This document shows positions 1-57,423 of a stretch of DNA of 57,423 nt, in pieces. Both the position numbers and the translations under genes were made by a program. Origin of the DNA: Ilumatobacter coccineus (GTDB lineage Bacteria; Actinomycetota; Acidimicrobiia; Acidimicrobiales; Ilumatobacteraceae); the NCBI GenBank assembly GCA_002748455.1, contig PDSL01000021.1, positions 1 to 57,423 on the forward strand, written 5' to 3'. Below the pieces are notes generated by a model. That model was not told the origin of the DNA, ran no database searches, and worked only from the letters and a program-made list of their open reading frames with translations. Numbering within the stretch: the stretch's first letter is position 1; each line of letters starts with the position of its first letter.

Positions 1-453
<453 letters not shown>

Positions 454-489
454 CTAGGTAAGAAGCAGGAGGTCGGCGCGCGTCGTCAC
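454..489 (-). CDS. Putative Leu-rich attenuation leader peptide VTTRADLLLLT*
   Basis: GTG ACG ACG CGC GCC GAC CTC CTG CTT CTT ACC TAG on the minus strand upstream of leuA, with four consecutive Leu codons. -10-like TAACTT (503..498) lies 8 nt upstream of the GTG and -35-like TTGTTC (526..521) 17 nt further up. Confidence 0.75.
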   Translation of the reverse strand: MTTRADLLLLT

Positions 490-605
490 AAGTGATGAAG
501 TTAGCCGAACATGACGCTGTGAACAACTACCACGTCCGCCCGATGATGGGGTGACTTGGCGGGAATCCCAGGCCATCGGCATCTGGCCGCTACCCTGGAC
601 CCATC

Positions 606-1822
606 ATGAATACACCCAAGGGGCGGCCGTCGGGCCGCCAGCGAGGGGATCGACGCGGCCGTCGCCGCGGGTCCTCATCTTCTTCGTCCGCTCGACGTCG
701 TTCGTCTCGTCCCCGTCGCAATGACGGTCCAGCTCGTAGCGGCAAACTGACCACCACCAACGCCCTTCCCCCGGTCGAAGCCCCCACCGGGTTTGCTGAT
801 CTCGGCGTGCCCGAACGCATCGATGTCGGGCTGGCGGCGTGTGGGTTTGCCAAGCCGTTCGCCATCCAGAACGAAGCCATCCCGGTGGTGATGGAGGGTC
901 GCGATGTGTGTGGCCGAGCCAAGACCGGGTCAGGCAAAACCCTGGCATTCGGAGTCCCGATGCTGGCTCGTATCACCGACCGGGCCGAATCTCGCCAGCC
1001 CTTAGGGCTGGTCTTGGTGCCCACCCGTGAGCTTGCTGTCCAGGTTGCTGAGGTGTTGGAGCCGATCGCTGCTGCCGCCGAGATGAGGGTGCTCGCGGTG
1101 TATGGCGGAGCCAGCCGCCACACCCAGATCGATGCTCTCGATGCTGGCGTGGAGCTGGTGGTGGCGACCCCCTTGCGACTGATCGACTTGATCAAGTCGA
1201 ATGAGGTTGACCTGGCCAGCACCCAGATCGTGTGCCTTGATGAGGCTGACCGGATGGCTGACGATGGGTTCACCCCCCAGGTGGAGTGGATCCTGCGCCA
1301 TTGCACCGGACGGTCTCAGACCATGCTGTTTTCGGCCACCCTGGATGGTGATGTTGGCCATCTGATCCGGCACTATCTGACCGATCCAGTCGAGGTAGCG
1401 ATCGCCGAGGCCAATGACACGGTCGGCACCATGCACCACCTCTTCTTGGCGGTCCACCATATGGACAAAGACAAGGTGGTGGGAGCGATCGGTCAGGGGA
1501 TTCCCAAGCTGGTCGTGTTCTGCCAGACCAAGCGACTGTGTGATCGGGTGGCCCGCAACCTGAAAGATCTCGGAGCATCAGCCACTACGACCCGCCCAAG
1601 GATGTCAAGGACTATCTCCACCGTTCGGGTCGCACAGCACGCGCCGGTCGCGATGGCTGGGCGGTCACCCTGGTCGAATACAACCAGCACACCCAGATGA
1701 GGGTGCTCCAGCGAGGGATGAGACTGCCCTCAACCTCGCCGATCGAGGTCTTCTCCAACAACCCAAACCTGAGGGATCTGCCGGCGTTCCACGCCGATAT
1801 CGCCACCGATGCCCCCGAATAG
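606..1822 (+). pseudogene. DEAD-box RNA helicase, disrupted by an apparent internal deletion/frameshift near 1577
   Basis: Frame from 606 has AKTGSGKT, PTRELA, DEAD and SAT. After RNLKDLGA the frame goes off; ISHYDPPKDVKDYLHRSGRTARAGRDGWAVTLVEYNQ... continues in another frame (1577-1822). The segment normally holding motifs IV-V is missing. Confidence 0.82.
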
Positions 1823-1831
1823 GAGGAGGGC

Positions 1832-2422
1832 TCAGGTCGCTTGGAGCCAGGCGGGACGAGAGCGTTCGTAGGCGTCGATCTCGTCAGCGTGACGCAGGGT
1901 CAAGGCGATGTCGTCGAGACCCTCGATAAAGCGATGCTGGGTTGGTCGGTCGAGGGGGAACGATGCCTCGAGATCGATCGCTGGCACCGCCACGGTGAGG
2001 TGCTCGATATCGACGGTGATCTCGGTGGTGGGATCACCCTCGATGGCATCCCAGATCTTTTCCACCAGATCTTCGTCCAGGATCACCGGGACCAGCCCGT
2101 TCTTGGTGCAGTTATTGCGGAAGATATCCGAGAACGAGGGGGCGATCACGGCATCGAATCCGCCTTGTTGGATGGCCCACACCGCATGCTCGCGCGACGA
2201 GCCAACCCCAAAGGCTGGGCCAGCGACCAGGACCGATGCCCCGTCGTAGCGGCGTTGGTTGAGTACAAATTCGGGGTCATCGCGCCAGGTTGAGAACAGG
2301 CCCTGTTCAAACCCGGTTCGTTCTACTCGCTTGAGCCATTCGGCGGGGATGATCTGGTCGGTGTCGACGTCGGAACGCCGCAAGGGCACGCCGGTTCCGG
2401 TGACGATGCGTACAGCTTTCAT
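1832..2422 (-). CDS. leuD: 3-isopropylmalate dehydratase small subunit
   Basis: TGTGVPLRRSDVDTDQIIPAEWLKR...GPAFGVGSSREHAVWAIQQGGFDAVIAPSFSDIFRNNCTKNGLVPV; adjacent to leuC. Confidence 0.96.
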   Translation of the reverse strand: MKAVRIVTGTGVPLRRSDVDTDQIIPAEWLKRVERTGFEQGLFSTWRDDPEFVLNQRRYDGASVLVAGPAFGVGSSREHAVWAIQQGGFDAVIAPSFSDIFRNNCTKNGLVPVILDEDLVEKIWDAIEGDPTTEITVDIEHLTVAVPAIDLEASFPLDRPTQHRFIEGLDDIALTLRHADEIDAYERSRPAWLQAT

Positions 2423-2453
2423 GATGCGATCTCCAGTGTCATCGATTGCTCAC

Positions 2454-3884
2454 TCAGTCGAGGTCGGTGGGTGACGCGAACGTGCCGACTACCGCGGTGG
2501 CGGCAGCGATAGCGGGGGACACCAGATGGGTGCGGCCCCCTCGGCCCTGGCGACCCTCGAAGTTGCGGTTGCTGGTGGAGGCCGAGCGTTCGCCGACAGC
2601 GAGCTTGTCGGGATTCATCGCCAAACACATCGAGCAGCCCGGCTCGCGCCAGTCAGCCCCAGCAGCGGTGAAGATGTGGTGCAGTCCTTCGTCCTCGGCT
2701 TGGGCCTTCACCCGATGGGAGCCGGGGACGACCATCACCCGAGGCACGGTGACCCTGCGGCCCTTCATGACCGCGGCAGCGGCTCGGAGGTCCTCGATCC
2801 GGCTATTGGTGCACGAGCCGATAAAGACGGTGTCGACCGGGATCTCCTTGATCGGGGTGCCAGCATCGAGGCCGAGATAGGCGAGGGCTCGTTCGGCAGC
2901 CTCTCGCGCTGCTGGGTCAGTGAAGTCGTCGGGCGAGGGAATGGCTGCATCGATCGAGGTCACCTGGCCAGGATTGGTGCCCCAGGTGACCATGGGAGTG
3001 ATCTCGGCAGCATCGATCACGACCTCGGTATCCCACACGGCTCCCTCATCGGTGTGGAGGCTGGCCCAATCGGCGACCGCGGCATCCCAAGCTTCCCCGG
3101 TGGGGGCGTGATCGCGGCCGGCGAGATAATTGAAGGTGGTCTCATCAGGGGCGATGATTCCCGCTCGGGCTCCGGCCTCGATCGACATATTGCACACCGT
3201 CATCCGGCCCTCCATCGAGAGGTCGCGAATCGCTTGGCCCCGGTATTCGATGACGTGGCCGATCCCGCCGCCAGTCCCGATCCGGCCAATGATGGCCAAC
3301 ACGATGTCTTTGGCGGTCACGCCCGCCTTGACCTGGCCGTCGACGGTGACCGACATCCACTTGGGTCGAGCTTGGGGGAGGGTTTGGGTGGCCAGGACGT
3401 GTTCTACCTCGCTGGTCCCGATCCCGAAGGCCAGGGCACCGAAGGCCCCGTGGGTGGCGGTATGGCTATCGCCGCACACCACGGTCATGCCGGGCAGGGT
3501 GCGGCCCTGTTCGGGAGCGATCACGTGGACGATGCCCTGGTTGGGGTCGCCCATCGGATAGCTGGTCACCCCAAACTCGGCAGCGTTGGCCCTCAAGGTG
3601 TTGACCTGGGTGGCTGAAATCGGGTCAGCGATCGGCTGGTCGATGTCGGCGGTGGGCACATTGTGATCTTCGGTGGCCACGGTCAGGTCGGGGCGTCGCA
3701 CTGGACGATTGTTGAGGCGAAGGCCATCGAAGGCCTGGGGGCTGGTCACTTCATGGATCAGGTGGAGATCGATATAGAGCAGGTCAGGCTCGCCGGGAGC
3801 GGAGTGGACCAGGTGACGCTCCCAGAGTTTTTGGGGCAGGGTTTTGGGGCTGGAATTCTCAGGTGATGGCACTTGCTGTCTCAC
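2454..3884 (-). CDS. leuC: 3-isopropylmalate dehydratase large subunit
   Basis: [14 protein letters not shown]...[34 protein letters not shown]...[19 protein letters not shown]; aconitase-family motifs. Confidence 0.96.
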
Positions 3885-3893
3885 TTTATGAGA
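3879..3893. promoter_or_regulatory. Inverted repeat TCTCA-cttta-TGAGA in the leuC/IclR divergent region (putative operator)
   Basis: Perfect 5-bp arms, overlapping the leuC start and immediately 5' of a TATAGT -10-like box for the regulator. Confidence 0.45.
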
Positions 3894-3908
3894 TATAGTT
3901 CTTACTCT

Positions 3909-4553
3909 ATGGACATCATAACCGGTGTGGGTGTTCTCGACAAAAGTGCCCTCGTCGTCGGAGCGATCGCGTCGGGTCCACGCTCACTCAGCGAACTGCA
4001 GGAAGCAACCGGGCTGCCTCGAGCAACCGCTCATCGCCTGGCGGTTGCCCTCGAAGCTCACGGGGTGTTACGGCGTTCATCCGATGGTCGATTCGATCTC
4101 GGAATGGTCCTGTCAGCTCTGGGACATATCGCTGATCGGCGGTTCTCCCTCGTCGAAGCGGCTCGACCGGTGGCCGAATCGCTGAGGGACTTCACCGGCG
4201 AGAGCATCCAGCTCTTCGTGCGCGACGATGACGGTCGACGCTGCATCATCTCGCTGCCCTCACCTCACGCCTTGAGATGGATCGTTCCCGAAGGGGCAGT
4301 CTTCCCTCTGGAGGTTGGATCGGCGGGTCGCGTCTTGGTTGGTGAGGTTGGCCAACTGGGCTGGGTTGCCAGTGTCGAAGAGCGCGAACCCGGTGTGGCT
4401 TCGGTCAGCGCTCCGGTGCGGGCCGCCGATGGCGCCATCATCGCGGCCCTCAGCGTGTCGGGGCCCGTCGAGCGGATGACCCGCCATCCCGGGGCCGAGT
4501 TTGGTGCCTCGGTCGTGGTGGCTGCTGACGAGATCGCTGAAACGGTGGCTTAG
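3909..4553 (+). CDS. IclR-family transcriptional regulator, divergent from leuCD (NdgR/LtbR-like context)
   Basis: [50 protein letters not shown] is an IclR N-terminal wHTH. TATAGT 9 nt before ATG 3909 suggests a leaderless start (ORF track extends to 3873). Confidence 0.88.
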
Positions 4554-5905
4554 TCGAGCTTGGCCAGGTCGGCAACCAGTGCGGCGACGCGGTTGTCGTC
4601 AGCTTCCGGGGTGAACCCCAATCGAACGACCACAAGATCAGCCGACGGCACCACATAGAGATATTGGCCATCGTGACCGGCGGCCCAATAGGTGTCAGCG
4701 GGCAATGCCGGATCGACCAGGGACCCATCGGGGCGTTGATTGACCCACCATCCGGCGGCATAGCCATCCTCTTGGCCGTCTTCGGTAGGGATCACTGTGG
4801 TTGAGATCGACATCCAGTCATCGGGAAGAAGCTGGCGGCCATTCCATTCACCATTGTCGAGGACGAACTGGCCGATCGTCGCCCAGTCGCGTGGCGTTGC
4901 CCACATATATGAGCTACACACCGGGTTGCCAGCGCCGTCAGGTTCGAGAACGGCACTCGACAAACCGAGGGGCTCGAAGATGGTTCGATAGGGGAGACTG
5001 GCATCTCCACCGACCCGTTCGATCAAGATCGAGCACAAGAGATTGGTCGACCCGCTCGAATACTGCTGGTAGGAGCCAACCGCATAGGCCAACGGCTGAT
5101 CGGTGACAAAGGCGGCCATATCGGACTTGAGATAGAGCATGGCTGTGATCGGGGTGCCGAGATCATAGGTTTCGTCCCAGGCCAGCCCACTTGTCATCCT
5201 CATCAGATGATCGATCGTGATCGTCGCCCGTTCGCCCCGTTTGTCGGGCCAGATGGGATCGTCAGTGCTGATCAGGCCTTCGTTGACCAAGCGCCCGGTG
5301 ATGAGGTTGGCCACGCTCTTGGCCATCGACCACCCGAGCTGGGGTGTGTCGATACTGAACCCGTCGGCGTAGCGTTCGGCCACGATCTCGCCATCGGAGA
5401 CCACCACGATGGCCCGGGTGCCCAGGGCATCGCGTTCCTCGGCGGAGAGATCGTCACCGAATGCCCGGCCGATGAGGCCGGCCAGTTCATCGGGTGGGGT
5501 CACCAACGCGAGATCAGCGAATGGATTGGTCGATCCATCGACCGGATAGGGCGGTGGCAGATCGGGGCGTTCGCGGGACACCGTGCAGCCATAGCCGGGA
5601 GTGAACCAGGCGGTCTGTCCAGCGAGAAGTCCTCGAATGGTTGCTCGGGTGCTGTCGGCATCGGACGAGGTGCGCAGATGACCGACCAAGGGATTAGGCG
5701 GGAGGTCGACCTCAGGGTGGTCACGTCCAGCGATCTGGGTGACCGCACAGGCATTGTGGGCGGCGTAACCGGTGCCGGTCAGCAAGAGGGGGCGTTCATA
5801 CCAATAGACCCCAACGATGATGATCACCAGGGTGGCGACAATGGCAGCGGCGATCATGGCGGTCCGGCGAGTGATGTGCGTCACACCTGCGACCTTAGCG
5901 ACCAT
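4550..5905 (-). CDS. Serine hydrolase / beta-lactamase-family (class C-like) membrane-anchored protein
   Basis: N-terminal hydrophobic segment; GWSMAKSVANLITG (SxxK), YSSGSTNLLC, HDGQYLYVVPSADLVVVRLG. Confidence 0.88.
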   Translation of the reverse strand: MVAKVAGVTHITRRTAMIAAAIVATLVIIIVGVYWYERPLLLTGTGYAAHNACAVTQIAGRDHPEVDLPPNPLVGHLRTSSDADSTRATIRGLLAGQTAWFTPGYGCTVSRERPDLPPPYPVDGSTNPFADLALVTPPDELAGLIGRAFGDDLSAEERDALGTRAIVVVSDGEIVAERYADGFSIDTPQLGWSMAKSVANLITGRLVNEGLISTDDPIWPDKRGERATITIDHLMRMTSGLAWDETYDLGTPITAMLYLKSDMAAFVTDQPLAYAVGSYQQYSSGSTNLLCSILIERVGGDASLPYRTIFEPLGLSSAVLEPDGAGNPVCSSYMWATPRDWATIGQFVLDNGEWNGRQLLPDDWMSISTTVIPTEDGQEDGYAAGWWVNQRPDGSLVDPALPADTYWAAGHDGQYLYVVPSADLVVVRLGFTPEADDNRVAALVADLAKLD

Positions 5906-5924
5906 GATCAGCCGCCGGGTATCG

Positions 5925-6374
5925 CTAGAGGGTGTCGACAGCGATCACCGTGATGGTGAGGGTGCCATTGGGGGCGTCATAGGACACGGTGTCACCAGCG
6001 CTGGCACCGATGAGGGCGGCGCCAAGCGGGCTGGCCGGACTGATCACGTCGGCGCCCTCGACACTCTCTTCAAGATGGCCAACCACATATCGTTCGGCCA
6101 TGTCGGGGCTATCGCCCTCGTAGAGCACGGTGAACACCTGTTGGGTGTCAACGATCTCGGCGTGCTCAAGGATGTGTTCGAGCTGGCGGATACGGCCTTC
6201 CATGTGGCCCTGCTCGTCCTTGGCAGCGTGGTAGCCAGCGTTTTCGCGCAGGTCGCCCTCTTCGCGAGCTCGCTCGATTTTTTCGGCGACTTCGATCCGG
6301 CCGCGGGTGGTGAGATCGTGGAACTCGGCCCTCAGGCGCTCATAGGCCACTCGTGACATCGGTTGGGCTGACAT
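5925..6374 (-). CDS. greA: Transcription elongation factor GreA
   Basis: MSRVAYERLRAEFHDLTTRGRIEVAEKIERAREEGDLRENAGYHAAKDEQGHMEGRIRQLEHILEHAEIV; SPLGAALIG. Confidence 0.94.
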   Translation of the reverse strand: MSAQPMSRVAYERLRAEFHDLTTRGRIEVAEKIERAREEGDLRENAGYHAAKDEQGHMEGRIRQLEHILEHAEIVDTQQVFTVLYEGDSPDMAERYVVGHLEESVEGADVISPASPLGAALIGASAGDTVSYDAPNGTLTITVIAVDTL

Positions 6375-6465
6375 AGCTCACGCAGTGTACGCGGTGATTC
6401 GGGGACTCAGGCAGGGGGATCAAAGTGACGCGAGTGGCGAGGTTTTCGAATAGATTCAGGCGCCT

Positions 6466-7458
6466 ATGGCACATCGCATTGCAGTGATCGGCGGCGACGG
6501 CATCGGACCAGAAGTGACCGCGGAAGCGATCAAGGTCATCACCGCCGCTGGAGTAGAGATCGACACCACCGACTTTGACCTCGGAGGAGAGCGCTATCTG
6601 AAGGATGGTGAGGTTCTGAGCGACAGCACCCTCGATGAGCTCCGGCGCTATGACGCCATCTTGTTGGGAGCGGTGGGTTCACCGGGCGTCGCTCCCGGGG
6701 TGATCGAGCGTGGCCTCCTGCTCAAGATGCGATTCTCCCTTGATCTCTATGTCAACCAGCGGCCCTTCCGAGGTACCGCACCGGGAGGCACCGCGCCCCA
6801 CGACTTTGTGGTGATCCGCGAAAACACCGAAGGTCCCTATGTGGGTGAAGGAGGCGCATTGCGTAAGGGCACTCCGTATGAGGTCGCCACCCAGGGCAGT
6901 GTCAACACCCGCCATGGGGTGGAACGCTGTATCCGGTATGCCTTTGACTTGGCTTCTCAGCGCGAGCGCAAGCACGTCACCCTGGTGCACAAGACCAATG
7001 TGTTGACCTATTCGGGTGATCTTTGGGAGCGAGCCTTCAATGAGGTGGCTGCCGAATACCCCACGGTGACCACCGACTACAACCATGTCGATGCGGCCTG
7101 CATCTATTTCGTGAGTGATCCCCACCGCTATGACGTGGTCGTCACCGACAACCTCTTCGGCGACATCCTCACCGACCTTGGAGGAGCGGTGTCGGGAGGC
7201 ATCGGGCTGGCTTCATCGGCCAATCTCAATCCCGCTCGCACCGGGCCCTCCATGTTTGAGCCGGTTCACGGGTCGGCTCCCGATATCGCCGGTACCAATA
7301 CCGCCAACCCGACGGCAGCGATCTTGTCGGCAGCCCTCATGCTGGACTTCTTGGGTGAGCCCGATGCCGCGGCTCGCATTCGTTCGGCATGCGCGACCCC
7401 CGCTGAGGGGTCGACCACAGCGATAGGTGACACGATCGCTGCCCGCGTGAGAGACTAG
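6466..7458 (+). CDS. leuB: 3-isopropylmalate dehydrogenase
   Basis: [20 protein letters not shown]...[13 protein letters not shown]...[17 protein letters not shown]...[35 protein letters not shown] lies 9 nt before the ATG. Confidence 0.95.
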
Positions 7459-7462
7459 AACC

Positions 7463-8380
7463 ATGCCGATTACGCCCACACCCAAAATCTGGATGAATGG
7501 TCGCCTTGTCGACTGGGATGCTGCCCAGGTTCATGTCTTGACCCACACTCTGCACTATGGAACTGGGGTATTCGAGGGGATTCGGGCCTATGCCACCGCT
7601 GATGGGCCAGCCATTTTCCGTTTGACCGAGCACATCGAACGTCTTCACAACTCAGCTCAGATTCTGGGCATGGAGATCCCCTATTCGGTCGATGAACTGG
7701 TGGAGGCCACCAAGCAGACCGTCGCGTCGACCGGGCTGGATTCGTGTTACATCCGCCCGCTTGCCTATTGCGGCTATGGCGAGATGGGGCTCAACACCTT
7801 GTCCTGTCGGCTTGATGTGGCGATCGCTGCCTGGCCGTGGGGGGCGTACTTGGGTGATGATGCGGTCACCAAGGGCGTTCGGTTGAAGACCTCGTCGTGG
7901 ACCCGCCACGACCACAACATCATGCCGCCGGCGTCAAAGACGGTCGGCAATTATGTCAACTCGGCATTGGCCAAGATGGAGGCCCTACGGGCGGGGTATG
8001 ACGAGGCCTTGATGTTGGCGCCGTCGGGACTGGTCGCCGAATGCACCGGCGAGAACGTGTTCGTGTCTCGCCACAACAAGCTGATCACCCCACCCCAATC
8101 AGCCGGGGCATTGGAGGGCATCACCCAGAACACGGTGATGCGGATTGCCGCCGATCTTGGGATCGAGGTCGTGGTCGACAATCTTGCTCGAGCCGATGTC
8201 TATATCGCCGATGAGATGTTCGTGGTTGGCACAGCGGCCGAGGTTTCGGCAGTCAATTCGATCGATGATCGGACCATTCCGTGCCCTGGTGACAAGACGC
8301 TGGCGATTGCCACGACCTATGCCAAGGCAGTCCGGGGCGAGATCGACGCCTACCGGCAGTGGTGCGAACCCGTTCGCTAG
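7463..8380 (+). CDS. ilvE: Branched-chain amino-acid aminotransferase
   Basis: KIWMNGRLVDWDAAQVHVLTHTLHYGTGVFEGIRAY...ASKTVGNYVNSALAKMEA; 4 nt after leuB. Confidence 0.95.
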   Translation: MPITPTPKIWMNGRLVDWDAAQVHVLTHTLHYGTGVFEGIRAYATADGPAIFRLTEHIERLHNSAQILGMEIPYSVDELVEATKQTVASTGLDSCYIRPLAYCGYGEMGLNTLSCRLDVAIAAWPWGAYLGDDAVTKGVRLKTSSWTRHDHNIMPPASKTVGNYVNSALAKMEALRAGYDEALMLAPSGLVAECTGENVFVSRHNKLITPPQSAGALEGITQNTVMRIAADLGIEVVVDNLARADVYIADEMFVVGTAAEVSAVNSIDDRTIPCPGDKTLAIATTYAKAVRGEIDAYRQWCEPVR

Positions 8381-8413
8381 ATCGAGAGTTGGCATCGCTG
8401 ATGTCACACCCCT

Positions 8414-8440
8414 GAGAACCAGGCACGTTGCCTGGCTCTC
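8414..8440 (+). terminator. Hairpin after ilvE
   Basis: gagaaCCAGGCA-cgt-TGCCTGGctctc 17 nt or more after the ilvE stop; no strong T tract. Confidence 0.4.
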
Positions 8441-8582
8441 GCAGCGGTATCCATCGTCGCGCTGTGTGCTCGTCAATGGCATCGAGGGCAGAGCATCTCA
8501 GGGCCGGACGAGCTGGCGATGCTGTGTGCTAATGTCGCACGAGTTCCACACGCCCCGGTGAGCGTTCGCGCCCGAGGGGCTC

Positions 8583-11500
8583 ATGATCATCAAGCTCAGA
8601 GCCAGCATGCTTACGTTTTCCTCATCACGCGTCGGGTCGCGTCGCCTCCTGATCGCCGCGGCGTTCGCTGTCACCCTGGTCCTTGCCAGCTCCGGCCCAA
8701 TCGTGGCCGACGGCGCTGAATCGGGAACGTCATCGGTGCCACCAACGCCAGAGACTGTTCCGACAACAACGCCCAGTCCATCGGCAACCACGCCCAGCCC
8801 ATCGACAACGCCAACAAGGGTGTCCTCGTCGACGACACCAGCACCGGTTCAGGGATCGACCCCACCGTCGACGCCGCCGACCACCGTGCCGGTTCCGGTA
8901 TCGGCTCCACTCATGATGACCCGAAGTGATCCATCATTCCAGGTTGCCAATCCTGCCCTGGCCTCATCGTGTGCCCTCGACGTGATGATGGTGGTTGACG
9001 AATCTGGCTCGATCCAGGGAAGCGAACGAGGAGAAGTGCAAGACGCGATGTGGGCGGTCTTGAACACCCTCAACAACACTGGCTCCACCCTGGCGATTAC
9101 CTCATTTGCTGGTTCGGCAGATCTGGAAAACAGCTTTGTTGAGGTCAACGATTCAACGATTGCGGTCAGCGGAACACTCGGTAGCTATGTCGACAGTTAC
9201 GACACCGCCGGAGAAACCGACTGGGATGAGGCCCTTCATCTCGCACATTCGGTCTCACCAGCTGATGGGACGACCGATCTGGTGGTCATGATCACCGATA
9301 GCCGTCCCCAGCTCCATGAATCCCATACCCACCTGATGTCGTGTGAGCCGCCGACGGGCTCAGCGTTCACCGATTCGCTCTGTCATGCGGTTGATGAAGC
9401 CGACCATATTCGTTCCCAAGGCACCCATGTGGTTGCACTGGCTATCGGGGGATCGGTCTTGGAAGGTTCGATCGAAGCAGCGTTTGGCCCGGTCCAGTAT
9501 CCAACAGCGGGCCAGCCGTTCTCCCACTCTGACTATGCCATCAGCACGGATTTTGTTGATCTTGAGCCGGTGATCCGTCGAGGTCTGTTCGAACAATGCG
9601 GACCTCAGGTCATCGTCAAAGCCAATGTCGACATGGATGGGGACGGGATCTATGAAACCACCAACGGGTCTCAGGCCAGTGGGTTTGAGTATGAGATGGC
9701 GATGTCGGGTATTGCCCCCGCAGGTAATTCGGTGACCTGGATTCGCCCCACTGCTCCTGCCGACTCAACTCCGGTGAGTCGAGCTACCGATACCACTGGT
9801 GCAACCCAGTTTGAATGGAAGTTCGGGTCCGTGTCTGCGCCCCAAACCGGGTCACTGACCGCGACGGTCGATCCTCGCGCTCGGGCAGGCTATGCCTATC
9901 GAGGTGCTCACTGCACCCTCACCAGGGTTGACGGTTCCGGAGGCGCGTCGGGCACTGAGCTCACGATCAACCCGTCCGATCTGATCAGCCTTGATCTCGA
10001 TCAATCGACCATGGTGACCTGCGATACCTACTATCAGGCCGACACCCTGATCGTGCTCGCCAAGCGATGGGAGAGCTCGGTCGCTGGCACCACTGCGGTA
10101 TTGAACATCTCTCAGCCCGGATTGCCGCTCGCCAGGAATTATCTTGACCGGTTCACCACCGATGGCGTGGGAACCGGCTCCGACGGAAACGTGGCTTGGA
10201 CAACAACCTGGGTGGAGACCGGAGACACGAGTACCAACAGCTTGGCAACGGGCAAGTTCCGTATTGAAGCTGGCGAATTGATGATGAGGGAATGGGATGA
10301 CGATCCCGCCGAGACGGTGACCCGCGAGGTCGACCTGTCGTCATCGATCGGCGATGTGGCCATGACCTTTGATTGGCGAGCCGAAAACACCAGTTCGCCA
10401 GAGTCGGTCGCTGTCACCCTGAATGGGGCCCCGGTCGACATCATGACGTTTTCTTCGGGATCGTCGTCGGGCACCTTCACGTATACGATCCCTGCTGCGG
10501 ATGCGCCTGGCATCACCCAGATCGGGTTCATGCGAGGGGACAGCGGACGATGGCAACGGGGAGAGTTCGTTGCGGTCGACAATGTCCAGCTCTCCTGGAC
10601 CGTTCCACCAGCACCATCGGCAACCACCGATACCTCAACTGCTCCGAGTGCGCCGAGCCTCGACCTCACCGATCCCGATAGCGATCCGGACACGCCTGGC
10701 CTCGTCGATGACGACAACTCGGCCGAGTTGTCCGTCGTGACCGGATCGGTGGTCGAGCTCAGCGAGCTGGTAAGCCACCCTGGGCTGTATGACGCTGGCT
10801 TGACGTGCGATGCCGGGGCACTGACCTATACCCCTGGGGCAACAACCGCTCAGCTTGACACCACCGGCCTCTTTGGTCAGATCGTGACCTGCACCTTTAC
10901 CAATACCGGACGGGCCAGCGACCTCACGATCATCAAAGAGTGGGAGGACGCGGTGCCCGGTGACCGTGCCAGCTTGAGCATCACCCACGCCGATGGCAAC
11001 AGCACCCTCGATGCCGCGGCCCCGAACCAGACTTCCGCGGTCATCAAGGTGATGCCCACAGAGAACATCACGGTGACCGAGTCGTTCGATTCATCCAATG
11101 CTGGCAACTATCAGATCTCCGCGGTGTCGTGCGTGGACGGCACCGGGAGCGAAGTAGGTGTAGCCATCATCACCGGTGGGTCGTCATTTACTTACGCGAT
11201 GCCAAACGCTCTCGAAGACATCACCTGCACGGTGATCAATCGTCGTGATTCAGGCGATGTACCGCCGACAACCGATGTGCCGCCGACAACCGATGTGCCG
11301 CCAACGACCGATGTGCCGCCAACGACGGAAGTGCCGACAGTGCGCTCCGTCGGTGGGGTCTGTCTTGGGGGCATCCCCCATCTCGGGTACTCCGTGACGG
11401 TGCCCGGTTCGGCCCCGACCACGATGACCATGACGATCACCGCTCCCGACGGATCTCAGCTCGTCTTTGCTGATCAGCCCCTGACTGGTCAGATCGCGTG

Positions 11501-11804
11501 GCCTGGTGCATCAACGGCTCCCGATTGGCCGGGTTGGATTCGCCAGTCTGACGGACGATGGCTCCGAGGCGATGATGGGTTTGAGTGGGCGCTCAATGGG
11601 GTGACAGTGACCTTCTCGATTGGCGATGGTGTGACCGCTACGGTTCCCTATGTGGCGGCGTCATCGGGCTGTGCTGCTCCTCCCGGCCGGGCCTTGCCGC
11701 GGACCGGTTCGACGATGTCGCCGTTCACTCACATCGGGATGCTCGCGATCGTTGCCGGTGGGTCATTGATGGTGATCTCTCGTCGCCGACGCCAAGAGGG
11801 GTGA
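8583..11804 (+). CDS. Giant surface protein 1: signal peptide, PT-rich linker, VWA domain, jelly-roll-like insert, CnaB-like repeats, LPRTG anchor (1073 aa)
   Basis: LIAAAFAVTLVLASSGPIVADG signal; VDESGSIQG MIDAS; DMDGDGIYET; repeated VTCTFTN ends; C-terminal LPRTGSTMSPFTHIGMLAIVAGGSLMVISRRRRQEG. Confidence 0.88.
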   Translation: MIIKLRASMLTFSSSRVGSRRLLIAAAFAVTLVLASSGPIVADGAESGTSSVPPTPETVPTTTPSPSATTPSPSTTPTRVSSSTTPAPVQGSTPPSTPPTTVPVPVSAPLMMTRSDPSFQVANPALASSCALDVMMVVDESGSIQGSERGEVQDAMWAVLNTLNNTGSTLAITSFAGSADLENSFVEVNDSTIAVSGTLGSYVDSYDTAGETDWDEALHLAHSVSPADGTTDLVVMITDSRPQLHESHTHLMSCEPPTGSAFTDSLCHAVDEADHIRSQGTHVVALAIGGSVLEGSIEAAFGPVQYPTAGQPFSHSDYAISTDFVDLEPVIRRGLFEQCGPQVIVKANVDMDGDGIYETTNGSQASGFEYEMAMSGIAPAGNSVTWIRPTAPADSTPVSRATDTTGATQFEWKFGSVSAPQTGSLTATVDPRARAGYAYRGAHCTLTRVDGSGGASGTELTINPSDLISLDLDQSTMVTCDTYYQADTLIVLAKRWESSVAGTTAVLNISQPGLPLARNYLDRFTTDGVGTGSDGNVAWTTTWVETGDTSTNSLATGKFRIEAGELMMREWDDDPAETVTREVDLSSSIGDVAMTFDWRAENTSSPESVAVTLNGAPVDIMTFSSGSSSGTFTYTIPAADAPGITQIGFMRGDSGRWQRGEFVAVDNVQLSWTVPPAPSATTDTSTAPSAPSLDLTDPDSDPDTPGLVDDDNSAELSVVTGSVVELSELVSHPGLYDAGLTCDAGALTYTPGATTAQLDTTGLFGQIVTCTFTNTGRASDLTIIKEWEDAVPGDRASLSITHADGNSTLDAAAPNQTSAVIKVMPTENITVTESFDSSNAGNYQISAVSCVDGTGSEVGVAIITGGSSFTYAMPNALEDITCTVINRRDSGDVPPTTDVPPTTDVPPTTDVPPTTEVPTVRSVGGVCLGGIPHLGYSVTVPGSAPTTMTMTITAPDGSQLVFADQPLTGQIAWPGASTAPDWPGWIRQSDGRWLRGDDGFEWALNGVTVTFSIGDGVTATVPYVAASSGCAAPPGRALPRTGSTMSPFTHIGMLAIVAGGSLMVISRRRRQEG
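11256..11327 (+). repeat. 18-bp tandem repeat (x4) encoding DVPPTT
   Basis: gatgtgccgccgacaacc units encoding DVPPTTDVPPTTDVPPTTDVPPTT. Confidence 0.95.
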
Positions 11805-11930
11805 AGCCACGGGTCTGCTGACACCGATCGTGCCGCTTCGGTGGTGAGAGAGCAAGACCGTTTCGTCAGGCGGACGGGGTGCCAGAGTCGACGTGGACAA
11901 ACGAGACAAGCGCACATCATCCCATCTTGT

Positions 11931-11951
11931 GCCTCAACTTTAGGTTGAGGC
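11931..11951 (+). terminator. Hairpin between giant surface genes 1 and 2
   Basis: GCCTCAAC-tttag-GTTGAGGC perfect 8-bp stem. Confidence 0.45.
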
Positions 11952-12083
11952 TTGATCAGCGCGTTCGTTCTCCGTGCTGGTCAACCACGAAAAACATGGT
12001 GTAGCTCGGCGAATTGTGCGACACTGATTTACTGGCACGTTTGGGGCTTGACCTCCATGTCAAGAAGTATCGATGACGGGATC

Positions 12084-15000
12084 ATGATGACAACTCGACA
12101 TTCCACACTCCTCATCCCTCGCGTGGTGATCTCTGCCCTGGTGATCCTGGCTGCTGTGGCACCATCACCACTGGGCGAGAGTCCGGCATTGGCGGCACCT
12201 GGTGAACCGCCGACAAGCGATCCCAGCTCGTCAATACCGTCAACGACCGTCCCTGCTGAGAACCCCGAAACTACTGAGAACCCCGAAACTACTGAGAACC
12301 CCGAAACTACGTCTCCGACCACGTCCACCGTCGCCCCTTCGTCCTCGGCGCCAGCCACGGTTTCCCCGTCCTCAACCACTCCCGATTCGACACCAGTATC
12401 GAGTGATCCCACACCCTCAACCAGTCCTTCAACGTCAACGGTTCCCGTCACTTCAACCGTGCCGACCACCACCGAGCCACCACTCGATCCGAGCCTGCCT
12501 CCCGAGTGCAGCTATATGAGCCCTGAGGAGTTGCTGGAGAACGACATCGCGTGTGTCCCGCCCCAGCCCCAGACACGAGGGCCGGTCAACCCATCCCAGA
12601 TCGCCAACCCACCGCTTGCGCCATCGTGTGGCATGAACGTCACCCTGGTGGTCGATCACTCGGGTTCGATGGGCGGCCAGGAAGAGGAGATGAAGGAAGC
12701 GCTGACTGCGCTATTGCGGGCGTATCGGAATACCGGATCAAATATGTCCATCGTGGAATTCGGCACGTCTGCATCGGTAGCTACCGGATTTGTTCCCGTG
12801 AACGATGAGACGATCGGTGCTTCAGGGGTCTTGGGCTCGTATGTCAACGGCTACAGCGTGGGCGGTTCAACCAACTGGGATGACGCGTTTCATGTTGCTC
12901 ACGGGATCGGTCAAACCGATCTCATGATCGTCCTCACCGATGGTGAACCAACCGTTCGTTCATACCATAACCATGCGGGCTACTACGCCGAAAACAACTC
13001 CGCGAGTTGGGCACATAGTCAGGCGGCGATCAACGAGACTGAGTTTATTAAGGACAACGGCACCCATATCTTTGCTGTTGGTGTTGGTGGAGCGTCCTAT
13101 GAGACGGAGATTCAACAGATTACTGGCGATGTCAGGTTCCCAGTAGACGGCCAGACCTTCGCCAATTCCGACTACATGATTGAGGGAAATATCTCCCAGC
13201 TTGCTAACGCTGTGCGGGCAGCGGCACACAATCAGTGTGCTCCCGAAGTCAATGTCACCAAGAAGATCGATGCTGATGGCGATGGCGTCTATGAGACGAC
13301 CAGCGGTAGCGCGGTCAGTGGTATCGATTTCACGGCCACGATCTCGAACCCGACACAGACAGTGGATTGGGTACGCCCAGACGCACCGAACAACTCATCT
13401 CCAGAGACGCAGACCACCGACACCAGCGGTTCTACCCAGTTCCAGTGGAAGTTTGGGTCGGTCGCCAATCCGCTGACCGGATCGGCAACGGTGGCATTGG
13501 AAGAAGACGTCCCTCCTGGATATTCCTACCAAGGCGCGGATTGTGAGACCAGCACAGTAGATGCTTCCGGCAACAATACGGTGAACAACACGAGTTTCTC
13601 GCCCACAGATCCGCTGGAGTTTGATGTCAGCACCGGCACCATTGTCAATTGCGATGTCTACAACCGCGCTGAAACGATGGTGGTGTTGGAGAAGAAGTGG
13701 GTAGGTGGCACTCCAGGGCATACCGCCGATTTGGGCATCTCGACATCAAGTGCAGCAGCAACCCACAATTATCTCGATCAGTTCAATACACCGGGGAATG
13801 GGTACGGATCTGATGGCAGTGAGGCCTGGACTGATCCATGGATTGAGACGAATGACGGCTCAAACAGTCTGTCAAACGGGCGGATCCAAATCGTCTCGGG
13901 ATATCTCCAGCTGCTGGATCTCGATAATCTTTCCACGCGGACAATTACCCGAGACGTGGATCTGACTTCATCGGTCGGTGATGTGACCATTACCTTTGAC
14001 TGGAGATCATACGCAAATCAGTCAGCAGAATCGATCTATCTCATCTTGAACGGCGTGCCGGAAACCTTGATTCAGTTCCCACCAAATAGTGGTTCAGGCT
14101 CATTTGTCTACACCATCCCAGCAGCAATCGCTCCAAGTATCACCAATGTGGGCTTTCGGCCCGGACAGTCTGGAGCGTGGGCATGGTACGAATGGGTGAG
14201 GATCGACAATTTCCAGCTCTCGTGGACGACGCCGCCAACATCGGTGGCGACCTCGGATACCTCCACCGCCCCCGATGCGCCAACTGTCGATCTCACCGAT
14301 CCCGATGTCGACCCCACCGATCCAAACATTCTTGATAGTGACAACTCTGCTGAATTGATGGTCACCGCTGGGTCCATTGTCAACCTGAGCGAAGTCGTTA
14401 GCCATCCGGGCCTCTACACCCCCGCCCTGACCTGCGATCAGGGTGGGGTCACCCATATTCCGGGCACGACGACCGGGCAGCTCGATACCACCGGGCTAGC
14501 TGGGGAAACGGTCACCTGCACCTTCACCAATACCCCATCGGGAGCGACCGTTCACCTCGACAAGCGGTGGATGGGCGGGGTGAGCGGTGATGCCGTCACC
14601 CTCGATCTCGATGGCAGCACCCAGGTGATGACATCCACCGGGGCTGCCGATGAAACCCAGGTCGGCCCGATCAGCGCCGTCGCCGCCGGCTCAACGATCA
14701 CCATGTCGGAGACGCCCGCCGGTGGCAATACCGGGACCTATACCTCAACCTTGTCGTGTCCAGGGGCCACCAATACACCTCAACCGGTTGGTGGCCAGCC
14801 GGCAACCTGGACACTTGACGTTGTCGCTGCCGATCAGGGGAGCATGATCACCTGCACCCTGACCAATAGCCGATCCACCGGCCTGGTCACCGTGCATAAG
14901 ACCTGGGTCAATGCGGCCTCAGGAGATAGCGCTGAGCTTCATGTTGATGTCACCGGTGAAACCCCAGCAACATCGACGGTGGCCGGTGATCCCAACCTGG

Positions 15001-18000
15001 ACGACACCGCCAATCAGGCGACAGCAAATATCGGTGTTGGCGATGCGTTCACCATCTCGGAGATCTTGACCGAGACCACCGGGGCATATGACGCGACCTA
15101 TCGGTGTCAGAGCCCTGACGGAACCAATGTGCAAGAAGGAATTGCCGTCCGAACCGGTAGTACCGCCACCAGTGGAACCCTCACCATGCCCGATACCAAC
15201 GGGTTGGACTGCGCCATCACCAATACTCGTCGCTCAGTCAATTTCTTCGTAGAAAAGCAATGGGCCGATGCTGTTGTCGGCGATTCGACAGCGGTGACGA
15301 CGACCGCGACCTTGCAGACCGAGGGGCCGAACCCGAGTATCGCTGATACCCCTGACGACAACGATGATGTCGCCTCGATGGTGCTCCTCGTCGGCGAAAC
15401 CGGAGTAACGATCTCCGAAACCCTGGCCACCACCAATACTGCCGCCTATGTATCCACCTTGAGTTGCCCCGGGGTAGACAATGTGACCTGGGATTCCGTC
15501 ACCAGGTCGGGAAGCTTTGACGTTCCCCAAGATCTCACCAGTGACGTGACCTGCACCTTGACCAACACTGCCCAGCGCGGCACCATCGTGGTCAACAAAC
15601 TTGTCGAGGGCGCTGACGGAACGTTCGGCTTCACCGGAGACTGGCTGACACCAGCCGGCTTCGACCTCACCACCACATCCGGGTCCGGGACGGTGACCTT
15701 CACCGACGTGATCGTTCCCGCCGATCCGAACAGCCGGTACACCTTGGTCGAAGCTGACCCCACCGCGTCGTATGACGGGACGGTCCTGTCGTGCAGCTCA
15801 GACCAAGCCGGCAACACCACCACGACCGACCTGGCCATGCTGACGGCCAGTATCGAGCTCCGGGCCGGAGAAACGGTGACGTGCACCTATACCAATACCG
15901 AGCGTTCAGCGATCAGGATCGTCAAGGATGCCCAGCCCGATGATGACCAAGACTTTGGGTTCTCGATGTCTGGCGATGCCACGGCAACCTTCACCCTCGA
16001 TGACGATCCCGGATCGGTCACGCCCCCCGACACCTGGACATCCCCCCTGCTTCCGGCGAACTCGCCCTCAGCATCGCACTCCTACACGATCACTGAGACC
16101 GCGGTCGCCGGATGGACGATCGATCCTGCGGCCTCAAGTTGCAGTAGTGGTGATGGCACGGTCAATCCTGATGGCACCATCACCGTCCAGCCCTCCCCAG
16201 GAACGGTGACCACCTGCACCGTGGTCAATACCGCTGCCGAGTCGGAAGCGATCCTGTCGAAAGCGGTTGCCAATGTCGATGCAACCTATGGGTGGGGTCC
16301 GTTTAGGGTGAGGATCCTCGACGCTGGCGGGAACACGGTTGGGAGCCCAGTCGATATCTCGGGAACGGGAGCGAGCACGGTGACCTCACCGACCACGATC
16401 GGTGGCTTGCAGCTCAATGAGACCTATACCGTTATCGAAGACAACCCTGGTGCCGGATGGGCCACCCCGCTCTATACGTGTAGCGATGGCACCTCAACAC
16501 TGACCGATCTCGATGCGGCAACTCCTGGATTCCAGTTCGAGGTGACCGAGCCGGCGATGCAGATCGCATGCACGGCGACAAATACAGCCTCGGATGGTTC
16601 GATCGAGGTGTCGAAGTCGGTTCAAAATCACGCCGGTGATTGGTCGTTCGACTTCGCCCTGGCTGATACTGATCCAGCGACAGCCGATATCGAGTTCACC
16701 CTCGATCAGGGCACCACCAGCTATCAGAATGCCCAGCTTCTGCCGGGTGAAACCTATACCTTGACCGAGACGGTGCCGCCGGGATGGACTTCAGCGACGA
16801 CCTGCACATTGACCCCGGCCGGTGGTGTAGGCGCTCCGTCGACTGGTCCGTGGACGATCCAACCCGGTGATGTGATCAGTTGTTCGGTGGTTAACACCCG
16901 CGATGAAATACCGGTTGAAGTTGCCAAGACCTGGGCTGACCCCGCCTCGACCGATGACGCGACCTTGACAGCAACGGGCGATGAGTCGCTGGGAACGATC
17001 AATTACACGGTGTATGACGGCAATGATGGTGTTTCGGGAACCACCTCGTTCTGGTCGGGGGAGACCATCAATCTGGTCGAAACCTTGCCGAGCGGGAATG
17101 CCGCCGACTACACCACCTCATTGGAGTGTCGGGCGGCAACCGCTACCGCTGTGGGCGATCCGGTGGGAACCCTCACCACGACCGCTGGCAACCTGACCGG
17201 CGCGCTGACGCTGCCAGCAACCCTGCCCGCCGGCTACGACCGGGTGCGGTGCACCTGGACCAATACTCGCGATACCCATGGGGTGTCGGTGGTGAAGCGG
17301 TGGACTGTCGCGTTGGCTGGCGAACAGGCCAATCTGTCGGTGAACGCTGGCGGTCAGAGTGACACGGCGACATCGACCGCTGATGGAACTGCTGACTTCA
17401 CCGATAGTGCCAACACGGCGTCCTTGAGTGTTGGCGGTGGTGACACGGTGAACTTCTCCGAGACCCTGCCGGGGGCGAACGTGTCGTCGTATACGACATC
17501 GTGGGTGTGTTCATCGAGTGGCTGGACTGATGATGTCACCGGTACCGGCACCGCTGGGAGCTTTACCATGCCGGCAGCTGAGGATGTTGACTGCGTGATC
17601 ACCAATACAGCGGTGACGGCGACCTTGCATGTTGACAAGGTATGGATCAACGCCGTTGCTGGAGATACTGCATCGGTCTCGTTCGGCCCCTCTCATTTCT
17701 TTGGGGCTGTCACCCTCGCTACCGCTGACGGTGACAATGTTCCGGCACCGGGCGAGCTGGATGACAATGTTGGGGTTCTTCAGGTCGTGTCGGGGGAGAC
17801 CGGTATGTCGGTGTCTGAGTCCCTTGGTGTCGGGAATACCGCGGTCTATGACCAGGTGTTGTCGTGTGTTGGGGTGGACAATTTTGATGCTGTTGCGGGC
17901 ACGTTTGATATTCCCCAGAACCCCACAGATGAGCCTCGGTGTACGTTCACCAATACGGCTCAGCGGGGCACGATTGTGATCAGTAAGACCGTTGATGGTG

Positions 18001-19691
18001 CTGGTGGAGATTTCACCTTTGATTCGGATTGGAGCGATTCCAGTGGTGCTGCGGTGGGCCAGTTTGTGCTCTCTCCGCCTACTGCCGGGAGTGACAGTCA
18101 GACGTGGACTGATGTCTTGGTTGGTCAGTATTCGGTGGCTGAGTTGACGAATGCGGCCTATGACCAGACGGTGACCTGTACCGAGTCGGGTCCGACTGCT
18201 GATGATGGTTCATCAGCATCGGGGGTGACTGGGTCGATTGATTTGGATGCTGGTGAGACGGTGACGTGTTCGTATACCAATACTGAGCGGGCCACGGTGA
18301 TCGTGATCAAGGATGCTGATCCTGATGATGATCAAGCGTTTGAGTATTCGTTGACCGGTGGGACGGTCAATGAGTCGTTCAGCTTGGTTGATGATGGGTC
18401 GACGCCGGCGACCAATCGGTGGGAGACCACGGTGTCGCCCGATACTGAGTACACCTTGGTTGAGGATCTGGTCACGGGATGGGATCTCGACTCGGTCACG
18501 TGTGACACGGCGACCACGCCGGTGACGCAGGCTGGTGCTGAAGGGGTCAGCTTTACCCCTGATTCTGGTCAGACGATCACCTGCACCTTCGTGAATGATG
18601 CTGAGGAATCTCAGCTCACGGTGACCAAGACGGTGGCCGGTGTGGCGTCATCGTATGACTGGAGTGCCCAGATCTCGCTGGTGGGTCCGGGGTGGACCGC
18701 TTCTCAGTTGACCTGTACCTATCTGGGGCAGCCTCATGCCGATGAGGATGTCAACCGGGCTGGTCATCAGGTCACGGTCACTGAACCGAATTCAACCGTG
18801 CAGTGTGGGTTGACCAATACCGCCACGCCGGGTGAGGTGAGGTTCAATAAGTCGGTCCAGAACCATGATGATGATTGGTCCTTCGACTTCACCCTGTCGG
18901 ATGATGACCCAGCGACACCGGACCAGAACTTCACCCTCGATCAGGCCAACCCGAGCTATCACAACGCCCAGTTGATCCCAGGATTGACCTATGCCTGGTC
19001 GGAGACCTCGACTCCCGGATGGGACACGATCTCTACCTGCACGGTGACCTCAGCGAACGGTCAGGTGTATGCCGATGGTGCTCCATGGACGATTGAGCCT
19101 GGTGATTCGATTGTCTGTTCGGTGATCAATATTCGCAAAACCGCCACGATGACCGTTGAGAAGGACTGGGCCAATCCGGCGCCTGGTGATAGTGCAAGTT
19201 TGAGTGCGGTGTCGGAGACCGGCACCCATACCTATGTCGATACCTCACCGGCGGGGGCAACCGATTCGGTGAGTTTCACGGTGCGAGCCAACGAGACGGT
19301 CTCCCTGAGTGAGGTCATGGCGGCGGCGAATGCGGGGTCGTATTCGGCGACAGCGTTGACCTGTGTTGGTGATACCGGCACCTTGACGTGGACGACCGGT
19401 GATCTCTCGGCCACGTATGACGTCAGTGACGATCCGCAAGACGTGACATGTACCTGGACCAATACTCGCGATACCCATGAGGTGTCGGTGGTGAAGCGGT
19501 GGGTTGGAGCTCCGGCTGGTGATGAGAGTGCGTTGTCGTTGAGTGTCGGTGCTCAGACCGACACGGCGACATCGACCGCTGATGGTGCTGCTGATTTCAC
19601 CGATAGTGCCAAGGCTGGACTGATGATGTCACCGGTGCCGGTCTTGCTGGGAGTTTTGCTATGCCTCGCGATGATGGGGTGGAGTGTGTGA
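12084..19691 (+). CDS. Giant surface protein 2, segment 1 (signal peptide, PT linker, VWA, jelly-roll-like insert, CnaB-like stalk); frame lost at ~19612
   Basis: MMTTRHSTLLIPRVVISALVILAAVAP signal; LPPECSYMSPEELLENDIAC; VDHSGSMGG; ITDGEP-type VWA; many C-x-x-x-N-T repeat ends. ORF track start is 11952; the ATG at 12084 fits the signal peptide better. Confidence 0.85.
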   Translation: MMTTRHSTLLIPRVVISALVILAAVAPSPLGESPALAAPGEPPTSDPSSSIPSTTVPAENPETTENPETTENPETTSPTTSTVAPSSSAPATVSPSSTTPDSTPVSSDPTPSTSPSTSTVPVTSTVPTTTEPPLDPSLPPECSYMSPEELLENDIACVPPQPQTRGPVNPSQIANPPLAPSCGMNVTLVVDHSGSMGGQEEEMKEALTALLRAYRNTGSNMSIVEFGTSASVATGFVPVNDETIGASGVLGSYVNGYSVGGSTNWDDAFHVAHGIGQTDLMIVLTDGEPTVRSYHNHAGYYAENNSASWAHSQAAINETEFIKDNGTHIFAVGVGGASYETEIQQITGDVRFPVDGQTFANSDYMIEGNISQLANAVRAAAHNQCAPEVNVTKKIDADGDGVYETTSGSAVSGIDFTATISNPTQTVDWVRPDAPNNSSPETQTTDTSGSTQFQWKFGSVANPLTGSATVALEEDVPPGYSYQGADCETSTVDASGNNTVNNTSFSPTDPLEFDVSTGTIVNCDVYNRAETMVVLEKKWVGGTPGHTADLGISTSSAAATHNYLDQFNTPGNGYGSDGSEAWTDPWIETNDGSNSLSNGRIQIVSGYLQLLDLDNLSTRTITRDVDLTSSVGDVTITFDWRSYANQSAESIYLILNGVPETLIQFPPNSGSGSFVYTIPAAIAPSITNVGFRPGQSGAWAWYEWVRIDNFQLSWTTPPTSVATSDTSTAPDAPTVDLTDPDVDPTDPNILDSDNSAELMVTAGSIVNLSEVVSHPGLYTPALTCDQGGVTHIPGTTTGQLDTTGLAGETVTCTFTNTPSGATVHLDKRWMGGVSGDAVTLDLDGSTQVMTSTGAADETQVGPISAVAAGSTITMSETPAGGNTGTYTSTLSCPGATNTPQPVGGQPATWTLDVVAADQGSMITCTLTNSRSTGLVTVHKTWVNAASGDSAELHVDVTGETPATSTVAGDPNLDDTANQATANIGVGDAFTISEILTETTGAYDATYRCQSPDGTNVQEGIAVRTGSTATSGTLTMPDTNGLDCAITNTRRSVNFFVEKQWADAVVGDSTAVTTTATLQTEGPNPSIADTPDDNDDVASMVLLVGETGVTISETLATTNTAAYVSTLSCPGVDNVTWDSVTRSGSFDVPQDLTSDVTCTLTNTAQRGTIVVNKLVEGADGTFGFTGDWLTPAGFDLTTTSGSGTVTFTDVIVPADPNSRYTLVEADPTASYDGTVLSCSSDQAGNTTTTDLAMLTASIELRAGETVTCTYTNTERSAIRIVKDAQPDDDQDFGFSMSGDATATFTLDDDPGSVTPPDTWTSPLLPANSPSASHSYTITETAVAGWTIDPAASSCSSGDGTVNPDGTITVQPSPGTVTTCTVVNTAAESEAILSKAVANVDATYGWGPFRVRILDAGGNTVGSPVDISGTGASTVTSPTTIGGLQLNETYTVIEDNPGAGWATPLYTCSDGTSTLTDLDAATPGFQFEVTEPAMQIACTATNTASDGSIEVSKSVQNHAGDWSFDFALADTDPATADIEFTLDQGTTSYQNAQLLPGETYTLTETVPPGWTSATTCTLTPAGGVGAPSTGPWTIQPGDVISCSVVNTRDEIPVEVAKTWADPASTDDATLTATGDESLGTINYTVYDGNDGVSGTTSFWSGETINLVETLPSGNAADYTTSLECRAATATAVGDPVGTLTTTAGNLTGALTLPATLPAGYDRVRCTWTNTRDTHGVSVVKRWTVALAGEQANLSVNAGGQSDTATSTADGTADFTDSANTASLSVGGGDTVNFSETLPGANVSSYTTSWVCSSSGWTDDVTGTGTAGSFTMPAAEDVDCVITNTAVTATLHVDKVWINAVAGDTASVSFGPSHFFGAVTLATADGDNVPAPGELDDNVGVLQVVSGETGMSVSESLGVGNTAVYDQVLSCVGVDNFDAVAGTFDIPQNPTDEPRCTFTNTAQRGTIVISKTVDGAGGDFTFDSDWSDSSGAAVGQFVLSPPTAGSDSQTWTDVLVGQYSVAELTNAAYDQTVTCTESGPTADDGSSASGVTGSIDLDAGETVTCSYTNTERATVIVIKDADPDDDQAFEYSLTGGTVNESFSLVDDGSTPATNRWETTVSPDTEYTLVEDLVTGWDLDSVTCDTATTPVTQAGAEGVSFTPDSGQTITCTFVNDAEESQLTVTKTVAGVASSYDWSAQISLVGPGWTASQLTCTYLGQPHADEDVNRAGHQVTVTEPNSTVQCGLTNTATPGEVRFNKSVQNHDDDWSFDFTLSDDDPATPDQNFTLDQANPSYHNAQLIPGLTYAWSETSTPGWDTISTCTVTSANGQVYADGAPWTIEPGDSIVCSVINIRKTATMTVEKDWANPAPGDSASLSAVSETGTHTYVDTSPAGATDSVSFTVRANETVSLSEVMAAANAGSYSATALTCVGDTGTLTWTTGDLSATYDVSDDPQDVTCTWTNTRDTHEVSVVKRWVGAPAGDESALSLSVGAQTDTATSTADGAADFTDSAKAGLMMSPVPVLLGVLLCLAMMGWSV
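12258..12311 (+). repeat. 18-bp tandem repeat (x3) encoding ENPETT
   Basis: gagaaccccgaaactact x3. Confidence 0.95.
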
Positions 19692-22600
19692 TCACCAATA
19701 CGGCGGTGACGACGACCTTGCATGTTGACAAGGTGTGGGAGCACCCGGTGGCTGGCGATACCGCCGAGATCACGGTGTCGGGTACGCAGGTTGTGGCGGT
19801 GCCGGGGACGGCGACTGCTGATGGCAACAATGTGGTGTCAGAGACCGATAGTGATGTCGTCACGGTGGCGGTGACCTCGGGGGAGACCGGTATGTCGGTG
19901 TCTGAATCCCTTGGTGTCGGGAATACCGCGGTCTATGACCAGGTGTTGTCGTGTGTTGGGGTGGACAATTTTGATGCTGTTGCGGGCACGTTTGATATCC
20001 CCCAGAACCCCACAGATGAGCCTCGGTGCACGCTTACCAATACGGCTCAGCGGGGCACGATTGTGATCAGTAAGACCGTTGATGGTGCTGGTGGAGACTT
20101 CACCTTTGATTCGGATTGGAACGATTCCAGTGGTGCTGCGGTGGGCCAGTTTGTGCTGTCGCCGGCCGATGGGGGCACGGTGAGTCAGACCTGGATTGAG
20201 GTGTTGGTCGGTCAGTATTCGGTGGCTGAGTTGACCAATGCGGCCTATGACCAGACGGTGACCTGTACCGAGTCGGGTGCGGGTGCTGATGATGGTTCAT
20301 CGGCATCGGGGGTGACCGGGTCGATCGATTTGGATGCTGGTGAGACGGTGACGTGTTCGTATACCAATACTGAGCGGGCCACAGTGATCGTGATCAAGGA
20401 TGCTGATCCTGACATCGACTACACCGTGTTGGAGACCTTGGAGTCCAACTGGGATCTCGATTCGGTGACGTGCACGACCGGTGTGGCGACCACACCGGTG
20501 ACGCAGGCTGGTGCTGAGGGGGTCAGCTTTACCCCTGATGCTGGTCAGACGATCACCTGTACCTTCGTGAATGATGCTGACGAGTCTCAGCTCACGGTCA
20601 CCAAGACGGTTGAAGGTGTGGACGCTGCCTATGGCTGGGACGTTGAGATTTCCTTGATCCCTGATCCGGCAGGAGCCTCTCCGGTGACCCTGTCGGGGAC
20701 CGGCAATAGTGCTGAGACGGTGACCTTTGACGACCTGGTGTTGAATCAGCAGTACACGGTGGCTGAGGTTGATCCTGGTCCGGGGTGGACCGCATCGGCG
20801 ATGACCTGCACCTATCTGGGGCAGCCTCATGCCGATGAAGATGCCAACCGGGCTGGTCATCAGGTCACGATCACTGAACCGAATTCAACGGTGCAGTGTG
20901 GGTTGACCAATACAGCTGATCCGGGATCGATCGAGGTGTCGAAGTCGGTTGAGAACCATGATGATGATTGGTCGTTTGATTTCGCCCTGGCTGATAGTGA
21001 TCCAGCGACAGCTGATATTGAGTTCACGCTCGATCAGGGCACGACGAGCTATCAGAACACCCAGTTGGTGCCTGGTGAGACTTACACCTTGACTGAGACA
21101 GTTCCTGATGGGTGGTCGTCGGTGATGACCTGCACGGTGATGTCGGCTAGTGGAGCGACGACGACCTCGGCAGGTCCGTGGGCGATTGAGCCCGGCGACT
21201 CGATTGAGTGTGATGTGGTCAATACTCGCAAGACGGCCACGATGACCGTTGCCAAGGACTGGGTCAATGCTGCCGATGGTGATGCTGCAAGTTTGAGTGC
21301 GGTGTCGGAGACCGGCACCCATACCTATGTCGATACCTCACCGGCGGGGGCGACAGATTCGATGAGTTTCACGGTGCGAGCCAGCGAGACGGTGTCGTTG
21401 AGTGAGGTCATGGCGGCGGCGAATACGGGGTCGTATTCGGTAACCTCGCTGACCTGTGTCGGCGATACCGGGACCCTGACGTGGACTGCTGGTGATCTGT
21501 CAGCGACCTATGAGGTGAGCGATGATCCATCCGATCTGACCTGTACCTGGACCAACTCCAGGACCAGTGCGATGCTCTATGTCGGCAAGGACTGGGGCGA
21601 CCACGTCAATACCGGCGATACCGCAACGCTCGGCATCGACGGTGAGACCGGCCAAACCGCGGTGTCGGTGACCGCAACCGCTCCCACCGATATCGCTGCC
21701 GATGGTGCTGATGCGGGATCGATGACGGTGTTCTCCGGTGAGACCGTGACCATCTCGGAGACGGTCGATCCGGAATATGTGTCCGATCTGACCTGTGTCG
21801 ACGAGTCGGGTCTCACCGTGCTGGCATTGAGCGATGCCACCTCGGGCCTGCACCAAGTTCCCAGTGTCGCTGATCCGAAGGATGTGTATTGCACCTTCAC
21901 CAACCGGTTGCGGTCGGCTGATCTCTCCGTCACCAAGACCTGGGTGAACGGTGCTGCTGGTGATGCCACCGAGTTGAGTGTTGTATCGGCCCAGGCCGGT
22001 ACTGACACGGCAACATCAACGGTGGGGGAGACACCACCCACGTCGGTGTCCCAGTCGATCTATGCCAATACTGAGGTGGCCATCAGCGAAACGATGGCTG
22101 GAGCCAACACCGGCTCGTACGCGTCCCACATCACCTGCGTGGGCGATGTGGATGGTGATGGCGTTGATGAAACCGTGGTCGACGAGAACGGCACCTCGGC
22201 CAGCTACACCCCCGGTGACACCCCGGTCGATGTGGCCTGCACGATCACCAATACCCGCAGGCGAGCCATGATGACGCTGCGCAAGGAGTGGGTCGACGCA
22301 GCATCTGGTGATAGCGCCACGATCGGGGCGACCTCCGAAGTTGGGTCATCTGCCTATATCGATTCTTCTCCAGCAGGTGGAAGTGATTCGATCAGCTTCC
22401 CAGTGTTCTCCGGTGAGATGGTGTCGTTGTCTGAGGTCATGGCGGCGGGGAATGCGGCGTCGTATTCGGCGACAGCGTTGACGTGTGTTGGTGATACGGG
22501 CACCTTGACGTGGACGACCGGTGATCTTTCAGCCACGTATGAGGTCAGTGATGATCCTGCGGACGTGACATGTACCTGGACGAATACTCGCGATACCCAT

Positions 22601-25600
22601 GAGGTGTCGGTGGTGAAGCGGTGGGTTGGAGCACTGGCTGGTGATGAGAGTGCGTTGTCGTTGAGTGTCGGTGCTCAGACCGACACGGCGACATCGACCG
22701 CTGATGGTGCTGCTGATTTCACCGATAGTGCCAATCGCGATGATGGGGTGGAGTGTGTGATCACGAATACGGCGGTGACGACGACCTTGCATGTTGACAA
22801 GGTGTGGGAGCACCCGGTGGCTGGCGACACGGCCGAGATCACCGTGTCGGGTACCGGCGTGACGCCCTCGCCATCAGGTATCGCGACCGCTGATGGCAAC
22901 AATGTGGTGTCGGAGACCGATAGTGATGTCGTCACGGTGACCGTCACTTCCGGCGAAGCCGGTATCGCGATCAGTGAAACGGTGAGTTCAGCTACCGCGG
23001 TCTATGACCAGGTGTTGACGTGTATTGGAGTGGAGAACTTCGACGCTGCTGCGGGCACGTTTGATGTCCCCAAGAACCCCACAGATGAACCGCGGTGCAC
23101 GTTCACCAATACGGCTCAGCGGGGCACGATTGTGATCAACAAGACCGTTGATGGTGCTGGTGGAGACTTCACCTTCACCGCTAGCTGGAATGATGCTCTC
23201 GGGAGCCCAGTCGGTGATGTGGTGCTCTCGCCGTCAGACGGGGGCACGGTCACTCAGACTTGGACCGATGTCTTGGTGGGTGCCTACACCGTGGTTGAAG
23301 CCGTTGATCCGGCCTATGACCAGACGGTGACCTGTACCGAGTCGGGTCCGGCCGCTGATGATGGTTCATCGGCATCGGGGGTGACTGGGTTGATCGATTT
23401 GGATGCTGGTGAGACGGTGACGTGTTCGTATACCAATACTGAGCGGGCCACGGTGATCGTGGTCAAGGATGCTGATCCTGATGATGATCAAGCGTTTGAG
23501 TATGCGTTCAGTGGTGGGACGGTGAATGAGACCTTCAGCTTGGTTGACGATGGTTCAACACCAGCAACGAATGTGTGGTCAACCACGGTGTCGCCGCATG
23601 TGGACTACACCGTGTTGGAGACCTTGGAGTCCAACTGGGATCTCGACTCGGTGACGTGTGACACGGCGACCACGCCGGTGACGCAGGCTGGTGCTGAAGG
23701 GGTCAGCTTTACCCCTGATTCTGGTCAGACGATCACCTGTACCTTCGTGAATGATGCTGAGGAATCTCAGCTCACGGTGACCAAGACGGTGGCCGGTGTG
23801 GCGTCATCGTATGACTGGAGTGCCCAGATCTCGCTGGTGCAGCAGTACACGGTGGCTGAGGTTGATCCTGGTCCGGGGTGGACCGCATCGGCGCTGAACT
23901 GTACCTACCTGGGCCAGCCTCATGCCGATGAGGACACCACTCAGCCGGGCCACCAGGTCACGATTACCGCGCCCGGCTCGACGGTGCGGTGTGGGTTGAC
24001 CAATACCGCTGATCCGGGATCGATCGAGGTGTCGAAGTCGGTTGAGAACCATGATGATGATTGGTCATTTGATTTCGCCCTGGCTGATAGTGATCCAGCG
24101 ACAGCTGATACTGAGTTCACCCTCGACCAGGACACGACGAGCTATCAGAACACCCAGTTGGTGCCTGGTGAGACCTACACCTTGACTGAGACAGTTCCTG
24201 ATGGGTGGTCGTCGGTGATGACCTGCACGGTGACCTCAGCTGGAGGCACCACTGTCACCTCGGCAGGTCCGTGGGCGATTGAGCCCGGCGACTCGATTGA
24301 GTGTGATGTGGTCAATACTCGCAAGACGGCCACGATGACTGTTGCCAAGAACTGGGTCAATGCCGCCGATGGCGATGCTGCAAGTTTGACAGCAATCTCC
24401 GAAACTGGCACCCATACCTATGTTGATACCTCACCGGCGGGGGCGACAGATTCGATGAGCTTCATCGTGCGGTCCGGCGAGACGGTGTCGTTGAGTGAGG
24501 TCATGGCGGCGGCGAATACGGGGTCGTATTCGGCAACAGCGTTGACCTGTGTTGGCGATACCGGGACCCTGACGTGGACTGCTGGTGACCTGTCAGCGAC
24601 CTATGAGGTGAGCGATGATCCATCCGATCTGACCTGCACCTGGACCAATACTCGCGACAGCGCCATGATCCATATCGGTAAGACATGGGGCGCCCACGTG
24701 ACCAGTGGAGATACCGCAACACTGGCGCTGGACGGTGAGACCGGCCAAACCGCGGTGTCGGTGACCGCAACCGCTCCCACCGATATCGCTGCCGATGGTG
24801 TTGATGCGGGATCGATGACGCTGTTCTCCGGTGAGACCGTGACCATCTCAGAGGCGGTCGGTGCTGGGTATGTGGCTGATCTGACCTGTGTCGACGAGTC
24901 GGGCGACACCGTCGTGAGCCAGTCGGGAACCACCTCGGAGACCTGGACTGCTCCAATGGGGAGCGATTTGGAAGAGGTGTATTGCACCTTCACCAACCGG
25001 TTGCGGTCGGCTGAGCTCACCGTCACCAAGACCTGGGTGGGCGGTCTGGCCGGTGACACCACCGACCTCAGCGTGACCACCTGGCCGTCGGAGACCACCA
25101 GTGCCACGTCGGCAGTGGGGGAGACGCCGCCCACGTCGGTGTCGGCGTCGATCTATGCCAACACTGAGGCAGCTATCGGTGAAACCCTGGCCACAGCCAA
25201 CGCGGCATCGTATACGTCACATATCACGTGTGTCGGTGACGCCGATGGCGACGGTGTCGATGAGACCATCGTCGACCTTGATGGCACGTCAACCACCTAT
25301 ACCCAGGGTGATGAGCCCTTCGATATGACGTGCACGATCACGAATACGGCGGTGACGACGACCTTGCATGTTGACAAGGTGTGGGAGCACCCGGTTGCTG
25401 GCGACACGGCCGAGATCACCGTGTCGGGCACACAGGTTGCGGCAGTGCCGGGGACAGCGACCGCTGATGGCAACAATGTGGTATCCGAGACCGATAGTGA
25501 TGTCGTCACGGTGACCGTCACCTCCGGCGAAGCCGGTATCGCGATCAGTGAAACGGTGAATTCAGCTACCGCGGCCTATGACCAGGTGTTGACGTGTACT

Positions 25601-26200
25601 GGAGTGGAGAACTTCGACGCTGTTGCCGGCACGTTTGACATTCCCAAGAACCCCACAGACGAACCACGCTGCGCCTTCACCAACAGTGCTCAGCGGGGCA
25701 CCATCGTGATCAACAAGACCGTCGATGGCGCTGGTGGAGATTTCACCTTCGATTCGGATTGGAACGATTCCAGTGGTGCTGCGGTGGGCCAGTTTGTGCT
25801 CTCTCCGCCCACCGCCGGGAGTGACAGCCAGACGTGGACTGAGGTGCTCGTTGGTTCCTATTCGGTGAGCGAGTTGACCAATGCCGCCTATGACCAGACG
25901 GTGATCTGCACCGAGTCGGGTCCGACCGCTGATGATGGTTCATCGGCATCGGCGGTGACCGGGTCGATCGATTTGGATGCTGGTGAGACGGTGACGTGTT
26001 CGTATACCAATACTGAGCGGGCCACAGTGATCGTGATCAAGGATGCTGATCCGATGGGATCTCGATTCGGTGACCTGCACAACCGGTGTGGCGACCACAT
26101 CGGTGCAGCAGGCTGGTGCCGAGGGGGTCAGCTTTACCCCTGATGCTGGTCAAACGATCACCTGCACCTTCGTGAATGATGCTGACGAGTCTCAGCTGAT
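17271..26200 (+). repeat. Higher-order repeat array of multi-domain stalk cassettes (three long copies plus one partial)
   Basis: Cassette start gatacccatg(g/a)ggtgtcggtggtgaagcggtgg at ~17271, 19470 and 22592. cggtgacg(g/a)cgaccttgcatgttgacaaggt recurs at ~17610, 19702, 22772 and 25352. gctcagcggggcac(g/c)at(t/c)gtgatca recurs at ~17956, 20045, 23113 and 25690. Confidence 0.88.
19661..26143 (+). CDS. Giant surface protein 2, segment 2 (CnaB-like stalk in a second frame; homology begins ~19613)
   Basis: The same repeat units continue (TTLHVDKVW, QRGTIVISKTV, ERATVIVIKDADP...). Homologous sequence WTDDVTGAGLAGSFAMPRDDGVECVITNT precedes the ATG in this frame. Confidence 0.82.
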   Translation: MPRDDGVECVITNTAVTTTLHVDKVWEHPVAGDTAEITVSGTQVVAVPGTATADGNNVVSETDSDVVTVAVTSGETGMSVSESLGVGNTAVYDQVLSCVGVDNFDAVAGTFDIPQNPTDEPRCTLTNTAQRGTIVISKTVDGAGGDFTFDSDWNDSSGAAVGQFVLSPADGGTVSQTWIEVLVGQYSVAELTNAAYDQTVTCTESGAGADDGSSASGVTGSIDLDAGETVTCSYTNTERATVIVIKDADPDIDYTVLETLESNWDLDSVTCTTGVATTPVTQAGAEGVSFTPDAGQTITCTFVNDADESQLTVTKTVEGVDAAYGWDVEISLIPDPAGASPVTLSGTGNSAETVTFDDLVLNQQYTVAEVDPGPGWTASAMTCTYLGQPHADEDANRAGHQVTITEPNSTVQCGLTNTADPGSIEVSKSVENHDDDWSFDFALADSDPATADIEFTLDQGTTSYQNTQLVPGETYTLTETVPDGWSSVMTCTVMSASGATTTSAGPWAIEPGDSIECDVVNTRKTATMTVAKDWVNAADGDAASLSAVSETGTHTYVDTSPAGATDSMSFTVRASETVSLSEVMAAANTGSYSVTSLTCVGDTGTLTWTAGDLSATYEVSDDPSDLTCTWTNSRTSAMLYVGKDWGDHVNTGDTATLGIDGETGQTAVSVTATAPTDIAADGADAGSMTVFSGETVTISETVDPEYVSDLTCVDESGLTVLALSDATSGLHQVPSVADPKDVYCTFTNRLRSADLSVTKTWVNGAAGDATELSVVSAQAGTDTATSTVGETPPTSVSQSIYANTEVAISETMAGANTGSYASHITCVGDVDGDGVDETVVDENGTSASYTPGDTPVDVACTITNTRRRAMMTLRKEWVDAASGDSATIGATSEVGSSAYIDSSPAGGSDSISFPVFSGEMVSLSEVMAAGNAASYSATALTCVGDTGTLTWTTGDLSATYEVSDDPADVTCTWTNTRDTHEVSVVKRWVGALAGDESALSLSVGAQTDTATSTADGAADFTDSANRDDGVECVITNTAVTTTLHVDKVWEHPVAGDTAEITVSGTGVTPSPSGIATADGNNVVSETDSDVVTVTVTSGEAGIAISETVSSATAVYDQVLTCIGVENFDAAAGTFDVPKNPTDEPRCTFTNTAQRGTIVINKTVDGAGGDFTFTASWNDALGSPVGDVVLSPSDGGTVTQTWTDVLVGAYTVVEAVDPAYDQTVTCTESGPAADDGSSASGVTGLIDLDAGETVTCSYTNTERATVIVVKDADPDDDQAFEYAFSGGTVNETFSLVDDGSTPATNVWSTTVSPHVDYTVLETLESNWDLDSVTCDTATTPVTQAGAEGVSFTPDSGQTITCTFVNDAEESQLTVTKTVAGVASSYDWSAQISLVQQYTVAEVDPGPGWTASALNCTYLGQPHADEDTTQPGHQVTITAPGSTVRCGLTNTADPGSIEVSKSVENHDDDWSFDFALADSDPATADTEFTLDQDTTSYQNTQLVPGETYTLTETVPDGWSSVMTCTVTSAGGTTVTSAGPWAIEPGDSIECDVVNTRKTATMTVAKNWVNAADGDAASLTAISETGTHTYVDTSPAGATDSMSFIVRSGETVSLSEVMAAANTGSYSATALTCVGDTGTLTWTAGDLSATYEVSDDPSDLTCTWTNTRDSAMIHIGKTWGAHVTSGDTATLALDGETGQTAVSVTATAPTDIAADGVDAGSMTLFSGETVTISEAVGAGYVADLTCVDESGDTVVSQSGTTSETWTAPMGSDLEEVYCTFTNRLRSAELTVTKTWVGGLAGDTTDLSVTTWPSETTSATSAVGETPPTSVSASIYANTEAAIGETLATANAASYTSHITCVGDADGDGVDETIVDLDGTSTTYTQGDEPFDMTCTITNTAVTTTLHVDKVWEHPVAGDTAEITVSGTQVAAVPGTATADGNNVVSETDSDVVTVTVTSGEAGIAISETVNSATAAYDQVLTCTGVENFDAVAGTFDIPKNPTDEPRCAFTNSAQRGTIVINKTVDGAGGDFTFDSDWNDSSGAAVGQFVLSPPTAGSDSQTWTEVLVGSYSVSELTNAAYDQTVICTESGPTADDGSSASAVTGSIDLDAGETVTCSYTNTERATVIVIKDADPMGSRFGDLHNRCGDHIGAAGWCRGGQLYP

Positions 26201-28061
26201 GGTCACGAAGCATGTGGCCAACGTGGCTGCCGACTATGCGTGGAGCGCCCAGATCACGGTGACGCCTGATCCATCGGGAGCATCCCCAGTCACGGTCTCG
26301 GGTACCGGGCCGGCCGATGACACAGCCACCTTCACCGATTTGGTGCTCAACCAGCAATACACCATCAACGAGATCGATCCGGGTGACGGCTGGTCGGCGT
26401 CCGAGCTGGAGTGCACCTATCTCGGCAGTGTCCACGCCGACGAAGATCCGAACGTTGACGGTTATCAGATCACCATCACCGAACCTGGTTCAGCTATCAC
26501 TTGCGAGTTGACCAATACAGCGAACTCCGGCCAGATCGAGCTCACCAAGTCGGTGGCCGGGCTGAGCCCAGCAGCAGACTGGTCATTTGACTTTGAGCTG
26601 GCAACCGGTGATCCGGTGATGTCAACCGACTCGGTGACCGTCAGCAAGGCCCAACCAGCGACGGTGTTGACTGACCTCTTGCCCGGTGAGACCTATCACC
26701 TCAACGAGGTGGTACCGGCTGGGTGGAGCTCTGATATCGCTTGCACGGTGACCTCGGCCGACGGGACGACGACGATGTCGTCGGGCCCATGGACGATCCA
26801 ACCGGGTGACTCGATCACGTGCGAGGCAGTCAATACCGCCGATCCCGGTGAGCTCACGATCTCCAAGTCGGTGGTCGATGTGGCTGATGATCTTGATTGG
26901 TCGTTTGAGTTTGAGTTGGCCGCTGGTGATCCGGTGATGTCAACCGACTCGGTGACCCTTGATAAGGCTCAGCCGGCCCAGACGGTGACAGATTTGCTGC
27001 CTGGCGAGACCTACACCTTGGCTGAAGTGGTGCCGGCTGGGTGGAGCTCTGATATCGCTTGCACGGTGACCTCGGCCGACGGGACGACGACGATGTCGTC
27101 GGGCCCATGGACGATCCAACCGGGTGACTCAATCGACTGTGATGTCATCAACACGGCGAAGTCGGGTGAACTCATGGTCGCGAAGCAGATCGATGCTCGA
27201 TCTGATCAGTCGTGGGAATTCAGTTTCACCATCGATCCGGTACCGGCTGGTGCTGACGCCACCCAGACGATCACTGGGGTTGGTCCATCGACGGAAACGA
27301 TTCAGTGGACGGGGCTAACCCCGGGCGTGAGTTATCGGGTGACCGAGGCCGACCCCGGTCCTCGGTGGGTCTCCACGGATCAGGGCTGCATGGTCATACC
27401 GGCTCGCGGTGGTGCGTCCAGCTTGATCGCTCATGCGGGTGATGGCGTGAATGTCGCTCCCGGCGACCACATCGCTTGTGGGTTTGCCAATACCGCTCGC
27501 GGTGATCTGTCGATCGACAAGTCGATCGGTGAGATCATCAGGCTTGGGGGCAGCAGGATCAAGGTGTCATACACGATCGTGGTCACCAGCGATTCAGCCT
27601 TCGTTGAGCCCTACCACATTGATGATGTGCTCCGATTCGGCCAGGGGATCACGGTGTTGTCGACATCGGTGACGTCGGGCGATGCTGGGATCAATCCCGC
27701 CTGGAACGGGATGACGAGCACCGAGCTCACCAATGGTCAGCAGAACCTTGCGCCTAGTGGCCGCCATACCTACACGGTGTCGGTTGAGGCGTCGGTGAGT
27801 GCAACGTCACGTGACGAGAGTCGTGATTGTGTGCTGGCTGTCGGCGAAACTGGGACTGGTCTGGCGAACAGTGCCCAGCTCACCTATGACAACGGTGTTG
27901 ACGAGGATGATGCCTGCGGCGCGGCACCGTCATCGGCGCGGCGGCTCCCGAGGACGGGGTCCGAGGCGGCTCCGCTGATGGGTATCGGATTTGCCGCCAT
28001 CATCGCTGGCGGATTCTTACTCTTGATTTCCCGCCGTCGCCGTCGCGAAAGCGACTGCTGA
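26043..28061 (+). CDS. Giant surface protein 2, segment 3 (end of stalk, DUF11-like C-terminal domain, LPRTG anchor)
   Basis: WDLDSVTCTTGVATTSVQQAGAEGVSFTPDAGQTITCTFVN resumes in a third frame; C-terminal RLPRTGSEAAPLMGIGFAAIIAGGFLLLISRRRRRESDC. Confidence 0.85.
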   Translation: MLIRWDLDSVTCTTGVATTSVQQAGAEGVSFTPDAGQTITCTFVNDADESQLMVTKHVANVAADYAWSAQITVTPDPSGASPVTVSGTGPADDTATFTDLVLNQQYTINEIDPGDGWSASELECTYLGSVHADEDPNVDGYQITITEPGSAITCELTNTANSGQIELTKSVAGLSPAADWSFDFELATGDPVMSTDSVTVSKAQPATVLTDLLPGETYHLNEVVPAGWSSDIACTVTSADGTTTMSSGPWTIQPGDSITCEAVNTADPGELTISKSVVDVADDLDWSFEFELAAGDPVMSTDSVTLDKAQPAQTVTDLLPGETYTLAEVVPAGWSSDIACTVTSADGTTTMSSGPWTIQPGDSIDCDVINTAKSGELMVAKQIDARSDQSWEFSFTIDPVPAGADATQTITGVGPSTETIQWTGLTPGVSYRVTEADPGPRWVSTDQGCMVIPARGGASSLIAHAGDGVNVAPGDHIACGFANTARGDLSIDKSIGEIIRLGGSRIKVSYTIVVTSDSAFVEPYHIDDVLRFGQGITVLSTSVTSGDAGINPAWNGMTSTELTNGQQNLAPSGRHTYTVSVEASVSATSRDESRDCVLAVGETGTGLANSAQLTYDNGVDEDDACGAAPSSARRLPRTGSEAAPLMGIGFAAIIAGGFLLLISRRRRRESDC

Positions 28062-28062
28062 G

Positions 28063-28095
28063 TGTGGGGGATGGGGGCAAGGCCCTCCCCCCACA
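28063..28095 (+). terminator. Terminator-like hairpin directly after giant surface gene 2
   Basis: TGTGGGGG...CCCTCCCCCCACA, imperfect stem starting 2 nt after the stop codon. Confidence 0.55.
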
Positions 28096-28754
28096 TCGGT
28101 ATTGTTATGCAGCCATGTGCTGGAATATGAGTGCACTTCAATGGATGTATTGGGTGTAACTGGTGGCTGCTCATCGTGTGGTGTGGGGCACATTCCAAGC
28201 TCGCGAGGTCAACCGTCATACGTGGTGAACTTTATGTTTTGTTAACTGCGTGGTAGGTCCCACCATCAGTCGTGAGCTGGATTGCGCTCCGGATCGGTGA
28301 TCAATCCGCCAGCGTGTCACTGTCCTGGATCAGACGTTTGGGGGCTGGAGATCGTTGAGGGCGAGTTGTGCCGATCGGGCGAGCATTTGGACAAATATGG
28401 TGATCTACCAGGGTTGTTGTGGTGATTGTGCGAGAAGATGCACCCCAACACACCCAATGTGTTCATCACGACATTTTCTTGCGTCCAAAAATTCCATTCT
28501 TAGTGCTTGATCATGTGAAGTCAAATTACATTTTGTCTAGTTGGCTTGACGATGGGATGGAACATCAACCGCAGGCGCTCATGCGGAACACCAAGCCAAG
28601 GAATCGACCAGTAGGTAGCGATCGATCCCCGCTCGAAAAAATTGCGTAAGCGTCCATTTGAAATTGAATTGATCTGAACAGACGTGTAAGGGTAGCTAGA
28701 TAGATACATAAACGGCCGACTACACCGTCGGTCACGCAAACAAACGGGGCCACC

Positions 28755-31700
28755 ATGACTGCTCATTCGTCCGTTGCCGCGATTACTCGGTTTTCGTCTC
28801 GAGTTCTTTTCTCTGCGTTGGTGATTACCGCAAGCGTTGTCCCAGCGCCATTTGGGGGTGGCCTTGTTGGGGCTGACCCCGGTGATCCGCTCCCTGATCA
28901 AGGCAATGAAGCTGACCCTCCTCCGACCTCGCTTGTGGATGAGGCGGTCAGCACGACAGTTTTGGAAACAACGCCGACATCAACTCTTCCTGAGGAAGCT
29001 GTTATTTCGTCGACAACAGCGCCGGTGTCGACAGTTCCCGAACCGGTTGACACAACGATTCCAGTGACAGTACCGGACTCAACACTTCCCCCAACGTCGG
29101 TTGCGCTGCCAAGTGCTCCGGCGACGACACTTCCGCCGACAACGGTTCCGCCCACAACCCTTCCTCCTCTCGACCCTCGTCTTCCACGTGAGTGCGGATC
29201 GATGACTCCAGCGGAATTGGAACTCAACGACATCTCGTGTGAGCTGCCAGCGCTGGGCCTTCGTCAGGCCTCGAGGATGCCCGCCATATCGAACCCCGAA
29301 CTCGAACCATCGTGTGCGATCGATGTCGTCTTGATCGTTGATGAATCAGGATCGATGGAAGGAAAAGAAACCGAGGTGCGCAACGCCCTCAATGCCATCC
29401 TTGATGGATTCAACAACACCGGCACGACCATGGCCATCGTTGGATTCTCTTCAAGTGCACATGTCGAGGTGGGGTACACCACCGTTGACGATGTGTCGAC
29501 AGGATCCGGCGGAGTGCTAGCCAATTATGTTTCGGGCTATGGGACCGGCGGATGGACAAACTGGGACGACGCGCTCCACAAAGCGCACGGCTTGAGCCCT
29601 GCTGATGGCACCACTGAACTCACGCTGATTATCACCGATGGGAACCCCAACCGCTACGAGGATCACACCCATTCGGGCTATTCCGGGTACCCCAGCGGCA
29701 CCGCGATCGGTGAAGCAGTCAATGAAGCAAATTTCATTAAGGATCAGGGAACCCACATGTTTGCTGTCGGGGTCGGCAACCAGATTAGCGAAACCAATAT
29801 TCGCAAGATCACCGGCAATGCTAGGTTCCCTGGCTCATCTACCTTTGGTGCCTCCGACTACATGATCGAGACCGACTTCTCTCAGCTTGAATCATCGTTG
29901 CGCGCTGCCGTCTATGCCCAGTGTGCCCCACAGGTCATCATCAACAAGCGGCTTGATCTCGATGGTGATGGAACCTATGAGACCGATACCGGCAGTGAAG
30001 TCAGCGGATTTGAGTTCACCGGAACGACATCCAACGCGACAGCAACCGTTGACTGGACGCGTCCTGACGTTCCGAATGACACCTCACCGGTGAGCGGAAC
30101 CACCGACAACTCGGGTTCGGTGCAGTTTGAGTGGAGGTTCGGATCCGAAGCCAATCCTCAGCCTGGATCGCTCACGATGAGCGTGGTCGAGGGGCCGCGC
30201 GCCGGTTACACCTATCACGGGGCAGAATGCACCACCAAGAAGTTGTTGAGCGATGGCAGTATCGAGCTCACGACCGACCAGTTCAGCTCGTCAGAAGCGA
30301 TGTCGTTTGCGGTGAGCCAGAGTTCGATCGTGACCTGCGAGGCCTACAACCGGGCCCAGACGGTGGTGGTGTTGGAAAAGGAGTGGGTTGATTCAGTCAC
30401 TGGTGACAGTGCGTTGTTGACGATTGCCGAGTCGACCACGTCGTCGTCGGATACCTCGATCGCTCCGGACGCGCCAAGCGTGGATCTGACCGATCCTGAT
30501 GTTGATCCGACCGATCCGACCATGTTGGATCCTGACAACTCGGCTGAACTGGTCGTGGCAACCGGGGCATCGGTCACCCTCAGTGAAGCCTTGAGCGCCA
30601 CCAGTCTGTACGACCGTGTGCTGACATGTGACCAAGGTTCACTCGACTATGTCGCTGGGGAGACAACCGGGATACTCGATACCACCGGTCTCGCTGGCGA
30701 GACGGTCACCTGTACGTTCACCAATAGCGGTCGATCGGCCCAAATCGATCTCAAGAAGCACTGGGTCAACGGGGTAAATGGTGACACCTTCACCCTCAAC
30801 CTTGACGGGAACACCCAGGGTGTGACGTCAACCGGCGCTGCTGATGAAACCCAGAACGGACCGTCAGCGAGCGCGTTGCCTGGCGACACGATCGTGATTT
30901 CCGAAACCGCGAGCGGGACCAATGCGGTGGACTACACCTCTACGTTGGCCTGTGATGGCGCTACCAATACTCCTCAGCCGGTAGTAGGTCAGGCTGGCAA
31001 GTGGATGTTGGAGATCGCTACCACCGATGCTGGTCAACACATCGAATGTACGCTCACCAATACTCGAGAGCCGATTCAGGTCACCTTGCGGAAGGCCTGG
31101 GTGAACGGCATCGAGAATGACACCGCCGCGCTCACCATCACCGGAGCAGCATCGACTCCTCCCGGAGGGTCGACATCGACGGTTCCCGTGGGGCAGCCGA
31201 ATTATGTGGACACCACCAATGTGGTCACCGCTGAGGTGGCAGCTGGCGGACAACTGGTGTTGAAAGAAGTGCTTGGCTCATCCAACACCGGCCGCTATGA
31301 GGTGGACTCGTTCACCTGTATCGATGAACAGGGCAATCCGATTCCCGACGATCAGTACGCTCATGCTGCTGGAGCACGTGTTGCCAAGGTGCGGCCCACC
31401 GGGCCCGCCTCCAACATCACCTGCACCTTCACCAACACCTCTCAGCGGGGCAAGATCGTGGTGAACAAGCTTGTCGAAGGTGCTGATGGAACGTTTAGCT
31501 TCACTGGTGCCTGGCAGTCGCCGGCAAACTTCGACATCACCACCACCGGTGGGGCTGGTTCGGCCACCTTCGATGGCGTGGTCGTGCCGGCTGATCCGGA
31601 TAGCCGCTACACCCTGGTTGAGGCTGATCCAACGCCTGGATATGACGGCACGGTATTGACATGCAGCTCGGACCAGCCCTATAACCAGACCACCACCGAC

Positions 31701-34700
31701 CTGGCCACACTGACGGCGAGTATTCAGGTGCGTGACGGTGAGACGGTGACGTGTACCTATACCAACACCGAGCGAGCGGTGATCAAGATCATCAAGGACG
31801 CTCGACCCGACGATGCTCAAGACTTCAGCTTCACCATGAGCGGTGATGCAGCTGCAAGTTTCACCCTGGATGATGATCCAGCATCGGCCACGCCAAACGA
31901 ATGGACCTCGCCACGGTTGGCGGCCAATCGCGCCGGTTCGCCCCATACCTACACGATTACTGAAACAGCGGTGGCTGGCTGGACGATCGATACCGCAGCT
32001 TCGCGTTGCGATAGCAGTGATGGCACGGTCAACGCGAACGGCACGATCACGGTGACGCCGTCACCGGGAACGATGACGACCTGCACCGTGGTCAACAAGG
32101 CCGCCGAATCTGGAGTCAGTGTCGCCAAGTCGGTCACCGGCGTCGCCGCAGACTACGCCTGGGGTCCGTTCACGGTGAAGATCGTCGACTCCAACGGTGT
32201 CACGGTGGGTAGTCCGGTCGATCTTTCGGGGACCGGCCCGACCACGGTGACGTCGCCAACGACGATCACCGGGTTGCAGCTCAACCAGATCTATACCTTC
32301 ATCGAGGACCCGCCAACGAATGGCTGGACCAATAGTGGTCTGGCGTGCTCGACAGCGACCTCGGTGCTGACCGATCTCGATCCTGCAGCTCCAGGCTTCC
32401 AGTTCGAGGTCACTGACCCCGACATGAGTTTTGTCTGCACGGCAGCCAATGAGTCGTCAGATGGGTCGATCAAGGTCACCAAGACAGTGAGAAACCACAC
32501 CGGTGATTGGTCATTCGACTTCACCCTGGCCGATGATGATCCAGCGACGGCCGATCAGGTGTTCACGCTTGATCAGGACAACACCGGCTACGAGTTTTCT
32601 CAGCTGGAGACCGGCGCTGAATACACCTTGACCGAGACCGTTCCTGACGGATGGACCTCGGCCATGTGGTGCACGGTCACATCGGCTGATGGGTCGTCGG
32701 CATCGTCGACCGGTCCGTGGACCATCCAACCAGGCGATCGGATCAGGTGCTGTGTCCGAAACACGCGGAATCTGATCCCCGTTGCGGTGGCGAAGCATTG
32801 GAACGATCCGGCCTCGACTGACGATGCCACCCTGACCGCATCAGGCGCTGAGTCGGCTGCAAATATCGACTTCAGCGTGTATGACGGTCACGATGGGACA
32901 TCGGGAACCACCATGTTCTGGTCTGGCGAGACGGTCAGCTTGGCTGAAACCTTCCCCGCTGGGAATGTGGCGGCCTACGGCACATCATTGGAGTGCCGGG
33001 CAGCAACGAGTACCAGTGTGGGCGACCCTGTCGGCGTGCTGTCGTTCACCGCTGGTGCGTTGACCGGCGAACTCGCCCTTCCAGCGACTCTGCCTGATGG
33101 CTACGACCATGTGCTGTGTACGTGGACCAATACACGGGACCTCAATACGGTCTCGCTGACCAAGCGCTGGATCGATGCGCCACAAGGTGACCAGGCCGAT
33201 ATCGAGTTGAGTATCGATGCCAGCAACACCCACTCCACGACCTCAACAGCTGATGGAACACCGGTATTCGTCGACACCGGCCACGCGGTGTCCACCCTTG
33301 TTGGTGGTGGTGACACGATCAGCCTGTCCGAAGAGCTGAACGCCGACAATTCCGCGTCCTACACCACGACATGGTCGTGTTCGTCACCTGGGTGGCCCGC
33401 TGACGTCACCGGCACGGGAACGTCAGGCCAATTCGTGATGCCGGCATCTGACGCAGTGTCGTGTGTGATCACCAATACCGCGGTGACCACCACGCTCCAT
33501 ATCGACAAGGTATGGGTCAATGCGGTCGCTGGCGACACCGCCGACATCACGGTGAGTGGGACCAAGCGGCCGGTTGCGCCGGCAACAGCTACAGCCGATG
33601 CTGACAATGTGGCGGCGCCGGGTGAAACCGATCCGGACGTGTTGACCATCACGGTGACCTCTGGTGAGGCAGACATCTCGGTCAGCGAAGTCATCAACTC
33701 CACCACAGCGACCTACACCCAGGTCTTGTCGTGTACTGGGGTTGACGATCTCGATCCTGATGCTGGCACCTTCACCATCCCCACCAACCCGACGGTCGAG
33801 CCACGCTGCACCCTCACCAATACAGCTCAGCGAGGCACCATCATCATCAACAAGCTTGTCGATGGGGCTGGTGGAGACTTCACCTTTGATGGTGATTGGG
33901 CTGACTCAAGCGGCAACGCAGTGGGCCAGTTCGTCTTGTCCCCACCAGATGCTGGTACTGACACCGAGATGTGGACCGATGTACTTGTCGGCTCGTATCA
34001 GGTGGTTGAAACCGACGCTCCAGACTATGACCAAACCTTGAACTGTTCCGAGATGGGACGCGGTGTCGATCATGGTTCATGGACATCAGGGATGACTGGA
34101 CATATCGACCTGGATGACGGTGAAACCGTCACGTGTACCTATACCAATACCGAGAGGGCAGCTCTCATCGTGATCGAGGACAGCCAACCCGATGACGATC
34201 AGGTCTTCGACTACACGTTGCAGTCGTTGCTCGAGCGTTCGACATATAGCGCTCGAAGCTTGTTCATCACGTTTAGCCTGGTTGATCAGCCGGCGAGTCC
34301 TCCGACAAACACGTGGTCGACAACCTTGTCACCCCACATCAAGTACCGCCTGATTCAGAACTATGTCCCCAACTGGGATCTCACCAGTGTCGGCTGTGAT
34401 GCTCCAACTCAGGTGGTGCAAGACGCCACGAGTCAGGGCATCGACATCAGGCCCGATGCCGGGCAGACGATTACCTGCCTCTTTGTCAACAAGGCTGGTG
34501 AGAGTGGATTGACGGTGACCAAGTCGGTGGAGAACGTCACCCCCGATCTCGAGTGGTCATTCAAGCTCGCGCTCACACCTGATCCATCGGGATCGTCGCC
34601 GGTGACGGTGTCCGGTGTGGGCGAGAGCAGCACCACGGTTGGGTTTGGCAATCTTGTGCTCAACCAGCAGTACACCATCGAGGAAGTCCCCATGCCGGGA

Positions 34701-35732
34701 TGGTCGGCGTCCGAGATGACATGCGCCTATCTGAACGAGCCTCTGAGTGACGAAGATCCACTGGTCGACGGGTATCAGTTCACCATTGCTGAACCGTCAT
34801 CGGTGGTGACCTGTGAACTGACCAATACTGCTGATCCTGGTGAGGTCGAGGTGACCAAGAAGGTCGTCGCTGGGGATGATCAGTCTTGGCAGTTCAGCTT
34901 CACCATTGACCCGGTACCGGCTGGCGCTGATGCCACTCAGACGATCACTGGCACTGGCGCCTCGACCGAGGTAGTCCGATGGGCGGGGCTGATGCCTGGT
35001 GTGAACTACACGATTACCGAGGCTGACGCTGGCACCCGATGGGTGTCCGATGGCCAAGGATGTGTCGTCATCGCTGATGACGGCAGTGCGGCTCCCTTGG
35101 TCGATGATGCTGGTGACGGGTTTGCTGTTACCCCCGGAGCCCACATTGCCTGTGACTTCACCAATACCGCCCGAGGTGATCTGAGCGTCGCCAAGTCGGT
35201 GGCTGGGGTGACCGATCTTGGTGGGGGCAAGGTCCGGATCGTCTACACCCTTGTCGTCACGAGCGATTCCGACATGGACGAGCCGTATGTCGTGGATGAC
35301 ACCTTGCACTTTGGCGCTGGCATCTCGGTCGTGGCAGCGTCGGTCACGTCAAGCGACGCGGTGGTGAATCCGAATTGGAACGGGGTCACCGATACCGCGG
35401 TCACCGACGCCGTCCAGGCGCTTCCTCCGAATGGCACCCACACCTTCACCGTTACGGTTGAAGCGCTGATCACGACGGGGTCGAGCGCAGAGAGTCGCAA
35501 CTGTGTGTTGTCGACCGGTGAAACCGGGACGGGCCTGCTCAACAGTGCTCGGGTGATCTATGACAATGGGGTTGGCGAAGACGATGCCTGTGGGACTCCG
35601 CCGCCGCCAAAGGTGCCTCACTTGCCGAGGACGGGAGCCAATACGGTTCCGTTCACGGGGCTTGGATTCGCTGCCATCCTGGCCGGTGGATTCATGCTGC
35701 TTCTCTCGCGCCGTCGCCGTCAGGAGGTATAA
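28755..35732 (+). CDS. Giant surface protein 3: signal peptide, PT linker, VWA, CnaB-like stalk, DUF11-like domain, LPRTG anchor (2325 aa)
   Basis: SSRVLFSALVITASVVPAPFG signal; LPRECGSMTPAELELNDISC; VDESGSMEG; TNWDDAL; ITDGNPN; C-terminal HLPRTGANTVPFTGLGFAAILAGGFMLLLSRRRRQEV. Confidence 0.9.
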   Translation: MTAHSSVAAITRFSSRVLFSALVITASVVPAPFGGGLVGADPGDPLPDQGNEADPPPTSLVDEAVSTTVLETTPTSTLPEEAVISSTTAPVSTVPEPVDTTIPVTVPDSTLPPTSVALPSAPATTLPPTTVPPTTLPPLDPRLPRECGSMTPAELELNDISCELPALGLRQASRMPAISNPELEPSCAIDVVLIVDESGSMEGKETEVRNALNAILDGFNNTGTTMAIVGFSSSAHVEVGYTTVDDVSTGSGGVLANYVSGYGTGGWTNWDDALHKAHGLSPADGTTELTLIITDGNPNRYEDHTHSGYSGYPSGTAIGEAVNEANFIKDQGTHMFAVGVGNQISETNIRKITGNARFPGSSTFGASDYMIETDFSQLESSLRAAVYAQCAPQVIINKRLDLDGDGTYETDTGSEVSGFEFTGTTSNATATVDWTRPDVPNDTSPVSGTTDNSGSVQFEWRFGSEANPQPGSLTMSVVEGPRAGYTYHGAECTTKKLLSDGSIELTTDQFSSSEAMSFAVSQSSIVTCEAYNRAQTVVVLEKEWVDSVTGDSALLTIAESTTSSSDTSIAPDAPSVDLTDPDVDPTDPTMLDPDNSAELVVATGASVTLSEALSATSLYDRVLTCDQGSLDYVAGETTGILDTTGLAGETVTCTFTNSGRSAQIDLKKHWVNGVNGDTFTLNLDGNTQGVTSTGAADETQNGPSASALPGDTIVISETASGTNAVDYTSTLACDGATNTPQPVVGQAGKWMLEIATTDAGQHIECTLTNTREPIQVTLRKAWVNGIENDTAALTITGAASTPPGGSTSTVPVGQPNYVDTTNVVTAEVAAGGQLVLKEVLGSSNTGRYEVDSFTCIDEQGNPIPDDQYAHAAGARVAKVRPTGPASNITCTFTNTSQRGKIVVNKLVEGADGTFSFTGAWQSPANFDITTTGGAGSATFDGVVVPADPDSRYTLVEADPTPGYDGTVLTCSSDQPYNQTTTDLATLTASIQVRDGETVTCTYTNTERAVIKIIKDARPDDAQDFSFTMSGDAAASFTLDDDPASATPNEWTSPRLAANRAGSPHTYTITETAVAGWTIDTAASRCDSSDGTVNANGTITVTPSPGTMTTCTVVNKAAESGVSVAKSVTGVAADYAWGPFTVKIVDSNGVTVGSPVDLSGTGPTTVTSPTTITGLQLNQIYTFIEDPPTNGWTNSGLACSTATSVLTDLDPAAPGFQFEVTDPDMSFVCTAANESSDGSIKVTKTVRNHTGDWSFDFTLADDDPATADQVFTLDQDNTGYEFSQLETGAEYTLTETVPDGWTSAMWCTVTSADGSSASSTGPWTIQPGDRIRCCVRNTRNLIPVAVAKHWNDPASTDDATLTASGAESAANIDFSVYDGHDGTSGTTMFWSGETVSLAETFPAGNVAAYGTSLECRAATSTSVGDPVGVLSFTAGALTGELALPATLPDGYDHVLCTWTNTRDLNTVSLTKRWIDAPQGDQADIELSIDASNTHSTTSTADGTPVFVDTGHAVSTLVGGGDTISLSEELNADNSASYTTTWSCSSPGWPADVTGTGTSGQFVMPASDAVSCVITNTAVTTTLHIDKVWVNAVAGDTADITVSGTKRPVAPATATADADNVAAPGETDPDVLTITVTSGEADISVSEVINSTTATYTQVLSCTGVDDLDPDAGTFTIPTNPTVEPRCTLTNTAQRGTIIINKLVDGAGGDFTFDGDWADSSGNAVGQFVLSPPDAGTDTEMWTDVLVGSYQVVETDAPDYDQTLNCSEMGRGVDHGSWTSGMTGHIDLDDGETVTCTYTNTERAALIVIEDSQPDDDQVFDYTLQSLLERSTYSARSLFITFSLVDQPASPPTNTWSTTLSPHIKYRLIQNYVPNWDLTSVGCDAPTQVVQDATSQGIDIRPDAGQTITCLFVNKAGESGLTVTKSVENVTPDLEWSFKLALTPDPSGSSPVTVSGVGESSTTVGFGNLVLNQQYTIEEVPMPGWSASEMTCAYLNEPLSDEDPLVDGYQFTIAEPSSVVTCELTNTADPGEVEVTKKVVAGDDQSWQFSFTIDPVPAGADATQTITGTGASTEVVRWAGLMPGVNYTITEADAGTRWVSDGQGCVVIADDGSAAPLVDDAGDGFAVTPGAHIACDFTNTARGDLSVAKSVAGVTDLGGGKVRIVYTLVVTSDSDMDEPYVVDDTLHFGAGISVVAASVTSSDAVVNPNWNGVTDTAVTDAVQALPPNGTHTFTVTVEALITTGSSAESRNCVLSTGETGTGLLNSARVIYDNGVGEDDACGTPPPPKVPHLPRTGANTVPFTGLGFAAILAGGFMLLLSRRRRQEV

Positions 35733-35792
35733 ACCCATCGACGATGCTGCCGAATAGTCAGTTCCCAATCACCCAATTGACAACTGAGGAGT

Positions 35793-35833
35793 GAGTTGGG
35801 GAGGTGATGACACTGGCATCACCTCCCCAACTC
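35793..35833 (+). terminator. Strong hairpin terminator after giant surface gene 3
   Basis: GAGTTGGGGAGGTGATG-acactgg-CATCACCTCCCCAACTC, perfect 17-bp stem with 7-nt loop, followed by a short T-rich stretch (tttgg). Confidence 0.75.
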
Positions 35834-36107
35834 TTTGGCCTGATCAGTTGGTGCTGATTTCGCGAGTCGTTGGCCCAAGAGGTGTCTGATCGTCCGGTGA
35901 TGACCGGTTGTCGGGGGCGGAGCGTGCTTGAGAGGTGCGCACTGACGTGAAAGATGACTGCCAGTTGGATCGCATACGTCGAAGCTAGGTACGTCAAATA
36001 AACCGCAAATAATTGACTGCGGGCTGCAATTGCTCTGGTCGATGGTGCCAAACTAGGGAATCGGCGCATCAGCGCCAGTAGTTCCACACGACCACATTGG
36101 GACCACC

Positions 36108-39100
36108 ATGACCACGCTATTCCCCAGTTCCTTCTCTCTGCGCAGCTCTTGGCGCGTCCTTGTCGCGTCATCGGTACTCGCAGCAAGCATTGTTGTGTCG
36201 CCATTGGATACTCGCACCGCGGGAGCTGATCCTGGCGATCACAGCGACCTGAGTGAATCACCGGTGCCTCCGACCACAGTGCCTGAGCAGGATCCGGTTG
36301 ATGTTCCAACGACAACACTGTCGGCATCCACGATCCCCGAGCCAACAGTTCCAGACACTTCGGCTCCGGTGGCAACAAGTGTCCCGGATTCTACGGTGCC
36401 AAGGACGACCCTTCCTGAGACAACGGTGCCGCTGAACATGGCGGCGGCGGAGACCGTTCCTGAGACAACGGTGCCGCTGAACATGGCGGCGGCGGAGACC
36501 GTTCCTGAAACAACGGTGCCGGTTCCGGCTCCAGGGATGCCCCGTGAGTGTTCCTATATGACTCCCGAGGAGTTGGAGCACCATGACATTCTGTGTGAAC
36601 CGCTTAGGGCAGCGATGCGGAGCTCGGTCAACCCATCGGAAATTGACAATCCCCCGCTTGCTCCGTCATGCGCGATCGATGTGGTTTTGATCGTCGATGA
36701 GTCGGGATCGATGCGCGGGAACCAAGACAATGTGCGAAACGCACTTCGAGCCATTCTCGACAGCTTTAACAACACGGGGTCGAATATGGCCATCGTGCGA
36801 TTTGATTCGTACGCTCACCAGGTGAGCGGTTTCGTGCCAGTCGATGACTCGACCACCGCCGCAACCGGTGTGCTTGGCAGCTACATCGATGACTATGAAG
36901 TGCGCAACATGACGAACTGGGATGATGCTTTGCATGCTGCGCATACGATTTCACCCCCACCTGCCGACGGTGCTGTCGAGTTGACGATGATTATCACTGA
37001 CGGCAATCCCAACGCGCGTGAGAACCACAATCATCCGGGATATAACGCGGTTACTCCGGTCGGTCGGGCGATCAATGAGGCTGACCACATCAAGGGCCTC
37101 GGTAGCCACATGTTTGCTGTTGGTGTGGGCAATAACATCAGTGAGACCAATCTCCAGCGGATCACTGGCGACGTGAGGTTCCCCACAGCCGGCCAGACGT
37201 TTGGCAATTCCGACTACATGATCGAGCCCAACTTCGATGACCTTGAGACTTCGTTGCGCGCCGCTGTCTACGCTCAGTGCGCGCCTGAGGTGATCATCAA
37301 GAAGCGGGTCGATCTTGACGGTGACGGCACCTACGAAACGTCCAGTGGCAACCAGGTCAGCGGGTTTGAGTTCATCGGCACGATCTCTGGTGCAACAGAA
37401 AATGTTGATTGGACTCGCCCCGACGTTGCGGACAACACCTCGCCGGTCAGTGTCACCACCGGAACCTCGGGTTCAGCTCATTTTGAGTGGCGGTTTGGCT
37501 CGGAAGTCGACCCTCAACCTGGTTCGCTCACCATGGATGTGGTTGAAACACAGCGTCCCGGCTACACCTATCAGGGAGCTGAATGCACCATCAAAAACCT
37601 CATGCCCGACGGGAACCTTGACACCACAGTTGAATCGTTTGCTGCATCTGAGTCAGTCAGCTTTCTCGTTGAGCAGGGCACGATCGTCACCTGTGACTTC
37701 AACAACCGGGCCGAGACGGTCGTCGTGTTGCAAAAAGAGTGGGTTGATTCGATGGCCGGTGACACCGCTGTGTTAGCTATTGCCGAGTCAGGCGGGTTGA
37801 TGTCGTCGGATACGTCGACTGCTCCCGACGCTCCGAGTGTTGACTTGGGTGATCCCGATGCCGATCCGACCGATCTTGATCCTGACAACTCGGCTGAGTT
37901 GGTGGTGGCGACGGGGGCGTCGGTCACCTTGAGTGAAGCCTTGAGCGCAACAAGTCTGTATGACCGGGTGTTGACATGCGACAAGGGGTCGTTGGACTAC
38001 ACCGATGGGGAGACAACCGGGACGCTTGACACCAGCGGTCTGGGTGGTGAGACGGTTACCTGCACGTTCACCAACACACGTACCTCAGCCAGCTTGGACG
38101 TGGTTAAGGCGTGGGATAACGCCGTTGGTGGGGACCAGGCGACCCTGGTGGCCAACTACTCCAATGGGTCTACGAACCTGGATGTCACCGCACCCAACCA
38201 GGCATCGATGACCCTTGAGATCCTGTCGGGTGAGACGGTCACGGTGACCGAGCTGTTCAACTCTGCCAATGTCGGCAATTACGACATCTCCACGGTGTCG
38301 TGCGTTGATGATGCAGGAGACCCGGTCGGCACGGTGAATGTCACCAGCGGATCGTCGTTCACGTATCAGGTCCCCGCGGTCATCGCCAACGCGACATGCA
38401 CGGTGACCAATCGTCGTGACTCTGGCCCAGTCACGTTGCACAAAGCATGGGAGAATGCAGCGTCCGGCGATGCGGCTGAGCTCCACATCGATGTCGTTGG
38501 CGAGACATCGGCCAGCTCGACCGTGGCCGGTGATCCCAACCTGGATGACACCGCCAACCAGGCAACTGCCGACGTAAACGTTGGCGATTCGTTCACGATC
38601 TACGAAGACGTGACCGAAACAACCGGTGCCTATGGTACGACCTATCGTTGTGCGAGCCCCGATGGCACCAATGTGCAAGAAGGAGCTGTCACGCGTGTCG
38701 GTGATCGCGTGACCAGCGGCACTCTGACGATGCCTGATACCAAGGGGCTGGAGTGTGTGTTCACCAATAGTCGCCGGTCGGTGAGATTGAAGGTTGATAA
38801 GGAGTGGGTTGGCGCAGCGCTGGACGACACCGCGGCGATCACAGCGAGCGGTGAATCAGGGATTGCTGGTCCGAAGGTCTCGGTTGCTGATTCAGCAAAC
38901 GAGACCGACAGCGTTGTGGTGGCCTTGACGGTGTTTGCTGGCGAGACCGGGGTGAGTGTGGCCGAGACACTTGGAGCAGCGAACGCTGCGGCGTATTCGA
39001 CGACCTTGAGCTGTCCGGGGGTGGACAATCTGGTGTGGAGCGCGGCCGACCTGGAGGGAACCTTTGATATTCCCAAGGATGTCACCGATGATCTGACGTG

Positions 39101-42100
39101 TACCTTGATCAATACCGCTCAGCGGGGCACGATCGTGATCAAAAAGACCGTTGTTGGCAGCGGTGGCGATTTCACCTTCGATTCGGATTGGAACGATTCC
39201 GGTGGTGCTGTGGTGAGTCAGTTTGTGCTGTCACCTGGTGATGACAGCACCGTGAGCCAGACCTGGACCGATGTGCTGGCCGGTTCCTATGAGGTCAGCG
39301 AAAGAGTCAGTGCAGCCTATGGCCAGACGGTGACCTGTTCCGAATCCGGAGCAACCGTTGATCACGGTTCATCTGCTGCGGGCTTGACCGGTTCGATCGA
39401 TCTTGATCCTGGCGAGACGGTCACCTGTACCTACACCAATGTTGAGCAGGCGCATATCGTCGTGGTGAAAGACGCCCAGCCCAATAGCGGTCAAGCTTTC
39501 GACTACTCGCTGAGCGGTGGGGACCTGAATGAAACCTTCAGCCTGGTCGATGACAGCGCGGTGCCAGCGACCAATACCTGGCAGGCAACAGTGTCGCCAG
39601 GGGTGGCATACACCCTGGTTGAAGAGCTCGTGGACGATTGGGATCTCGACAGCGTGACCTGCACGAACGGTGTCGCAACGACACCGGTGCAGCAGGCCGA
39701 TGCCGAAGGTGTGAGCTTTACTCCGACTCCTGGTCAAACGGTGGTCTGCACCTTTGTGAACAAGGCCGTCGGATCTGGGCTCTCCGTGACCAAGAAGGTG
39801 GCCGATGTGGCTGCTGACTATGACTGGAGTTTTGAGATCTCGTTGACACCCGATCCGTCGGGTGCATCGCCGGTGAATGTCTCGGGCACTGGGCCGGGCA
39901 GTGATGCAGCGACCTTTGGCGGATTGGTGCTGAATCAGCAGTACACGATCGCTGAGGTTGATCCCGGTGATGGCTGGTCGGCATCGGAGATGATGTGTAC
40001 CGCTGAAGGTGCCGCTCACGCCGACGAAGATCCCATCGCCGACGGTTATCAGATCACGATCACCCAACCGGCGATGAGGATCGAGTGCGAACTCACCAAC
40101 CAGGCATCGGATGGGTCGATCAAGGTCACCAAGTCGGTGAAGAACCACAGTGGTGATTGGTCGTTCGACTTCACCCTGTCCGATGATGATGCAGCGACAG
40201 CTGATCAGACATTCACGCTCGATCAGGACAACACGGTGTATGAGTTTGATCGATTGGTGTCAGGTGAGTCATACACCTTGACCGAGACGGTTCCTGATGG
40301 GTGGTCGTCATCGATGACCTGCACGGTGACCTCGGCTGGAGGTGGCGTCACCACCTCGGCGGGTCCGTGGACGATCGAGCCGGGTGACTCGATCGAGTGT
40401 GATGTGGTCAATGAGCGTAAGACCGCAACGATGACGGTTGCCAAGGTGTGGCTGAACGCGGCTCATGGTGATGGTGCGACTCTGACGGCGGTGTCGGAGA
40501 CGGGGACACATACGTATCTTGATTCGTCGCCGGCAGGTGCGGCGGATTCGATGAGTTTTGTGGTGCGAGCTGGTGAGACGGTGTCGTTGTCCGAAGTGTT
40601 GCCTGGTTCGAACGCGGGGTCGTATGCGGCGACAGCGTTGACCTGTGTCGGCGATACCGGCACCTTGACGTGGACGTTGGGTGAGTTGGAAGCTGACTAT
40701 GAAGTCACCGATGATCCCCAAGACATCACCTGCACCTGGACCAACACCCGGAACATGTTCCCGGTTGCGCTGGCCAAGACCTGGAATGATCCAGCATCAA
40801 CCGATGATGTAACCCTGACAGCAGTGGGAGCTGAGTCGGCTGTGGGGATCGACCTCAGTGTCTATGACGGCACTAACGCAGTATCAGGAACCACCGAATT
40901 CTGGGCTGGTGAGACGATCGATCTCGTCGAGACCTTGGCTGCGGGGAATCTAGCCAACTACACCACATCCTTGGAGTGCCGGGCTGCGAGCGGTGCCACC
41001 ATCGGCGATCCGATCGGCGTGTTGTCATATGTCCCTGGTGAACTCACCGGCAAGTTGGCTCTGCCGAAGGAACTGCCCACCGGCTATGACCGTGTGGTGT
41101 GCACCTGGACCAATGTTCGCGATGTCAACCAGGCGAGCTTGACCAAGCGGTGGGTTGGTGCTCTGGCCGGGGACCAGGTTGATCTCTCGCTGAGTACCGA
41201 TGGTCACAGCGCGACATCGAGCTCAGCTGCTGATGGAAATGCTGAGTTCATCGACACTGCCCACACCGCATCATTGAGTGTTGGCGGTGGTGAGACGGTG
41301 AGCTTTGGCGAAACCGTGGACCCCAATAATGCAGCGTCCTACACCACCACCTGGGAGTGTTCGTCGGACGCGTGGCCAGCTCCGATCACCGGAACGGGGT
41401 TGACCGGTGATGTGGTGATGCCTGCATCAGCGTCGGTCGCCTGTGTGATCACCAATACTGCGACGACCACGACCTTGCATGTCGACAAGGTATGGATCAA
41501 CGCTGTGGCTGGTGACACCGCCAAGATCACCGTGGATGGCACCAAGGTGGCAGTTGGTCCAGCGACTGCCACTGCCGATAGCGACAATCTTGCAGCGCCA
41601 GGTGAAACCGACACCGATGTGGTGACGGTGGCGATCACCTCGGGCGAAACCGGCATCGCGGTCAGCGAAACGGTGAATTCGGCCGCAGCAATCTATGACC
41701 AGGTGTTGTCGTGCACTGGAGTTGACAATTTTGATTCAGCGACAGGCACCTTCGACATTCCCAAGAATCCCACGACTGAACCTCGGTGCACCCTGACCAA
41801 TACGGCCCAGCGCGGCACGATCGTGGTGGTCAAGACCGTTGATGGCGCTGGCGGAGACTTCACGTTCGATTCGGATTGGAACGATTCCAGCGGCACCGCA
41901 GTGGATCAGTTTGTGCTCTCGCCGCCCGATGCTGGCACCGTCAACCAGACCTGGACCGATGTGTTGGTTGGACAGTATTCGGTGAGTGAGCTGACCAACG
42001 CGGCCTATGACCAGACGGTGACCTGCTCCGAATCCGGAGCGACCGTTGATCATGGTTCATCGGTATCCGGGGTGACCGGGTCGATCGATCTTGATCCTGG

Positions 42101-44003
42101 TGAAACGGTGACGTGTGCATACACCAATACCGAGCGGGCAACACTGGTGGTGATCAAGGATGCCCAGCCTGATGATGGTCAGGCGTTTGAGTATTCCTTG
42201 ACCGGTGGAACGGTAAACGAAACCTTCAGCCTGACCGATGATGGTGTAGCACCGGTGACCAATACGTGGTCGACCACGGTGTCTCCTGATCTGGAGTACA
42301 CCCTGGTCGAGGGCTTGACAGCGCACTGGACACTCGAGTCGGTGTCGTGCGACTCCTCGACCACACCGGTACAAGAGATCGGTGCTGAGGGCATCAGCCT
42401 TACCCCCGATGCTGGTCAGACGGTCACGTGTACCTTTGTCAATGACGCTGATGAGTCGGAGCTGAAGGTGACGAAGTCGGTGGCCCATGTGGCTGCTGAC
42501 TATGGCTGGAGTTTCGAGATCTCGTTAACGCCTGATCCGTCGGGTGCATCTCCGGTGACTGTCTCGGGCACTGGGCCGAGTAGCGACACAGCGACCTTCG
42601 GCGGATTGGTGCTCAATCAGGAGTACACGATCGCTGAAGTTGATCCCGGTGATGGCTGGTCGGCATCGGAGATGATGTGCACCGTTCAGGGCGCCGCTCA
42701 CGCCGATGAAGATCCAACGCTGGATGGGTATCAGATCACCATCGCTGAAGCGGCTTCCACGATTGAGTGTGAGCTGACCAATACCGCTACATCGGGTCAG
42801 TTGGAACTCACCAAGTCGGTGGTCGATGTGGCCGATGATCTTGACTGGTCATTCGCGTTCGAATGGGCGATTGGTGATCCGGTGACGTCGACGGCAGCGT
42901 TCAGTGTGGACAAGGCTCAACCGACCCACACGGTGACAGATCTGTTGCCTGGTGAGACCTACACCTTGAGTGAGGTGGTCCCCGCGGGATGGACCGTTGA
43001 TATGGCCTGCACGGTGACCTCAGCTGATGGGATGACAGCAACCTCGTCTGGGCCGTGGACGATCCAACCGGGCGACTCGATCGATTGCGATGTCACCAAT
43101 ACGGCTGATCTCGGAGCGGTCACGGTCACCAAGTCGGTGGTCGGCGACAATCAGCAGCCGTGGGAGTTCAGCTTCACGATCGATCCCGCCCCTGTCGGCG
43201 GTGAAGCCACCCAGACGATCAGTGGCACCGGTCCCGCGACCGAAGAGATCCGGTGGAACGGTCTTGTTCCCGGTGTGGAGTACACGATCAGCGAGGCTGA
43301 TGCCGGGACCCGGTGGGTGTCAACCGATGAGGGATGTGTGGTCGTGCCGGTTGACGGTGGAGCTCCACGGTCGATCGATCAGGCTGGTGACGGGTTTATC
43401 GTTGCTCCTGGTGACCGAATCGACTGTGGGTTCACCAATACAGCTCGCGGTGATGTGGCCGTCGACAAGTCGGTGGCCCAGGTGGCCACGCTGAGTGACG
43501 GCAAGGTCAAGATTGTCTACACGATCGTTGTCACTAACAACTCGACGTTTAGCGAGCCGTATGAGCTCGGTGACACCCTGCAGTTTGGTGCTGGGATCAT
43601 GGTGACCTCGGCCCAGGCCACCTCCACCGATGCCGCGGTCAATCCAACGTGGGATGGGGTTGGCAACACTCAGGTGACTGCCGGCGAACAGGTGCTTGCA
43701 CCTGGTGCCGCCCATACCTTCACGGTTGTGGTCGAAGCGGTCGTCGCGGCGACCTCTACTGCTGAGAGCCGCAACTGTGTCGTGTCGGTTGGCGAAACCG
43801 GGACTGGTCTGTTGAACAGTGCCCAGGTCGCCTATGACAACGGCTCCACGAGCGACGACGCTTGTGGTGAGTCGCCACCTCCGCCTCGTGTCTTGCCAAG
43901 AACTGGGTCGGAGACCGCGCCCCTTCTCGGGATCGGCCTAGCCGCCATGCTGGCCGGTTGGTTCTTGATCCTGATCTCTCGTCGTCGCCGTCGAGAGGCT
44001 TGA
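36108..44003 (+). CDS. Giant surface protein 4: same architecture (2631 aa)
   Basis: SWRVLVASSVLAASIVVSPL signal; MPRECSYMTPEELEHHDILC; VDESGSMRG; TNWDDAL; ITDGNPN; C-terminal VLPRTGSETAPLLGIGLAAMLAGWFLILISRRRRREA. Confidence 0.9.
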   Translation: MTTLFPSSFSLRSSWRVLVASSVLAASIVVSPLDTRTAGADPGDHSDLSESPVPPTTVPEQDPVDVPTTTLSASTIPEPTVPDTSAPVATSVPDSTVPRTTLPETTVPLNMAAAETVPETTVPLNMAAAETVPETTVPVPAPGMPRECSYMTPEELEHHDILCEPLRAAMRSSVNPSEIDNPPLAPSCAIDVVLIVDESGSMRGNQDNVRNALRAILDSFNNTGSNMAIVRFDSYAHQVSGFVPVDDSTTAATGVLGSYIDDYEVRNMTNWDDALHAAHTISPPPADGAVELTMIITDGNPNARENHNHPGYNAVTPVGRAINEADHIKGLGSHMFAVGVGNNISETNLQRITGDVRFPTAGQTFGNSDYMIEPNFDDLETSLRAAVYAQCAPEVIIKKRVDLDGDGTYETSSGNQVSGFEFIGTISGATENVDWTRPDVADNTSPVSVTTGTSGSAHFEWRFGSEVDPQPGSLTMDVVETQRPGYTYQGAECTIKNLMPDGNLDTTVESFAASESVSFLVEQGTIVTCDFNNRAETVVVLQKEWVDSMAGDTAVLAIAESGGLMSSDTSTAPDAPSVDLGDPDADPTDLDPDNSAELVVATGASVTLSEALSATSLYDRVLTCDKGSLDYTDGETTGTLDTSGLGGETVTCTFTNTRTSASLDVVKAWDNAVGGDQATLVANYSNGSTNLDVTAPNQASMTLEILSGETVTVTELFNSANVGNYDISTVSCVDDAGDPVGTVNVTSGSSFTYQVPAVIANATCTVTNRRDSGPVTLHKAWENAASGDAAELHIDVVGETSASSTVAGDPNLDDTANQATADVNVGDSFTIYEDVTETTGAYGTTYRCASPDGTNVQEGAVTRVGDRVTSGTLTMPDTKGLECVFTNSRRSVRLKVDKEWVGAALDDTAAITASGESGIAGPKVSVADSANETDSVVVALTVFAGETGVSVAETLGAANAAAYSTTLSCPGVDNLVWSAADLEGTFDIPKDVTDDLTCTLINTAQRGTIVIKKTVVGSGGDFTFDSDWNDSGGAVVSQFVLSPGDDSTVSQTWTDVLAGSYEVSERVSAAYGQTVTCSESGATVDHGSSAAGLTGSIDLDPGETVTCTYTNVEQAHIVVVKDAQPNSGQAFDYSLSGGDLNETFSLVDDSAVPATNTWQATVSPGVAYTLVEELVDDWDLDSVTCTNGVATTPVQQADAEGVSFTPTPGQTVVCTFVNKAVGSGLSVTKKVADVAADYDWSFEISLTPDPSGASPVNVSGTGPGSDAATFGGLVLNQQYTIAEVDPGDGWSASEMMCTAEGAAHADEDPIADGYQITITQPAMRIECELTNQASDGSIKVTKSVKNHSGDWSFDFTLSDDDAATADQTFTLDQDNTVYEFDRLVSGESYTLTETVPDGWSSSMTCTVTSAGGGVTTSAGPWTIEPGDSIECDVVNERKTATMTVAKVWLNAAHGDGATLTAVSETGTHTYLDSSPAGAADSMSFVVRAGETVSLSEVLPGSNAGSYAATALTCVGDTGTLTWTLGELEADYEVTDDPQDITCTWTNTRNMFPVALAKTWNDPASTDDVTLTAVGAESAVGIDLSVYDGTNAVSGTTEFWAGETIDLVETLAAGNLANYTTSLECRAASGATIGDPIGVLSYVPGELTGKLALPKELPTGYDRVVCTWTNVRDVNQASLTKRWVGALAGDQVDLSLSTDGHSATSSSAADGNAEFIDTAHTASLSVGGGETVSFGETVDPNNAASYTTTWECSSDAWPAPITGTGLTGDVVMPASASVACVITNTATTTTLHVDKVWINAVAGDTAKITVDGTKVAVGPATATADSDNLAAPGETDTDVVTVAITSGETGIAVSETVNSAAAIYDQVLSCTGVDNFDSATGTFDIPKNPTTEPRCTLTNTAQRGTIVVVKTVDGAGGDFTFDSDWNDSSGTAVDQFVLSPPDAGTVNQTWTDVLVGQYSVSELTNAAYDQTVTCSESGATVDHGSSVSGVTGSIDLDPGETVTCAYTNTERATLVVIKDAQPDDGQAFEYSLTGGTVNETFSLTDDGVAPVTNTWSTTVSPDLEYTLVEGLTAHWTLESVSCDSSTTPVQEIGAEGISLTPDAGQTVTCTFVNDADESELKVTKSVAHVAADYGWSFEISLTPDPSGASPVTVSGTGPSSDTATFGGLVLNQEYTIAEVDPGDGWSASEMMCTVQGAAHADEDPTLDGYQITIAEAASTIECELTNTATSGQLELTKSVVDVADDLDWSFAFEWAIGDPVTSTAAFSVDKAQPTHTVTDLLPGETYTLSEVVPAGWTVDMACTVTSADGMTATSSGPWTIQPGDSIDCDVTNTADLGAVTVTKSVVGDNQQPWEFSFTIDPAPVGGEATQTISGTGPATEEIRWNGLVPGVEYTISEADAGTRWVSTDEGCVVVPVDGGAPRSIDQAGDGFIVAPGDRIDCGFTNTARGDVAVDKSVAQVATLSDGKVKIVYTIVVTNNSTFSEPYELGDTLQFGAGIMVTSAQATSTDAAVNPTWDGVGNTQVTAGEQVLAPGAAHTFTVVVEAVVAATSTAESRNCVVSVGETGTGLLNSAQVAYDNGSTSDDACGESPPPPRVLPRTGSETAPLLGIGLAAMLAGWFLILISRRRRREA
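36417..36521 (+). repeat. 45-bp tandem repeat (2.3 copies) encoding ETTVPLNMAAAETVP
   Basis: gagacaacggtgccgctgaacatggcggcggcggagaccgttcct repeated identically twice, then a partial copy. Confidence 0.95.
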
Positions 44004-44009
44004 GCTCGA

Positions 44010-44043
44010 TGGTGTGCCGGGCGGTCTACCGCTCGGCACACCA
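44010..44043 (+). terminator. Hairpin terminator after giant surface gene 4
   Basis: TGGTGTGCCGGGCGG-tcta-CCGCTCGGCACACCA, 15-bp stem with one G-U pair. Confidence 0.65.
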
Positions 44044-44079
44044 GGGTGACCGCGGTTGTGTTGGTTGTGGAGCGGGCCT

Positions 44080-44127
44080 GGCCTACCTATGTTGATGGTG
44101 AACGCAACGTAGGTAACTAGGTAGGCC
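44080..44127. promoter_or_regulatory. Nested inverted/direct repeats upstream of an ABC exporter operon (putative operator)
   Basis: ggcctacct...aggtaggcc (9-bp arms) nested with acctatgttg...caacgtaggt and direct repeat taggtaac/taggtagg. Confidence 0.45.
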
Positions 44128-44254
44128 TTATGCGCGCCAGTCATGGTTGTTTGGTGTTGACCAAGGTGATGGCCAGCTCACACAACGGTTGGCTGTTGGG
44201 TGTTTGGCACACCGCTGTTGCTGCAAACGCCGCCGTACAACCCGAGGAGCTCCC

Positions 44255-45172
44255 ATGACATCACCGCTGATCGACATCCAAGGCCTGGAAAAGCGATTCG
44301 GTTCGTTCACAGCGCTTGACGGTCTCAACCTCCAGGTTAACGCCGGTGAAGTCCATGGATTCTTGGGTCCCAACGGATCAGGAAAGTCGACCACCATCAG
44401 GGTGATCCTCGGTCTCTTGGCCTCCGACGGTGGCACGATCCGCCTGTTCGGACGCGATCCGTGGGTCGATGCGGTCGAGCTTCACCGTCGCTTGGCCTAT
44501 GTGCCCGGCGATGTGACTCTGTGGCCCAATCTGTCGGGCAATCAGTGTCTCGACATCCTGTCTCAAGCTCAGGGATCGCCCAACCCAACGCGGCGAGCGG
44601 AGTTGGTCGACCGGTTCGATCTCGACCCGACCAAGAAGGCGCGTGACTATTCCAAGGGGAATCGTCAAAAGGTGTCCCTGATCTCGGCACTGGCATCGGA
44701 TGCTGAGCTTCTGATCCTCGATGAGCCGACCTCGGGGCTTGACCCTCTGATGGAACAGGTCTTTGTGGAAAGCGTGCGTGAGCGGGTCGTCGATGGCACG
44801 ACGGTCTTGTTGTCCAGCCATATTCTCGCCGAAGTCGAAGCCTTGGCCGATCGGGTCAGCATTATCCGAGCTGGACGTACTGTGTCGTCGGGAACCCTCG
44901 ATGAGATGAGGCGTCATACCCATACCGATATTCACGCGTCGACTGACGGTCGTCCCGAAGGCCTCGACACGCTCGCCGGTGTGGGCGGACTCCATATCGC
45001 CCCGATCGATGGGCACTATGAGGTGCGATGCTCAGCTGAACCCGATGCTGTCAGCGGGGTACTGAGAAGCCTCAACCAGGCGGGCATCGTGAGGATCACG
45101 GCCACCCCGCCCAGCCTTGATGAGCTCTTCTTGGAGAGCTATGCCACCGAACGTGGCGAGGTGGCATCGTGA
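44255..45172 (+). CDS. ABC transporter ATP-binding protein (antibiotic-exporter type)
   Basis: HGFLGPNGSGKSTTIRVILGLL Walker A; LLILDEPTSGLDPLM Walker B; GAGGAG SD before ATG 44255. Confidence 0.93.
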   Translation: MTSPLIDIQGLEKRFGSFTALDGLNLQVNAGEVHGFLGPNGSGKSTTIRVILGLLASDGGTIRLFGRDPWVDAVELHRRLAYVPGDVTLWPNLSGNQCLDILSQAQGSPNPTRRAELVDRFDLDPTKKARDYSKGNRQKVSLISALASDAELLILDEPTSGLDPLMEQVFVESVRERVVDGTTVLLSSHILAEVEALADRVSIIRAGRTVSSGTLDEMRRHTHTDIHASTDGRPEGLDTLAGVGGLHIAPIDGHYEVRCSAEPDAVSGVLRSLNQAGIVRITATPPSLDELFLESYATERGEVAS

Positions 45173-46755
45173 TCCCCGTCGGACTGGGCCAGATGGCCCG
45201 AGTCCAGCTCAAGACCGGTTGGAAGGTCATCGGCATCTGGATCATCGCTGTCGCTGCCATGATGTGGTTGACCGCAATGTCGGTTGCCGACATCTACGAC
45301 ACCCCGTTCGAGATCAAACGTTATGCCGACACGGTTGGCTCTGGTGCCGCGGTTCGCATGTTCAACGGGGTGGTAGCCGGGATGGACACCATTGGCGGCA
45401 TTTTCGCTTCAGAGTTCGCCTTTGTCGCTGCCTTTGGCACCGCCCTGATGGGGCTCGCCTTGGTGTCGCGCTCCACCCGACGCGAAGAAGAATCGGGTCG
45501 TCTGGAGCTCTTGCTGGCTTCACCGATCGGTCGCCGAGCCCCGCTCTGGACCGCAGTGACGATCACCTTCGCCGCCCTGCTCCTCGCCGGTATCGGATCG
45601 TCCTTTTTCCTGATTGCGTATGGCAGCGATCCAGCAGGATCGGTGATCTATGGCCTGGCGCTTGCCGCCTTGGGCGCGGTCTTTGCCGGCTTTACCGCGA
45701 TCGTTGCCCAACTGGTTGGTCACTCTCGCACCGTGTGGGGCATCGGCATCGCTGCCATCGTGGTGTCCTATCTGTGGCGAGGCTTGGCCGCGGTCTACGA
45801 ATCCCCGCTGATCTGGGTGGTGCCTCACGGCTGGTTCGACAAGGTGGCCGCTTTCGGTGATGCCCGAATCTGGGTCCTGGTCATGATGATGGTGGTGGCC
45901 TTGGTGTTGGCGGGGGTTGGTATTCGCCTCAACGCCTTGCGCGACCTCAGTGATGCCTTCATCCCAGCTCGCCCTGCTCGTCAATCGATGTCGCCCTTCT
46001 ATCGCCGCCCGGTCGGGATCGCCATCACGGTGATGCGCAACTCGATCATCGGCTTTGGGGTGATCGCCGTCATCATGTTGGGCACCTATGGCGCGGTGTC
46101 TCAGCAGGTTCTCGATGCCATCGAACAGACCCCTGACCTCAAGATCTATTTTGGTGACGGAGGCATCTTGCCCGAGGTGGTTGCCATGTTCTCGATCATG
46201 GGGGCAATCGTGTCCACCGCCTTCTTGATCCAAGCCCTCGGCACCCTACGGCGTGAAGAAACCACGTTTCGGGCTGAACTCATGCTGTCGGGCGAGGTAT
46301 CTCGATTGCAGTGGATGAGGTCCTTTGTCGGTGTCGCTGTCGTCGGCACCGTGGTGATCACGGTGCTTGGCGGCCTGGCGATGTCGGCAGCTATCCAGCT
46401 GACCACGGGCGAATCCGATGTCGCACTCGACGCCATCTGGACCTCAGCTGTCCTCTTGATTCCCACCCTGGCCTTTGGAGCGTTGTGGCTGGCCCTCTAT
46501 GGCGTGCGTCCAGGATGGAGCGGAGCAACCTGGGGCATCATGGGCGTGTCAGCGGTCCTGTCCTATATGGGGCCCGGCCTGAAACTCCCCGATGCCATCA
46601 TCGACATTCTGCCCTATCGGGCGTTGGGTAAGATCCCGGTCGAATCGATCGATCTGGGTCGAGCGGGACTCATCATCGTCGGGATCGCGATCATGGCGGT
46701 GATCGGGTTTATCGGCTTCCGTCGCCGGAACATCCCCTATGCCCAGGGAAGCTGA
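45169..46755 (+). CDS. ABC transporter permease, polyketide-antibiotic-exporter-like, multi-TM
   Basis: Overlaps the ATPase stop (GTGA); SRSTRREEESGRLELLLASPIGR; two six-TM-like halves. Confidence 0.88.
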   Translation: MIPVGLGQMARVQLKTGWKVIGIWIIAVAAMMWLTAMSVADIYDTPFEIKRYADTVGSGAAVRMFNGVVAGMDTIGGIFASEFAFVAAFGTALMGLALVSRSTRREEESGRLELLLASPIGRRAPLWTAVTITFAALLLAGIGSSFFLIAYGSDPAGSVIYGLALAALGAVFAGFTAIVAQLVGHSRTVWGIGIAAIVVSYLWRGLAAVYESPLIWVVPHGWFDKVAAFGDARIWVLVMMMVVALVLAGVGIRLNALRDLSDAFIPARPARQSMSPFYRRPVGIAITVMRNSIIGFGVIAVIMLGTYGAVSQQVLDAIEQTPDLKIYFGDGGILPEVVAMFSIMGAIVSTAFLIQALGTLRREETTFRAELMLSGEVSRLQWMRSFVGVAVVGTVVITVLGGLAMSAAIQLTTGESDVALDAIWTSAVLLIPTLAFGALWLALYGVRPGWSGATWGIMGVSAVLSYMGPGLKLPDAIIDILPYRALGKIPVESIDLGRAGLIIVGIAIMAVIGFIGFRRRNIPYAQGS

Positions 46756-47715
46756 TCAGCTCACCGAGCGTCGCCACATGTCCACGAACGCGTCGTGGTC
46801 AGCAGCGGTGATCACCCGGGCATTGGGAGGTTGTCCAGTGATGCCCAACACATCCATGACCACCATGCCGCGGGTCAGCTCGCTCTCGGTTTCAACCTCC
46901 ACATAGAGGTCGCGGATCTCGGTGGCGATCGTTGAATCGATCGCATACGCCATCGTGATCGGATCGGGAAGATCAAATCCGGCCAATTTGGTGTCGGTGG
47001 CGCAATAGTTGGTCAACATCGCCTGAATATCGACACAGAATTCGGCGAGTGGGGTGCCGATCGAGCGAATGTCACGAGCGATCTCGGGAGTGATCACCGC
47101 ATACTTGCGGGAGATGTCCCATCCGACAAATTCGATAGTGAGATCTGATGCCAAGACCGCGGCAACCGCATCGGGATCAGCCCACATATTGTATTCGGCA
47201 GCTGGGGTGACATTGCCGATATGGTCAGCAACCGCTCCCATGGTGACCACCCGGTCAATGCGTGTGGGCAGGTCAGGGTCACGCTCAAGTGCGAGGGCGA
47301 TATTGGTCAACGGGCCGAGGGTCACCAGGGTGAGCTCCCCGGCATGGTCGTGGGATGCCTGGATGAGGGCTCCGACAGCGTCATCAGAATCGGGGGTTCG
47401 CCCCGACAGATCGAGACCGATATCGCCCATGCCATCGGCACCGTGGACGTTTTGGGCAGTGATGAGCGGGATATGCAGTGGCGTATCAGCTCCCACATGA
47501 ACCGGCACCTCGTGGGCTTGGCAGAGGTCGCGGGTGTAGAGGGCGTTTTGGACGGCGCGATCGAGGGGAACATTGCCGGCGACCACGCTGATGCCAACCA
47601 CCTCGATATCGGGATGTCGTAAGGCGATCACCAAGGCAACCGCATCGTCAGACGCGGTATCGGTATCGATGAAGATGGGTCGACGATCGGGGTGAGGTCT
47701 CACCGGGTCCACCAT
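46756..47715 (-). CDS. Inosine/uridine-preferring nucleoside hydrolase family protein
   Basis: IFIDTDTASDDAVALVIALRHPDIEVVGISVVAGNVPLDRAVQNAL; EYNMWADPDAVAAVLAS; calcium-binding DTDxxxDD. Confidence 0.93.
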   Translation of the reverse strand: MVDPVRPHPDRRPIFIDTDTASDDAVALVIALRHPDIEVVGISVVAGNVPLDRAVQNALYTRDLCQAHEVPVHVGADTPLHIPLITAQNVHGADGMGDIGLDLSGRTPDSDDAVGALIQASHDHAGELTLVTLGPLTNIALALERDPDLPTRIDRVVTMGAVADHIGNVTPAAEYNMWADPDAVAAVLASDLTIEFVGWDISRKYAVITPEIARDIRSIGTPLAEFCVDIQAMLTNYCATDTKLAGFDLPDPITMAYAIDSTIATEIRDLYVEVETESELTRGMVVMDVLGITGQPPNARVITAADHDAFVDMWRRSVS

Positions 47716-47740
47716 AGGGCCAGACGACTTCGGTCATGGG

Positions 47741-47790
47741 CCCTCGTTCGGTCGCATCGTCCGTCACTGCCAGACGATGCGACCCGAGGG
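47741..47790. other. Long near-perfect inverted repeat in the nucleoside hydrolase/cimA intergenic region
   Basis: CCCTCG-ttc-GGTCGCATCGTC / loop of 11 / GACGATGCGACC-CGAGGG. Confidence 0.7.
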
Positions 47791-47851
47791 GGCGCTGTTC
47801 ACACTGACCCGGTTGCCGAGTGTCGTCATGAGAGACGCCAGCCGCACCCTT

Positions 47852-47884
47852 GCATCCGGTGACGTGTTGGGCGACTCCGGATGC
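47852..47884. other. Inverted repeat GCATCCGG...CCGGATGC with overlapping outer pairing cgccagc/gctggcg
   Basis: Exact 8-bp arms; outer 7-bp arms start at ~47836. Confidence 0.5.
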
Positions 47885-48116
47885 TGGCGACATGGCTGTC
47901 GCCCCATCCCCTTGGTGCTCGGCCATCAGGGTCGAACACCGTGAGGAATGACCAATTTGGTCGGTGGGGTAGCAGGGGTCAAGAAGAATTGGCAGTCAAT
48001 TGCTGTCGTCCACATCTTTGTTGGAGCTATCCCCAGAATCTCTGGATTATCCACAGCATGCCCCCAGGAGTGGCTGGTGTTGCAGCACGGCCCAGAAGCC
48101 GCAAGAATGTGAAGTG

Positions 48117-48152
48117 ATGCGCTTTCTTCGTGCTATCTCCATTATTCCTTAG
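48117..48152 (+). CDS. Putative Ile-rich attenuation leader peptide MRFLRAISIIP*
   Basis: ATG CGC TTT CTT CGT GCT ATC TCC ATT ATT CCT TAG. -10-like AAGAAT (48103-48108) lies 8 nt upstream and -35-like TTGCAG (48080-48085) 17 nt further up. Upstream of cimA. Confidence 0.75.
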   Translation: MRFLRAISIIP

Positions 48153-48176
48153 AGCGTGTGGTGACCCCACATGCTC
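48152..48176 (+). promoter_or_regulatory. Hairpin starting at the G of the leader-peptide stop codon
   Basis: GAGCGTGTGG-tgacc-CCACATGCTC, 10-bp stem with one G-U pair. Confidence 0.6.
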
Positions 48177-48179
48177 GCT

Positions 48180-48204
48180 ATGCCGCCTCACCGGCGGCAT
48201 TTTT
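48180..48204 (+). terminator. Intrinsic terminator in the cimA leader (putative attenuator)
   Basis: ATGCCGCC-tcacc-GGCGGCAT followed by TTTT; 20 nt before ATG 48224. Confidence 0.8.
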
Positions 48205-48223
48205 GCTGTCAGGACAACAAACC

Positions 48224-49804
48224 ATGACCCACCAGGTTGAGATCTTCGATACGACCCTCCGCGACGGGCTGCAAGCCGAGGGCGTTGCAGCCACGGTTGA
48301 CGACAAGCTTCGTATTGCCGAGCAGCTCGACTATCTCGGGGTTGCCTATATCGAGGGAGGGTGGCCGGGGGCCAACCCCAAAGATGTGGAGTTCTTTCGT
48401 CGCGCTGCCACCGAGCTCAATCTGTCGACAGCAACCTTTGTGGCCTTTGGTTCAACGCGTCGCCCTCGTGGCAAGGTCGATCACGATCCCATCCTTGAGA
48501 ACCTGCTGGCAGCTGATACCGCGGCGGTGTGCATCGTGGCCAAGAGTTCGCACTACCACGTGACCGAAGCCCTGAAGACCACCCTCGACGAGGGCATCGC
48601 CATGATCACCGACTCGGTTCGCTACCTCGCCGGTCACGATCGCCGAGTCTTGGTCGATCTTGAACACTTCTTTGATGGCTACAAGGAACATCCCGAGTTC
48701 GCCTTCCGGGCCCTTGAAGCCGCCGCGCTGAGCGGGGCGACCCATGCGGTCTTGTGCGACACGAATGGGGGCTCCCTGCCGCATGAGATCGAAGAGATCG
48801 TCGCCCAAGCGGTCGCTCATGTCGGCTCTGACCTGACGATCGGGATCCATTGCCACAACGACACCGGCTGCGCGGTGGCCAACTCGCTGGCCGCGGTGCG
48901 CGGGGGTGCTCGCCACGTTCAGGGCACGCTGAATGGGCTGGGCGAGCGCACCGGCAATGCCAATCTCACCTCGATCATTCCCAACCTTGAGCTCAAACAA
49001 GGCTATGAGTGCTTGCCCGAGGGGCACATGGAACGGTTGACGATCGTGTCCAACCGAGTCGCCGAAACCCTCAATCGTGCCGTTCATCCCCAAGCCCCCT
49101 ATGTCGGTTCATCAGCCTTCGCTCATAAGGCTGGGCTCCATGTGTCGGCGATCGCCCGGGCCAAGGATGCCTACGAACATGTCGATCCAGCGCTGGTGGG
49201 CAATGGAACCCGGTTTGTGGTGTCAGAGATGGCTGGGAAGGCCACCATCCAGATGAAGGCCGACGATCTGGGTATCGATCTTGATAACCCTCGCATCGTC
49301 GACATCATCAATGAGCTGAAAACCCTTGAACATGAGGGCTATCACTTCGAAGCTGCCGATGCCTCGCTTGAACTCTTGATGAGACGAGCCGCCGGCTGGA
49401 AACAACGCTTTTTCCGAGTCGAATCGCTGAGGGTGATCAATGACGAAGCCAACCCCAACAGTTTCAACACCGAAGCAACGGTCAAGGTCTGGGTTGGCGA
49501 TGACCGCCATATCTGCACCGCCGAAGGAAACGGTCCGGTCAATGCGATCGACCGGGCCTTGCGCAGCGCGGTTCAGCAGTCGTATCCCCATCTTGATCGG
49601 ATCCATCTCACTGACTTCAAGGTGCGCATCCTCGACGAAGGCAAGGCCACCGAGGCGGTCACTCGAGTACTGCTGACCGCGACCGATGGCAACCAGACCT
49701 GGACCACGATCGGGGTCAGCGCCAATGTCATCGAAGCGTCGTGGCGGGCTCTTGAAGAGAGCATCGTCTATGGCCTCCTGCATGCTCCCGAACGGTTGGC
49801 ATGA
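48224..49804 (+). CDS. cimA: (R)-citramalate synthase CimA
   Basis: VEIFDTTLRDGLQAEGVAATVDDKLRIAEQLDYLGVAYIEGGWPGANPKDVEFF...GIHCHNDTGCAVANSLAAV; HMG-CoA lyase-like family. AGGA SD before ATG 48224 (ORF track extends to 48158). Confidence 0.92.
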   Translation: MTHQVEIFDTTLRDGLQAEGVAATVDDKLRIAEQLDYLGVAYIEGGWPGANPKDVEFFRRAATELNLSTATFVAFGSTRRPRGKVDHDPILENLLAADTAAVCIVAKSSHYHVTEALKTTLDEGIAMITDSVRYLAGHDRRVLVDLEHFFDGYKEHPEFAFRALEAAALSGATHAVLCDTNGGSLPHEIEEIVAQAVAHVGSDLTIGIHCHNDTGCAVANSLAAVRGGARHVQGTLNGLGERTGNANLTSIIPNLELKQGYECLPEGHMERLTIVSNRVAETLNRAVHPQAPYVGSSAFAHKAGLHVSAIARAKDAYEHVDPALVGNGTRFVVSEMAGKATIQMKADDLGIDLDNPRIVDIINELKTLEHEGYHFEAADASLELLMRRAAGWKQRFFRVESLRVINDEANPNSFNTEATVKVWVGDDRHICTAEGNGPVNAIDRALRSAVQQSYPHLDRIHLTDFKVRILDEGKATEAVTRVLLTATDGNQTWTTIGVSANVIEASWRALEESIVYGLLHAPERLA

Positions 49805-49837
49805 CCCCCTCATCGGTCAACTACGCTCCCTAGTGCT

Positions 49838-50359
49838 ATGGCTGCGCCAAAATCTGCTCCCGCCGGGTCGCGCTCGTCCCGTTTCTATTCTTCACCCCAG
49901 GCCATTCCCGAGTCATGGTCGCCTGACCAGCCAGGAATCGTCGAAGGGTTCCAGCCCCGAGGCCCGTTGCTTGGAGCACCCGGTCCCGACCAAGGATTCG
50001 CTTTGACCGTGGCTCATCGCCTGGCCGATGAGATCCAGCTGTCGCCCGGTGAACGACGTGATGATGCGATTCGTGGATCTGTTGGCATCGCCCTGCGCCG
50101 AGCCTCGCTGTATAGCCGGGCTCCAACGGTTCACGATGTCCGCCTGGCGTTCACGATCTGGGGCTATTTCCTCACCGACCCGCCCACTGACTTGGTGGCT
50201 CGTCGGCTTGCCCTCTTCGAAGGGGTCGGCAATGTCTTGCATCACTATGCCGAAGGTCGTCGTATCGCCGATCTCGTGCCGGAGTCAACCCTGCACCTGA
50301 CCCCTGAGGAGGCGGTTGCGGCGATGCCTGGCAAGTGGCGAGAGCTCACCGGCGCCTGA
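49838..50359 (+). CDS. Conserved hypothetical protein
   Basis: 173-aa ORF, coding-like composition, co-directional between cimA and the GDH gene. Confidence 0.7.
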   Translation: MAAPKSAPAGSRSSRFYSSPQAIPESWSPDQPGIVEGFQPRGPLLGAPGPDQGFALTVAHRLADEIQLSPGERRDDAIRGSVGIALRRASLYSRAPTVHDVRLAFTIWGYFLTDPPTDLVARRLALFEGVGNVLHHYAEGRRIADLVPESTLHLTPEEAVAAMPGKWRELTGA

Positions 50360-50537
50360 GCCCTGGGCACCCGGCTGAGCACGCTCGGTGTGGCCGCTGT
50401 CGGTGAGACGCTCTGGGTACAAACATGTTGCGCGGCCATCGGTCACGCGAACTACGATGAGTCGCTGATGTCGGCCATAGCTGAGAGGACCACGACACTG
50501 TGTTCCAGATGGCCATCATCGATATCTGGAGGTTCCG

Positions 50538-53500
50538 ATGAGCGGACGTGATGGTGACCAGCGCGCCTCGTTAAGCGACCAGCTGACCGAGCTTGCAGCT
50601 CGGCGGCAGCCCGACGATCCGGTGTTTCGCCAGTTTGTGGCGTGCTACTACGACGACATCCCCGATTTTGATGTCGACAAGACTCGGCTCGATACCCGCT
50701 ACGCGGCTGCCTTGCATCACTATCGACTCGGCCGTCATCGGTCTCGTCAGCAAGCCCACGTTGAGGTCTTTACGCCCACCCTTGAGCGCGACAGCTGGGA
50801 GGCAGCGCGCTCGTTCATCATGGTGGTCATCGACGATGCCCCGTTCTTGATCGATGCGATCAGGATGGTGCTCCGTCGCCATGATGTCACCGCCCATTTC
50901 TTGGTCCATCCGATCCTGCGGGTGACCCGTGACGACAATGGTGTCTTGGCTGGCGTGGGTGATGATGAGGCGTACGCCGAAACCTGGGGAAAGTTTGAGA
51001 TCGATCACTGCGATGATGCCCTGGCGGCAACCTTGGCGTCAGAGATCTCCGAAGCGGTGGCATCGGTGCATCGGGTCGTGTCCGACTTTGGCCCGATGCG
51101 GGAGCGAATCGCTGCCCTGAGTGGTATCGATCCGATCCTGGCGTGGTTGACCACCAAGAACTTCATCTTCCTCGGTGCTGCCTCGCTCACACGCGACAGC
51201 GATGGCTGGTCGATCGTCAGTGGAAGTGCGCTTGGTCAGGCCGGCGTGGTCGATGCTGAACCAAGGATTCGCGACGACGGTCCTCAGGTCCAGATCGCTC
51301 GGTCCCAGCGCGTGTCGACCATCCATCGACCAGACCGCATGACGGTGATCACCGTGATCGGCAGCGATGGGACGACCGCCGAGCGCTTCGTTGGGCTCTT
51401 TTCCTCGTCGGCCTATCGGGCCAGCGTGTTCTCCATCCCCACGGTGGGCGAACGATGTGAACAGGTGTTGGAACGGGCTCAGTTCGGTGAAGCTTCCCAC
51501 CGGGTGCGGGCGATGCGTGTGGTGTTGGAGACCCTTCCTCGAGAGCTGGTCTTCGAGCTTGATCTTGACACCCTCGCTCGTCTGGTCACCAAGATCGTCG
51601 GTCTTCAAGAACGCCAGATCGTCCGGGTCTTTGCGGTACCCGAGCCTGATCAGACGATGGTCAACCTCCTCGTGTATCTGCCCCGAACTCGGTTTGGCGC
51701 CGACCTGCCCGACAAGATCGGGGCCGCCCTCGAAGAGGCCTACGGAAGCCCGGTTCGCGATCTTGAATCCTTTGTTGATGACAGTGATCTGGCACGCATT
51801 ACCGCCACGGTCAAGACCACGCGGGAGGTTGATCTCGAGGACCTGTCCAACCGGATCGACAAGCTGTCGGCATCATGGACCGGCCGCGTTCGTGCTGAAG
51901 CGGCAGCCACCTTGGGGAGCGAGGCAGCCGCAGCCCAGCTCGTCGACCGGATGGGCCAAGCAGCGAGTGCTGAGTTCCGCAGTGCTGTGCCGGTGGCGAT
52001 GGCGGTCAACGATCTTCGTCACCTCGTCGCCCTGTTGGAGAATGGCGACACCACCTCGACCGCGTTGGTGCGCGACGATGATGATCCTGACGGGATTTGG
52101 CGGATGCGCGTCTATCGCCGCGGCACCTCGATCGCCCTGGCTGACCTCTTGCCCTTCCTGGGATATCTCGGTTTGGAAGCGATCGATGAACATCCCTATC
52201 GCTTCCGCTCCAACGGGGACGAGTACTACCTCTATGACATCGGGGTCCGCCTGCCCGACGGGGTCGAACTCGATGATGACCGCCACCGTGAGATTCAGTC
52301 GGCCCTCAACCAGCTCCTGGGCGGCACCCTCGAAGCTGATGGCTTTAACGCCTTGATCGTCCATGCTGGGCTCAGCGCTCGCCAGGCCAATGTTCTGCGG
52401 AGCTATGCCAAGTACGCCAACCAGATCGGGTTCCCGTTCAGCCAGGGCTATATCGAAGACACCCTGATTCGCCTACCCCGTCTGGCGACTCTCCTGGTTC
52501 AGCTGTTTGAAGCCCGCTTCGATCCCGATCGTGATGAAGCTCAGCGTGAGGCGCAACAGGTCGAGGTCGATGCCCAGATTTTGGCCCAGCTCGATCAGGT
52601 GCCCTCGCTTGATGATGATCGGATCGGGCGGATGTATCGGTCGTTGGTGAAGGCAACGGTGAGGACCAGCGCCTACCAGCGCGATCGCGACACGGTGGCC
52701 TTCAAATTTGATCCCAGTCGAATTCCTGACCTTCCCCTGCCGCGGCCGGCGCACGAGATTTTTGTGTCGTCCCCTCGAGTTGAGGGTGTCCATTTGCGCG
52801 GCGGGGCGATCGCCCGTGGTGGTCTGCGGTGGTCGGACCGACCCGAGGACTATCGCACCGAAGTGCTCGGTTTGGTGAAGGCCCAGATGGTGAAGAACGC
52901 GGTCATTATCCCCGGCGGAGCCAAGGGTGGATTTGTGCTCAAACAGCCCAAGTCCGATCCTGCCGAACAACGGATCGAAGGCCAAGAGTGCTACCGGCGT
53001 TTCATCGCTGCACTCCTTGATCTCACCGACAATGTGGTTGGCGGCAAGGTGATTCCTCCGGAACGAACCGTACGTTATGACGGGGACGATCCCTATCTCG
53101 TTGTTGCCGCCGACAAGGGCACAGCCACCTTTAGCGATCTCGCTAACCAGATGTCGGCCGAATACGGCTTCTGGCTCGGCGACGCGTTCGCGTCCGGCGG
53201 CAGTGTTGGCTACGACCACAAGGCGATGGGTATCACGGCGCGCGGAGCATGGGAAGCAGCTCGTCGACACGCTTCGGTGCTCGGCAAGGATGCTGATCAG
53301 GATGAGCTGACTCTGGTTGGTATCGGCGACATGTCGGGTGATGTGTTCGGCAATGGGCTGCTCTTGTCGGAACATCTCAAGCTGGTGGCGGCATTCGATC
53401 ATCGTCACATCTTCTTGGACCCCAACCCTGACCCAGCCGCTTCGCATGCTGAACGGCGACGTCTGTTTGACCTGCCCCGTTCATCGTGGGATGACTATGA

Positions 53501-55199
53501 CCGCTCGATCGTGTCTGAGGGGGGCGGTATCTACCCACGTTCGGCTAAGTCGATCACCCTGAGCCCCCAGATCAAGGCGGTACTCGATCTTGATGCCGAC
53601 AAGGTCACCCCTCATGAACTGATGCGGGCAATCTTGATCGCCCCGGTTGACATGCTGTGGAACGGCGGTGTGGGCACCTATATCAAGGCCAGCACCGAGA
53701 CCAATTCGATGGTCGGTGATCGGGCCAATGATCCGGTCAGGGTCAATGGTGAGGAGCTGCGCTGCAAGATGGTCGTGGAAGGGGGCAATCTTGGCGCCAC
53801 CCAGCTCGGCCGGGTTGAATACGCGATGACCGGCGGTCTGATCTATACCGATGCCATCGATAACTCGGCCGGAGTGGACTGCAGCGACCATGAGGTCAAT
53901 ATCAAGATCCTGCTCGATTCGGTGGTCACTGCTGGCGGCTTGACCCGACCAGAACGCAACGACCTCCTCGAATCGATGACCGACGAAGTTGCTGAGTTGG
54001 TACTCGGTAATAACAAGGCCCAAACCCTGGCCTTGATGATGACCCGCAAGCAGAGCTTGTCGATGGCCGATGTGCATTCGCGGGCAATCGACCAGCTCGA
54101 ACTCGATGGCGACCTTGATCGTCAGTTGGAGTTCTTGCCGACCGCCAAGCAGATCGTCGAACGGCAAGCGGTTGAGACTGGATTGAAGACCCCTGAGTAC
54201 GCGGTCTTGATCGCCTACACCAAGAATGCTGCGGTTGACGCCTTGATGCGTGGCGACTTGCCCGATGATCCGGTCTTGCGTGACGACCTCATCAATTATT
54301 TCCCGACCCCGCTGCGTGAGCCCTGCCGAGAGGCGATCCTGCATCATCGGCTGCGGCGCGAGATCGTGGCCACCCAGGTCATCAACCAGATGGTCAATCT
54401 TTCTGGGATTTCCTATGACCAGCGCATGACCGAAGACACCGGTGCCGGTCTCAGCGATGTGGTTGCTGCCTGGGTGATCACCCGAGAAGTGCTCGACTTC
54501 CCGAACTGGTGGAATCAGATTCTCGCCGTGCCTGAGATCACGATGGAAGACCGGCTCCAGATCCTGCTCGAGTGCCGTCGCACCGCTGAGCGCAGCTCGT
54601 TGTGGTTCTTGCGTCATCGTCGCCCACCGTTTGATATCGCTGCCGAGATCGACTTCTTCCGTGATGCGGTTCGATCGGTGATCGCTGAATTGCCCAATTG
54701 TCTGATCGGACAGGCGCGAGCCGAAGTTGATGAGGTGCGTCGTGAACGCATCGCCCAGGGGCTGCCGGCCGATCTCGCTGAACAGGTGGCCATGTGGCGG
54801 GCAGTCCACACCGTGTTCGACATCGTCAAGCTGGCCAAGCGGATCGATGTCGATCCGGTCGAGGTGGCTCGGGTCTATTGGAAGATCTTCGATGAGCTCG
54901 ATGTGGTGTGGATCTGGAACCGGATCAGTGAACTGCCGCGCGATGATCGCTGGCAAACCCAGGCCCGCTCATCCTTGCGCGATGATCTCTTGAATGTGCT
55001 CACCGCGTTGACATCGAACGTCTTGACCCATGGAGGTGAGACCGTCGATGCCTGGGTGGAGGCCAATCAGAGGTTGGTTGAGCGGATCACCGATCAGCTC
55101 AATGAGGTCAAGTTGACCAACACCTATGACATCACTCGGCTCTCGGTGGCAGTGCGTCAGCTCCGCAACCTGGCGATCACCTCGGTGCGACCGACCTGA
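50538..55199 (+). CDS. NAD-specific glutamate dehydrogenase, large (~180 kDa-type)
   Basis: 1553 aa; VHLRGGAIARGGLRWSDRPEDYRTEVLGLVKAQMVKNAVIIPGGAKGGFVLKQ; GIGDMSGDVFGNGLLLS; GGVGTYIKASTETN; GGAGG SD. Confidence 0.95.
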   Translation: MSGRDGDQRASLSDQLTELAARRQPDDPVFRQFVACYYDDIPDFDVDKTRLDTRYAAALHHYRLGRHRSRQQAHVEVFTPTLERDSWEAARSFIMVVIDDAPFLIDAIRMVLRRHDVTAHFLVHPILRVTRDDNGVLAGVGDDEAYAETWGKFEIDHCDDALAATLASEISEAVASVHRVVSDFGPMRERIAALSGIDPILAWLTTKNFIFLGAASLTRDSDGWSIVSGSALGQAGVVDAEPRIRDDGPQVQIARSQRVSTIHRPDRMTVITVIGSDGTTAERFVGLFSSSAYRASVFSIPTVGERCEQVLERAQFGEASHRVRAMRVVLETLPRELVFELDLDTLARLVTKIVGLQERQIVRVFAVPEPDQTMVNLLVYLPRTRFGADLPDKIGAALEEAYGSPVRDLESFVDDSDLARITATVKTTREVDLEDLSNRIDKLSASWTGRVRAEAAATLGSEAAAAQLVDRMGQAASAEFRSAVPVAMAVNDLRHLVALLENGDTTSTALVRDDDDPDGIWRMRVYRRGTSIALADLLPFLGYLGLEAIDEHPYRFRSNGDEYYLYDIGVRLPDGVELDDDRHREIQSALNQLLGGTLEADGFNALIVHAGLSARQANVLRSYAKYANQIGFPFSQGYIEDTLIRLPRLATLLVQLFEARFDPDRDEAQREAQQVEVDAQILAQLDQVPSLDDDRIGRMYRSLVKATVRTSAYQRDRDTVAFKFDPSRIPDLPLPRPAHEIFVSSPRVEGVHLRGGAIARGGLRWSDRPEDYRTEVLGLVKAQMVKNAVIIPGGAKGGFVLKQPKSDPAEQRIEGQECYRRFIAALLDLTDNVVGGKVIPPERTVRYDGDDPYLVVAADKGTATFSDLANQMSAEYGFWLGDAFASGGSVGYDHKAMGITARGAWEAARRHASVLGKDADQDELTLVGIGDMSGDVFGNGLLLSEHLKLVAAFDHRHIFLDPNPDPAASHAERRRLFDLPRSSWDDYDRSIVSEGGGIYPRSAKSITLSPQIKAVLDLDADKVTPHELMRAILIAPVDMLWNGGVGTYIKASTETNSMVGDRANDPVRVNGEELRCKMVVEGGNLGATQLGRVEYAMTGGLIYTDAIDNSAGVDCSDHEVNIKILLDSVVTAGGLTRPERNDLLESMTDEVAELVLGNNKAQTLALMMTRKQSLSMADVHSRAIDQLELDGDLDRQLEFLPTAKQIVERQAVETGLKTPEYAVLIAYTKNAAVDALMRGDLPDDPVLRDDLINYFPTPLREPCREAILHHRLRREIVATQVINQMVNLSGISYDQRMTEDTGAGLSDVVAAWVITREVLDFPNWWNQILAVPEITMEDRLQILLECRRTAERSSLWFLRHRRPPFDIAAEIDFFRDAVRSVIAELPNCLIGQARAEVDEVRRERIAQGLPADLAEQVAMWRAVHTVFDIVKLAKRIDVDPVEVARVYWKIFDELDVVWIWNRISELPRDDRWQTQARSSLRDDLLNVLTALTSNVLTHGGETVDAWVEANQRLVERITDQLNEVKLTNTYDITRLSVAVRQLRNLAITSVRPT

Positions 55200-55250
55200 G
55201 ACAGCGCCGTTCCGGTGCTGATACGGCCGGGGCGGTAGCGTCATAGGGGC

Positions 55251-56648
55251 ATGTCTGATTCACCGCGCTATCGATTCGCCCCCTCACCAACCGGGATGTT
55301 CCATGTGGGAGGAGCCCGCACCGCCTTGATGAACTGGGCCTTGGCCCGGTCGTCAGGGGGGACCTTTGTGCTCCGGATTGAAGACACCGATGAGGTTCGC
55401 AACCGGCCCGAATGGACCGAGGGCATCATCGATGCCCTGGCCTGGCTGGGGATCAGTGCCGATGATCCACATTTCGAGGGTCCGCTGTATCAGAGCGACT
55501 ATGCCGATGCCCATCTCGATGCTGCCCGCCAGCTCTATGAGCACGGGTTTGCCTACTACTGCGACATGACCCCCGAGCAGATTCAGGAGCGAGCTGAGGC
55601 CGAAGGGGTGACCGGCTATGGCGGATGGTCGCGCGACCGTGGGCTCGAGCCGGGTCCGGGTCGGGTTTTGCGGTTCCGGGTGCCCGAGGGTCACACCGTG
55701 GTCCACGACTTGGTGCGCGGTGATGTTGAGTTTGACAATGCGACGATCGAGGACTTCGTCTTGGTGCGGGGCAACGGAACCCCGGTCTTCTTGTTGGCCA
55801 ATGTGGTCGACGATGCCTCGATGCAGATCAGCCATGTGGTCAGGGCTGAAGAACATCTGCCCAATACGCCCAAGCAGCAGATGATCTGGGAAGCACTGGG
55901 CCATCAGCCCCCAACCTGGGCCCATGTGCCGGTCTTGGTCAACGAGCAGCGCAAGAAACTGTCCAAGCGTCGGGACAAGGTGGCGTTGGAGCAGTATCGC
56001 GATGAGGGCTATCTGGCCGATGCGATGGTGAATTACCTGATGACCCTGGGGTGGTCGCCGGGCGATGACGAGATCCAGCCGTGGTCGGTGATCGAGACGG
56101 CGTTCCGCCTCGAAGATGTCAATCTGTCGCCAGCCTTTTTCGATCTCAAGAAGCTGGCCGCCTTCAACGGCGACTATATCCGGTCGCTCTCGATCGATGA
56201 TCTGATCGCCGCCTGTGATCCCTGGTTGCCCGCTGAGTGGGATCGATCTCGGTTCGCCGCGATCGCTCCGGTGATCCAGCCTCGTCTGGTGACGCTCTCC
56301 GATGCTGCTGGGGTGGTGGATTTCTTGTTTATGGATGATCCCGAGATCGACGAGAAGTCGTGGAACAAGACGATGGCCACCGACTATGCCCGTCCCCTTC
56401 TGGTCGACGCGATCGCTGCCTATCGCACCTGTGCCTGGGATGCGGCCACCCTGAAGACCACCCTCGAAGAGCTGATGGTCGCCTATGGCATCAAATTGGG
56501 CAAGGCTCAAGCCCCGGTCCGGGTGGCGGTGACCGGTCGCACGGTCGGCCCGCCCCTGTTTGAAGCCCTTGAGGTGATGGGACGTGACGAAGCGCTGCGG
56601 CGCATGGTGGCTGCTGAAACCCGTCTGAACACTCAGTCGGCGGACTAG
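55251..56648 (+). CDS. gltX: Glutamyl-tRNA synthetase
   Basis: [27 protein letters not shown]...RIEDTD...[15 protein letters not shown]. Confidence 0.96.
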
Positions 56649-56667
56649 GTGACATCGCGTCAGTGAC

Positions 56668-57348
56668 GTGAGAAACTCGTCATCGATGGCCGAAAGCGCG
56701 ACCCGGTTTGTTCCCCTGAGGGGCTGGCAGCGGGTGGTTCTGCCGTTGCGGTGGTGGAAGGTCCTGGTGGCTGTGCTGGTGGTGTTGGTGGCCTATTACG
56801 CGGTGACCTTCGTCCAAGTGGTGACGACCGGGCGTCAGCACGGTGCTGGTCCAGCCGATGTGATCGTGGTGATGGGTGCCGCCCAATACGACGGTCGGCC
56901 ATCGTGGATTTTTGCCAATCGCCTCGATCATGCGGCTGCGCTGTGGAGTGAGGGGGTTGCTCCCCAGATCGTGGTGGTTGGTGGACGTCGTGGTGGGGAC
57001 CGTTTCAGCGAGGGCGAGGCGGGGAGGACGTATCTGATCGCCAACGGGATTCCAGACACCGCGGTTGTTGGGATCGGGGAGGGGGCCACCACCTATGAGT
57101 CGTTGAAGGCAGCGGCTCCGGTGCTCACCAGCGATCCAGGCAACAAGGTGGTCATCGTGACCGATCCCTATCACGCCTTGCGAGCGGTGGCCACCGCCCG
57201 CCAGCTCGGAGTGAACGCGTCGGCGGCAGCAACGCCGACGACCTATCTGTCGGGTGGGGCTCAGTTTCGACGCCAGGCGGCTGAAGCGGGGGTGGTCGCA
57301 CTTGGGAGAGTGGTCGGATTCGGCCGGCTGAGTGGTCTCAGTCGGTGA
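56668..57348 (+). CDS. YdcF-like DUF218 membrane protein
   Basis: One TM, then ADVIVVMGAAQYDGRPSWIFANRLDHAAALWSEGVAPQIVVVGGRRGGDRFSEGEAGRTYLIANGIPDTAVVGIGEGATTYESL. Start may be ATG 56686. Confidence 0.85.
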   Translation: MRNSSSMAESATRFVPLRGWQRVVLPLRWWKVLVAVLVVLVAYYAVTFVQVVTTGRQHGAGPADVIVVMGAAQYDGRPSWIFANRLDHAAALWSEGVAPQIVVVGGRRGGDRFSEGEAGRTYLIANGIPDTAVVGIGEGATTYESLKAAAPVLTSDPGNKVVIVTDPYHALRAVATARQLGVNASAAATPTTYLSGGAQFRRQAAEAGVVALGRVVGFGRLSGLSR

Positions 57349-57375
57349 GTCCGCTACACTTTCGGATCGCCTCAC

Positions 57376-57423
57376 TGGGGTGTGGTGTAACTGGCAACAC
57401 AGCAGATTCTGGTTCTGTCGTTA
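57376..57423 (+). tRNA. tRNA-Gln (anticodon CTG), truncated by the right window edge
   Basis: TGGGGTGTGGTGTAACTGGCAACACAGCAGATTCTGGTTCTGTCGTTA: acceptor, D-arm and anticodon arm (GCAGA-TTCTGGT-TCTGT) typical of tRNA-Gln. Confidence 0.85.

Follow-up and report, generated by a model that had tools for sequence, protein, structure and literature searches.

In Actinobacteria, many fibrillar adhesins have an N-terminal adhesive domain and a C-terminal sortase anchor (PMC8286594), and those built from VWA and SpaA domains hold the adhesive domain on a stalk of transthyretin-clan repeats that leads to an LPxTG motif (PMC8286594, PMC9210967). Some single-chain adhesins reach an extreme size, such as the LPxTG protein of Mobiluncus mulieris with 7651 aa and 51 cross-linked Ig-like domains, in which ester-bond and isopeptide domains are combined with a thioester (PMC10619420). 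In periscope proteins such as Sgo_0707, the number of repeats sets the length of the stalk, and adjacent repeats share at least about 80% identity (PMC8201768). CnaB domains with isopeptide and disulfide bonds are also found in the Actinomyces FimP and Corynebacterium SpaA pilins, which have few domains and are polymerised (PMC3485203). A global survey of isopeptide domains catalogues SpaA_4 as a family with a Lys/Glu/Asn triad, and finds disulfides to be prevalent in SpaA_2 to SpaA_4 domains and common in Actinomycetota (PMC12617251). A literature search for such adhesins in Ilumatobacter or Acidimicrobiia returned nothing relevant.

Here we describe four genes within a 57,423-nucleotide stretch of Ilumatobacter coccineus DNA (hereafter the window) whose best explanation, with a probability of about 0.83, is that they encode sortase-anchored fibrillar adhesins with isopeptide stalks, gene 2 being intact in the organism. 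Such proteins would be of a known kind, albeit in an unusually elaborate form. Their N-terminal head, transthyretin-clan stalk and C-terminal anchor follow the published architecture of VWA/SpaA adhesins (PMC8286594, PMC9210967), as the initial annotation had proposed in reading them as long fibrillar adhesins. They depart from it in that four lie in tandem, one has about 43 units, the units follow an ordered grammar and two proteins have an extra domain. With the Mobiluncus protein they share the single giant actinobacterial chain, the LPxTG-type anchor, predicted isopeptide and disulfide cross-links and a comparable scale, whereas here the units look like isopeptide CnaB domains and the head is a VWA domain. 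A simple search of the four proteins found no thioester-type motif. Like FimP and SpaA, they have CnaB domains with both kinds of bond (predicted here), but they are single chains without a pilin motif. What sets this locus apart is the tandem arrangement, the module grammar and an apparent assembly scar of exactly k-mer length.

Architecture of the island

An ORF listing and the translations bear out the earlier claim of four co-directional genes at 8583-44003, all on the plus strand and together occupying about 35 kb:

8583..11804, + strand: gene 1, short-stalked VWA adhesin; 1073 aa, ~3 CnaB-type units, LPRTG at 11694
12084..28061, + strand: gene 2, giant VWA adhesin; ~43 units, LPRTG at 27945
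28755..35732, + strand: gene 3, VWA adhesin; 2325 aa, ~15 units, LPRTG at 35622
36108..44003, + strand: gene 4, VWA adhesin; 2631 aa, ~18 units, LPRTG at 43893

All four proteins have the same order of parts, namely a signal-like hydrophobic segment, a T/P/S-rich linker, a VWA match, a stalk of units ending in C-x-x-x-N, LPRTG, a second hydrophobic segment and RRRR. The shared architecture described in the initial annotation therefore stands, except that its long stalk holds for three of the four proteins, gene 1 having only 3 units. Over the island there are about 79 units (3, 43, 15 and 18). The roughly 42 unit ends previously counted by hand in gene 2 come close to our 43, a tally that takes in six damaged units, but the gene is not uninterrupted in the given sequence. 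Its listed TTG start at 11952 is probably too early, and an ATG at 12084 or 12087 fits the starts of genes 3 and 4. Pfam E-values in the island reach 1.7e-78 (SpaA_4), which excludes chance.

VWA heads and the extra domain

Near the N-terminus of every protein there is a Pfam VWA match, as in fibrillar adhesins with an adhesive domain at this position:

8979..9452, + strand: VWA domain, gene 1; Pfam VWA_2 E 5.4e-07, VWA 4.2e-05; MIDAS residues
12636..13178, + strand: VWA domain, gene 2; Pfam VWA E 2.4e-08; MIDAS residues
29322..29864, + strand: VWA domain, gene 3; Pfam VWA E 2.7e-14; MIDAS residues
36678..37202, + strand: VWA domain, gene 4; Pfam VWA E 8.4e-12; MIDAS residues

All four heads keep every MIDAS residue (DxSxS, T and D). 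The VWA fold supposed in the initial annotation thus has the backing of profile matches, strongest in genes 3 and 4, and of an intact motif, but not of structure prediction, because the head model (pLDDT 48.3) is unreliable and too poor for a structure search. A search of PDB sequences with the head returned three matches in all, each of them distant; they include inter-alpha-trypsin inhibitor H4 and a chloride-channel regulator. A scan of genome contigs brought up distant VWA relatives only, from Binatia, Bacillota and Coriobacteria. The CnaB unit that follows the head of gene 1 (9603-10115) has a tyrosine in place of the bond-forming asparagine and may for this reason be unlocked.

Genes 1 and 2 have an additional domain close to the head:

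10134..10610, + strand: extra domain of ~159 aa, gene 1, within the second CnaB unit after the head
13764..14237, + strand: extra domain of 158 aa, gene 2, within the second CnaB unit after the head

The two copies are 53% identical to each other and are inserted between the Lys and Glu strands of their host unit. Neither Pfam nor a PDB sequence search with the inserted-domain profile gave a significant match. Weak relatives occur in two VWA proteins of the same genus, where the domain lies on the N-terminal side of the VWA domain, so it seems to have moved. It may form a second binding surface beside the head in these two proteins.

Fold and cross-link residues of the stalk

Stalks were cut into units at C-x-x-x-N, giving lengths of mostly 104-125 residues, and residues were counted in an alignment of 65 complete units. 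The isopeptide lysine of the first strand and the catalytic glutamate are each present in 64 of the 65 units, the first cysteine is present in all, and exactly two cysteines are found in 64. The final asparagine (65/65) and the second cysteine are likewise found throughout, although their 100% is partly circular because both served to cut the units, whereas the counts for Lys, Glu and the first Cys are independent. In seven units of types E and O (defined below) the aligner had gapped the lysine, which was read by eye from the rows. One type-E unit of gene 3 (34149-34493) has lost two residues of the triad together, Lys being replaced by Glu and the catalytic Glu by Gln.

SpaA_4 and SpaA_3 of Pfam score above the cut-off in genes 2-4. 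For gene 1, SpaA_3 reaches 18.8 bits, below the cut-off, while a search of the genome with SpaA_4 puts one unit (10989-11246) over the cut-off of that family and three units match a local unit profile. The fold was modelled with AlphaFold (AF2) for part of the gene 4 stalk:

41457..42446, + strand: three-unit stretch (types K, D, E), gene 4; structure prediction, mean pLDDT 92.7

The best Foldseek matches of this model are the isopeptide-bonded pilins PitA, T-antigen and SpaC together with Cna B1B2, the lowest E-value being 9e-12. TM-scores over the whole chain stay low (about 0.2-0.4), which is what differing inter-domain angles would produce. Stalk profiles gave nothing significant against PDB sequences. 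Pfam, the AlphaFold model and Foldseek agree on a CnaB-like stalk, the fold that had been proposed from the letters and whose absence the initial annotation had named as grounds for refutation, and within this predicted fold lies the Lys-Glu-Asn triad of SpaA_4-type isopeptide domains. Because this triad and the two cysteines are kept in nearly all units, each unit is probably locked by a predicted isopeptide bond and one disulfide.

Unit grammar and growth of the stalks

Clustering by identity yields about 19 unit types, with a mean identity of 0.46-0.77 within types and 0.30 between them. The types follow a shared order across the genes. After two head-proximal units, the order is M S N O P G I J K D E F L in gene 3 and A B C D E F G H I J K D E F G L in gene 4. 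That of gene 2 is given here, with (t) marking truncated units:

13248..27494, + strand: gene 2 stalk; after two head-proximal units, M B C N O P G I J K D E F(t) G H J(t) K D E(t) F G H Q R H J(t) K D E F(t) G H Q R K D E(t) F G G L
27495..27930, + strand: C-terminal wall-proximal domain, gene 2, without a significant Pfam match

Compared with genes 3 and 4, gene 2 has similar ends and additional rounds of the series (J) K D E F G H; Q R comes after two of these rounds. Identity between units is high at lags of 7, 8 and 10, which suggests that gene 2 was lengthened by the copying of 7-10-unit blocks. At the DNA level, most block copies within gene 2 share about 85-95% identity, compared with about 72-79% between genes, which makes the expansion look more recent than the duplications of the genes.

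As in periscope proteins, the number of units would set stalk length and some units are highly similar in DNA. However, the neighbours in Sgo_0707 are 82-100% identical (PMC8201768), whereas adjacent units in the island stalks have mean identities of 0.28-0.35, just one pair, in gene 2, being as high as 0.75, and near-identical units lie 7-10 apart. We considered selection for dissimilar neighbours and dropped the idea, as shuffling the units gives neighbours that are no less dissimilar (P = 0.32).

Wall anchor, sortase and disulfide machinery

LPRTG, a hydrophobic segment and RRRR close all four proteins as a predicted wall anchor. Pfam recognises Gram_pos_anchor in genes 2 and 3, and NCBIfam recognises LPXTG_anchor in genes 2-4. 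No sortase was found among the scanned proteins of the window; two sortase-like genes lie on other contigs. One sortase of this genome, the best that was found, has the catalytic motif TLTSC, is nearest to class E, at 4 bits under the class E cut-off, and is far below the cut-off for class C. Since this sortase is on another contig of a bin that is 74% complete, its pairing with the adhesins is putative. A sortase-like lipoprotein without the catalytic cysteine (L087:8686-9324) adjoins an apparent apolipoprotein N-acyltransferase gene. Elsewhere, a VKOR domain is fused to an N-terminal thioredoxin-like part with CPHC (L088:613-1896). This fusion is likely to be a disulfide-forming enzyme and is consistent with disulfide formation outside the membrane.

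Surroundings and relatives

To the left of the island are genes for a DEAD helicase, aconitase, a beta-lactamase-fold protein, GreA, LeuB and IlvE. To the right are genes for an ABC transporter ATPase, a probable permease, a nucleoside hydrolase, a CimA/LeuA-like protein, glutamate dehydrogenase and GltX. In relatives, ilvE is succeeded within a few kb (30 and 324 bp in the two closest cases) by cimA itself or by the nucleoside hydrolase gene and cimA in turn; the exceptions are G009, where cimA is about 9 kb away, and G001, where it falls outside the stretch fetched. There is no VWA match between ilvE and cimA in the relatives fetched, and the island is thus specific to this lineage among the relatives looked at. 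The ATPase and permease genes directly downstream of the island (44147-46755) likewise have no match at the junction in the relatives fetched; the one exception is G001, with a weak match to the ATPase at a distance of about 10 kb. Scans for promoters and terminators gave no useful signal.

Relatives possess VWA/CnaB adhesins of their own, but at the ilvE-cimA junction they lack this island. SpaA_4 matches occur in 18 of 61 genomes, with 42 matches in this genome and 16 in the next highest. The VWA head has matches in 14 of the 61, this genome included, those in the others being 27-41% identical. Nearest in overall build is a protein of another genome (G007:C62) with a VWA domain, 13 units and LPLTG.

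Gene 2 breaks coincide with 99-bp repeats

In the given sequence, gene 2 is spread over three ORFs (11952-19691, 19661-26143 and 26043-28061, in frames 0, 2 and 0). Two frame breaks, at 19612/19613 and 26052/26053, are accompanied by four units that are truncated in frame. Each of the six joints falls at the end of a maximal exact repeat that is exactly 99 bp long, and these repeats form three pairs:

18585..18683, + strand: 99-bp exact repeat, copy at 23741-23839; ends at truncation joint 18683/18684
19514..19612, + strand: 99-bp exact repeat, copy at 22636-22734; ends at frame break 19612/19613, 106 nt missing relative to an intact copy
20311..20409, + strand: 99-bp exact repeat, copy at 25954-26052; ends at truncation joint 20409/20410
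22636..22734, + strand: second copy of a 99-bp repeat; ends at in-frame truncation 22734/22735, 159 nt missing
23741..23839, + strand: second copy of a 99-bp repeat; ends at in-frame truncation 23839/23840, 87 nt missing
25954..26052, + strand: second copy of a 99-bp repeat; ends at frame break 26052/26053, ~155 nt missing

The island has no exact repeat longer than 99 bp. Because every joint ends such a repeat and none is longer, the joints look like an artefact of assembly at k=99 that mimics frameshifts. Judging from how de Bruijn assemblers work, two paths would have merged in a shared k=99 node and each been joined onward with the shared segment dropped. We conclude indirectly that the gene is probably intact in the organism as one open reading frame, with a length of at least 16 kb, and that its unit number is a lower bound.

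Alternative explanations

The breaks are, after all, present in the given sequence, and repeat-rich adhesin genes gain and lose units through recombination (PMC8201768), so that real deletions might have left gene 2 as a pseudogene or as a gene switched by recombination, its head now separated from its anchor. We consider this quite unlikely. Besides the exact coincidence with 99-bp repeat ends, each left end is used twice and continues into different right sides, with no microhomology evident at any of the six joints. Moreover, the two frame-shifting losses (106 and ~155 nt) sum to a multiple of three and cancel, and so the first and third pieces share a frame; the remaining units are intact and have conserved triads, unlike those of a decaying gene. 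Programmed frameshifting, like true decay, was judged less likely than an assembly origin given the 99-bp coincidence.

Other explanations concern what an intact set of proteins would do. The stalk units have a pilin fold, and VWA tip pilins with CnaB domains exist (RrgA and SpaC), which could mean that the four proteins are subunits of a pilus, linked end to end by a class C sortase, and not single-chain fibres. This is very improbable: the YPK pilin motif is absent from all four proteins, the window offers no sortase among its scanned proteins and the genome's best is class E-like, and one chain already holds up to about 43 units. Polymerised pili were dropped on the absence of a pilin motif and of a local class C sortase. 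Somewhat less remote, although still unlikely, is a head that is not adhesive and acts, for example, in self-recognition, in predation or in the docking of enzymes, the stalk being a spacer. VWA domains have many roles, any ligand of these heads is putative, and the domain inserted in genes 1 and 2 matches no known family. Against this, a VWA, Collagen_bind or TED domain on a SpaA stalk has been reported for many fibrillar adhesins of Actinobacteria (PMC8286594). Sortase-anchored adhesion by single-chain fibres remains our preferred reading.

Proposed mechanism and implications

As fibrillar adhesins, the proteins would be exported, folded outside the membrane and joined to the wall by a sortase acting on LPRTG. 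A metal-dependent VWA head would then be held off the cell by a rod of CnaB-type units, each closed by an isopeptide bond between Lys and Asn, with the conserved Glu as catalyst, and by one disulfide, so that the rod would resist pulling and proteolysis. The four stalks (~3, 43, 15 and 18 units) would place their heads at different distances from the wall. The genes would have arisen through tandem duplication, with gene 2 lengthened later.

The locus also provides a clear example of how short-read assembly can split a giant gene full of repeats at points set precisely by the k-mer length, such that an intact adhesin can be mistaken for a pseudogene. For the organism itself, an uncultured environmental actinobacterium, it means that a small draft genome (1.25 Mb, 74% complete) devotes about 35 kb to surface fibres that are probably covalently cross-linked. 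We also raise the idea, doubtful as it is at present, that stalk length in this lineage changes through the gain or loss of whole blocks of 7-10 units whose neighbours are dissimilar, in contrast with the near-identical neighbours of known periscope proteins. If true, length variation driven by recombination would be possible while neighbouring domains stay too different to misfold together.
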